A DNA stretch of 64,000 nt. Origin: Antedon mediterranea (Eukaryota; Echinodermata; Crinoidea; Comatulida; Antedonidae). The notes under the pieces are model-generated. The model was not told where the DNA came from and made no database searches. It saw only the letters and a list, made by a program, of their open reading frames with translations. Where the stretch lies: positions 35,770,501 to 35,834,500 of the forward strand of contig NC_092672.1 in NCBI RefSeq assembly GCF_964355755.1. Direction: 5' to 3'. Position numbers and translations under genes: made by a program. How positions within the stretch are numbered: the stretch's first letter is position 1; each line of letters begins with the position of its first letter. Below, in pieces: positions 1 through 64,000 of the stretch.

Positions 1-35
1 CTTTGCACTTAAATGATTAAAGTTCACAAACTAAA

Positions 36-138
36 GCTCAAAAAAGTGTGATGTGCCTAAATACGGTAGTGATATCCCTAAATATGGTAGTGATATGTCC
101 ATATATGGGCACATCACATTTGTTTGTCACACAAACTA
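36..138. mobile_element. MITE family A copy 1, degraded
   Basis: Core AAAAAGTGTGATGTGCCTAA, GGTAGTGATATG and CATATATGGGCACATCACAT. Both TIRs are damaged. It ends about 45 bases before the acceptor of exon 183-260. Confidence 0.7.
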
Positions 139-158
139 ATCACTTCTCCTTGCTTTAA

Positions 159-260
<102 letters not shown>

Positions 261-1422
261 ATTAAAATAATTTATGAATGATCCAATGAACTAGTAATAC
301 AATAGGCCAGGTAATACACTATCTGGACATCTCACATACCTTTTTGTTATTTAATTTTTATTTAATATTTATTTTGGTAGTCTGCTAAACCTTGCCTCTT
401 TTGTTTTAATATCCGACAAAAGGACTCAATTTGTTATAAAAATATCAATACATATGTTTAATATTTTAATTTATTTTTAATATATATATTATTAAAAATG
501 TGTTGATTAAACATTAAATGTGTTCTCTTCCATGCAGTGTTCCATACGTAGCACAGGTATAACCATTCTGGTATTTTTCAAGTTATAATTGGACATTTGG
601 TTGCCTTGTTGTTTGTGACACATTGAATAGTAATCATACCAAATAATAATTACAGTAATATTGAAATTGATTTTGGAGTATATAATATATTTATAGAAAT
701 CAAGAAGTTTGAAATCTAGATTAAATTAGCAATTATGTGCATTGTATTTACAGTACATGAATATTCTATATTCATAATTAACTAATTAGTTAATTTATGA
801 CCGTAATAAAAGAATTATATTAAAATGATTTTGTGTTTATTATGTGTCATCATTAAAGTTAGTGTCACATTTTTTTGCAACCTACGTGTCAAGACGCAAT
901 GTTTAGGGTGCAGGAATGTTTTGTTCTGAATCAATTTTTGTCAATAAAAGTTGGATACAAATAAGAGTATTATGATTGAGTGGTATAGAGCTATATTGTC
1001 CTGATGGAAAAGTTATAATTCTACACAAAAATTAGTTTTCCTCACATCGATCCTAGCGCAACCACCACCTGGAGAATAACCACCTGCCTTGTGCATACTA
1101 AGACATGACACCAGTCTAGCCTGGGTTAGGCAAGCATCCCCTTAAGAAAAAAAGAACATCAACATTTCTCAACATATACAAGTACAGTATAAATGTTGTC
1201 TTCACTTTTTTTTCCTTTAAGTACTACATTATAAACTGTGATTGATACAGAAGGAAGAACCTCCATGCTCCAATGAACAGGGACTTATTTCCAAGATGTA
1301 TGATAAATTATTTGGTATTCATTGCTTTTTCAAGCCACAAACAATTATGTTATACCACGATCAACAAGTAGTCACATTCTCAAGTTATCTATTAAATATT
1401 TGGTATGTTATCTCTAAATCTG
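261..1422. other. Tail-to-tail intergenic stretch, no gene seen
   Basis: AT-rich sequence between the terminal exon at 183-260 (+) and the C19orf53-like gene (-). It holds an AATAAA at 805-810 and no convincing coding exon; short open frames around 1242-1480 run into the C19orf53-like last exon on the other strand and look like chance. Confidence 0.6.
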
Positions 1423-2189
1423 CTATTTCTTCTTTTTCTTGCTTGTGTCACCACTCCCTTGCTTGGGTATTACTTTGAATGGTTTCGCTTCATTCATGTT
1501 GGCTTTAGCTGTAATTTCCATCTCTATGTTGCAGCCGATAGCTTTTGTCAAATTCTGCACAAGAAAAATAAAACAATACTAAATTCACTAAACAAAACGG
1601 TACCAATGAATGCAAATAAAATTCTTTACGCCTGGTGGTATAGAAAGAGTACTGTACTGTGTATTAATAATATAATATTAATAATTTAATAATATAAATA
1701 TTCATGGAGTGTGTGTAGTATGAAGACACCCAATAATATTACATGATATATTAATATCATTTAATTATAATAATAATATGCTTACCCTTTGCAATTTGCC
1801 TTCTTCAATTTTTCTTGATTTTTTGGGAGCAATATGACGAGCTGAAAACAGTAATTAATAAAATTTATGATTATTTAAATAGCCTAGGGTATACATGTCC
1901 GTCATATTACGTCATCAATAATCACATCATATAATCCTAGGCCAAGAAAGATTGTGTAGGCCCTGTCGACCACTTTCTGCATCCTCTACCATATAGGGGC
2001 CGGGCCAGTGTGAGTGTTGACTCATCATCATAAAAAAAACAACAAAGCCAGGCTAGGCCTAGCCTAGCTAACACAATTCTTACCCCCTTTCTTCATTGCC
2101 ATTGCTTTCTTTTGTTGATGTTTAGATTGCTTATTTTTTCCTTTCTTTCCTGGTACATTACCAGTCTTCTTCATTTTCCCCTGTGCCAT
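1423..2189 (-). CDS. C19orf53: C19orf53/UPF0390-family small basic protein, complete
   Basis: Three minus-strand exons with GT-AG introns, 2084-2189, 1786-1841 and 1423-1554, join in frame to a 97-residue Lys-rich protein. The start is ATG at 2187-2189 and the stop is TAG at 1423-1425. It opens MAQGKMKK, has the conserved core IAPKKSRKIEEGKLQR, and ends in GDTSKKKKK. Human C19orf53 (Leydig cell tumour 10 kDa protein homologue) has 99 residues, the same MAQG start and the IAPKK core, so length and layout agree. The family is small, basic and poorly characterised; nuclear or nucleolar location is an inference from composition. Each of the three exons falls on a different strand or frame from the obvious long open frames here, so the gene is easily missed. 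Confidence 0.88.
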
Positions 2190-3275
2190 AGTTATTAAAT
2201 AAATGAAGTTTTTCTCAAGTCAAAATCACACACGTTTTTTTATTTTGTCGGTCTCTCTCTAGCTTTATCAAAACTATAGAGGGGGTACTTTTCAAATCTG
2301 CCAAATGATGCCACCACCACCAAAGAGTGATTGGTTATACATTTTACATGATAATATAACATTATAAAGTATATGCTAAAATGTCATTTAAAGTTATTGT
2401 GATATTTAATTGTACGTTTTATACTGTCAAAATACTGATTAGGTTTATTCAGAAATTGAAGACCGCCTCACAACTATTTTAAACATCGACGAAGATTTCG
2501 ATAGGATTCGAACCCAGTAGGCCTACTTCAGCTCCACAACCTGAACGCGTTGTAACGCGTTTAACGTGTTGTGACGCGAAATAGTTAGAGTTCTGGTCAG
2601 AGCGAAGGTACAGTAAAATTGGCGATTTAACTGAGTTTAACTTTTTCAATGGAAATTTTACCACTAGCGCATGTTGTTAATACATATCATTTTAGGCCTA
2701 TATCATACAAACCTACCGGGGCCTACCGGGCGTAGATCAGTATGACCGATTAATTTTAGGCCCTATACATATTATCCCGGGCTTCCCGGGCGTAGATTAG
2801 TATGACATATTATCCCCGTAGTTTCTTCCAAACAAACTTAATTATCAGCCATTAACAATTCTGAATAAATATATTTCAATCGAATTTAATATCTCTACAT
2901 AAAGTTTAAGAAAACAACATGCTAAATTAAACAGCCGCCTCGGAAGTGCTTCGTAAAAAGCACGAATAGCCTGACTTCGGGCATCGGAAGTATTGTGACG
3001 TATAGACGCGCACACTTTAACTCACGTGATCTGCATACAAAATAAACCGGATTTATTTTTTTGCTGTCGATGAGAGAAAAATCGATGAAAATGTTTAAGG
3101 CAGGTTGCCGATAATTCTGAGTAGAAGCATTCAATGGATGCGATAACTTTCGTCTTTGCGCAGTTTATCGCTCCTCAATTTATTAATAAAAACAGTTTAT
3201 ATATGATTGCTTTAATTACAGACGTTATGATATTATCAAACCTGATTTGATTTACACTTTTAAAAAGAGCTGAAG
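2190..3275. promoter_or_regulatory. Head-to-head intergenic and promoter region
   Basis: About 1.1 kb between the C19orf53-like gene (-) and the orphan single-exon gene (+). A partly repeated segment with the shared core CGGGCGTAGAT is seen near 2705-2810. A CACGTGA E-box-like site lies near 3024, and a GTGACG-type site near 2995. A tRNA B-box-like string is present near 2500-2520. No TATA box or exon is convincing. The role as shared promoter is inferred from gene orientation. Confidence 0.4.
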
Positions 3276-4913
3276 ATGGATAGTAATAATAATACTAACC
3301 CGCCGAAGGAAAAGAAAATGGTTGAGTTGGATAACAGAGTTGTGGAATACAGTTTTGTGGAACGCGCATTGAAAGACCGTTGCTGTTGCGAACGTGCATA
3401 TCGCACGTATTTACATCATGGACCAAACTGTACGCAACATGGAAAACGCCAAACATCACCTACAACTGAACGCGTCAAACTACCCAGCAAAGAGGACGCG
3501 GTCATAGATAATACAGGAGTATCCGATAGAAAGTTAGCATTGGAGATTGCAAGATTGGAGAAGGAGTCAAAACAACAAATGAAATTGCTTACGAGAGAAA
3601 CAAACGAATTGCGTAAAATCGGACGCGATGCCAGACGATGTAGTATGAAAACAAAATGTATCTGTCCTAATAAATTGGGCGGGAAACTTCCCCCAATAAA
3701 TGGACCTCACGACTGTTCACAGGAGAGGTCTGGAAGTAGTATGAGTTACTCGTCTGAACGCGGACGACCGGTATCTCCAAAATGGAAAAAACAGTTCTCG
3801 ACTGATAGTTTGATCAGTTATAATAATCAACCATCACAAGATAATCATTGTAAATCTAGCCAGAGGTCGTCGTCATCGACGCAGAAACTTCATCACTCGA
3901 GTAGTCTTCCTGATACGCTAAACGTAGGCCCTTCAATCACGGTAGAAGACACTTGTACAAAAAAGGTAACCACTGTTCTAAAAATCACAGACGATAATGA
4001 TTTCACCAGTCATGCTCACGAACATCGTCAACGATGTACTGGGCACGTTGACTGCCATTCTAAGACGGCCGTAGAAATCAATCATCTCTATAACCGAAGA
4101 GCACGAACACCAGAGCAGTTAAAACGTTATAAGAACATATGCCATCTTATCAGGCCAAATATATCGCATCGAAAAACGTCTCCTAATCGATTAGGTATTG
4201 AACCACCAAATCACGTTCAATCACGAAACAGAGGTTCCTTGGACCCACGGTTTCAAAGACTTGAATCTGTATTGGTGCCAAATAAGGCACCGGCGCCAGT
4301 GCAACGCCAAGACGCAGAGGATTGTCCTAACAAACCTCCTGATCCTGAAATCGGAAATTGCCCAACACCAAACGAAAACAACGTGGAACATACTTTAGAG
4401 AAATATCTTCTAAAAAGCTCGTTAGGTTTTAAGGATTCGATAAGACCGTCTTCAACAGGGCGGAATCAGTCAACAACAAATTTGGCGGCAAATCTTGGTG
4501 AAAAATCTTGTCTGACTATCAGAAAAGATACCGAGCAACAAAGACCATATTCAGCGAACTTGTTGTACCGCGGTAAACGCGTTGGAAGCCCACGATTTGA
4601 CATCGATGTCGGTGGATCACACGAGGAAGATATAGGCCTAGTACGAAGATCAGCGTCACCCGGGATGAGTATCAGTTTACAGTCATCCGATGGTAACGCA
4701 AAGTCGAGTTTGAAGAATAAACGATGTTTAATGAAGCGTCAAAAGGCGCAATCGTCGCCCTGTCAGTTAGGAGGACATAGCCCTAGAACTGTTAAACGCG
4801 TTTCGTTTAAAACTACCAGTTTATGTGACGAGAGTACACGTGATCTGGAAAGTAATGCGTTAGCCCTTCCATCATCGAGGAAACAAGATAGAAGTAGATC
4901 GAATACGCACTAA
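3276..4913 (+). CDS. Orphan single-exon gene, 545-aa disordered basic protein
   Basis: One uninterrupted frame of 545 codons in otherwise stop-rich DNA. The ATG sits in a good context (A at -3, G at +4). I do not recognise a family. The N-terminal quarter has a Cys cluster (residues about 37-52, CCCER... and GPNC) and a short CSMKTKCIC stretch near 125. The rest is rich in Ser, Thr, Arg, Lys and Asn and looks disordered, with no membrane segment or signal peptide. Near the C-terminus residues 507-511 read KRVSF, which matches the RVxF docking motif for protein phosphatase 1; that function is inference from a short motif. A palindromic repeat begins 12 bases after the stop. The lack of introns contrasts with all conserved neighbours except the sulfotransferase-like gene, so a retrogene or a young gene is possible. 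Confidence 0.7.
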   Translation: MDSNNNTNPPKEKKMVELDNRVVEYSFVERALKDRCCCERAYRTYLHHGPNCTQHGKRQTSPTTERVKLPSKEDAVIDNTGVSDRKLALEIARLEKESKQQMKLLTRETNELRKIGRDARRCSMKTKCICPNKLGGKLPPINGPHDCSQERSGSSMSYSSERGRPVSPKWKKQFSTDSLISYNNQPSQDNHCKSSQRSSSSTQKLHHSSSLPDTLNVGPSITVEDTCTKKVTTVLKITDDNDFTSHAHEHRQRCTGHVDCHSKTAVEINHLYNRRARTPEQLKRYKNICHLIRPNISHRKTSPNRLGIEPPNHVQSRNRGSLDPRFQRLESVLVPNKAPAPVQRQDAEDCPNKPPDPEIGNCPTPNENNVEHTLEKYLLKSSLGFKDSIRPSSTGRNQSTTNLAANLGEKSCLTIRKDTEQQRPYSANLLYRGKRVGSPRFDIDVGGSHEEDIGLVRRSASPGMSISLQSSDGNAKSSLKNKRCLMKRQKAQSSPCQLGGHSPRTVKRVSFKTTSLCDESTRDLESNALALPSSRKQDRSRSNTH

Positions 4914-4924
4914 TAGGCCTACTA

Positions 4925-5105
4925 AAGCGTGGTTCCCACTAGCGACGCAACGCAAGGACGTAACGCAACGCAAGTGAATTGACCAATCACAAGCGATGGC
5001 TTATTCGCTTGTGATTGCTAACTGTCTATAACTTCGCTTGTCATTGGTTAAAACGCTTGCGTTGCGTTTACGTCCTTGCGTTACGTCCTAGTGGGAACCA
5101 AGCTT
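4925..5105. repeat. Palindromic MITE-like element, family B copy 1
   Basis: Near-perfect inverted repeat of about 180 bp. The left end reads AAGCGTGGTTCCCACTAG and the right end CTAGTGGGAACCAAGCTT, with arms full of GCAACGCAAG/CTTGCGTTGC. Related copies are seen at 15287-15430 and 29303-29436. It starts just after the stop codon of the orphan gene. Confidence 0.75.
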
Positions 5106-6008
5106 AAGAGACCCGCAAAGAGATCATATAGAGTAGACCAATTCCTTCAATTGTGTCAGCAATTTAATTATTTGATTTTATGTAAATATGTAAAAATATG
5201 CGAGGGCTAATATGTTTGCAGATAGGGTCTCATTAATAATACAGTGGACCTATACATTTTATAGGTTCATGATGATACAGTGCTGCTGAGCAATGACACT
5301 ACGCATCATCCGTATATTTTTCTCTCGAGTACATTTGCTATCATTTTAAATATCTGGTCCTCGCGTTTCGCACAAAACACTTACGTCACACGTGAAGCAT
5401 TACTGTAAAGGACTATATAACCACTGTGTGCTGTATTATTAATATATAAATATCGTTAAATCGTTAGTATATTTTTATAACATCATTTTATCATGTATTT
5501 TGGATGAATATAGACCGGTTTGTAATTTTGGCAGAGTGTGGTATAGCAAGGTATAATATAAAACGATTAAAACATGTTTTTTTGAAAATGTTATTTCGTT
5601 CAATGATTAGTAGTAGTCTTGCTTCCACAAATGAAAAGGCTACTATACACTAAAAATCAGTATCGTGCCAACATAGCTATTGTTGCTGTTGGTCCCTCCA
5701 TCTCCCTGTTCAGACCACACAAGGTAATGACAACAGTGGTACGATCCTAATACGCTTTTGTCGTAAATTTCATAATTAAGCCTATATGATTGTTTGTCGG
5801 CAGTCCAACACAATCATTCCAGTTTGATTGCTGAAATGACTTATTTTCAGTATTAATTGCTGTCGCGTTCTCTTTATCGGCTTCTAATCATGATCTTTGC
5901 TATTTTCTACCTGTGAAAATGTGTCCGTTTAGGAGATAATTGGACCCAACTACTACTCCCGACAATGACCTAATTGTAACACCAAAATGTGACGCGACTA
6001 CTGTAGTT

Positions 6009-6204
6009 GTCATTTATTCAAGCAATAGAGATATCTTAGTTTTGAATAAAGATATCTTAGTTTTGAATAGAGATATCTTAGTTTTAAATAGAGATATCTT
6101 AGTTTTAAATAGAGATATCTCTATTAATAGAGATATCTTAGTTTTAAACCATGGAGGTATACCTCCATGTTTAAACTAAGATATCTTATTTCTGAATAAA
6201 TGAC
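6009..6204. repeat. Hairpin element with tandem GATATC units
   Basis: Termini GTCATTTATTCA and TGAATAAATGAC are inverted copies. The left arm holds five to six tandem 20-21 bp units with the core AGAGATATCTTAGTTTT. The centre is a perfect 20-bp palindrome, CATGGAGGTATACCTCCATG, followed by a single inverted unit. It looks like a small inverted-repeat element whose one arm has expanded. Confidence 0.7.
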
Positions 6205-6628
6205 AGCTTAGCGCGCCATACGTGATGGTGCTGACGTATGTATTTCAGTTTTAAAATCTTCGCAATGTATTTAGTTGTTATGTTATTGCTTTCTCCTCTC
6301 TCAGTTTTTCATTTTTCCTAATTTCTAAAGCGGTTATTACGATATTTAAAAGAAATTCTGTTTCACACACCTAAGCCCAACTTATTTCTATCTCGGTTTT
6401 TGCACCTGCTTCGCGGCGCGTCTTATTTGTGTCTTCTCGTTATTGTCTGCTAGAGGTTCATCATCAGTGCAATTAATCACAGAGGAAATAAATAAGATTT
6501 ATCTTATTATTCCCCTATTTCTTAATAAATTCACAATTGATTGTTACGTAACGTAAATATCGCGATAATGCGTTTAAAATCGTTTATCACTTCGTAATCT
6601 TTTTTTCAGATTCTCAGTGGAACCACTG

Positions 6629-6782
6629 TATCTATAATTATCAAACTAGTTTAACGAAAAAAGTGTGATGTGCCCAACTAATATGGTAGTGATATGCCCA
6701 AATGATATGGTAGTGATATGATGTCATCATGTCCATATATTTTTTTCTCACATAAACTTTGATAGTGTAAACAGAGCTTTAA
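6629..6782. mobile_element. MITE family A copy 2
   Basis: Left arm carries ATCAAACTAGTTTAACGA, right arm CTTTGATAGTGTAAACAGAG, with the family core GTGTGATGTGCCCAA and GGTAGTGATATG between. Left terminus degraded. Confidence 0.7.
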
Positions 6783-7239
6783 TTGTGAGACAATGTTTCT
6801 ATAGTTATTTTATTCTCTCTGTAGAGACTGGCTTGTCATGAGAAGTAGCTGAACACCTATCAATGCTATGGCCACCTCACAATAAATATTTATCCAAATA
6901 AATAAAATATCTAAATTTAGAAAAATAAAATATTAAATCCAGCAGTAGACTAAAGGCTCGTCCAATCTCATCACTATGGCAACCGCAAACAGTACACAAC
7001 TTTTTCGCTCATAAATTCTTCATCGTTAATGATTTTCCTCCTTTGAGATTCAAAAGTGATCTATCAAGATTTTTTGAGACAAGTGAACACCTGCCGACGC
7101 CTAAACCCATTGCTTGCAGGTAAGACGGTAGCCAGTCGTCACAAAGCCTATACTAATCAACACTGTTATAATATACAAGTCATCTGTACTTAATATGGTT
7201 GGCTTTAAAGATTTCAAATCGACAGGTTGTTGTTATGCA

Positions 7240-7740
7240 AGTAAATGACTTGCTTTGGGGTCAACGAAATTTCGACTAATTTACACAATTGAATATTCAT
7301 GACATTTATGATAATTACATATCATTATTTGTTGTTATTTATTTTATTTAAATTATTGCCACTTTTCATCTATTTTAATTTATGTACAGTGCATTGAGAG
7401 CATGCTTATGTGCTATATAAGAATGAACTATTATTACTTCAGTGGCTAGCTGGGGTCAACAAAAGTTTGACTAATTTACATAATTGAATATTCATGAAAT
7501 GTATGAAAATTACATATGGATATAATTTTTTTTAATGAAATTAAAGGTGACTAATTTACATAATTAAATATTCATGAAATTTATGATAATTATAAATGGA
7601 TATCATTTGTTGTTATTCTAGTAAGTTACTTCATTGGCTACCCTGTGGGGACTAGGTTAATAAAATTTGATTAATTTACATAATTGAATATTCATGAAAT
7701 ATTTGTGTTTGTCAGGCTGTTCCAATAACTATTGTTTATT
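7240..7740. repeat. Degenerate tandem repeats, unit about 190 bp
   Basis: The phrase GACTAATTTACATAATTGAATATTCATGAAAT recurs (in shorter matched pieces) near 7272, 7465, 7545 and 7665. A further close copy of the 7545-7735 part lies at 9481-9670. Confidence 0.6.
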
Positions 7741-8162
7741 GACACTCATATTCATTGGAAAAAGTACATTTTATTAGAAAAAAATGATATTTAATAAGCA
7801 ATATTTAGTTACTTTAATAATATAAAGAGCAGATATAGACAGAGCCAGCGATAAAATATTGATATGTTTATCTTAGATGATTAATCTTTACAATACTCAA
7901 TAAAATTGTTAGTGATTAAAATTTAAAATTATATAATGTAAAAATATTGTTTAGCATCCAATAGGAGATAATTCTATATTTATAATTTTTCTCACTTTCT
8001 CCTTCTTTCTGGTACTAAACTTTAAGATATGAAAAGCTTTTGTGAATAATCTACTATATAAGGCATCAAAGGTAAAAATATGAAAGGCAAATATTGCCAT
8101 AAATTCAATATAAAGTACATATTTAACTTGTTAGTATTTTGATGGGAGACCATCTTGGAATA

Positions 8163-8345
8163 CAGTGGCCGTATTCACCAATCACACTTTAGGTTAGATA
8201 TTTCCCTTAAATATTAGGTATTTCACTTAACTCAATAAATATTAAGTACTTCACTTAACTTAATAAATATTTAAGTATTTCACTTAACTTGTATTCTTAT
8301 TTTCTTAATTTTAAGTATTAGTGTGAATGGTGAATACGGCCACTG
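8163..8345. repeat. TIR element, 183 bp
   Basis: Ends CAGTGGCCGTATTCACCA and TGGTGAATACGGCCACTG are exact inverted copies. The interior repeats AAGTATTTCACTTAACT. It has no coding capacity and looks like a MITE. It lies about 115 bases beyond the RUSF1 stop. Confidence 0.75.
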
Positions 8346-8461
8346 GATTCTGTGTTGTTTTACACATTCATATGAACATCGGTCCCCGCATAGGGATCTT
8401 GTTTGTCATAGGGTACACAATAGCATTAGTTTAATATCAATTCATTTTTACCATGGATAAG

Positions 8462-11400
8462 TTAATAAATCTTCTTATCTTGGACCCCTTGTAGATTCCA
8501 GCGCGCCCTCCATTCATCGGGACATAATTGCGTCGGCTCCGACTTCCAACCGGCCATCTCTAAATCTTTAAGAAAACGTGGAAATAGATGATCGGCAACT
8601 CTGGCAGAGAGTCGTATAACTTCCCACGTCTCTGATTTTGTCATACTCTTTCCTGAAATAAATTATTAAAATATTATTATTATTATTATTTATGATGATG
8701 ATGATGATAAAGATGATGATAATAATGATGAAGATGATAATAATGATGATGACAATGATAAAGATGATGATGATTATGATTTATGATCATGGTGATAATG
8801 ATGATTATTATGATGATTATCATTTACGATTATGATAATGATGTCTGATGATAATGATGATGATAAGATTATGATGACAATGATGATGATGATGACAATG
8901 ATGATGACAATGACAATGACAAAGATGATGATAATGATGATGATAATAATGATGATGATGTTGCTGATGATGATGTCAAGATAATGACGATGACAATTAT
9001 TTTTACCTTTTCTTATGTATTCAATTAGCTCTCCTTGCGATTGGTCCTTGAGTAATACTGTTGGTGTTCCCTGAAAATAAATGTTATCAATTAGAAAAAA
9101 ACAAAACAATTATATATGCTAAAATTTATTTTAGGTATTCCAAAACCCGGTCTTTGATTATAAATTACGAAAATCAACCGAAAGTGTGTAAGATTGTGTA
9201 CGAATCTTACTAGATCTACGTTGTGATAGCTTTTGCAAATACAACAAAGCAAACAGTAGGTTAGTAATAGAGTCATAATAAAGATTTATTACATGATACG
9301 TGAGCATGTTTGTTACTCTCTATTGCCTTCGCAGTCTATATGGCGCGTAATATACGTTTGACCTAGTTCTATATAATAAATCTACAAATGTTAGCCCACA
9401 TTAATGTAATTGGTTTCAATTTATTTCCAGTTTGAGGAGGACGCACAAATAAATAATTCTTCTGGATGATAATAAAAGAAGGGTGACTAATTTACATAAT
9501 TGAATATTCATGAAATTTATGATAATTATAAATGGATATCATTTGTTGTTGTTATTCATTGGCTACCCTGTGGGGACTAGGTTAATAAAATTTGATTAAT
9601 TTACATATTTGAATATTCATGAAATATTTGTGTTTGTCAGGCTGTTCCAATAACTATTGTTATTATTATAACTAGCATGTTTGTTACTCTCTATTGCCTT
9701 CGCAGTCTATATGGCGCGTAATATACGTTTGACCTAGTTCTATATAATAAATCTACAAATGTTAGCCCACATTAATGTAATTGGTTTCAATTTATTTCCA
9801 GTTTGAGGAGGACGCACAAATAAATAATTCTTCTGAATGATAATAAAAGAAAAATATCGACAAACATTAGAAACATGGTGATTGGGTGGATCAATAACGC
9901 TCACAAATATTAAACCAGCAGATGTTTTTCTGGTAGTTATATCGGGTTAGCGAGGATGCAGTTGTGTTAGATGAAAATTGATTTTCTTTTCCTTTAAAGG
10001 AGTGTTGTAAGTAATACAAAAAGATAATAAATGTTAACGTAGCGCATTTAGAAATAATATATTATCGGTGTGGATTATAAGTAAATACTAACATTAAATA
10101 CAGTAAAAATAATATATATATATTTTTTTACCTATAGCAGCAATTTTATTAATTTTTTAAAGTAATTTTAACCAATTTTATACATTACGTATACATCATT
10201 ATTGCTACAAAGTTGTTATATTACCATAGCAACACATCATTATTAAATGGCCTATGCTCTATATTTAGACACAATATTTTAAATACTGTACAAAAATGAT
10301 TATTGCTACAAAGTTGTTATATTACCATAGCAACACATCATTATTAAATGGCCTATGCTCTATATTTAGACACAAAATTTTAAATACTGTACAAAAATGA
10401 TTATTGCTACAAACTTGTTATATTACCATAGCAACACATCATTATTAAATGGCCTATTAATAATAACAAACATCTGAATGTGTGTAAAACTAACACAACT
10501 GAAAACCTGAAATAAATGCCAGAATTTGTGTATTATTCTGTCTTACAAAAGCAGTTTATATCTTGACATTTGACAATTATCACTGAATTCTTTATAATTT
10601 TGCAAAGCTGTTGCTCTAAGCGGTAAAAAAATGCTAATGTGTTAGAAAAAAATGATATTTAATCATCTTATCATGGTCAATCAGTCTGTTGAAATGTCAA
10701 AATAACGAGCATCCTATTAAAGGCTATTTTTAGATCTGTGTTTTGTTCAACAAATTGATTAGTACAACTGCTAGATATGCTGCTTATTGCTTAATAAATA
10801 ATATTTTTAATGTTATGTGTACTTTATGATGAGACCAGGGTACCAAGGATCAACCCTGTCAAATCTCCCCTCACCCCATCTTAATTTCTATAAAAAAAAA
10901 AGATGCTGTGGTTTTTTAATCAGAAATGATCAGTATTGTCCCCCTGAAAAATAATTCTTTTTTTTTAAATATTTCTTTTGGTTGAATATGCCATTTTACC
11001 TAATAGTCAACCAATGTGTTTTTGGTTGAATTTAAACATTTATTTTGTCATTTTATATACAAACATTATTTTTATCCTTTTTTTTTCTACGAAAGTGATT
11101 AATTTTATTAAAACTACACAAATCTATTGAAAGTCTGATTTTATTAATCTTATTTTTCATGTTTTTGGGGAACAATACATCTTTAATAATCAAATGGAAT
11201 TAAAATACTACGTGACCACATAGTTAGATTTTGTCGTCATACATTGCTGCTTAAGAATGACTTAACCTTGGTTTATAAAACGATTCAGAAAATGTTATAA
11301 TTATAATGAACTTGAGTTATCTATTACGAGATTTGTTCATACGTTGATGTCGTCATTAAATAACGATCAATCAAGTTCATCCAAAACGTATGTGCTAATC

Positions 11401-14400
11401 GTATCTTATTTCATAAACAAAACACTAAGTTAAATTGTATTGATTTAATCACATCACTTTTTAAAGGTTATTGAGATGAAATAATTTGGTATTATAGTCA
11501 TGATTTATTCATATGCATTTATAATTCATCATAAATATATTTTACATATAGAGTATACAGGTGTTTAAATTAGCAATTTGCTGAGCCCTGACAATTAACT
11601 GAGCCCATGACAATTAACTGAGGCTCTGATAATTAATTGAAATCCTGGCAATTAGCTGAGCTTATGGTAATTAAATGAGCCCCAGTAATTAAAATGAATC
11701 ACTAGGCATTAAATAAGCCCCTGGAAATTAAAGGAGCCTCTGGCAATTAAATATGTGGTATTACGAAATATTTAAATATAGAGTATATTATGTTTAATTG
11801 CCAGTCAAACTGGCAATTAAATATGCCACTAGCAATTTGCTGAGCCCCTGGCAATTTGCCGAAACCCCAGTAATTAATTGAGTCCCTGGTAATTAAACTG
11901 AGTCCCTGGGAATTAACTGAGCCCCTGGACATTTTCTGAGCCCCTGGACATTTTCTGAGCCCCTGGCAATTTACTGAACCCCTGGTAATTAACTCACCCC
12001 TTGCAGAAACTTGACTTGCTGATATGCACACTGTATAACCTCTGCCTGAAAACATGCCTTTATGATTTGTTTGACTGTAATGTCCTCATGCAGAACAATA
12101 TTCAATATACCTTAAAAACAAATATATCATATAACAAATTATTATAAAGATTGCACTACACAGATTTGGGTTAAAGAAGAGGTTACGCCAGTGAGAGAAA
12201 TTTGTTTTTTTCTTTTTCGCATTCGCATCATTAAAATCAAAATCACAGTTAAGTATTAAATTGGATTGAATTTTACAATATATATATAAACATATGAGAA
12301 AAAAACAATAAGGTGGGTCTTGAATCTTAAAACCGTAGATGTTGTTTAGTAAAAATAATTGTTGTTTAGTAAATTTAAAACTTTACAAAACATTTATGTA
12401 ACCATGTAATCAACACATTATAATTTGTACATCAAAATGTGTTCATTAATATTTATATAAATTTATAAGCATAAAGGAAATTTATTCGCCCGGGTAATAA
12501 TATCTTGAATGGAATCTTAAATAAAGAGTTTGAGCATACCTTTTTTAATATCTAAACCAAACAAGAAGATTTCATTTCCGTTACATTTTAAACAATCTTG
12601 TAAATCATCAAAGCTGTAAAAAATAAGTAAAGAAAATAAAATAATTATTATCCTTCTTAAGCTCTGTCTACACTGTACTATCACACACAAAAACAAAATG
12701 TGATGTGCCCATATATGGACATGATGATGTCATATCACTACCATAGTTAAGCATATCACTACCATATTTGGGCACTTTTTTGTCAAACTAGTTTGGTAGT
12801 GTAGACAGAGCTTTATTGTTTTCAAATTGTAAAGGATAAAAATAATTCAAGAGCGTAAGGGGAGCCATTTTTTATTAGATGAATCAATGATTTATTACCA
12901 AATCATCATTAATTGTGCAATCATAATATCAAATATTGGTATATTCTTATCATTATCAATTATCATCATAATACACTAACCTGCTGATAAAGGTTGCTAA
13001 GGATGAACCAAGATTCACTTTTAGTGGTTTTTCTTGCTCTATTTAAAAAGTAAAATAATCAAAATTGTATAGAATACTTGCTAATGACATCAAACCTATT
13101 TAGTTGCTGTTAGTTGCTAATGTGATATAGTGAGTGAGTGGTTGAGCAGTTAACAGGGTGGAACCGTAATTACGTGGCCATACCATTGGCAAGGGTTCGA
13201 GGCTCACTAACGCCATGGTTCTGGAGGTAGAACAAGTCTTCTCGGATAACGTAGGTCCAGTGTACACATGTAGCTCATGTGCACTTTAAAGAACTTAGTA
13301 CATCTTTTGAGAAGAGTAGGGGGTTACCCCGGTGTAATAGTAAATCACAGCCACTGATCATAGCTGGGCCCTCTGGGAGACCAGTCTTTGACTGAAGAGG
13401 TTCACCCAGTTTAAATAAAATAGTTCAATTCAATATAACCAACATAGAATCTCTAGTTCACCAAAACTAATCAAAGTGTCATACTCACTCCACAACACTG
13501 GTTCCATTGCATTTGTTTTGGCTGGGCTTAACATATGAAGATCAGGACTTTGTAGAAACACTTGCACCAATAGGTGAAGTCTTGTTTGATTCAGCGTCTC
13601 CATGACAACACAGGTGACAGCTCGATAATTTGCATATAGGTGGAGAAAAGTGAACATAAAAAACAAACTCCATGTCAGCCTGAAAAAAACAGTTTAGTGT
13701 AATTTTACAACAAATTCCTTTCCTGGTAAAATATTGTGAATTACCCATTAATTAATTAACTTACATGTAATTGCCTGATGCTAGTGGAGTAATGATCAAA
13801 CCAATTAACAATGCTGCTAAGTTGACAAGAGTTTCTTGGCTTCCATCTTTAGCCGACACATCGGCCATGTTGTTTCTTCTTGCTTGGTGCATGGTGAGAG
13901 CAGCTCTTGTGGCGCCACCTGCTACTCCTACAATGGACTGTATAAAGTACAATTGATTTATATACAATTAATTTAATAAATACTCTGTGTATAAAAAACA
14001 ACATCGAGAGACGGACGATAGAAAAAGAGAAAATAGAGTTGGGATGGAAATCATGGAACCAAGCCAAACCTGTGGCCAGGGACCGGGGGCATTGTCAGCC
14101 TTGCAGCCTTGGGACAAAGGGCCTGAAGAGGATAGGTAAGGTATAATAAATGTTTGTATGGAAATTCTCCAAACCATTGCCGAGAGCCTGGGAAAGTTGG
14201 TATTGAGAAGTGGCTATCAGTATCAGCACCTATTGGATAGTGTTTAGGGAAACTACTATGGGACAAAGGACCTGAAGAGGATAGTTAAGGTAAAGTATAA
14301 TAAATGTTTGGATGGAAATTCTCAAAACCATTGTTGAGAGCCTTGGTGAGTTGGTATTGGGAAGTGACTATCAACACGGTCTTAGCTAGTGTTTTGGGTA

Positions 14401-17400
14401 ACTACACTAATAATTGAAAATTAATACGACATGATGACTTACCCTAAACACGCTCGAAACACAAGCTATTATTACAAAGACTGATGGGAAGAGTGGTGAA
14501 ACTAATTCTATACAAATGGCAAGATCGTTTAAAATGTCCGCAAACAACCTGAAAAAATAATACAGAAAAAAAGTTTGTTATTAATCAATTGTTAAATAAT
14601 AAAAATTGTCCTTAATTTCTTCACCATAAAGCAGAGTTTCTAACTGATGACAGGCATAGTTTTGGTCATTCCATTTTCATGACGTACCATGTACCTAAGC
14701 AGATGCCAAGTCAAGAAGTCATTCTACGCATGCTCAGAAACAGCAGAAAAGAAGCATGAACTGAATGACATTGACTTAGACTCAACAGCTCCATAGACGC
14801 ATGGCACCTTAAAAAGGTCTCTATAATATCTGGTCTCTTCGTCCATCCCCCACCCAAAAATCAACCAACCTACCTCCATCTCTTTGCATCACAGTCTAAT
14901 GAAGTTCTAAAAAAAATGAAGGAATATTAGATTAAACCAACTAAAGGTCTGCCTACACTATCAAACTGGTTTCATAAAAAAAGTGTGATTTGCTCAAATA
15001 TGGTAGTGATACTGTATGTCCAAATATGGTAGTGATATGACATCATCATGTCCATATATAGGTACATAAAAGTTTGATAGTGTAGATAAGGCTTAACTTT
15101 ACTTAAATTCTTACAATATACTATGTAAATACATTAATTATTTTAGTACAAACATTTAAAACCTCACCCTTGGTACCAAGCAAATAAGATTCTTCCAATC
15201 ATTCCAGAACCATCTAAAAAGAAGAAAAATCAAATATGGTTTTGAAAAAAATTATGAAGAAAATCTATTTTTATATCAACTCTTAAGCTTGATAGCAATG
15301 CAAGGATGTAATTGTAAGCCGCAACGCAAGCAAATTGAAAAATCAAAAGTGGTGGATTATTTCAACTGTTCCTTGTGATTGGTCAATTTGCTTGGGTTGT
15401 GGCTTACATCCTTGTGGGAACTGAGTTTAACCAATAGTAATTACTTTCTTGATGTTGATAACTTTAGGATAGAATTGTTTTGATATTTGTTTTTCCGTTA
15501 TGTTTTATCTTTGTATGAGACAAGCACCATTATTTCCACTTGTTTCGTGGACGAAATAAAGTTATCTTATCTTATCTTCTTGATACTTTTGTATATTTTC
15601 CTTTTTTTAAATATCTTTTTATTTACCTTTCAAAATCCAGGTGATCGTGGCAGCAGCAGCTGTGGCACTTTCATCACCTACCCCAACACCTTTTAACATG
15701 GCTTGAGTGGCAAGAGTGCCTGTTATACTACTGCAAAATGCCTGTAAGTGAACACAAAGTATAGCAATTGTATGTAAATTGTATGCAAATTGTATGCAAA
15801 AACATTCCTGATAGCAGCAATCATTTGTTAACATGTTGATATAAAGTTTGCATAATTGAATAAAAGTGTAAAGCTCTGTGTCTACACTATCAAACTTTAT
15901 GTGACAAAAAAAATGTGATGTGCTCATATATGGGCATGATGATGATGTCACTACCATATTTGGGCACATCACACTTTTTTTGTCAAACTAGTTTGATAGT
16001 ATAGACAGTGCTTTACAATTTTGTTAACATTTGTTAGCATAAATTGCATGTACATTTTGTTACCTGTATTGTATCCCATACTTGATACTGTAAGTAATCG
16101 CTACTGACACTGTCAGGATATCCTTGAGGAAGAAACACAGCCTGTAAGAATATCAAATGAATACCTTTGGTAAAATGTTTGTGTGGACTGCTTTGCAAAT
16201 ATAACAGAGGATGTATCTATGTCAAAAAGGTTGATACTGATAGTGTACACATTCAGAGCTTCAGTAATTAACAATTTCTTCAGTAATTTATTGACATAAA
16301 TTTCAACACAAAGAGTAATTTAAAATTTGTGATTTAAAAAAAAAATTGATATATTGTTATATCTGTCTTTTATACAGATATGAAAACCTTCACTAAAAAG
16401 TTGATAAACAAACAATAAAAATACGCAATTATGAGAAAATATTTAAAACGGGTTCAAAATTTATCAAAAATAATATCAGTGTTATGCGCGATTTGAACGA
16501 TTTGCGCAATTTGAAATTGCACAAAAATTCCTTGCGCAATTTGAAATTGCGCAAAGAATTCTTGCGCAATTTGAAATTGCCCAAGGATTTTCTTGCGCAA
16601 TATTAAATTGCGCAATCAACTTGCGCAATATCAAATTGCGCAAGAAAATCCTTGCGCAATTTCAAATTGCGCTGCACAATTTGTAAAATTGTCAAATTGC
16701 GCAGCAGAATGCTACCAGAATGCGTGCTAACGTCATGAACGATCGGTTAACAATGATAATTTATTAGAAACTATAATAACTCATGAAATGAAACATATGC
16801 GAAGATAACATGTGTATAATACACAACATCAATGGCATACACAATTAAATAATATTATCACTCATTGCAACTTAAAATAAATCAAAATAAATGTAAAAAT
16901 AACAAAAATTAATGTAGTAATACCGCCACCAACGTTTAGACTTGCTACCAAAACATAGCCATCAGTAGGCAGTAGGCTATAGTAGTATTAGCCGCCCGCC
17001 GTGACGTGCCCGCCGGGAACACCACCTTTGTGGTCCTTTGTCGGGTCTTCGACGGTATGCTAACAATAACAATATTTTCACTACTAAAATAAGGAAATGC
17101 GATATTATCTTTAATTTTGAATCATTCTTAGAAATTACTATGAAAATATGGGTGTGCATGATTTCACAATCTGTCGAAAAACTTTGCGCAATTTGGAAAT
17201 TACTTGCGCAATTTAATACGTTGCTTGCGCAATTTGAAACAGATGTTTCAATTCAAATTGCGCAAGGAATTCTTTGCGCAATTTTAAATTGCGCAAATCG
17301 TTCAAATCGCGCATAACATCAGCATGCAATATGAATGTATTTAAAAAAAATATTATTATTAAAAATAATTTTTAACATTTATGATAAATTAAAAGATATT

Positions 17401-17961
17401 AAAATATTATATATTGTACAAATATTTATAATTAAATCATACAGTTGCATTCTGCTGCATTGGGAACAAAAATAACCATTTTTTGTATAAAATTTGCACT
17501 AGAAATTTGTTGCGCAATTTTTGCCAAAAAAAAAAATGCACAAAAAAGTGTTCAAATCGTGAATTAAACACGTCATACATTTTTTTTAAATAGTGGAAAG
17601 GTGAAAGACAAACATTTTATCAGCTAGCCTGGGATTTCCCTGATCCATGCCTCTCTCTTCCTATATATCCATGGTATATATTTAGCTTTCGTGCCCGGGG
17701 ATTGCGGTTTATTGATTTGTCTGAGCATGGAGGTATCCATGGTCTGAGTGAGATAAATAGGAGGCTAGAAAAAGGAGAGGTACAAGGTGGCAATTTTTTT
17801 CATATTTCATGCAAAATTTTCAACAAAATTACCCTAAAAATTTGTCTGATTGAACTTGTCCTTGAAAAGTTGTTTTTACTTAGCTTTCCATCTCCATAAG
17901 AATAAATATTTGGCTCTGATTGTGAACCATACCGTTCTTCACATAACACGGTTGACACCAT
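8462..17961 (-). CDS. RUSF1: RUSF1 (root UVB-sensitive/DUF647 family), complete
   Basis: Thirteen minus-strand exons join in frame to 456 residues (human RUSF1/C16orf58 has 468): 17833-17961, 16064-16141, 15627-15741, 15168-15213, 14874-14906, 14443-14548, 13765-13937, 13489-13679, 12981-13038, 12540-12613, 11998-12110, 9007-9070, 8462-8652. Family hallmarks in order are VFLPQGYPDSVS, GTLATQAMLKGVGVG, LFADILNDLA, VAGGATRAALTMHQARRNNM, DVSAKDGSQETLVN, and the C-terminal FLKDLEMAGWKSE and DEWRARW. The DUF647 core, hydrophobic and likely membrane-associated, spans roughly residues 40-300. The N-terminal exon (MVSTVLCEERYGS) was chosen because it gives the CxxxYGS pattern of the family and splices in phase 0. 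Plant relatives act in UV-B response and membrane traffic; the animal function is not settled. Intron 12 holds a trinucleotide array and intron 11 a minisatellite. Confidence 0.93.
8675..8998. repeat. GAT/ATG trinucleotide microsatellite
   Basis: Long imperfect run of GAT, AAT and GAC triplets within RUSF1 intron 12, between exons 9007-9070 and 8462-8652. It creates an Ile-rich open frame on the minus strand that is not a gene. Confidence 0.9.
9304..9851. repeat. X-Y-X direct duplication
   Basis: A roughly 177-bp segment starting GCATGTTTGTTACTCTCTAT at 9304 recurs almost unchanged at 9676 (period 372). The segment between, 9481-9670, is a close copy of 7545-7735 upstream. Both lie in RUSF1 intron 11. 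Confidence 0.85.
10199..10456. repeat. Tandem repeat, 101-bp unit
   Basis: Units beginning ATTGCTACAAAGTTGTTATA start at 10201, 10302 and 10403, giving about 2.5 nearly identical copies in RUSF1 intron 11. Confidence 0.85.
11575..12000. repeat. Minisatellite, 19-20 bp unit
   Basis: About 20 diverged units around CAATTAACTGAGCCCCTGG, in RUSF1 intron 11. One end runs into exon 11998-12110: the 5' splice site GGG|GTGAGT lies in the edge unit. Confidence 0.85.
12659..12813. mobile_element. MITE family A copy 3
   Basis: Full-length, termini AAGCTCTGTCTACACT and AGTGTAGACAGAGCTT, in RUSF1 intron 9. It ends 46 bases from the acceptor of exon 12540-12613. Confidence 0.85.
13128..13436 (+). mobile_element. 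tRNA-derived SINE, full-length
   Basis: A-box-like TGGTTGAGCAG near 13139 and B-box-like GGGTTCGAGGCTC near 13193, followed by a unique body with GGTAGAACAAGTCTTCTCGG and a short A/T tail. A second copy on the minus strand lies at 22805-22940. Located in RUSF1 intron 8. Confidence 0.75.
14109..14405. repeat. Tandem duplication, 149-bp unit
   Basis: Two units starting GGGACAAAGG at 14111 and 14260 share CCTGAAGAGGATAG and GGTATAATAAATGTTTG-like stretches, in RUSF1 intron 6. Confidence 0.75.
14944..15094. mobile_element. MITE family A copy 4
   Basis: Ends AAGGTCTGCCTACACTATC and TTTGATAGTGTAGATAAGG, core GGTAGTGATATGACATCATC. In the RUSF1 intron between exons 15168-15213 and 14874-14906. Confidence 0.8.
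15287..15430. repeat. Palindromic family B copy 2, diverged
   Basis: Arms GGATGTAATTGTAAGCCGCAA and TTGTGGCTTACATCCTTG pair imperfectly around GCAAGCAAATTG/CAATTTGCTTG. Related to 4925-5105. Confidence 0.55.
15871..16013. mobile_element. MITE family A copy 5
   Basis: Full-length with flanking TA on both sides. Located in a 322-bp RUSF1 intron, 51 bases from the donor of exon 16064-16141. Confidence 0.88.
16480..17318. mobile_element. GCGCAA-palindrome TIR element, copy 1 (839 bp)
   Basis: Termini TGTTATGCGCGATTTGAACG and CGTTCAAATCGCGCATAACA are inverted copies, flanked by TCAG on both sides (4-bp target duplication). Subterminal regions are arrays of TTGCGCAA separated by about 7 AT-rich bases; the centre is unique. 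It has no coding potential I can see. A copy in the opposite orientation is at 47251-48109. Located in RUSF1 intron 1. The TGTTA end and 4-bp duplication fit the Ginger1 pattern (TGTNR...YNACA); the assignment is inference. Confidence 0.85.
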
Positions 17962-20662
17962 GTTGCATTGTTATTGCGTTGAACTTCCGTCGACTGCTTT
18001 TCTTTATCAACAATATTTTTTCTTTCAAGAGGGCGCTAGCCACTTTTTAAAAGACATCACAAGTAAGATCAGTGAGCTGTAAGCCTTCGGCTATTTTTAA
18101 TTAATTTTGCGACAAAATAAAATCTATTAACGAAATAAAATTAGAGGATTCACAAATAAGTTATAAATACTCTTATAAATATGTCACACACTAATTCCTC
18201 ATTCCTAAAAAGATGAACAAATAAAGTTTGAAATATAATTAATTAATGTGCATTGGCCCTATATGCCTAGGGTCTACATAAGATCATTATTTTATTTATT
18301 TCCTTTATTGCATCAAGTAAACAGTGATGACGTTGACATAAATATTTTAAAAAAATTATCAAAGAGTATAATAATGTATAACACAAACCAAACAAGTTAC
18401 TAAAATATATCATAGTCCACAAATTAGTTATTAATGGCCATCATAGTACATCCAGTAACACAAACCAAAAGGGGTTCACAATTTGCTTATCATAACTCAT
18501 CATCATCATGTATCATGTATAAAGATATTAAAATGATAAAAGTAATAATTGAAAAGATTGTTAAATATTAAACATTTTACTTATGTGCAGATCAGTACTA
18601 AAAAATTTGAAATGTTAATCATTTTTTTAGATCTGAAATAGTTTTTAGATATACAAAAAATTAAGTAGTCCGCCACCTATAATATTTCTTGTTGATTTGG
18701 TCACATGATAGCAATGACCTTCGCAATGATGACATCATCAGCAGGTCCGCGCGCCATCTTCCGGGTTGACAATGAACGCAAAAAGAACTCTGCTAGGCTT
18801 AACAACTGTGTGCTAGCCTGGGAGGTGTGTTTGTTTTGGTCTAGCAAGAGTATGTCGACATAATCCATGTCAAATTGGGTTTTTGCATCTACATTTGCAA
18901 AGTTTATGAAACGATTGACTCGTTTTTATTGAACGTTTATGTATGTATGAGCTGTTAATCTTTTTAAATAAGGTAAAATTGTGCGTATTTTTCAACAAAA
19001 TATTTGTTTTATTTTCAATTGGAAAATAAATCTACATTTTCACCACGTAAAGACCGAAGCCGGGGATTTCTCCTTGAGGTTGGTCTCTAGCCTAGGCTAC
19101 AGGAAATTACGACATTAAATATACTGTGGAGAAAGTTTTATGAAGAGAAATCATTTTGTTTTAATGCATGAATATGATATTTATTATTTTATCAATCAAA
19201 ATTGATGGCTGAAAAAAAAACCACTTTAAATCAAGATGCCAATCATGTTTGGTAAAAACTAAATAGGTAGGCCTAGGCCTATAATTGACTCTTCTTGACA
19301 TGAGAGTTTGTGTCTAATAAATAAGAAAAAAAATCATTCTTTTGTCTTTAGGCCTAGGCCTATACAACTTTCAATATCATACGATTATGAGCTTTCAGTT
19401 AGCACTCTAGGTAATTTCTTTTCAGCAAGTAGGCCTAGTCCTAGTACAGACTTAATGTTATATTAATGGTGGGTAGGGTGGGCGTTTCCTCTTTCTGACC
19501 GACAACCCATTTAAAATCGCTGATAATAAAAATTGCACTGCGGACCATAAAATCAACCTAAAGACGTATTTGTATCTTCAAATACGGTACGAGTGAAAAT
19601 TGCATGAATCTATAGGCCTATACGAGTATTAAATCTTTAATTTATAACCTTTAAAGAAAGAATTTTGTAAATGTCAGATTTGTGAAGTACAGACATCTTG
19701 GTTCTTCAATATGAATATTGGTCTGTCTGTTCCAAGCATCACACAAGAATCGGCTGTTAATAATATTATGTATACAATTATGAATACTGGATGGATTAAA
19801 ATTCTTTGAATTAATAGAAAATGGTTAATAGTTAATACTGTAGAATTTTCTAGACGTTGGGTCATGTCATCCATCGGTTAAAATAATATTTCTTTCGACA
19901 GAACCCAGGACAATTTTATCCGCCAAATTTCTTTTTATTGTTTCACAGCCCTGGGATTGAAATAATTTAAGTTTAAAAATTAATCATCAATTCTCTGGTA
20001 TAATCCCATCCCCCTAGAACATGAAATTAGGCCGACTTTGGGAGTGGGACTATACCCTATATGAAGCCTGGTTCATGAAAAAAATGATTGGTAAGGATTT
20101 CTTGTAAAAACAAGAACTGAACTGGCTAGAGAGAGGCCTACATCCAGGCAATACTGGGACTATACCCGGGGATATGCCTGTTTGTGAAATTAGACATAAA
20201 GTAGGGGGTGGGATTAAACCCGAAGTGGGATTATACCTGAGGATAGTATATGGTACTGCTCTTTACAACTTAGCCACTAATGAAAAACAGCTGATTCATC
20301 ACTTTGTTGCTATGATATCCTGTCCTGTACACCAGGTACTCATCATACCTGGAAAGAAATTGTTGTGGCATATGTTATCCAAACTATTATTTGTCACCAA
20401 GATCTGAGAAAACCTGTTCTAGTAAATTGTTTGATCCCATCTGTTTATGGTACATAATATTGTGTCAGTCAACAAAGTAGATTAGAAATAATTACCAATA
20501 CAAACATATTAACATACTAAATAATAAGTGAGAAACTTATGGGCTCCTAAAATGTATGATGTCAGAGTTAAGAATTTGGAAAACAGATTAATGTGTTTTG
20601 TTATCAAAAGTTTTAATCTTTTACCTTGAATACATTGTTCTTATCTGTTTGTCTTTTCTCAG
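17962..20662. promoter_or_regulatory. Head-to-head promoter region of RUSF1 and MTMR
   Basis: 2.7 kb between the RUSF1 start (-) and the MTMR start-codon exon (+). Near 18752-18777 the sequence GCGCGCCATCTTCCGGGTT contains, on the minus strand, an ETS site (CCGGAAG) overlapping a YY1-like AAGATGGCGC, a common TATA-less promoter pair. A GTATGT donor near 18849 could end a 5'UTR exon for MTMR. No other coding exon was seen; the remainder is AT-rich. The promoter call is inference. Confidence 0.45.
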
Positions 20663-23600
20663 GTTTACATTCTGTACTGTGTCTAGTTTGGCTACCATTG
20701 GCTACTATGGTAAGTTTAATGTTATCATAGATTAATAAATATTTACTAAGACTAAGAGAGTAAAACTAATATAGTTAATACAATGTTCAAATGTCATAAG
20801 TCAACTTTTTGGAGAATAAAATATTAAGAAAAATTGTATTGTAGTGATAGTGATACTGATAGCCTAACCAAAAATATGCAGTAAATTGTATTTTAAAAAA
20901 ATGACCCATATTGGTGTGAACCACTTCATTGTGGTTCTCTGTGGACCAAGTACAGTGGGTTTCATGATAAATTGATTGATTGAAATTAATAAATAAATGC
21001 TACAACCTGCTGTAACCTGTTGTGGTAAGGCTGGTTAATTAATGTACAAGAAGGCACCTGGAAACTCTGCTGGGGAAATTGGTCAATTAAGTCATCCTTT
21101 TCAAGTTCAGCATCCTATAATATAAACATCAAGGTCAAAGGAAACTATCAAGTGCACTTGACCAACAATACATTTATTTGTCGACAACAAAAGATAGTGA
21201 CACAACAATGTAGACTTTATACCTTCCATGTAAAGCTCTATCAAACTAGTTTGACAAAAAAAGTGTGATGTGCCCAAATGTGGAAGTGATATGCCCAAAT
21301 ATGGTAGTAATATGATGTCATCATGTCCATATATGAGCACATCACACTTTTTTGTCTAGTTTGATAGTGTGGACAGAGCTTTAGATTAAATATTCAACTA
21401 CTGAAAGCCAGATAATATTATATCATGGAGCTGATATGGTTATATGATGCAGTGAACTTCAGTGTCATGTCTGAGGAGAGAAGAGTCATACGTGCTCTTG
21501 TGTCCATTGCATAAAGCTCTGTCTACACTATCAAACTTTATGTCGCAACAAAATTGTGTTGTGCCCATATATGGACATGATGATGTCATATGATATCCCA
21601 ACCATATTTTGGCATATCACTACCATATTTGTACATATCACACTTTTAAACTAGTTTGATAGTGTAGATAGATCTTAAGCCCTATCTACACCATCAAACT
21701 TAGACAGATGTTATCGTAGGCTATTAGTTACATGATGTACAGTATGGAAAAGAACATAGTAAATTGCTATACTCTGTTGTGTCAATTTCGATTTCCATCT
21801 TTACGCTATTCTGAAGTAGATTAGGAAGGATTGTCTTTTGGTTGTACTAATCCTTCCTAGTTAATCTGCAATATGTTCTGAGACATAACCAATTTATTTT
21901 GTCATCTGAAACTGAAATATCACATACTATTTTCTACTTGTTGTAATCAAATTATTTTTATATTTCTTAATTTATTCCAATGTTCTATGTTTATGATGTA
22001 ATCTAATATTCAATTGTTGTTATATTCTTAATAATTCACCAACATTTTCTGTTATAATGATGTAATCTACTAATTCAATTGTAATACAGCTGAAACTGCA
22101 ATATGAAAAATGTCAGTTCATTATGGGAAATTCACATTAAATACTTTCTGTCGTCTGACATTTTTTGAAAAGTCATTGTTTTGTCTAAAGAGAAAGGGAA
22201 AGATAAACAATCAAATAGATTATGAATTTCAACAACTTTTTTCCGGAATAACCTGTTCAAACCGATTTTGAAGTCAAGTTTCTAGTCTAAGCCATTTTTT
22301 CTTTCGTATTTTTTATATATAATTTTATGTCAAAGTTGTAAAGTCAATATAAAATATTATTTGATTGGCAAAAAGGTGCTTATCATTCTTATGTCTAGTG
22401 CCTGTTAATTTATTAATCAATCTGGGATATTAGTAGTACCAGGATCTTTCTCTTGGCCCAGAAAAGTAAGTGGCAAATTGCAAAAAAATTAGCAGTTCAT
22501 ATTATTAGAATTCAGTCAAAGACTGTTCTATCATACTAGCCTATACAATAAGTTGCTTATCCCAACCTCCATAAATATTTAGTGGAATAATCAGGTATCC
22601 AGATTTTATTAGGTTCTTTTAAATGTAGAATACAATAGCTTGGATTACAAATAAATAAAAGTATGATAAATTCTGGTTACCTTATAGTATTTTTTTAAAT
22701 TGTAAAATATATATAAAAAAAAAATAAAATATATATATATATAAAATATATAAAATATATATATATGTATATATCTTAATATTTGTAATATATTTTCTTG
22801 GACTCAAACATTTTTATCCGAGAAGACTTGTTCTACCACCAGAACCATGGAGCAAGTGAGCTTCGAACCCTTGCCGATGTTATAGCTACGTAATTACGGT
22901 TCCACTGTCTTAACAGCTCGGCCATTAACTCGGTGTATTCATTTCTTTTTTCTTTAATTCTCTCTTTTAGTCTGAAGCACAACAAGAAGAGCATGATAGC
23001 TTGGTGCATGTAAAGGCTAGTGATGCTTTTCCCAAGAAGCAGTTACACAAGGAGGACGACTCCTTGGAAGTACCATATCCACTTCTTACTGGAGAGTCTG
23101 CTCTCTTCCTTGGAAAAGCCTGCGATTCCATCATTTGCCTGTCTGACTTCAGATTGGTTATAAGATACGCAGATTCATTTGATAACGTAAGTTTTCATGC
23201 GAAATTCGTGACGCTACTCCCAAATCACACGGTCCTTGATGAAATGATGATTAAACTGTTTCGTGATACACACCTTGACACGCCCTAAAGCTGATTTGGT
23301 ATGCCTTAATGTTTATTGACACGTCCTAATGTTTATTGACATGCCCTAACGCATATTGACACGCCTTAATTTTTATTATTGTCAAGGCCCAAAATGTAAA
23401 TGTATCAAATATATTGATATGCCCTAAAGTATCTTGACACGCCCTAAAGTATATTGACACGCCCTAAAGTATATTGACACGCCCTAAAGTATATTGACAC
23501 GCCCTAAAGTATCTTGGCAAACTCTAATGTTTATTGATATGAGATTTGTTGTAAAAGTATCATTTTCTTGTGAATAAATTGACTATGCTTTTCTGAATTT

Positions 23601-26600
23601 ATCGAAAAAAAAGACACTCTAGTGTTTCATACTTTGATTTTCATGTATGAGCTACTTGTGTGCCCTCCTGGAGTGTTTTACCTAATAGCATTAGATGGTA
23701 AAATATTAATTGATGAATGACATAATAAATCTATGCAAAGTTTTTTTTTTTTAGTACTGTACCACCAGCAAATGAGAATCTATAGTAGACTATATTTCTT
23801 CCTATGTCTACCGGTACATAAATCATGACACTTAGCAGCACTCTATCCATCGCAAACAGTTCATCATCATTTGCACAAATTGATTAATGGTTTTTCTGCA
23901 TTCACACTATAAATCATAAAAGAATTTTCCAAGATGGTCCCTTATTATATTATGGATACATTTATTAGTATTACTTATTCTTGAATGTTAGACATGCACG
24001 ATAGAATCCCTTAAGGGAATACTTAAATGTTTGATACCTAAAGAACATTGTAAAATTAACATAAAAATAAAGTTTTATTGCTTGGTTATATTTAAATAAT
24101 GAAACACTCAGAATAATGAAGGATTGTTTATAGTATTTTGCTGTATGTAAATCTAATTATTATACCAATTATAAAATATTATGAAAGGTTTATACCCTTA
24201 CTACATATATTACTGTATTTAATAAAACATATTACATTTATAGAAAAAAATTGTTACAATTCTGATCTATGGTATTGGGGCCCGGGCCCCTCTCTAAATT
24301 TCTCAAATTGTAATGCAAAAGATAGGACATCAAATTAAGTTCAGCACTAAATTTCACTGGTTTTAGGCCCAAAGACCCCCTATTTCAAAATCCTGCATCC
24401 GCCACTGGATTGAGGGGCGTGAGACAACAGCTAAATCTCCCTTCCCTCCCTCACATAAAGGAGCTACATCAGTCTAGATTATTATTATTTTTTAATAATT
24501 ATTATTATTTAGGTGCCTTTGCGATTGATTGAGAATGTTGAGACTCGAGATATGAACTACGTACACATTTTATGCAAAGACGCCCAGTCTATTAGGTAAG
24601 TTATTCATGAATTTCATACAATTGTTGAGAATTAAAGAATGTTATTTAAAAAACATCCATTTTCAGAATAAATTTTCAGTTGGGAGAGAAAAGAAAACAG
24701 GTTTTGCTGAGTCAGGTGAGAAATTTTACTTAACTGTACTTCGAGGAAAAATAATGATTGGTAAGGTAATAAATTAGCAGAAAATAATCCTGAAAGTTTG
24801 CTGTTTAGGAATAGTGTACATTAAAATAGTTATAAATGGTACAAGGAAATACTACTATAACAAGTTTAGTATAATTAAAATACTTGTACAAGGAAATATT
24901 ACTATATAGTTTAGTAAATAATGTTTACTTGATACTATACACTTTTATTATTTATTTTTTTGAGAAACCTATGAAAAACATTCAATGGTTCTTTTTATGG
25001 GAAATCCCCATTTCAATTCTTTGCATTTGTGAGACATTGGGTGAATGGGTCGATAATATGTTTGTAATTCAATGAAGGTGACAACAATACTATTCATTAT
25101 ATAAATGCATTTAGGTATTTCCATCCACCCACAAGTATATATATTTAGCCTGGGGTTTTTACGAAATCTATTTATAACTTTTCAAACTATTTATTTCGTT
25201 ATTAAAAAGCCCAGTTACGTTAATACTATAAAATATTAAATTTTTCTTAAAGAACTCTGGAAGAATTATAAGCCAGTGTAGTAAATATTACTCCTTTTAC
25301 CATACTGTATATCAGATGTGATCATACAGAAAAAAACAAAGATTTTTTAGATGATGTTGAATTTGACAACTAGAAAAGTTATCTTTCCCCAAGTGTCCTG
25401 CTACGACAGCTCAATCTGAAATCATTGTAAAAATAGACATAATTTCAATGTAATAAAGCTCTGTCTACACAATCAAACTAGTTTGACAAAAAAGTGTGAT
25501 GTACCCAAATATGGTAGTGATATGCCTAAATATGATAGTAATGTGACATCATCATGACCATATATGGGCACATCACATTTTTTTTGTCGCATAAAGTTTG
25601 ATAATGATAGTGTAGACAGAGCTTTATAGTTGAACAAAATTTGAACCAAAAAAACCCCATTAAATTGAATGACGTTTTAATACACAAGAGTCATTAAATC
25701 TACTTCAGTTCTGAAGACTAATTTTGACTTTGTGGTTTACAAATTTAAATAGTAAATCTAAAAGGGAATTCCTAGAATTATGTTTTAATTTTGTTTGAAT
25801 ACCTCGTAATCTAGGCACTTGAATAATAAATTACCTGTATTGCAGTTTAACGACTTTACAATAATATTTCATTAGAAGATAAAAAAAAAAGGTTTTAATA
25901 TCACTTTTTATAATCAGAAAACTTTATTTTCATTTTACAACTGAGGTACTGTATACATATTTTTATTTATTTAAAAAGAGGGAGGTATATGACATTTATG
26001 TTGATGCATAAATCATAGAGAAGTACAATATACAGACATAAATAAAATGAAATCATTACACAACGTATTATAAACAGATTGTAATTATATCGGCCAGGTT
26101 ATTAAACATTTTTTTTAAAACATTTATTTTAAACTGGCCTCATGGTTACGTTAGTGTCCAATTTATGAATAATTTGGCATTTTAAATTAAATTATTTGTG
26201 ATTTATTAGATAATTTAACACATGTCTAGAAGAATAATACATTAATAAGAAGAGTTTGAAATTGGCTATTTGTTTATTTTTCATCTGTTTAGAAGATAAA
26301 CATCTTTATTAATTATTGATTTATGTCAGAGGCATGATTTGTAATTTGTAAACATTAATTTTACAGTTTGGAACTGGCCATTTTTTTATTTACTTTTTTC
26401 CAGAAATAAAGTTGTTTTTGTTATTTTAATCATTATTAATATTATTCAATGTATTATTTTTTGCCACATTGTCAAGTTATACTAGTACAGTAAATGGATA
26501 AATAGTGAAACATGGATGGACAAATAAGTGTTCAATTTTATAACGGTTTATTAATTTAAAATCTCATCTATAAACTAGAAAGCCACTCCGAGAGTGCATA

Positions 26601-29600
26601 CCTCCGCCTACTGTAAAATTCTCCTACATAAGATTTCTCCGGTAAAAAAAAAATAATGGTTATGTAACAAGCCTTTCAATTAACAATGGCTTCAGTTGAC
26701 TAACAATAGAACAGCAACGCGAAAATCAAACGAGTGAATTTGAAAAGAAAATAGGTTTTTTAAACTACTGGCATCAAAAAACGTGAACATTAATTCAAAT
26801 TATGTTTTAAAATTACAAATCACAAATTATAACTCTTGCCTCTTGTACAAAAATGAAGTTTTTTGGACAAGTAGTTCTCGAGAAAATGCAATTTCAGTAT
26901 ACTTGTTACTTTAAGACTGCTCGCCGGCTTTTGAAAAATTATGTCCTATCTTTTAACACTAGCAGGTCTGAAAAGTATACTAAAAAGTGGTCCAGAATTG
27001 GGACAATGGTCCTAAAATTTAATGGAATGGTCCTTGACCACATATCTATCTGTATATTCATTTTGGTAAAGATCTTGTAATTACTTTTTGAGTAATCCTG
27101 CTAACAAACAAACAAACACACGCTACCGATTACATATACCTCCTTGGCGGAGGTAAAAAAAGCAGCTAAATCTATTCTATTGAAGGTTCTTCTTTCTAAA
27201 ACTACTTCAAATACATGATAAATTTATGTGGTTTTATTATATAAATTGTAAATAAATTCTTATTTAAAGTAATATATAAATATTGATGATGTCACTGTGC
27301 AATGCACATAATAAATATATAAAAATCAATCATGTATTACTATTATCACAATTCTGTAGTGTCACAAATTGCATTTGTGATTTAAATATTCATTGATTAC
27401 ATCGTCGTGCGGCTTCTCTCTATATAATTACTTTGTAGTTTATTGCTGGTCTTCTTGTCATCTCCAATTGGGATATCCCTTGAGTGAGGAAAGAGAGAGG
27501 CAATTTAAAAGTCATTTACAGGTTCAAAGGTCAATTCAAAAGGTCACATGTCTCTTTAGATTTTTTCCTTATGATGTTTTATTAATGATTTTGGGTACAG
27601 TTCCAATTTATTTATATTCCTGATTTCTTTATTAGGGGAATTTAGTTTCTTTACGAAACATATGAAATTTAAATGAGCACAGCATTGTGATTGTATCTGT
27701 ATTAGTGATGAACTATTAATAATTACGACAATAAAACCAGTCTCTGCTATACTAGTACTACTATCCTTGCCACCACCATATGGTTGTCTGGTATGGCATT
27801 GATGATGTAATAGTTTAAATAACCAGTGTCTCGCAAAATATTTTATTATTTATTGAAAATATTTTCTGAAGACCTGATTTCTCAGAAAGACTTAAATTAG
27901 CCTTTAGCATGGTGACAGGTCGGTTTAATTAACTGATTGTATTAATGGTAATTAGATAATATGTAATTATTTTGTTTTGAGATAGCACTTATGAATTGAT
28001 TATGTTCTCATTTGAATATCATCTGATGATGATTACAGCGGTCTGTCTCTAAGCATAAACAAAAGAATATATTGAAATTAAATTTATCGGAATAATTACA
28101 GCATGTGAAATAAATATAGCAGAATTATTTTGTCAAAATTGTATAATGAAATGAGATGGATAGCTATATTTGTTGACTTATCAATAATAGTATATTTTAG
28201 TTTGCTGGTTTTTATCACAAAGCAGTGTTATAAAATTATGTTGTGCAGTGATAACTGTCTGTCATCATTTGGTGCATGCTCAGAAACATATAGGCATGCG
28301 CAGAATTACTGTTATTTTTAACTTTAAGGCTGTTATTTTGACCAGTCTATGTGGTGCGTGACTAGTGTGTAATATCGAATGCGTAATACAATGTTGAAAA
28401 ACGCATTTTGGAGGACTTATTTATTTGATCAAATTAAACCTTATTTGACTATTTATCATCTTTTAAAGTAACATATTTGTACATACAATTTCCTTAGTTT
28501 TATGGAATAAATTGATTTTGATTGATTGATTATATCAATATAATATTCTGGTCTTTAAGTATGTAAAATTGTTATAATATAATAATATTTTAATTTAAAT
28601 TTTGGTTGTATCTAGGTGTAAGTTTTCAACCAATGACAAGTGCCATACATGGGCTCATAGGATCAAGAAGCTTATTCGGACACCGGCCAAGTTGGAGGAC
28701 TTGTTTGCCTTTGTGTTTCACGCTTACTGCTTTGAAGATGGATTGGGCAAGTTAACGGACGCAAACACCCCTGGACTGACATTCTTTCAAAAAACCAAAG
28801 GTACGAATACTTTCAATAAATTATAAAATTATTGTACATAGTAAATTATTTTTAAAGTTTTTTATGAATCAAATTATTCAAGGTTTTTATTTTTTTCTTG
28901 AAGAGAGTAAAATTTCTGTATAATACCTATATTTAAAACTAGAGTGAGAGTTTGTATCGTTGGTTTTAATAAAAATCATGATATAAGATATTTTTGTTGT
29001 TATTTACAGAACAACAGTTTCATTACATATTGGATGCGGAAGCAGAGCGTATGGAATTTGACTTGCAAAAGACTTGGAAAATATGCACTTTGAATCATGA
29101 CTATTCGTGAGTGTCACTTTAGTTTATCCCACCCATCTCCACCAGTCTTCATCATTGCTTGTTATTCATGTTACGTTAGAAAAAAGCACAAAGCTAGTAA
29201 AGCCTACATTAAACTAGCCGTACTATTGAGAGAAGAACATTGTCACTATTAAAGACATAATAATAATAATACTTATTTGGTCACATAGTAACCAGGAGGC
29301 TAAAGCTTGGTTCACACTAGCGACACAATGTGACACAACCTATGCAAAGTAAGAAAATGCCCTTTCAATATTAATTGTATTTCCCCACCTGCGATATATC
29401 ACTGCTGCGTTGCGTCGCTAGTTGAAACCACGTTCAAGGCCCACACAGATCCAGCACTCATTCCAAATTACAGTAAACAAACAGTAAAATAAGACATTAG
29501 ATACAACATATAAAAATAAAATAAAACAGTAAGCAAACTCCTTCTTTTCTTTGCACACAGGTTATGTTCCTCCTATCCTAAGAAACACATAATACCAAAT

Positions 29601-32600
29601 TGCATCACAGACGAGCAGCTGAAAAAGGTTGCTAACTTCAGATCCAGTAGTCGTTTTCCATCGGTTGTTTGGAGGTAAGTGTCCATTTTCCTCCTCAAAA
29701 TTATAAACTATCACAGCATTTTATGTTTAAAATTTTCAAGCCTTGAAGGAATTTTTCTAAAGGCAAATTATAACTCCACTCTCAAAGACTTGTAATAAGA
29801 CTTTGTTTATGTAGAGCATCTTGCCACCTTTAAGAAGAAGGAATTCGCTTATGATTAGCCTTGGCAATTTGCCTAATTATAGAAAAAAAGTTATGCTTCT
29901 TTAGCTCGAGTAAGACATTAAAAATTAAACAAGTAACCGACACAAATTAAGAAAATGATACCAGTTGCTGAAAGTGAGGGCTTACCAGTATATTCATATT
30001 AACGTAATTGTGCTTTTATCACAGGGACAAGTCCAACGGTGCTGTGATAGTGCGTTGTAGCCAGCCTGAGGTGGGATGGCTAGGTTGGAGAGACACTGAA
30101 GATGAGAACATATTGATGTCTATCCTAGAGGCTTGTAATGCTGATCAAGGGAGACGTTCCAGACATATGAGTTTAGAAGATGACGGTGGCGGAGGAGGAG
30201 GAAAAGAAAGTGATACATCTGCTGGCGAAAGTAGTGGTAAATTTTCATATTTCATTTTATACATTAAAAAAACCATCCATTTTGTTTGTTTTCACTATTT
30301 AATCAAACATTTCCTTGTTCTGCACAGTTTGATCACATTTTTATGTAATTGTTTTAGGGGAAGTTCAGGGCCAAAAATTATATCAACTAGCAAATATTTT
30401 CTATAAAGGAATTTTTAGTCCAGAAATTCAATTTCATACGAAGAGATACACATTAAATTTTAGTATTATCAAAAGCAATGTGAACAAGCTGTGCTTATTA
30501 GTAGCAACAGATGTTGTGTGAAATAGATAGACATAGCAATCAAATACTTTGTTTCCTCTTCTTTGCAGACTCAAGTGACTCTGGCAGTGTGTCAGGGGGA
30601 TACACTCCAGATAAAAAGAGTATTCTACTACTAGATGCAAGGTCATACACAGCAGCAGTTGCCAACAGGGCAAAGGGAGGAGGCTGTGAATGCTCAGGTA
30701 AACAGGCCTACAAACAAGTTTGTTTGCTATCAACCACTGGCCCTATTTATATATCTATATCAATATACACTACTTTTGGACTTTTAAAAATAATTACCAC
30801 ATTTCTATAACGCCCTTTTCATGAATAATCAAGCTCAAAGGTGCTTTACATAGCACATTATTACCCCGGTCATGTTTTTGGATCAAACACATATGGAAAC
30901 ATTCCCATAATGCAGCTAGTAATCAGCACAAAGTTGTGTCTTTATCTATCTGGGACCAATTTTAGAGAGGAGAGAGGCAAATGTAAGTAAAGTGTCTTGC
31001 CTAAGGATACAAGCAATGCGGCCAGAGTTGGATTCGACCCATTACGAGAGCTCATTATGAGAGCTTCCAACATTTGCACTATATATGTGATCGAAGTATT
31101 GGGCTAGCTCATGGGTAGTAGTCAAAAATGTGTACTAATTATGCTGAAATTGTTTGTGTTGACAGAGTACTATCCTAGCTGTGAGATTCAATTTATGGGA
31201 CTACCAAACATCCACTCAGTTCGTAAAACTTTTCATTCAATTAGAAGTATCTGTTCCAGTTCAGAACACCAACCAAAGTAAGTTGAAAGGGCAAAGGTGA
31301 AAGAGCAAAGGTGAAAGGACATGTGTTTTCCAGGGTTTACACATGGTTTCTATATAAGTTTTCATATTATCAGAAATGTCTAAAATATTACAGGAAAACA
31401 ATGAAGACGTAAGAAGAAAATACAGTAGAACCCGTATAAAGTATCCTCTAAAGCCCTGTCTACACTGTCAAATTAGGCCTAAAAAAAGTGTGATGTGCCC
31501 AAATATGGTAGTGATGTGCCTAAATATGGTAGTGATATGACATCATGTCCATATATGGGCACATCACATTTTTTTGTCACATAAAATCTGATTGTGTAGA
31601 CAGAGCTTTACAAGAAATTGTCCTCTTAATAGGAGGAGTGTCCCCAGAGTGGGAGGTATCCTCTTAGTAAGGGTGTTCTCTATTGGGGTGTCCCCTGAGT
31701 AGGGGTGTCCCCTGAGTAGGGATGTCCCCTGAGTAGGGGTGTTCCCTGAGTAGGTGTGTCCCCTGAGTAGGTGTGTCCCCTGAGTAGGGGTGTCCCCTGA
31801 GTAGGGGTGTCCCCTGAGTAGGGGTGTCCCAAAGGAAAGATTCTACTGTATCTGCTAATGGGAGTTTAAAAGCATATATATATACCTTAGCTTTTGAGAG
31901 TTTTTAAAAATGATAATTTCATTAAGCACAGACTCTTAACGAGCAAGTAGTTTAATTAGATTTAATAAGTTAAGGTCAGGATGCTAATAATAGAAATTAC
32001 TCATAAAACACAATTGATATTAATGAAGTAGGTAAATTAATTATTAACTAACGATAAGTCTGTGTTGAATTCACAGTTGGCTGTCGTCACTGGAGAATAG
32101 TAAATGGTTACACCATCTGTCGTTGCTACTAAGCTCTGCTGTGATCATTGTGAACGCCATCAACAAGGAGCAGCGCCCTGTTGTCGTACACTGCTCTGAT
32201 GGCTGGGATCGTACTCCTCAATTGACAGCGTTAGCAGAGCTACTGCTAGACCCTTATTATAGAACTCTTAAGGTAAGTTATTTATGTCTTCAACTTCAAT
32301 TTATGTCTTAATTAATTTCCAGTCTATCACCAGACACTTTAGAGTTTAAGTGAATTTTTAAGATTAAACAACAACTTAATTACTAAAGCTCTGTCTACAC
32401 TATCAAACTAGTTTGACAAAAAAAGTGTGATGTGCCAAAATATGGTAGTAATATGCTTAAATATGGTATTGATATGACATCATCATGTCCATATATGGGT
32501 AAGTCACATTTTTTTGTCACTAAAATTTGATAGTGTAAACATGGCTTTAAACGCTTATTTTTAAATTTCTTTCAATGTTGAATAGGTTTGCAGTTAATCA

Positions 32601-35600
32601 ATATCTTGTAGATGTTATAAATCGTAATTAATTTGTTTTTATTTGTCTTGTTTTTGGTTGACAAACAAGCATAAGTTTTTGGCACCTGTCTTTCCTTCCA
32701 TTTTATATCTCTGTTTGATATTTGTCAGAAATTTGAATAAATAAAAATAAATATAATTGTTTCAGGGTTTCCAAGTATTAGTAGAGAGGGAGTGGTTAGC
32801 GTTTGGACACAAGTTTGCTGACCGGTGCGGTCATGCAAAGCAGAATGATGATGCAAATGAGAGATGTCCAGTTTTTCTACAATGGCTTGATTGTGTACAT
32901 CAGATACTCACTCAATTCCCAACAGCCTTTCAATTTAATGAGACGTTCTTGGTAAGTTTATCTTTTACTAATCAATACAAATATTCCTCATTTTCAACAT
33001 TTCTTTTTGTCTACATTTTCTCTTAGTGTTCAGCAAAGTTTAAAAATATCACATCCATTCATTAATACATCTTTCTCTACATGCTAATCTCCAACATACT
33101 CACTTCTGCTGAGTTTGACATTGGAAGTGTAACATAGACTTAGCTTGTTGCTATTATTAGATTATCTTAATTCAAAGATTTGTGATTTGTCTGCAAAGTA
33201 GATTTGGTGCCAGACAACAAAAGTGTCCTTCATATGAATTTCCCAGGCACGTTAAATTTGTCTCTAAAGCTCTGTCTACACTATCAAACTGAGTGTGATG
33301 TGCCCAAAAATGGTATTGATGTGCCCAAATATGACATCATGTCCATATATGGGCACATCACATATTTTGTCACATAAAGTTTGATAGTGTAGACAGACTT
33401 TATGCAAGTAACTTCTTTATATTTCTATTAAACACTAATTAATTCTTTTTATTCGTTTCTATTAATTTTGTTAACAATAAATATTTTTTTTTAAAATTAT
33501 TATTTAAACAATAACAATTTAATTTATTATTATTAGAAATTATTGTGTCTGGAGTACAAAAAAATGCATGTGGGATTTAGGTATTGTCCATTAGAATAAA
33601 GGGGCTTTTACACCTGTTCCGGCAAATCCAATTGAACGTCAATGTTTTGTTTTCACGTGGCTACGTGCATATCGATTGGCGCATAGCGTCGGAAAAACGA
33701 AACATTGACGTTAAATTCGTAGGACCAGAACCGTGCCAGAACAGGTGTGAAAGACCCTTTAAACAGGACTGTAAACATGGATGAAAAACCATAAAATAAG
33801 GAAGTGGAATAAATGAATGTGAACAGTGATAATAAAAAAGTTTTTAACAATGTTTCTTCAGATTAAACTTGTCAAGCATACATTTTCATGTCTCTTTGGA
33901 ACATTCCTGTGTAACAGTTCAAAAGAACGACAGCAAAGTGATGTCAAGGATAGAACATGCTCTGTGTGGTCAATCCTGGAGGTTGAAGGTCATAAATATA
34001 TCAATTATCTTTATGCAGCTACAAATAAGGTATGTAAAGCTCTGTCTACACTATCAAACTTTATGTGACAATAAAATGTAATTTGCCCATATGGACATGT
34101 TGATGTCATATCACTACCATATTTGGGCAAATCACACTTTTTTTGTCAAACTAGTTTGATAGTGTAGACGGAGATTTAGTAGTTGTATTTTTCATAGACA
34201 TAGACAGTTTAGAACAATGTTTGAGGTTATAATTTATCTGATTTAGACATTTTATTTTAAGTAATTTTAAAGAAAGTATAGCAATAGAAACAACATTATA
34301 GACGTATTTAAGTAATTTTAACAATAGAAACATTATTTTAGATAGTAATCAAAAGTTGTATTATTCTTTATTTTCTTTCAGGTGAATTTATATTTTGTTT
34401 TTTAATCAAGTCTCCACAATGTATTTAATCCTTACTTCTTTTTCTTTCTTTTCTTTCAGGTGCTTTATCCTTCATGTAATATACGCAATCTCCGTCTTTG
34501 GGCCAATGTCTACATGTCTGATTCAGTTGCGACAAGTCCAGATGACATCACACCAACTGGTCCCGCACGTGAAGTTCAAATGGCCAATGCCTCGCAGTTA
34601 CCGAGAACCAGATCTTGCGACGATATCCATAAAGCTGGAAATGATATATCGGAAGGAAATGAAATACTGAAGGAAATATCTAACCTACAGCGTACATCTA
34701 GTGATCCTAACTTAAGCGATACAAGATGTGAATTAAATATTGGTGTGTCTCCGCCTCAGAGAGGTGCGGATATCTCACCAGAGGTGTTGCGTAAGAACAT
34801 CAACGCCCTCGCAGAGGTTGGGGTAGATGATGTTACTAAGCAACCTGTGCAGGAGCCTGATGTCAAGGAATTAACAAATGGAATAATAACAATAAATGGT
34901 TTTAACGAAAACTCTGTAGAACTTGATAGTTTTGTAAACTCGGCAAGTGGTGAGGACGTTAACAGTTCCACCAATCATAACGATGATGACGGTGAAATGC
35001 ATTCTGGGGAATCAGCCAACCATAACGGCCATGTGCCAAACGGATTAGCGAATGGCGTTGTTAACGGAACGGTTATGGATTCTGTAAAGCTTCCAGGAAA
35101 AGCGTTTAGGACCCCGATTGATGCGCATCTAGAAAGTTCAACAGAGACTCTTACAGAAGATATTGCTAATAGCCTTACAAACGGACATTCTGATGAAAAT
35201 GGTCTATTAAAATCCAAAAGTTCAACTATTAGCACTAGCACTACAGACATTAGCGATTCAACAATAGGATTAGTAGACGCAATACATAAAGACCGCTCTC
35301 TAAATTACGAAAGAGAAATGTATAGCAAATCGGAAATATATTACAAGTCTTATCCGCCGCTCTCGGTTAAAACTAGCAAGTCGTTTTACGATCCCGCAAC
35401 CCGCCGGAGTCATACCTCTGGCTCGAGCATGCTCAGTTCAGCCTCCGAGTATTCTACGCCAAGTGCTAGTCCTCGGTATGAACTTAACGGTCACGGCGGG
35501 AGTTTAGATAGTCATCGTTCATACGTGAAGGATAACGTACCAAGTATGTTACGCATCGGGAGACATTTAGATGAAGATGGGTTGACATCAGTTAAGGATC

Positions 35601-37274
35601 CCTACCAAAATAAATTACAGGCCATGGAAAAGGAGATAGAAGATTATAAAGATCAATTAAGACTTTTATTGAATAATCACCACCATTATTCCCAGTTGGG
35701 TAGAGGATTTGAGGTTTGTAACATTTTAATTTTTTTTCTGTTTCAATTGAATTTTTTATTTCAAATAGTAGCACAATATAAACTATGTCTACACTATCAA
35801 ACAGCATGTGACCAAACTATGTGATGTGCCCATATATGGACATGATGATGTCATATTACTACCATATTTGGGCACATCACACTTAAGGGGCTTTGCATCT
35901 AAAGCATTAGCTTACAGCTTACTTCAATTAATTTTGTATGTACTTTGTATTAATCTGAGATTGTGAATAAAGTTATATATATATATGTACTTTGTCAAAC
36001 TAGTTTGATAGTGTAGACAGAGCTTAACACTGAAAATGCAATGGTATACATTAAGATATGAAATTTATAGAAAATGTGAAAATTCTTTAAAAAGCAATGC
36101 AATGCAGTTAAGATTCAAGGAACATGCCTAGTAGTATACAAGCTAAAGGTCAATAATACACAGAGTAGTAGTAAGCTGAAAAAACTGCATAGCTTGTCCT
36201 ACAAAACCGCCATTCGCTCCATGTTGTGTGTAAATTGTAAAGGAATAACATAGATTCTATAATTTTATTACCGTTGCAGCTCGTCTGTGTAAATTGGCCT
36301 TTAGACTACAATTTATTTACCTCGGAGTAAAGGACAGATGAGATAAAACTTTTCATTTAAACTTATAACATTCTTTGTCATTTTACAGCATGAATTATCG
36401 AGTGAAGAGGCCCATGCAAGTCAATCCAGGTGCGATTCCATCAGATCAGATGTCTCCTGGGAAGAGGTTGACGAGAAGGATGGCATGCCAGTACTCTGGG
36501 TTCCAGATCACGCAGCAACTGAATGCATGCATTGTCAGACTAAATTCCAGTTATGGAATCGTAAACATCATTGCCGGTATGATAAAAGCTCTAAGTATCA
36601 CAACGACTAACATAGGGAACCGGGGCTGACTAGTCTTACTAATAAAGTTAGTCAAACTTTTGGTTTTGAACCCGCATCTCAATTATAATTCCAAATTTGT
36701 AATCAGTTTTTATGTTCATGCTTTTCCCTTTTGCACAAATTTGTAATGTTTGCGGTTCAAGAAATGACTAAAAGTACCCCAGAATTGCTTGTTTGCCTGG
36801 CAAATGTTTTTGTTTTCCCTATTGTTTGTTTTCTGATATTTATTTCTTAAGTTTGATTTGTATTGTCATCTTCATTTACTTACTTTACATGGGCAAAAGG
36901 GGAGGGTTCGACCATAGAATGCTCTGAATGAATTGACTTGAATTCAATGTCAATTCAAAAATCGTGCTTTCTTTACTTATTTTACTTTGGTGTTTCCACC
37001 TTCTCCTATATGGACAATATTACATTTTTGTAACATTTTATTTTTTAAGCTTTTAAATCTTGAAACTATAAAAATGATTATATTTTATATTTCTTCTAGG
37101 GCATGTGGAAAGGTATTTTGTGGTTCTTGCAGTAATTATTTTGCCGCCATTCCAGAAGAACAACTTTTCAAGAAGGAACGTGTTTGTCGAAACTGCCATG
37201 ACAAACTTGGTAATAGCAATTATTTATATAAAGTTAACCAATCAAAAACAGCTATTACAACAGCCAGTGGATAA
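20663..37274 (+). CDS. MTMR3: Myotubularin-related phosphatase with FYVE (MTMR3/4 type)
   Basis: Fifteen exons join in frame to 1105 residues (human MTMR3 and MTMR4 are about 1195): 20707-20709 (start codon, in exon 20663-20709), 22971-23186, 24513-24595, 28616-28800, 29010-29106, 29561-29674, 30025-30236, 30569-30697, 31166-31277, 32077-32272, 32766-32951, 33862-34029, 34460-35713, 36389-36576, 37100-37274. The PH-GRAM domain (about 20-135) is followed by the phosphatase domain with an intact CSDGWDR loop at 423-429, so it should be an active PI3P/PI(3,5)P2 3-phosphatase on endosomes. ARSYTAAVANRAKGGGCEC and CSVWSILE are family marks. Exon 13 codes a 418-residue Ser/Asn-rich linker ending in a short coiled coil. 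FYVE is at about 1022-1085 with Cys pairs 1031/1034, 1047/1050, 1055/1058, 1077/1080 and RKHHCRACG. I cannot separate MTMR3 from MTMR4; it may be the pre-duplication gene. Introns carry seven MITE copies. Confidence 0.95.
21233..21381. mobile_element. MITE family A copy 6
   Basis: TA-flanked. The left arm is shortened (AAGCTCTATCAAACTAG), the right arm complete (GATAGTGTGGACAGAGCTT). MTMR intron 1. Confidence 0.85.
21514..21676. mobile_element. MITE family A copy 7
   Basis: Complete copy 132 bases after copy 6. It is followed directly by a second left-end fragment (AAGCCCTATCTACACCATC at 21677), suggesting a tandem or nested event. Confidence 0.85.
22690..22775. repeat. AT-rich microsatellite
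   Basis: Runs of ATATAT and AAATATATA in MTMR intron 1. Confidence 0.85.
22805..22940 (-). mobile_element. tRNA-derived SINE, truncated
   Basis: Reverse-complement copy of the head of the 13128-13436 SINE. Read on the minus strand it shows TGGCCGAGCTGTTAAGACAG (A-box region) and AAGGGTTCGAAGCTCAC (B box). It ends about 30 bases before the acceptor of MTMR exon 22971-23186. Confidence 0.75.
23285..23540. repeat. Minisatellite, 20-bp unit
   Basis: About ten units of TATTGACACGCCCTAAAGTA with substitutions, beginning about 100 bases after the donor of MTMR exon 22971-23186. Confidence 0.88.
25456..25624. mobile_element. MITE family A copy 8
   Basis: Complete copy with TA at both flanks, MTMR intron 3. 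Confidence 0.9.
26575..27157 (-). repeat. Dispersed repeat with GGCGGAGGTA ends
   Basis: Left edge contains GTGCATACCTCCGCC, right edge CCTTGGCGGAGGTA. Just inside the right edge is AACAAACAAACAAACA next to GAGTAATCCTGCTAAC. This combination resembles a repeat I recall from several marine invertebrates, read here in reverse. It lies in MTMR intron 3. Confidence 0.5.
29303..29436. repeat. Palindromic family B copy 3
   Basis: Left end AAGCTTGGTTCACACTAGCG, right end GCGTCGCTAGTTGAAACCACG; the middle differs from copy 1. MTMR intron 5. Confidence 0.65.
30790..31090. repeat. Probable SINE-like dispersed repeat
   Basis: Contains AGGTGCTTTACATAGCACAT and GTGTCTTGCCTAAGGATACA followed by a B-box-like GTTGGATTCGACCC. 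No second copy is in the window, so family status rests on recognition of these phrases. MTMR intron 8. Confidence 0.4.
31421..31850. repeat. Inverted-terminus element with minisatellite core and nested MITE
   Basis: Termini TACAGTAGAA and TTCTACTGTA are exact inverted copies. Inside are about nine units of GTCCCCTGAGTAGGGGT (31660-31830) and a complete family A MITE (31451-31608). Related sequence occurs at 38796-39185, 42527-42645 and 59219-59389. MTMR intron 9. Confidence 0.75.
31451..31608. mobile_element. MITE family A copy 9
   Basis: Complete copy (AAGCCCTGTCTACACTGTC ... GTGTAGACAGAGCTT) inserted at TA inside the 31421-31850 element. Confidence 0.88.
32386..32547. mobile_element. MITE family A copy 10
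   Basis: Complete, TA-flanked, in MTMR intron 10, 113 bases after the donor. Confidence 0.88.
33267..33400. mobile_element. MITE family A copy 11
   Basis: TA-flanked copy with a short internal deletion, MTMR intron 11. Confidence 0.88.
34037..34176. mobile_element. MITE family A copy 12, at a 5' splice site
   Basis: Begins 7 bases after the last base of MTMR exon 33862-34029; the sequence reads AAG|GTATGTAAAGCTCTGTC. Bases +6 and +7 of the intron are the TA target. Confidence 0.9.
35781..36025. mobile_element. MITE family A copy 13 with 110-bp insertion
   Basis: Left part 35781-35885 and right part 35995-36025 are family A. Between them is unrelated AT-rich sequence with a (TA)n run. It lies 67 bases after the donor of MTMR exon 34460-35713. 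Confidence 0.8.
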
Positions 37275-37560
37275 TGACATCAGTCTGTGAGTGACCAATC
37301 AAGAAGAAGGAACATTAAACCTACCATGGAAACAACATATAAAGTTAACCAATCAAAAACAGCAATTACAACAGCCAGTGGATAACTCTTGTTGAATATG
37401 ATGACATCAGCCAGTGAGTGACCAATCAGCAAAAAGGAACGCGTTTATCAAAGTTACCATGGAAAAGCAGTTAAAATAGCTATTATTTGGATAACTCTCA
37501 CAAAATCTTAAAGGTTAAGCATGGTTTCACTGTACATGGTTTTGACCAATCAGAAAGAGA
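37150..37560 (+). repeat. Decayed tandem copies of the MTMR last-exon tail
   Basis: The coding stretch AAGGAACGTGTTTGTCGAAA at about 37174 reappears as AAGGAACATTAAACC and AAGGAACGCGTTTATCAAAG. The sequence AAGTTAACCAATCAAAAACA occurs at 37231 (coding) and 37342 (3'UTR), period 111, each followed by ACAACAGCCAGTGGATAA and GTGAGTGACCAATCA. So two further, diverged units follow the true stop at 37272-37274. Confidence 0.85.
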
Positions 37561-38795
37561 AAGTGGGTGGTAATTTATTCAAATTAATATAATAAACAAG
37601 TGTCTTCTTGCTTTTAAAGTCAGTTCTCAGAATAGACAAAAAACCAAGATAAAACTTTATGAAAATTTCTCTGATTATAGCTTAAACTAGATATTGAATT
37701 CCAAATATGGATTTGTTTTTAACTGAGGGCCTGTTGATATTTTTTATTTTTGTTTTTACTCTAGTTGTAGAAACAGACATTTTCAGGTTCTATTTGGCCA
37801 TGAAAAATTAATTCTGAAAAAAAAAAAAAGTTTAATTTGTTTCCGATTGTTCTGCTTGTTGGCCTAGGAAAGATTTTATATTAAAGTCCTTGTTACATTT
37901 TTTAGGAAGCTGTTAATAAACGAAAGGAGCAAATATAATTATAATTTATTCATGTTTGCTTCAAAATTCCCTTTTGATGGCTTTCTTACAGATTCTTTTC
38001 TAGTATTTTGCTTTTAAAGTGCGTTGCTTTAGAATTAAGTATTTGAGTTGCTAAATAAATTACCATTAAAATGTTGTCAGGAAAATTAAAGACATGATAG
38101 GTTTTGAACAAATTTAAAAGTTATAATGAAATAAAAAAATATCACCATAATACAGTACAATAGAGAATCCTACAAAATTAAAACAGACCTACAATAAAAA
38201 AAATGGAAAACCTAATAACATCCCTACAAAATAATGTAAGATCCCAATAGAATATGAATTATATGCACGCAACCAACAGGGGCAGCCTATTCCATTACTC
38301 TTTTAGGGTGATCATACATAACAGTTGTATAGAAGTTGAACGTATGTACTTATTTACTAATTTCGACATAAACCTTGGATTATTTCAACTTTATACGCAT
38401 TTCAATTAGTTATCCATATATTATTATTAATAACAAATTAAAACTCTTTAAATTGTAATTAGATATTTTCAAGTTATTAAAGTTTGCAAAATAGTCCTTA
38501 ATCATAAATCAATTGAACAAATATGTTATAAATGAAACATAGGAAGAAATCTACTAAATTTAATATTTACAATAACAATTTTATTACAAATTTAAAGATT
38601 ATAAAAATATTATTCTTATTAAGCTTTTCTCACATTCCAAAAATTGGGCTATTTTGAAATTAACTCTATTAGCAATATTTGTTGTTCTTTTCGTATTAAT
38701 CTCTACTATTATTTGTGTCACAATTAAGATGTTTTACAGTCTTAGGTACTGAGTATTAAAAAGAATTGCACTTGTATCCTCATGGATGGAATTAA

Positions 38796-39185
38796 AAGTG
38801 TCCCCTGAATAGGCGCTGGCCCTAGTGTTAAAATGTATTATCCCTTGTTAGTTTCATGGGAAAGTGTTCTCTTATCAGGGGTATCCCCTGATTAGCGGTA
38901 TCCCCTGAATAGGGGTTTGCCCCAGTGTTAAAATGTATTATCCCTTGTTAGTTTCATGGGAAAGTGTTCTCTTATTAGGGGTATCCCTGAATAGCGGTAT
39001 CCCCTGAATAGGGGTATCCCCTGAATAGGGGTATCTCCTATATAAAGGTTGGCCCTAGTGTTAAAACACATTGTCCCTTGTTAGTTTCATGGCAAAGTGT
39101 CCCCTGAATAGGAGTTAGCACAAATTTTAAAACATATTCTCCCTTGTTAATTTCATGGGAAAGTGTTCCCTTAATAGGGATGTCT
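38796..39185. repeat. Higher-order minisatellite, TCCCCTGAATAGGGG core
   Basis: Blocks of about 100-130 bp, each with AGTGTTAAAATGTATTATCC, GTTAGTTTCATGGGAAAGTG and one to four short units TATCCCCTGAATAGGGG. The short unit matches that at 31660-31830. Confidence 0.8.
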
Positions 39186-40700
39186 TTGAAACAGAATTTG
39201 TTTTATCGACAGTATATTTATTGTTTCAAACTGTGGCAATGAAATTACTGTAATGTTAAAATTGCATGTCTGTACTGCTGATGTAATAATCATTTGGGAA
39301 TGGGAACTAAATTCAAAGTCTTGGCTTAGCTCATCGCCTCTCTCTGTGATGATAAATATATGTCTTATATTTTGTTTTATTTATATTTACCAGATTTTTT
39401 ACACATGTATGCAATAGTGTAACAGCAAATGGCTGTTTTGGTTTTAGCAGCTAAGAAATTTAAAAGCAGCCAAAGAAAAATTTAAACAATACTGTCATTT
39501 GGTTTTGAATCTAATTTGTGGAAATCTGTAAATGTAATTGCAAAATTCACACATTCTAAGTACTATGTTTATATTTTGCTGATAATTACTTCAGATGGTG
39601 AATTTGACTGAGATAGCAAAATTCTTATTGAATTAATTTTTGTTGTATAATAGTTATATTATTTATTCTAGCAATTGGTGTATTATTTACTACAATCCCT
39701 GTCGTCATTTACCCCACCAAACCTTTTTGATCTTTATGAAATATGACATTTATATAATCTTGACACCTACCTTTGATACCCAACAAAGTCTCCCCTGAAT
39801 ATATTTAACAAATATATTTATAGCATCAATTGATATTTTAAAACATAAAGAATTACAGTTCAGATGGGAAATAAAACCATAAAATTATCCTTAGTATAGA
39901 AAAAAAAAACCAATATTTTACATAAATCCAAATTTGATCTCGATTCGAGTTGCAATATAAGCAAAAAAGCTGTATAGAAATGGCAACTTTTTGGAAACAC
40001 CATTATATTTGTTGTGATAATGACATTCATTGAAAAAAGTAAATGTTTTATACCATACAGATATTATATAATATCTCTATGTTTAGACCGTCTGTAATTA
40101 TGATTTTAAGTACAGACGCTTAACTGCCAATTTGATTACCCCAGAACTGAAGGTGGCAATTAGGTAACTAGAACAGTTGTATTATTTGTCTTTTAATTTA
40201 AGTACTAAAAAAATTACCCGAATTATATCTATTTTATGGTTATATTAATAGTACATGTCTATATACGTATTATGAGATTTAAAAAAGCAATATTATATTA
40301 TTTTTCTAAAAATTAGCTTCTACGAAGCTGTATTGTTAAAAATATTAAAAATAGTTTTTGGTAATTAAATTCTAATATTTTATTTGAAGTGAATAAAGTC
40401 TTATTTTCTTGTTTGAAAATAAAACATTTCAGAATTAAACTAGTTAAAATATTTTACAACAAAATTATAATTTCTTTAAGACCAAAAAAAGCAGTCTTAA
40501 TATAATTTGTAAATATTGTTTGGGATTGTCTCTCAAAACATGTGCAAATTTTCATTTTGCTTCGCTTTGACAGGGAGTGTGCCCTCTATGGCTGTTAAAG
40601 TGAACAATATGATGCAGGATTTCAAATAAAGATGTATTGGAAACTCACTCATTTCTATATTTTTTTTTCTCTTTATTCAGTCAAATAAAAATTGCGTTTT

Positions 40701-40805
40701 AAGCTCACTACACTCTCAAACTTTATGTGACAAAAAAATGTGATGTGCCCATATATGGACATGATGATGTCATCACTACCATATTTAAGCATATCGCTAC
40801 CATAA
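40701..40805. mobile_element. MITE family A copy 14, truncated
   Basis: Left end AAGCTCACTACACTCTCAAA through CACTACCATATTTAAGCATA; right arm missing. Confidence 0.75.
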
Positions 40806-40906
40806 ACAAACAAAACAAATATTGCATCAAGACTCTACATCCGAGTTCTAAAAAACAACCGTTGTGAAAGTACTGTTCCGTCAATTGGTTCTCATAAAGT
40901 AGAAGT

Positions 40907-43900
40907 TCATAATGCAAGGTGTTCAAGAGTTGATTTCATTTCTACTAACTCGTGTACAGATTCATGATTGTTACCATAGTGACAGACAAGGACTGGTAAA
41001 CATCTATTGATTGTTGCTATGGCACCTTCAACATCTCGCCTAAAAACATCAAATATTAAGAGTTTTAGAACAATATTTAACAATGGCTTGTCTGAGGAAC
41101 GAAGTCGATGAGATGGAGCATATTGAGGAAAATGTAAGGTGGATGGAAAAATATTAAAATAAAGATCTCTGTACAGTCAGATTAAGAATATACTTACATG
41201 TTAAATTGTATACTGGCAAGTTTGTGTAATTCATTTGCAAGTTCTATACTATCAGGTCCAAACCACTTCTCTACAGTAGCTATGCTTAGCTTCAGGAACT
41301 TAACAGCTGAACTTGTATCACCTGGATTGAAAAAAAAAACCCACACTGAATAGGATTTGTATTCCCTCAGGTCAGAGGTCAGTGCAGGAAGCTATCATAT
41401 TTTATTTACATTAGATTACAAATCTGCATTTCTTATTACTGGACTATGATACAACATAAACACATTTTGTTTCAATTCTTCACACTGTGAACCTTGCCAT
41501 TGTTTTAGCTTTCACACCAGTCCCACTCAATGTCACTTATATTTCTGGACTTTCTGCATTCTCACTCCTTTGGACGATCAAGGTATTGAAATGCGAGAAA
41601 ATAAATATGTGATGTACCACAAACTTTATATCAACATAAATACATTTTTCAATCGATTAGTATATCTCATAGGCATCAGTTCCAGTTTACACTGCTTTTC
41701 TCCAACTTCTAAATTACAATGCAAAAGATAGGACATACAAAATCTTCACCCATCACTATATCTTGTGTATATACATTAACTTTAAAATAATCTGGCATAT
41801 CTCTACTGTAATAAAGCAGAAGTTGAAGGGATGAGGCTTATATGAGAGCCATTAATGGTAGTTGCATCTTCACCTAATAGAACATAGCACCTTGCAATAC
41901 TGTCTTGTGTTTGGCCCAGGTTTCTGTGATATTTATCAAGATATAATGTCTGTATTTCACAACACTGCAAAAGTAACACTAAAGAATCTGCAAAACAAAT
42001 TATTTTGGTAATATTCTCTATGCGAGGTAGTCATTATTATCTACAAATAAGGGGTGAATATTTATCATTAAGTCTTTAAAAATTAAAATTGCCTTACCTT
42101 CAATTTTATTTTCTTCTAACATCTGATTGGCTTTCGAAAACATATCCATTGACTTTGACAATTCCTACACAAATTTTATGAAAACAATTTTATACAAAAG
42201 TGTTTTTTTTTATATATTGGAAAAAATATATATTGCAGAAAACAATAAAAATATGACTTTGATGTTTTCAGTGATACTCTCTAGTAATACATTGTAATTT
42301 AAATTCACCATTTTTATGTTTTCTTTGTTAGAATTCTCTTTGCTAGTTTCTTGCGTTAGATCATTATCAGCGTTTGAGTCATCAAGTCTGCATGCATCAC
42401 AGTTACACTCAAAGTTATACTGCTTCTTCAGAGCTTCTTGTCTTTCTGCCTTCTTCATGCGTTTATAATGAGGGCCTGAAAAAGAAAACATTCAACTATT
42501 TCAACAATTTTGTATTTGTGTAAACCTACAGTAGAATCCCTATTATAATAGGGTCCCTGAATGGGGGTTGGTGTTAAGACATTGTTCCTCATTCATTTCA
42601 CAGGAAAATGTCCTCTTAATAGAAGTGCAATCAAGGGGTTCACAAATTAGGCTAGGTTTTTATCAGTGCGGCTATTATTAGTGGTCATTAATACATATTC
42701 TATATGTCTAACATGAATAAGACCTTATTGAGCCTGCAATCTAAAAATAATGTAAGCCTGGGCAAAATGTACTACAGTGGTTGGATACAACATGCATACA
42801 GCATTTTATCAAGTCAACTCCAATCTTAGATTTTTTTTTATTTTGTTATTGATTTTTTAAAAACCATATTTAATGAGGGTGATCCATCCAGCAATTAATG
42901 ATAAGGGACCCTCACAGGTTCACAAGACAAACATATACACAAGATGCTCTACATAAACAAAGGCATATTACAAGTCTTTAGGAGTGGAGTGGAAATATGT
43001 TCTTAGCAAAAATCCCGACATGTGACGGGACTTGAACTCAGGACCCTTGGAGTGGTAGCCAAGCATCATAACCACCAAGCCACAACTCCACTCCGATGTC
43101 AATCAATCAATCAATCAATAATTTTTATTTCTCAAATAAAAACAAAATACAGTTAACATTTTCTAAAAATAATAGATAATAAATGAGAAAAAGGGGTACC
43201 CCACTGGAAGCTTAAGCTTTAAAATGTGGGGTCCTGGCAACATAATTAAAAATAAGGTAAGGTAAGAAATATATATATATAATATATGATAATGAACATA
43301 AAAAGACATTTAACTTAACAAATGCAGTTATTATATGACTTAAGACAGATATATGATCAACTTAAACAATAATAGTAGAAACAAGGTATTCATGTAGTTT
43401 GAACTTAAATGAAGATATAAAATTAATAATTTTAATTTCATCTGGTAAAGAATTCCAAATTTTTGGTCCTTGAAAAGTTATATCATGCTTGCCAACCTCC
43501 GTATTAAAACAATCATAAGCATAATCAAATTTATTTCTGGTATTATAATTATGAACTAAACTAAAAGTTTGAAAATAAGTATCAAAAATTCTGGGCAGTT
43601 GATTATGTTTGAATTTAAACATAAATAAAGCAACATTTTTTGTAAGTAAGTCGTAAATATTAAGTGTATTAGATGAGACAAAAAGAGGAGCAGAATGGTG
43701 GAGGTAATGAACATTATAAACTGATCTTAAAGCTCTTTTTTGCAAAATATAAATACGGTTTAAATTAATTTTTGAAGTAAAACCCCAAACGGTTATACCA
43801 TAAATTAAATGTGCCAAAAAGAGTGATTTATAAATTAATAGTAAAACGGAGGAAGGCAAGGCATGTTTGAGTTTATTGAGGACACCGACCACTCTTGATA

Positions 43901-46900
43901 GTTTTAATGAAATTGTATTAATATGAGAAATAAATGATAAGTATTCGTCAATAAAAATGCCAAGAAATGTTGTTGCTTTAGTTCTTTCAATTTCGCTGAT
44001 GCCGTAATATAATTTAGGAATGTTGGGGGGGATTAGTTTATTAACTGAACGAAAAATAATAAATTTGTTTTTTTTAATATTTAACGAAAGCTTATTTGAT
44101 TTTAACCAGTTTGCAATTTTAGTAAGTTCTTGATTCATTAAAATAATAGCTTGGTAGATGTCCTTATGATTAATAAATAAACTTGTATCATCTGCAAACA
44201 TAACAATTTCAGCACAATCACTAATATAATTTAAATCATTAATAAATAACAGAAATAAAAGCGGACCAAGGATGGATCCCTGTGGAACACCACACGAAAC
44301 TGGCCGCAGCTCAGAGACAATATCATTGATTGATATATATTGATGTCTGTTACTTAAATAATTTTCGAACCACTTAAGTGGTATACCTCTTATACCATAG
44401 AAACGTAACTTATTAATTAAAATATCATGAGAAATACAATCAAAAGCCTTTGACAGGTCAATAAAAACTCCTAAAGTAAATTGTTTTGTTTATTATCAAT
44501 AGCAGACAAAATATTATGGATTGAATGATGGATGGCTGAATAGGAGTGTCCAAAAGTAAAATTGTACTCACCATAGCAATGGAGAATTTCTTTATTTGTG
44601 TCTATTGTTGTAATAGATCGTACAGTAATTTCATCATCTTTAAAACTAAAATAAAGAAAACCAGAAAGGCTGGAAACTATCTCACTACATCATCAAGGCT
44701 AGGTTACACATAGTTTGTTACTAACGCATGTAAACTCTCGCTCTCTCATTGATCAAGACTGGATCTCCAAATTTCAAAAATAATTCTCACCAAGAAGAGA
44801 ATATAGCAGAATATAAAATTAAAGCCGGGTTTGTTTCTTTATTTCCATTCACAACAAAAAACATACATAAATAGTCATCATCATCTTTGCTTTAAGGTTT
44901 CCACTGGGAGAATCATTATTGAGCTGGAATATATGAATGTTCATGTTTATAAACCAACACTTTCAATTCTTTCAAATAAATTCAATGAGTGGAGGATGGG
45001 CTTAACTTAAAACAATTGAAGATACTAAGTATTGTTTTACCTCACAATCACATTAGGTTTGCATGAATGGTTTAGCAGACTTGTGGTTGGAAACAAAGCT
45101 GTGGCCAATCTTCTTTGTTCAACATCTGCAACTCTGTGTCTTCCTTCTCGTATATTAGATGGCACAATTCTTGTTACAGCCTGAGCGTTACAATATAATT
45201 GTAGCCAATGGCGAGTATGGGTATTTTGAAGCTGACCAATCAGACATGATTTGTCTTGGTGATGTGACTTATCTAACATTTCACATGATTCTCGTTTCCA
45301 GGTTCTGTTACCTAGGAGATGATCTATTGTTTTGTGTATAAGTTCAGATGATATCTACATGAAAGAAATTAACACATTAGGTACATTTATTCAACCATAT
45401 TTCACGAGGGTGACCCAGCCAGCGGAAGCTGATTTTAAGGGGCCCTCAACATAGATTATTAAATAAATTTACGAACTTACAAAAAAAAAGTTGCTAATAA
45501 ACTACCTTCTGGAAATGTTTGATATCTTCAGATGGATGCATGTTTTCATTCATCACTAGATTCCATACGGATTGGTAGTTTCCATAGTAACACCCACTAC
45601 TTGAACATCCAGGAATTGACTTACTAGTCTCCATGGAGACTTTAGTATCCTTCACATGCTGGCCTTTAACAGTCTGTACCCCAGAGATTACAAGGATTCT
45701 GTAACTTAAATGTGCATATACTCCAACCTATAGAAACATTATAGAAAACACAATAAATTTATGGTATATTTTGATATACTTTATAAATTAACATACAGTA
45801 GCTCTCTTTACCTCCTGAAGCAAGTTCCAATACGGGCATTCGGCCCAGTGGTATAAGGTCATTGATCTCTGTTGACATTCATCACTGCAATACCTGACTC
45901 TGCTACATGATGGACAGCTAGAAATAAAATAAAACTCAATTAAAATTCTGATGAATTCATGCCCTTATGATTTAGAAATAGTAGAATAAATCAAAAATAT
46001 ATTTACGGAATTGCCGCTTCTGTAGGTGTAAAGCATTGGTGACAGTGGGTGTTGTGGAACTCTGGTAATAAAACACCTGTATATGGCTTCTCCTTGATAA
46101 TGGTACTACCTGCCGGAATCTTTACCTTTGCCTATGGAAATAAAAGCTTAGGTTCAGTTTAACAACGAACTGTATGTACAGTAGCATGTATCTGCAATAT
46201 ACTTTTCAAAGTCAGATAAAACAAATTATTTGTTGAAGATGAACTTACTACCAGATGTCTCCCTCTCACATTATTGTACTTGATGGCAACATTTCTCGTA
46301 GCCCCACAGATTTCATCCGATTCTATAGTCATACTTTTATTAACTTCATCTTTAGCCTGTAGAGCTGTGACAAAAGCAATAATAGTTGACAATAACATTA
46401 TACCGGTGTCATTTCTGGTCACTGGTTTGTAATTTGTCATGCCCAAAATTTATCTCTATTTTAAAGCCCTGTCTACACTATCAAACTAGTTTGACAAAAA
46501 AAGTGTGATGTGCCCTAATATGGTAGTGATATGACATCATCATGTCCATATATGGGCACATCACATTTTTTTTCACATAACATTTCATAGTGTAGACAGA
46601 GCTTAAGCTAGAAAGTGAGATTGCATAAAACATACTTTCTGATGCTTCTTGATATCTTTCTAGCTGTATCAAACACTGTGCCTTCCTTTTAAACAATTTA
46701 TTTTGTTTTTCCGCAGGGTACCGATGGTGCAAAGCATGTTCTATATCTTGTAAGCAACCCTAGATGAAAAATATATAATTATATATTTTATTATAAACAC
46801 CTTACTGTCACAAAGACTCTAGTTTTGTAAACAATTATGTTTGATGAAATTTTAATTTGTAATACACTACTTAGGCTCTGTCTACACTATCAAACTAGCT

Positions 46901-48740
46901 TGACAAAAGTGTGATGTGTCCAAAATATGGTAGTGATATGTTTAAATATGGTAGTGATATGACATCATTATGTGCATATATGAGCACAACAAATTTTTTT
47001 GTCACATAAAAAGTTTGATACTGTAGTGTAGACAGAGCTTTACCTTCCAGTTGCTGGTTTCATAAAAGAGAGCTGATCGATTTGCGAATCCCAGAGCGAG
47101 TTCACTTCCATCATTATGCGGTGCTAGTAATATCGCCTGGTGATCAACATTTTGCAACTTGTTAGTTATATTTATTATTATTAACCTGCAATACACTGTT
47201 GTGGTAAAACAATGCTTAGAAATGCGAATGTCTCGTCTAAGCTATGTCTATGTTATGCGCGATTTGAACGATTTGCGCAATTTGAAATTGCGCAAGGATT
47301 TTCTTGCGCAATTTAAAATTACTGTCGAAAAACCTTGCGCAATTTGCAGATTACTTGCGCAATTTAATACGTTGCTTGCGCAATTTGAAACACATGTTTC
47401 AATTCAAATTGCGCAAGCAACGTATTAAATTGCGCAAGTAATCAGCAAATTGCGCAAGGTTTTTCGACAGATTGTGAAATCATGCACACCCATATTTTTT
47501 TAGTAATTTCTAAGAATGATTCAAAATTGAAGATAATATCGCATTTCCTTACCCTCCCGGGAGCCTCCCTCCCGAATTTTTTTTTCCGAATAAAAAAAAT
47601 CTTGAATTCCCAATGGTTCTATAAAATACCATATTCACACATAATATGAGGAGAAGGCATAAATAAATACCAATAGTAATATAATAATTTCAATTCAAAT
47701 ATCAGTAAGGACGATTAATAAGACTAATAACGATTGGATTTTTTTTTAGAAACAATAATATTACGAATTATTAGACGTTTACTATTTAACTTAAAAATTA
47801 AATTTAATGACAAAAAAGATCGACCTTTCGGTACCATTCTCAACAACAAATGACTACAATAAAAAAAATAACAACAGTTCGTTTTCAAATTGCGCAAAGG
47901 TGTCATATTGCGCAAGAACTATCTTGCGCAATTTACAAATTGTGCAGAGCAATTTGAAATTGCGCAAGGATTTTCTTGCGCAATTTGAAATTGCGCAAGT
48001 TGATTGCGCAATTTAATATTGCACAAGAAAATCCTTGCGTAATTTTAAATTGTGCAAGAATTCTTTGCGCAATTTTAAATTGCGCAAATCATTCAAATCG
48101 CGCATAACATCTACACTATCAACTTTATGTGATAAAAAAATGTGATGAGTGTGCCCATATGGACATGATGATGTCATATCACTACCATATTTGGGCACAT
48201 TTTTTTGTCAAAGTAGTTTGATAGTGTAGACAGAGCTCATGTTATTTTTAAAATATAGGTGTTTAGCTTAGACCTGAGTAGACTTGCCCCAAGTCTGTAT
48301 TGTTTTTTTTTAAATTTATTTGTTTTTATTTCGACCGAACTCAAGTAATACACGTATGAAACGCCATATGTGCAAAAATATTTATATTTTTACTAATATT
48401 AAGAAAAAACTCCGTCTGGAGCCCAGACTAAGACCTGAGGTGTAAAATTGTTGGTATCCATCCACTGAAATCAGCCTGTTTTTAAGTGGAGGTGATTGTA
48501 GTGTGTTAAGTTCAGTGTATTTAGGGGTTAGATATATATATTTGGCACTTAAATGATGATGCTTTGGTCATAAATGGTGTAATTTATAAATCTCTTTATT
48601 ATTACCCAATTATAATTCTTCAACGCATCATTAAATTGTCTCTTTTGATAATGTGCATTTCCTTTCAACCTGAATGCATTGGAAGACTTTTCACATTTGT
48701 TACCAGATGATGTTTCGTAAATCGGTGTTACACCAGCCAT
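40907..48740 (-). CDS. SMYD4: SMYD4: TPR, MYND and SET methyltransferase
   Basis: Fourteen minus-strand exons join in frame to 637 residues (human about 804): 48606-48740, 47044-47136, 46636-46759, 46249-46364, 46007-46131, 45812-45917, 45506-45727, 45041-45354, 44572-44645, 42309-42475, 42098-42164, 41874-41987, 41198-41321, 40907-41039. TPR-like helices occupy about 20-110 (GFANRSALF). The split SET domain starts near 140 (GRHLVAKVKIPAG). The MYND zinc finger has C186, C189, C199, C202, C208, C212, H221 and C225. The SET core shows SLLNHSCKPN (402-408 is NHSCKPN) and HCYGPHYKRM, with post-SET Cys in ECNCDAC. All ligand and motif positions are intact, so a working protein lysine methyltransferase is expected. 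The start (MAGVTP) is the first ATG of its exon. The protein is shorter than human at the N-terminus, so an upstream exon may be missing. The donor GTGAAT of exon 10 is the least certain boundary. Confidence 0.93.
42527..42645. repeat. TACAGTAGAA-type element, truncated
   Basis: Starts TACAGTAGAATCCCTATT and contains GTGTTAAGACATTGTTC and CCTCTTAATAG, as in 59219-59389. The other end is lost. SMYD4 intron 9. Confidence 0.6.
42855..43098 (-). mobile_element. tRNA-derived SINE, second family
   Basis: On the minus strand the head reads GTGGCTTGGTGGTTATGATG (A box) and CCTGAGTTCAAGTCCCG (B box), then a body ending GGGTCCCTTATCATTAATTG. The tail recurs at 45393-45455. Its head touches the (ATTG)n tail of the LINE in the same orientation. 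Confidence 0.75.
43099..44570 (-). mobile_element. 5'-truncated LINE with reverse transcriptase, pseudogenic
   Basis: Minus-strand non-LTR reverse transcriptase fragment. Upstream, HSYSAIHHSIHNILSAID is followed by a frameshift near 44473, then FIDLSKAFDCISHDIL, GVPQGSILGPLLFLLFINDL and the catalytic FADD. The frame stays open to a stop at 43362 (279 residues from MFADD, including thumb and C-terminal parts). The 3' end has AATAAAAATTATTG and a (ATTG)n tail typical of CR1/L2/Jockey-group LINEs. The endonuclease and ORF1 are missing. The 5' break lies within a few bases of the SMYD4 exon 9 donor at 44571. Confidence 0.9.
45393..45455 (-). mobile_element. SINE tail fragment
   Basis: AACCATATTTCACGAGGGTG and AAGGGGCCCTCAACA match the tail of the 42855-43098 SINE. 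SMYD4 intron 7. Confidence 0.6.
46464..46604. mobile_element. MITE family A copy 15
   Basis: Complete; ends 31 bases from the donor of SMYD4 exon 46636-46759. Confidence 0.88.
46873..47040. mobile_element. MITE family A copy 16, forming a 5' splice site
   Basis: Complete. On the minus strand the exon/intron junction reads AACTGGAAG|GTAAAGCTCTGTC: the MITE starts at intron base +4 and its TA target is the TA of GTA. Confidence 0.9.
47239..48238. mobile_element. MITE family A copy 17, split by a nested element
   Basis: Left 12 bases (47239-47250) and right part (48110-48238) together make one MITE, interrupted by the element at 47251-48109 with TCTA duplicated. SMYD4 intron 1. Confidence 0.85.
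47251..48109. mobile_element. GCGCAA-palindrome TIR element, copy 2 (859 bp)
   Basis: Same termini as 16480-17318, opposite orientation (GGGTGTGCATGATTTCACAA of copy 1 is reversed here). Target duplication TCTA on both sides. Arrays of TTGCGCAA fill both subterminal regions; the core differs from copy 1 by an AT-rich stretch near 47570-47880. Confidence 0.88.
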
Positions 48741-50565
48741 GTCTAGATTGTTCTGAAATCTAAAAAAAAACGAGTACAAATTGAGTCGTATTTCAAATAC
48801 TTGCACTTGCAATACAAAGCCCATCCCTTTTCACTTTTTTGTCTCCCTTAAATATGGGAATGGGTTAATCAGTGTCTAAGGCGAATGTTGGCCAGAGTTA
48901 TCAGCTTTATTCCTTCACTGTGTATAGCTATCTACTACTAGCTAGGAGCTACATACTTGGTCTAATTGTCTGCCCACAAATAAGGCACAACAAATTAACA
49001 AAATGGGCCTTACTAGCCTAGCTAGGCTAGCTAGGCCTATAATATATAGCTAGCCTATTTATAGTCTATTCTAGGCCTATCAATAAATATATAAAGACGT
49101 ATTCAATTGGTATTGAATTTGATAGATTTATTAATTGGCCATGACAAATAGTAAATTGAATAACAATAAGCCTAAAATTAAAAACAACTACTGTATTGTT
49201 TATACCACCAACAATACCATGCTGTTTTGTTTACATTTTTGAACTGAAATATCCACATCCAATCCAGCGCCCTCTAGCGGTCATCTAAGTTTGAACTTGA
49301 GTCCATTTAACCAACACGTACACAGTGGAGAGCCGGGATTCGAATCCCGTATTCGTATTTTCCTTCCTTTTTCGCTATCATAGCATAATTTCATTTGTCA
49401 ATAAATAAAAAAATTAGATACAAACATAAAATAGTATATTATACTTGACAATCACGTTACCATAAGTATGTAGGATGCGTGGACAACTATTGGCCAATCA
49501 GATCAATGGATTGTTTGGAAAGGCAGACGATCTAAATTTGACACGGAGCATCGCGGTAATAATTCAGCACGCAGAGAAAAAGTAAGTTAAATTTACTGTT
49601 TTTGGATTCATAAATATATACACTTTTCTAATGCACATCTTTTAAAATTATTTGTTACATTAGAAGTCATATTGTACTGTGTACTAAATAAAGTAGATTT
49701 TATAAATTTAACAGCATTGCTTCGCTAGGCTATTCGAGCAGCAGAGCATCTGATGTACATGCTTAGCATCACTGGGACTGGTCTTACTTTTTAGCCTAGG
49801 CCGTGGAGGTTTCCTCCATGCCTGGGCCAAGTTGTCTTACTGCCGTAGTCATTCCCAGGAAGGAAGGATGAAGACGACGATGTCGCAAACAAGAATGAAA
49901 ATGAAATGATAATAAATAGGTTAAAAATAATGATGATATGAGGCAGGGGGAAATGATAAATGACCGGATGATGATATAACGAGGAATGATATTGGCTATG
50001 ATTATCTCACATCTTTTCCAAGTATCCTACAATAAGAGTTGCAGTCTCGAGAAGTAATGTGAAGAAAGGTATAAAGTTCTACTATTTAACAGACTTTTAA
50101 TGGAATCAGCAAGACCCGAGTCGTTATCAGCGTCGTCGTATAGAGTATCCATGTCATGCACGTAACGGATGTTGATGTTTAGTCGTTGTCAGTGTCAAAT
50201 CATCTTGAATTAAATACACCGTACACACATAGTTGTGTTTTATTGTGATTTTATTTATTTCATTAATGATATTTTAGAAGATTACATCTAAACATAATTA
50301 AAATCATGGAGTGAGATTATGATTACTTAATTAAAGAAGTGATTTTCTCTGTTCACTCATATTTGTTGGTATAATAAAAATAAATATGCATAAATGATGC
50401 ATTTCATGATTATAGTAGACCTATATCAAACCTGGTTTACTTCAATGCATCATTTGAGTATAAATCAATTCCATATAAGTAAATATTTTACTGTTCAATA
50501 TTTGGTAGGCCTACATAAACTTTAGGCATGTTATGATGTTAATCATCAGCAAATTGCACTAGGGC
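48741..50565. other. Intergenic stretch, SMYD4 promoter side
   Basis: No exon supported. An acceptor-like TTTTTTTTTAG just upstream of the SMYD4 ATG suggests a separate 5'UTR exon somewhere here. A B-box-like GGATTCGAATCCC lies near 49336. Confidence 0.4.
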
Positions 50566-51390
50566 CTATATTTTCAATTTCATTGTCATTAATTTGTCAT
50601 AGTAAGGTTGTGCCTTCGTCACCATGGTTCTTGTCACTTCATTCATTTCCTCCAAAGCAGGTTCTGAGCTTGGTATGTGTTTGTCAAAACCTGTACTATT
50701 GAAAGCCTTCTCATGATTTGCTGTCATCATCTCACATGCCATCTTCTTAAATGGCGATTGTCGCCATCTTGGATCAGGTCCTTGTTTCCAAGTCATCATC
50801 TTCTCAGAAAAAGGTAAACCAACTTGTTCACAAAACGCGCGCATTACTTCTTGTGGTTTCATCTGAAGATCGTCTGCATCAATGACCACCGGCGCTTGGT
50901 TTAAATGATCCCGTACATACTCTGCTGTCTCTAGTAACTGACGATGAGGTGTCCCAGGCAGGTTTGGTCTACAGGACAAATGGGGCTCACCTTTTATGCT
51001 ATCTATCAATTTTTGTGATGACGCTAACACTTTACCAGGTTTTCTTGTCAAAAATACGTGTTTGAAGCCGGAGGGAATCTTATCAAAGTGTCCATGAATA
51101 AACAACCCACCATCCTTGGAAAAGACCACGTCTTTATCGGGATATTCCTGCTCTAACATCGCTTTCACACCGTCAAATGTGTATTCGCTGCTACACAAGT
51201 TTTCTACTACTGCATTCATTTCATCTGTAATAGTTTTCTTGTCCCTGTCTGGTCCAAAAAGAGCTGCAGACACAAACGGCTCTTGAAAGATCTCCGCGTT
51301 CTCGAAAGTGGACATACTCTTCAAAAACGCAGTGGAGAGAGAACGTGGAGTAGACCAGACGATTACACGTACTTGCTTCGGTTTAGACAT
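50566..51390 (-). CDS. Sulfotransferase-like P-loop protein, single coding exon
   Basis: An intronless 274-residue frame. Residues 10-22 (VIVWSTPRSLSTA) match the 5'-phosphosulfate-binding P-loop of PAPS-dependent sulfotransferases, with S/T-rich TPRSLST. A second motif, VFLTRKPGKVLASS at about 115-128, sits where the 3'-phosphate-binding strand and helix are expected. There is no signal peptide or membrane anchor, so a cytosolic enzyme is likely. Family members have been annotated as sulfotransferase-like, or misleadingly as branched-chain aminotransferase-like. The substrate is unknown. An acceptor just before ATG (TTTATAG|CCATG) and a donor near 51556 (minus GTAAGAAATAG) point to an intron in the 5'UTR. 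It is the only other intron-free coding region here besides the orphan at 3276. Confidence 0.85.
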   Translation of the reverse strand: MSKPKQVRVIVWSTPRSLSTAFLKSMSTFENAEIFQEPFVSAALFGPDRDKKTITDEMNAVVENLCSSEYTFDGVKAMLEQEYPDKDVVFSKDGGLFIHGHFDKIPSGFKHVFLTRKPGKVLASSQKLIDSIKGEPHLSCRPNLPGTPHRQLLETAEYVRDHLNQAPVVIDADDLQMKPQEVMRAFCEQVGLPFSEKMMTWKQGPDPRWRQSPFKKMACEMMTANHEKAFNSTGFDKHIPSSEPALEEMNEVTRTMVTKAQPYYDKLMTMKLKI

Positions 51391-51779
51391 GGCTATAAAC
51401 GGAAATTAAATTTATTAATTAAACAGATTAAGTACGGTAAATAAAATTTGGAAAAACTATTAATTTAAGAATTATAAACATTTTAAAAACATGCAAAAGA
51501 CGTCATTTGACACATGCATAAGCTTGCTTACAACCTTATATTTACATACTATTTCTTACCTGTTTCTGTACCTGAATCTCAAATTTTTATTTACAAACTT
51601 GACAGGTTTCTCCGTTTTCTTGGAGTAGTACTGCTTTCAATGTAATAGTCGTGTAAATGTTTAACATAGGACTCTTTACTTGATTTTAGCAGGCAGTTTC
51701 TGATCGTATAAATTTATTATGGTGTTTGATTTCGAGTGCTGGTAGGGCAACATGTTATGTATGCCTGCACCTATATACC

Positions 51780-51869
51780 TGTACATGGACATGATAATGT
51801 CATACCACTACCATACTTGGGTATATCACTACCATATTTGGACACAAATTTGATAGTGTAGACAGCTTT
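51780..51869. mobile_element. MITE family A copy 18, truncated
   Basis: ACATGGACATGATAATGTCA to TTTGATAGTGTAGACAGCTT; left arm lost. Confidence 0.75.
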
Positions 51870-52622
51870 AGATATTAACCAATGATATGGTTATAAAATA
51901 TATTGAGACCTAATTTGCGTTAATGAAAACAACATAATAAAAAAGTTTAAAAAACTGTTTTGCAAGTTTGTTTTTATTTAAAAAAACACACTTTCCAAGG
52001 TAATAATTTGATATACAGTAACATAATTGTGTTTATCAGGGATAAGTCAACATTAATGAAAAAGACAAAATGACCATAATTAAGCATATTTGACAAACCC
52101 TGTTGTACAATAGTATTCAATTTATAGTAAGTACTTAATTTATGTTTAACAGTACCATGCGAACACATTTTATAAAAGGTATCTCACTACTAAATTTTTG
52201 TGACTTTTTGCGATCAATTGTAACACTTTTTATGCGTGCGTCATTGAGCGTCACCGTTGCACGACAAAGAGTTACCAAGAATTTATAAGTTACACTTTAG
52301 CATACAATTCATATTTAAATTTTAAAAGAGTAGAATAGCATTAATAATAACATTATTTGCGTTAAAAAGAACATTAAATAAGTAGTTTATATTACATTGC
52401 TATATACATTCATTTGATAGACTATAGGGAAACTTGAAACCGCCCAGTGGTATACTAGAAATTTAATTTTTAAACGGTTAAGAAGAGAAAATCTGTGAGA
52501 ATGAGACACAAGTATTGGACTAATTACTATTCAGTGTAAAATAATGTACAATAATACTTATAAATACCTTTTTTGTAATAGGTACATGTATAGTTACTTT
52601 GGTTAATCAGTAATTAATAATT

Positions 52623-52626
<4 letters not shown>

Positions 52627-52653
<27 letters not shown>
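52627..52653. repeat. (TAA)n microsatellite
   Basis: Nine uninterrupted AAT/TAA units. Confidence 0.9.
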
Positions 52654-52654
<1 letters not shown>

Positions 52655-53260
52655 TTATAAACATATAAAATATTGAAATACTGCAACAACAAAGTGAAAA
52701 TAACTGAAATATTCATTCATGATGCCTACGTTTGACAACTATGGTTGAAAAAGTGTTATACACATACAGTGGCGTAACGGCTATCAGCGCTCACTGGCTA
52801 AACCCAGGGGCCCGGAGCATATCGAGGCCCAGTGAGCAGTGCCCATAGGCATTAAAAAAACTAAATATGCCTGGTCTCCAGCATTGGAGAGCCACTTATG
52901 GTTCCTAAACCAGGGGCCTCGGGCGTCTGTGTTATGCCACTGTACACATACATTGGTGTCAATTGGGCCTACCAATTAAGCACATACTTCACAAAATCCT
53001 GAGGTTCGTGGTCACCACAGAAAATGAAAACAAAGCGTTGGCAAAAATTAATTTGGAAAGCTCTTGGGATATTAATTTTTCAAATGTACTAAATTATTAT
53101 TCTATTTTTGACAAATACAAATACACAACACAAACGGTAATATTGCCTATTAAATGTAAAAGTACTTTTGTATGAAGAGTCAGCTTTTTTTAAGACATAG
53201 TATACATAATTTTGTCTGAGACACTGTTGGTTATAATTAATAATTCTTCAACATGTTGTT

Positions 53261-53534
53261 ACAGTTAACTCTCCCAATACCGGACTCTGAAAACCAGCAA
53301 CTCTCCCAAAACCAGACCTTTTCTTAAGGTCCAAACGGTCCCAAATTCTTATTTCCATTAAAAAACACATTCTGAATATCACACTTTCCAGAAACCTGTC
53401 ATATTACGCCAGCCCAAAGGTGTCCAGAATTCCAGAAACCTGACATATTACGCCAGCCCAAAGGTGTCCAGAATTCCAGAAACCTGACATATTACGCCAG
53501 CCCAAAGGTGTCCAGAATTGGGAGAGTTGGCTGT
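53261..53534. repeat. Inverted-terminus element with 44-bp tandem repeat
   Basis: Ends ACAGTTAACTCTCCCAAT and ATTGGGAGAGTTGGCTGT are near-inverted. Inside are three units starting CCAGAAACCTGACATATTAC, 44 bp each. Confidence 0.75.
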
Positions 53535-54050
53535 ACTGTACTTTCACAAGTACTTATTTTATTTTATATTCTTAAATAGGAATTAAACGTTTGATATCAT
53601 ACAAACAAGGTGGACAATAACATTAGGGCCTGTAACATATTTAGTATACATTAATATAACATTTTAACTAACACTGAGGATAAAAACCCATTATTTGGTC
53701 TATTGGCTAAATCAAGGTTTAAACATTTACAAATCTCAAGATTTAAGCACATACAACTTTGGAAGAAATAACAACAATTTTATAATGCTAACTAATAATC
53801 AATATAATAATCAATATAATCAATATAATAATCAATATAATTAAAATCATAAATATATAAGAAGCACATTTATAAGTATATTTTAATTTGAGAGAATAAA
53901 ATGCTGCATTTAGACAGAAGCATATCCAATATTAACCTGTCCCAGAGTGAAACTGTTCACTTGAATGTCCAGTTGTAGGACAGTCAAATTTATGGATAAA
54001 TAGTGAGCACAAGTTCAAAATTTGGGTATAGGCTACAATTGATAATCTTT

Positions 54051-54214
54051 AAGCTCTGTCTACACTATCAAACTAGTTTGACAAAAAAAGTGTGATGGTG
54101 CCCAAATATGGTAGTGATATTCTTAAATATGGTAGTGATATGACATCATCATGTCCATATATGGGCACATCACATTTTTTTGTCACATAAAGTTTGATAG
54201 TGTAGACCGAGCTT
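54051..54214. mobile_element. MITE family A copy 19
   Basis: Complete copy, TA at both sides, between the sulfotransferase-like gene and the SPECC1L 3' end. Confidence 0.88.
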
Positions 54215-54544
54215 ATGTGTATACTAATAGCAATCATAAATTCCAAGTTATGGGTGATCTGTTGATAGGCTACTACATGAGTAAACACAAATATCCATGC
54301 AATGAATATTAAGAAGAAACCAGAATTATTTATCTATAGACAGATTATATTCATGAATTTGAGATGATCATTAAAAAGTCATATTACAGTCATAATCAAC
54401 ATTTTGGTGTACAGTTACCAGATGTGATATATTTCATACCCTCTTCTTTAATACAATAATCTTGTTTACAATGTTTATGTAGGTCTTGCAGTATAAAGTT
54501 TACATAACAGAATAGATTGGATCCAGTAGCGGTAGGTTTTTGTT

Positions 54545-54775
54545 GTTAGGTTTCAAAATGTGTGTAAATGGATGTGATATACGTCATTACAGACTGCCAG
54601 TCGGGTCGTTCCATTTTCCATGTTAGGTTTCAAAATGTGTGTAGATGGATGTGATATACGTCATTACAGACTGCCAGTCGGGTCGTTCCATTTTCCATGT
54701 TAGGTTTCAAAATGTGTGTAGATGGATGTGATATACGTCATTACAGACTGCCAGTCGGGTCGTTCCATTTTTACC
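54545..54775 (-). repeat. Triplicated SPECC1L last-exon tail, 77-bp unit
   Basis: Units start GTTAGGTTTCAAAATGTGTG at 54545, 54622 and 54699, with only one or two differences. The unit nearest the acceptor is the true exon end ([10 protein letters not shown] then stop); the other two lie in the 3'UTR. Confidence 0.9.
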
Positions 54776-55911
54776 ATGTCCTCGACATCCTAAACAGAAA
54801 AGTTTGACATAAAGATAATTAAATTATAGACATTTTTTTAAAGGTTTATTGAAATCTATATGTTCAGGTTCAATTTTTCTGGCTCCTTTAAGTATTTTAT
54901 ATCATAGTCAATTGTAGATGCAACAAACATTTGACCTATAGTTTATCTTTATCAGAAAAGGAACAGATATTAAATTAAAATAATACACTTACTAAAATAC
55001 TTGGTATACCAACACTCTCTGCAGCTTTGAATGCAGCAGTGAAATTCCTCCGCTATAAACATAAGCAAAATATATATTATTAGGAGAGCATTAATATGAT
55101 TTTATAGAAAATCATAATTTACTTATATTTAAGTTTTTGTTTATATCAATGTCAAATGTATTTTCTAATGAATACCAATAATTAGGTTTCGATAATTGCC
55201 TTACTACACATGTCTAGAGGGCGACACACAATACGTACCAACAATACTGTACTATAGGTGGCTCACTCATATATTAGAGTCAGCTCATAAAATACATAAC
55301 GATTCTCTTGACTATTGTAAATTTGAACCAGGATATAATTATATTTCAGGATGAGTAAAGTTTTTACAAAAATAATGAACCTTTTATTACTGTAGAGTCA
55401 GTATATAATAATAGTCTTTGCATTCTATCTAGAGCAATGGGCGCTCCTATTATTTTCAGACCAATTTCTTTGAACGTCTGGCTCAACATGTGTTCAGCAC
55501 ATTCTTGTCACAGACACCTAGCAAGTTATATTTATATACAGCATTTTAAACAAAAATGATACTAACAAAAACTGACAACAACTTACTTTATCGATACTGT
55601 TTAATTCATGATATGGTAAAAGATGTGGAACATGGCTGTGAATCAATGCACAAAACCCAAGTCCATCGTTCCAACTGCTACTAAAATTGGTTATGTCGAT
55701 ATTCTGAAAAAAGAAAAAAGAATAGTACTAAATGATAAATACACCTATTATTATATGCAGTGGTCTTATGGCGGCACCTTTTAAGTATTCTGTATTCATT
55801 CTGCTTTTATTCAATATTTCTCTTTGCAGTATATATAAAATAAAACTGAATTGCGAGAGATTTACATATAAAATTGGTACAAGCTTTCAAACATCAAAAT
55901 TTACAACATTA

Positions 55912-55951
<40 letters not shown>

Positions 55952-58900
55952 ATGTCTAGTTTTGATTTAGAAAAATCTCTTAAAGCTCTGTCTACACTAT
56001 CAAACTTTTTTGAAACTATCAAACTATCAAAGTATATGTGAGAAAAAAATTGTACCCAAATATGGTAGTGATATGCCCAAATATGGTATTGATATGACAA
56101 CATCATGCCCATATATGGGCACATCACATTTTTTTGTTACATAAACTTTGATAGTGTAGACAGAGCTTTATATGAATTTAAAAAGAATAAATATAGAATT
56201 ACCAAAGTCAACAATATAACAAAACCTAACTAATTAGATGCTAGTTTGTCAAAGTGTAAAACTAATACACTGCATGTAAAAACCTCATTAGAAAGATATG
56301 CGTGTGTGTGCATATATCGCTGTATTGTGAAACAATGTAATCTTCACATTTTGTAACATTTTTGTATGTGTGAATCGGGTATTAGGTGAATATCAGGTTT
56401 TTGAGTGTTCTTTAAAATTCAATAATAAAATTGGCAGTGAAGCCTATTTGACAATGACATTAACTAGCCATGAAAGGCTCAGGAGTTTAAACATGTGCTC
56501 AGCAGGTCTATTACAATGTCATTACACATCAAAATGTGTTTATTGTCTAAACTATTTACAATGAGAAGATATCTGTCAGAATATATTTAATATCACAACT
56601 TTATCCTTATCACTTTATATCATTTGCCAATGTATCATCTGATATTTAACACCGTATGGTAAATTATAAAAACTCAAATTTCATATTTATTTGAGACAAA
56701 TTATGATTATTATTTCAATAATAAAATGTAAAACAAACCGTGTATCCCTGTGTTTTACTCTGACACCAGCGAAGAAGCGCATTTCGCTTTGAACCACCAC
56801 CTTCATGACGTACAAGTGCAGTTAATGGGTCCTTTTTCTCTGGTGCTTCACTAGAAAATATAATAAATATGAATAAATTTACAAATAAAAATGATGCTAG
56901 ATTAAAAGGTTTGGGTTTTAATCTACTTTATAATGCATACATTTCAACTATGAGCCATACATATTCTTATTTAAATAAGTACAGTATTTATATTATTAAA
57001 AAACCTCATTAACTAGTACTTTTTAAATTCTAAACATAACTAGCTTTTATAGCAATAACATTATCTAATTCAAACATCATTTTAACAAGATATCAATAAG
57101 TTCATTATTGTACACAAATTTACTTTGGGGTAAAATTAATATATACTTTTTTAAGGAAATAAGATCCAAGAGACTAAAAGATAATGAGGTAAGCTTGAGT
57201 CACCTTCCTTAAAGATGTCTCAGATAGCTCTAGTCTACCTAGTCACAGACATCCTCATCTAAAACCATTGCTTTCAATTTTAGTCAATAGCGCTGTATAT
57301 CTTCAATTTAGTTTATAGCTAAAAGTAACTAAATATTGTAGGTTTCCTTCAACAAACAAATATCAAAGTACCTATACAGTTCTGTCTATACTATCAAACT
57401 GCCCATATATGGACATGATGATGTCATAGCACTACCATATTTGTGCATATCACTACCATATTTGTGCATATCACTACCATATTTGTGCATATCACTACCA
57501 TATTTGGGCATATCACATTATAGTTTGATAGTGTAGACAGAGCTTTAAAACTTTTTAACTGGTAAAAAGTTACTTTAAAAGTTAAAGTTGAAATAGTATA
57601 CATTCAAAAGGCAGATTTAAAAGTAAGTTGAATAAATAAGTAAATTAAAGTTAGTCAGCAATTGCTTAATTGGTAGAAAATACATACACTAATACTGACC
57701 ACAGATGTCCTCATTACTAGCATTGCGCTCAATTACTTTAAATTACTGCTATTTAGGTAAACTTAATTTAAAGTAATTAGCACGTCATACTATCGCCCGT
57801 ATTCTTAAACCGGACTTTAGTCGTAGTTCGAAGTTCGACTTGGAAAAGTCGTAGTTCGAGCTATTACTTCAAATTCGATTCAAAAACGAAGTAGTCGAAG
57901 TTTGCAGTTCGACTTAATGAAGTCGAGCTTTTAGTCGAGTTGCACACGTCTGGGTAACAAAGGCTATACATTGGCCAATGACAAGAGAGTATTTGAGGAG
58001 CAGACGAAATTTTGCGCATTGATATCACTTTCCATTTCTTACAACACTTTTTACGCATCAGGACTATATACATGAAAAATAATTTTAATCGTTAATTATT
58101 AGAACAATATCAGTATTAATTTAACAGTGAAGTATATTTGATTAACAACAAATAAAATCTTAAAAATATATTTAGGAACCATGGCGGTACGGTAACTTTT
58201 ATATTTTCTAGGACCCCAACAAAGTATGATCGCCACGAACCACGCACTTCATAGCGTGACAAGAAAGCGCTAGGCCCCCTAAACATTCCATCGCGTGGTG
58301 AATTGCCGCATCTCCCATTGTCGCTATGGCGTGACGTAGCTCAAGTCGGACTTGCGCGAAGAAAATAATGTAATTTGTATACAGTTGTAAATAAAGATGA
58401 TTTTAATTATTATAATTTATACCAATGTATATTTAATTAAGCTAATATAAATATAGATATTTCATTCTTCAATATCTGGCCAATATAACAACTCAATGAC
58501 TGTTACGTTTTTTATAAACATCGTTTAAAAACCATTTAGTCGACCATTTAGTCTGCCCCCTCCAGGACTAAAAAAATCGATCAAAATCCGTCTCGATTTA
58601 GTCGAGGTTGGCCTGATTTAGTCGGTGATTTAGTTGAAGTTCGGTTTATGAATTAAAATGACGTCATTTTTTTAGTTTTAGCTCGAACTACGACTAAAGT
58701 CCGGTTTAAGAATACGGGCGTAAGCCTCAACACTAGGTAGTTATGAAAGATGAAATTTAATTATTCTGCTAGGGAACCCTTAAAATTACAAACTTAAATT
58801 ATGAAATACATTCAACTAGATTCTTTTACAAGTTAAACACCTAAAATTGGTACTAATGTTTGCATTGTTGATGACTAAATTTAAGAAGTCGTGAAATAAT

Positions 58901-61900
58901 TCTAGGAACAATCGCTAAAAAATAAAGTTTTGAATAGAAACATTTTATTTTTTATTGAATTCTACAGGAAATTCACATTGATTAAAACGTAGCGCGAGTA
59001 AAGTAGAAATTTGTGTGGGTGAATGATTTTTATGAATAACAATCTTTTAATGACCAAGGAAGAAGGACAAGGGCAATGAAATGAACAACTGATACAATGA
59101 CGCCAAGATTGACAACTAGGACACTAATGTCAAGAATAGTTTGTCTAAAATCAACGACAAAGGCACGATTACAGACTCTAATTTAAGTCTTTAAAACCTA
59201 GTTTAAAATTATCAATTCCAGTAGAACCACCATTATTGGGGGACACCTTCGGGACCACCAAATGGTCCCCTTAAGAGGAGGAGTGACCTTGAATTGAGGT
59301 TGACTGATAGTGTTAAAACAATATTGCTCACTTATTTGTTTCAAAGGAAATTGTCCCCTTAATAGGGGTAAATGAGGAGTTTCTACTGTGTACAACTAAT
59401 AACAAATTACAATATTCAACACTGGAATTTACCATTTATTTTGTAACCATTAAATATGGTTGTAATTTCTGCATTTTTTTTTCATTCAATATGCAGTATC
59501 CTACATTATTAGTCACTTCATTTTTTGAATTTTCTAAATTGTCTGATTTAAAAAATGTCCTTTTAAACATAATTTCTCTTTAATTTCAATATAAAAAAGC
59601 ATACTGTCCCTTTAAACGTTCACTAAAGGATTATGAGTAAAAACTTCCATAATGAATATTGAAGATAAATGAACTTTTAAGCGTAATTTGCATTAGAGTT
59701 TAATCATTTATTCACTTGTAAAATCCTCTTCCTCTAAAAGATTACACTTCTTAGAAATTAATCATCATTATTGCAATTTTCACAATTTAATAAATTGTTA
59801 ACATTCATTGTCAAAATGCATACAATTACTGTATGGAAAATGTTATATCAATAATAAAATAATAAATTCACTGTGTAGCAAGCTTTTTAAAATACATTAT
59901 TATATTGACTGTATTTAATAAAAGAATTACAATCAATTTTGGATGGAATGAAACAAAAGATAATAATAGCAAGTCATCTTAATGCTTTCATAAAGTTTCA
60001 ACTTTACATCTAAAGGGACTATTTTTCCTGCACGTTAGAATTTAATGCAACATATGACCTTAGGTCATCCAATACATGTGCAAAAATTAATCCCACACTT
60101 TGTAACTTTCACCTTTTCTACCGTTTGTCACATTGTAATGAAAGTGTCTAGTGTTTGATGAATAACTGATAAATATATTTCATAAGCATAGACAAACTAT
60201 AAACTGGCTGGAGTGATACTGTATTATATTGGAAAAAACCTTAAGGAAATCTGTGAAAATGAGAAAAAACACTCCACGAATAAGATAATATAATTTTATA
60301 TTTAAAAAAAATGAGAAAAGGATTGAGAAACTTACTTCTGTCTTCTTTGTGATATAACTGCAGACGTCTTAATTCCATTGCTGTCCTTAGTTGATGTATT
60401 GGTCGGTGAAGAATTAGAAGTAGAATTCTTCCGGTTTGGAAAATCTGCTCTTCTGTACAGCACATCTCCAATCGCTTGCCTCGCATCGGTTCTTGTCGTC
60501 GGTGTGCGCGATATAGCTGATGGACTCAAACTCTTCCTGGTTTCATTTGGTGACATCAATGGTGTACTGGCCCGGCGTAATAACGGTGGTGGTGTCTTTG
60601 ATTCAGTTTTTGTGGAGACGACAGCTGTGTTGCGTCTTTCTAAAGCTGGTCTTGATGAGAATGCTGGAGACGATCGACCAGAAGATCCATTTGATGGTGT
60701 CTGAGCAAGAATATCAGGCTCAGTCAGAGGGGATGGAGAAACCGGAGGATGGGTTCCATTCTGGGACGAGACATTTTCAATAGATCTTACAAGAGATTTT
60801 ACAGAAAGAGGTGGAGTGTTCTTACGTCCTGCATTTCCATGCCACAGTTGAGCTAATTCTTTATCAGCAGGCTTCATGTATGCCTGCATCCTTTTTCTAA
60901 TTTCACTCTCTGTTGGTGGTGGCTGTGCTTTAACTTGTACAGGTACAGGCAGCTGCCTTGGTACCTTCTTAAGTCTCTCAACTTCTTGCTCCAAACTGTT
61001 AATCTTATCGAAAAGTTCCAACCGTTCTTTCACAAGCTTCTCGTTCGATATTTGAGCCTCGCTGCGATAATCATTTGCGATCACCACGGCCAATTGTAAA
61101 TCTTTCTGAAATGTCTTCCATTCATCGGCTGCCATTGTACTAGTTCTTTTCAACTCATTCAAATTTCTGTTCAAGTCCTGTTTTTCTTGTTTTACATTCT
61201 GCAGAGATTTATTCAGGTCTGATATCGTTTGAAGATGCAGCTGTGTGTCTGCTTTATGGCGTTCTGATTCTTCATCCATCTCTTCAATTGCATCTTTTAG
61301 ATTAATAATCTCCGTTTCTAATTCTTGCTTTTCACACTCAAGTTCATCAATTGTTTCTTTCATAGCGGATAACTCCTCATGTCTTTCATTCTCATACATT
61401 TGTTCATACTTCTCTAATTGTTCATGCAACTGTTCTGTCTCTTCTTTGCTTGTTTCCAATTCTTTTTCAAGCATAATACATCGGTTTTCAATCAGTTCTT
61501 TTTCCGAGGCAGCATGCTCAATTAGTTTTTCTAGATTTAAAGTTCCATCTGGATCTTGGAACTGAACCAAATCTGCAGATTTCATCTTTTCATCAACTAA
61601 TTGTACTTTTACCTTGTTCAAATTTTCTTCTGCATTTATTAGTAATTCATTAAAGTGATCCATGTCACGTTCTATTTTTTCTTTTTCATTTATTAACTCT
61701 TCATTAACTTGCTCAGTTTCAAGAAGTTTGTCCTGTAGTTTTGCATAATTGTTTCTAGTATCGCGTTGGTCTATCAAAGTTGCTAGAAATTTTTGTCCTT
61801 CCACGCTTGTTTTATTTGCTTCCACAAGCTCTGTTACTTGTTTATATGTTTCATCTTTTCCTTTAGATTTATCATCAGTTGATTTACTATCATATTCTAT

Positions 61901-62647
61901 TTCATTTTCTTTTATAAAATTGTTAAAATGTTCAATAGACTTTTCCAAACGCTGGAGCTTTTCCATTTGTTGACACAAAAGTTCAAAAAGAAGAACTTTT
62001 TCTTCATTTAGTTTATCATTATCCAAAGAAAGAAAGTTATTGTTTTCTTGTAAGTCTGTAAGTTCTTGTAATGTTGCTTGTAATTCTTCATTAACTGTAT
62101 AATGATTCTCCTCCATTTGAAGGATCCGATCTTGCAAGCAAGCTACTGACCCTTCTCCTTCACTACTTACTATATCCCAATTGTTATCAGATGTATTTGA
62201 TGGATCATCAGCTAGAATTGATCCACCATCTGAAGATGAAGATGGCATAAATGGAAGTAAGAACAATTCATTTACAAGACTACCTTCTGACGGCATACGC
62301 TCAAGCGTGGTTCCATCTTGCTCCGTCGGTAACGTCGGACTTTCTCCGTGTAATCGTGAACTTCCTTCTAATGCAAGTAACATTGCTTTTTCATAGTCCG
62401 TTTTTGAGTACTGCATAGATGAATCCAATGCTGTTATTTTATCTTTCAAATTCCTGTTCTCTTGTTTCAACAGTTCTAACTGCTGTCGCATTGCCATGTT
62501 TTCTTGTTGTGTTTGTTGCAGAAGCTCGTTTATCTCCGTCCAGCCAGCGGTATTCAAGTCCGTCTGACTCATGTTGGCAGTAACCCGCTCAGTTAAATCG
62601 TCACTGGTGGAATGTTCTACCGGCGTTGAAGGGGTGGTATCATCAAC
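54700..62647 (-). CDS. SPECC1L: SPECC1L/cytospin, 3' part (N-terminus beyond window)
   Basis: Five minus-strand exons in phase: 60336-62647, 56739-56850, 55587-55703, 54993-55052, 54700-54789, giving about 896 residues; the 5' exons lie outside the window (human about 1117). The large exon codes a long Glu/Lys/Leu coiled coil with a serine-rich insert, then a Ser/Pro/Thr-rich linker. The last four exons code a calponin-homology domain: [57 protein letters not shown], and [20 protein letters not shown]. Order and motifs match cytospins, which link actin and microtubules at adherens junctions. The exon at 60336 ends in a split codon completed at 56850 (Asn), followed by EAPEKKDP. Introns carry a MITE pair and the 927-bp TIR element. 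Confidence 0.93.
55919..55947. repeat. Poly(A) run
   Basis: About 28 A residues, 36 bases before a MITE, in a SPECC1L intron. No retrotransposon body is recognised next to it. Confidence 0.85.
55983..56168. mobile_element. MITE family A copy 20
   Basis: TA-flanked, with a short duplicated ATCAAACTATCAAA in the left arm. Confidence 0.87.
57376..57545. mobile_element. MITE family A copy 21 with expanded core
   Basis: Ends CAGTTCTGTCTATACTATC and GATAGTGTAGACAGAGCTT. The core unit TGCATATCACTACCATATTTG is repeated four times; other copies have one or two. Confidence 0.85.
57794..58720. mobile_element. TIR element, 927 bp, no coding
   Basis: Ends CGCCCGTATTCTTAAACCGG and CCGGTTTAAGAATACGGGCG are exact inverted copies. 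Long subterminal arms rich in TAGTTCGAAGTTCGACT follow, and the centre is unique. It may be a non-autonomous DNA transposon. It lies in the SPECC1L intron between exons 60336-62647 and 56739-56850. Confidence 0.85.
59219..59389. repeat. CAGTAGAA-type element, complete
   Basis: Starts CAGTAGAACC, ends TTTCTACTG. Interior GTGTTAAAACAATATTG and GTCCCCTTAATAGGGG link it to 31421-31850 and 38796-39185. Confidence 0.7.
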
Positions 62648-64000
62648 CTGTTGAGATAAAATGCAATGAATAAAACATCGTAGATTTCTGAAATATCTAT
62701 ATTCTTTTGACAAACATAGTCTTCTGATAAAAAATATTGATCCAATTCAAGTAGAAGTATTTAATTTGAAAATGAAACTCTAAGTTGTCAAATGTATAGA
62801 AGGAAACGCACTTTGTTAAGTTTGAAGTGTTTAACAACTTTTGGAATAAACCATTATTGTTATAGGTATACCTTTACAAAACCAAAGCACAAAATTTGAA
62901 CTTCTTAATCCCTTGTAAGAAATCATAGTCTTCACATAACCATTGGAATACATCTTGAGTCTTGTTCTGTTTGTTTTTTAAAGTAATTTTCCAAACATGA
63001 CACATTTAGAACATTCTATTGCCCTTTCAGAGGTAACCATTTCCTTTTAGGGATGGTCTAAAAATAACTTTAAATTGAGCTAAATTGAGCTAAAATAAGC
63101 ATCAAATTTTGAACTATCTATGCTTAAATTAAATTAACTCACTTGAGGTCAAATTAATCCTTGTTAGCATAAAATTAAAGTAACTAATTAAAATACAAAT
63201 AGGCCAGTAATTTCATAACAGCTAAGAAGATTTTTAATTAATTTAATATTGATTCTGCCAGTTATCCAATTTGTAATAATAACTACCAAACACAGAAGTA
63301 CAAAATAACGTATTCATTTGAATTATGTGGTGTAGGGGAACTGAGGATTTCAGTAAATATGATATTACTGTATATAATAATATAAATTCTAAATAATGAA
63401 ATACAGTATCAACTAATAGTACAGTAATGTAATAATTATAAAGAGTGCATTTATAGATATTCTGACTATACTATTCTTTGAAACCTTACATATTTATTTG
63501 GCCATGCAAATTTTCCTGACAATTCTATAGAATTTGTCTTGTAATCTTCCTATTATGCTAAAGAATGGAACAAAATAAAGCTGATATTTAGTAGATTTCA
63601 GGTACTAACCTAGCGTTAAATCAGACTTAACACAGAATAAACAACACAGAATAAGGGCATATCAAGTGAATTATCTAGTATTAGTAATACAGTAGCCTGT
63701 TCATAGACATAATTACAAATTATTTAGAAAATAAAGAACAAACTCTGTAAACAAAGACCCTATTGTTAAGTTTCTACTAATAATTGATATTGCAGACTAA
63801 TAATAATATCACATTATTGCATAGAAAATGTAATTTGTGAATCCATTAGCTAGATTCGCTGACCTGGGTGTAAAACCTAGGATCATTTCATGTTCATCAC
63901 ATATCGTACTTCCATTAACATTTTGGTTCATCCAAAAAAAATGTTATTTGTGGCTATAAAATATGTAGTATAATGTTTTCTTATGTTTAATGTAGCCAGT
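62648..64000. other. SPECC1L intron, no further exon seen
   Basis: AT-rich. No coding stretch with splice sites was found on the minus strand, so the next upstream exon lies beyond the window. The open frame continuing to 62713 crosses a good acceptor (CTCAACAG at 62648-62655) and is intronic. Confidence 0.6.

Follow-up and report, generated by a model that had tools for sequence, protein, structure and literature searches.

A young non-autonomous transposon family with palindrome arrays in both ends in Antedon mediterranea, probably moved by a Ginger2/TDD-type transposase

Two segments in a 64,000-nt stretch of Antedon mediterranea DNA (the window; contig NC_092672.1, positions 35,770,501 to 35,834,500, assembly GCF_964355755.1) share inverted termini and carry arrays of the palindrome TTGCGCAA next to them. 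What kind of element are they, what type of transposase would move them and what would the palindromes do? A sequence-only reading had placed both segments in a transposon family with 4-bp target duplications (TSDs) and likened them to Ginger1. The coordinates, termini and flanks that it gave for both copies were reproduced, and the TCAG and TCTA duplications are real. The features of the window are as follows.

16480..17318, forward strand: copy Wa (839 bp), with a core of type gamma and 15 exact TTGCGCAA; recognised by termini, TSD and a whole-length match to locus L041
16476..16479, no strand: left target duplication of Wa, TCAG, read from the flank
17319..17322, no strand: right target duplication of Wa, TCAG, read from the flank
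16502..16672, forward strand: palindromes arrayed in the B-end of Wa with a period of about 15/30 bp
17153..17318, forward strand: A-end module of Wa, 166 bp when counted from CATGATTTCACAATCTGTCG to its terminus, with the array at 17184-17296
47251..48109, reverse strand: copy Wb (859 bp), with a core of type delta, its A-end on the left and 18 exact TTGCGCAA
47247..47250, no strand: left target duplication of Wb, TCTA, read from the flank
48110..48113, no strand: right target duplication of Wb, TCTA, read from the flank
47273..47457, reverse strand: A-end array of Wb, from TTGCGCAA positions
47890..48087, reverse strand: B-end array of Wb, from TTGCGCAA positions
47239..48237, no strand: unrelated hairpin MITE split by Wb into 47239-47250 and 48110-48237, the joined flanks aligning unbroken to other copies
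34037..34173, forward strand: intact copy of the MITE that hosts Wb, an empty-site paralogue with a single TCTA

The 20-mer terminus TGTTATGCGCGATTTGAACG occurs in the window at 16480 (forward), 17299-17318 (reverse), 47251 (forward) and 48090-48109 (reverse, one mismatch) and nowhere else, with 0 expected from shuffles. The palindrome TTGCGCAA was seen 34 times against 0.78 expected, and 33 of these 34 occurrences lie within Wa and Wb, in agreement with the subterminal arrays described earlier. Wa matches L041 at 92% over its entire length, and the A-end of Wb contains a foldback of 68 nt that is 99% complementary (47322-47389 with 47403-47470). When the flanks of Wb are joined with one TCTA, they match about 40 genomic copies of the host MITE in one piece and align to the empty-site paralogue at 34037-34173 with no break at the junction, thus demonstrating that Wb inserted with a 4-bp duplication.

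A search for the terminus through the 354-Mb genome, allowing at most two mismatches and using the reversed pattern as control, yielded 387 forward and 376 reverse matches (control, 0 and 1). Wa and Wb are members of a non-autonomous terminal inverted repeat (TIR) transposon, or MITE, family with about 380 genomic copies, whose inverted termini are paired as the sequence-only reading had proposed. Our detailed sample comprised 47 copies with both ends, mostly on contig C1 and chosen for intact termini. With TSD matches scored up to 11 bp, 38 copies have exactly 4 bp, three have 5 bp, two have 6–7 bp (simple repeats) and four have none; a 4-bp flank match is expected by chance at about 0.5%.

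The family is young. Copies diverge from the consensus of their subfamily by a median of 0.5% in alpha, 0.6% in beta, 2.2% in delta and 3.4% in gamma, and two alpha copies (C1:3590079 and C1:20997291) form an identical pair across 799 bp. From this low divergence and the identical pair we infer that a transposase source has probably been active recently.

Complete copies, 0.7–1.5 kb in size, have two unlike ends, A and B, both starting with TGTTA. The TIR is about 66 bp long in the alpha and beta consensuses, with one indel in that of alpha, the commonest subfamily, and so exceeds the 20–33 bp given previously. The A-end, counted from CATGATTTCACAATCTGTCG to the terminus, usually measures 167 bp and is kept in nearly all copies, as is the neighbouring sequence up to about 230 bp; the B-end has the longer array and is common to the larger subfamilies up to about 265 bp. 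Among the 47 copies, the same terminal modules enclose at least five types of core: alpha (21 copies), beta (15), delta (6), gamma (4) and the type of locus L033. The cores are modular, and on the most likely reading the core is dispensable and has been swapped several times. The L033 copy, 1.5 kb long, has an interior common to about 15 near-identical copies and, at 90–92%, to a separate repeat; no frame of at least 150 codons was found in it. In the consensuses of the subfamilies the longest frames free of stops have only 72–109 codons, and the copies therefore have no evident protein product, just as the sequence-only reading had seen no transposase inside them.

The arrays are built from the unit C-TTGCGCAA-TTTsAAA-TTGCGCAA-G, itself a palindrome made of palindromes, and in both ends TTGCGCAA recurs with a start-to-start step of mostly 15–16 bp. 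The 47 copies hold 859 exact TTGCGCAA (mean 18.3, range 11–21 per copy). The 839-bp single strand folds at -193.5 kcal/mol, compared with -102.1 +/- 6.4 for shuffles (z -14), which makes the earlier remark on folding in many registers a fair one.

No transposase-bearing copy was found among the termini listed (part of all) and the best integrase matches scored; an autonomous copy between the same termini, which the sequence-only reading had proposed to look for, is accordingly missing from the termini listed. On contig C1, the DNA inward of unpaired termini showed that all but one are paired with a diverged end, and the exception (L028/L032) is a remnant. Termini followed by non-family sequence belong to diverged family copies, to L042 or to a related older MITE, with no transposase; L042 is a lone terminus, and the short frames next to it resemble an acyl-CoA synthetase gene. 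The older related MITE is 320–390 bp long. A search for divergence inside the A-end yielded only 26 delta-type copies, and one at the junction of B-end and core gave two matches, both ordinary alpha and beta copies. The related termini TGTTATGCGAGG and ...AACAATTTAT were rejected as leads, lying beside Gypsy-like or LINE-like coding sequence and satellite. Of the matches to the rve profile the best 150 were scored, many of them in retrotransposon-sized frames and not assignable to the family; the rva_4 profile gave 77 matches, among which the single element read was L098.

Over the 76 half-sites of the 38 copies with 4-bp TSDs the consensus is T-R-[TATA]-Y-A, with R at -1 in 72 of 76 (~94%, p = 2e-17) and T at -2 in 68 of 76 (89%, p = 4e-25), both against local base composition. 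The TATA-like TSD is a majority consensus, and the full RTATAY is present in only 5 of the 38 targets. As described in passages of PMC2836005, Ginger2/TDD elements have an RTATAY target, TGTNR ends, TIRs of about 50–180 bp and 4-bp TSDs, and their transposase combines an H2C2 zinc finger with a DDE core without the GPY/F and YPYY motifs. The same passages give a non-autonomous Ginger2, Ginger2-1N1_NV, of 252 bp and >50 copies. The Antedon family agrees with these published elements in its TGTNR ends, TIR of about 66 bp, 4-bp (in some copies 5-bp) TSDs, AT-rich RTATAY-like target and non-autonomous copies, and therefore matches Ginger2/TDD. It differs in the additional T/A preference at -2/+2, in the copy size of 0.7–1.5 kb and in the TTGCGCAA arrays in both ends, of which the passages of PMC2836005 make no mention. 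Copies lacking a 4-bp duplication, which the sequence-only reading had named as evidence against it, do occur (5 bp in three of 47, none in four), but TDD elements of the Ginger2 group (TDD-4/5) also make 5-bp TSDs according to passages of the same source. We infer Ginger2/TDD membership from ends, TIR, TSD and target only, the Antedon family being known from copies without a transposase. On balance we consider it likely that this is one young non-autonomous cut-and-paste family, moved in trans most likely by a Ginger2/TDD-type transposase encoded elsewhere, with the arrays as secondary binding sites.

Could the enzyme come from another integrase-type DDE group with TGT..ACA ends (IS481EU-like, IS3EU/GingerRoot-like or undescribed), so that target and TSD resemble those of Ginger2 by convergence? 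We regard this as unlikely but deserving some weight, given that TG..CA ends and TSDs of 4–6 bp are common to integrase-type enzymes (PMC10045372), that recent rva_4 (PF24764) DDE transposons are present in the genome and that the termini and integrase matches listed include no transposase-bearing copy. IS481EU does share TGT..ACA ends and, in some of its families, 4-bp TSDs with the Antedon family, but it is reported only from parabasalids and its TSDs fall at about 4, 15 or 25 bp (PMC10045372); here 4 bp dominates, and TSDs of 4–5 bp account fully for 41 of 47 copies with matches scored to 11 bp, the four copies without a short TSD having been scored only below 12 bp. IS3EU has TA..TA ends and 6-bp TSDs (PMC10045372); set against this pattern (mostly TA..TA for IS3EU/GingerRoot), the family has TGT..ACA ends and a single 6-bp match, in a TATATA repeat. 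The one rva_4 element read (L098) is without TTGCGCAA. An origin in Ginger1, which has TGTNR ends, TIRs of 40–270 bp and a Gypsy-integrase-like transposase with GPY/F and YPYY motifs that inserts into CCGG (75%) or CCGT/ACGG (24%) (passages of PMC2836005), is very improbable: the TIR length and, as the sequence-only reading had noted, the TGTTA end and the 4-bp TSD are Ginger-like, but the target is AT-rich with T-R/Y-A flanks, and the Ginger1 label fails because none of the 38 TSDs is CCGG, CCGT or ACGG.

What, then, would the array do? If the palindromes were idle, they should show mutations equally among shared and private variants. Private variants are as frequent in palindromes (51 of 616 sites) as elsewhere (213 of 2588; p = 0.94), and shared variants are rarer in palindromes, 1 of 616 against 35 of 2588 sites (p = 0.009, in a small test that ignores relatedness and uses copies picked for intact termini). 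The depletion of shared but not of private variants weakly supports the view that palindrome-mutated copies transpose less and that the array may thus have a role in mobilisation. The idea of the sequence-only reading that the palindromes are a repeated transposase-binding site is plausible. As multiple binding sites the array would work like a known strategy: Galileo has several transposase sites inside repeated TIRs, and secondary tandem sites occur in other elements (PMC3688188). Repeated, probably transposase-binding, motifs in long terminal repeats are common to the Antedon family and to Galileo/Foldback-like elements (PMC3688188), but the latter belong to the P superfamily with a THAP domain, have other ends and TSDs, and their motif is not the palindromic TTGCGCAA.

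Alternatively, the array could be a functionless by-product, a tandem repeat in the TIR that becomes longer or shorter through slippage or unequal exchange. Its length does vary between copies by whole units (727 versus 799 bp for core alpha, 167 versus 197 bp for the A-end), as such a process would give. Nevertheless, arrays with 11–21 exact palindromes are kept at both ends in every complete copy examined, and the depletion in shared and not in singleton variants also makes us doubt this explanation. A further alternative, which we find distinctly unlikely, is that the palindromes are mainly a platform for a host factor, with a bZIP (C/EBP) dimer on the array driving transcription, the opening of chromatin or the timing of transposition in the germline. 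Indeed, TTGCGCAA is the C/EBP-beta consensus (PMC3820678), exact sites average 18.3 per copy and the depletion of shared variants would suit a host factor too; but only 43 of the 859 sites have the full ATTGCGCAAT with its outer bases, and both terminal modules carry the sites at nearly regular intervals, as one would expect of end recognition. To the combination of the two roles we give little credence: the array would be an end-recognition platform and a C/EBP-type bZIP cluster at once, and the recent spread would have scattered about 7,000 consensus sites (~18 x ~380), tying transposition to the host regulatory network.

Returning to movement in trans with arrays as secondary sites, the following course can be proposed. 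An rve-fold DDE (integrase-type) transposase, probably Ginger2/TDD, would recognise the 5'-TGTTATGCGCGATTTGAACG end and cut at TGT/ACA. Insertion would take place at TR-NNNN-YA sites with a 4-bp, sometimes 5-bp, stagger, and fill-in of the stagger would leave the TSD. The two-fold symmetric TTGCGCAA arrays would most likely be bound by a dimer, either that of the transposase's DNA-binding part or an accessory one, and bound arrays would raise end recognition and synapsis.

The literature searched held no match to the 20-mer terminus or to the 23-mer array unit, and no published description of the family was found in it. Should the assignment to Ginger2 be right, the MITE family would be a large and very young one of Ginger2 type, its target signature clean, and a good substrate for learning how ends are recognised and excised by cut-and-paste transposases of the integrase type; for Ginger1, excision is stated to be unknown in passages of PMC2836005. 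From the palindrome array one would predict that each end has many binding sites. The copies may also be a source of regulatory sites in the genome of Antedon, since a widespread host factor has TTGCGCAA as its consensus.

Two copies of the palindrome-array family, a non-autonomous transposon probably of the Ginger2 kind, carry sequence of another repeat, inserted in one and possibly captured in the other.

G000:C1:2620316-2621427, L005 element
G000:C1:16649765-16651280, L033 element, with a 1.5-kb core type

The inner 0.9 kb of the L033 core type also exists as a free-standing repeat (90-92%), which suggests that another repeat was captured. The inner part of the L005 element is an inserted second palindromic repeat of ATTCGTTTGAACGGATT units, which is unrelated and is an array of inverted motifs in its own right.

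A relative of the family, and a satellite near a remnant terminus, lie elsewhere in the same genome.

C1:7466365-7466702, C1:26300133-26300454 and C6:15960249-15960634, related short MITE of 320-390 bp
G000:C9:11568730-11569930 (L097), satellite with a unit of ~39 bp (AAAGTATCATGTTGCTGACACATTCATCATGCCTAATGC)

The short MITE shares its initial 15 bases with the palindrome-array family, continues with AACAATTTAT and is apparently older. The satellite, long, highly regular and open in several frames, starts near a remnant terminus of a family related to the palindrome-array family.

Further mobile elements were recorded in the window and the genome.

Window 46465-46605, 34037-34173, 15876-16012, 54052-54215 and about a dozen others, hairpin MITE (GCTCTGTCTACACTATCAAACTTT...)
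Window 43362-44201, minus strand, LINE-type reverse-transcriptase fragment (RVT_1, E 7e-4)
G000:C1:1863800-1868300 (L098), with others at C4:14265864 and C5:9459036, rva_4-type (PF24764) DDE transposon

The hairpin MITE is very abundant, and a first look across the genome gave >4,000 candidates for it. Its middle, ATATCACTACCATATTTGGGCAC, is also present in short 21-24 bp tandem arrays at window positions 6665, 31490 and 57425. The rva_4 transposon has an intact exon and is represented by three near-identical copies (100% over 4.5 kb). Its initial 179 bp are also found alone at other places, and these solitary starts look as if they belonged to short derivatives.
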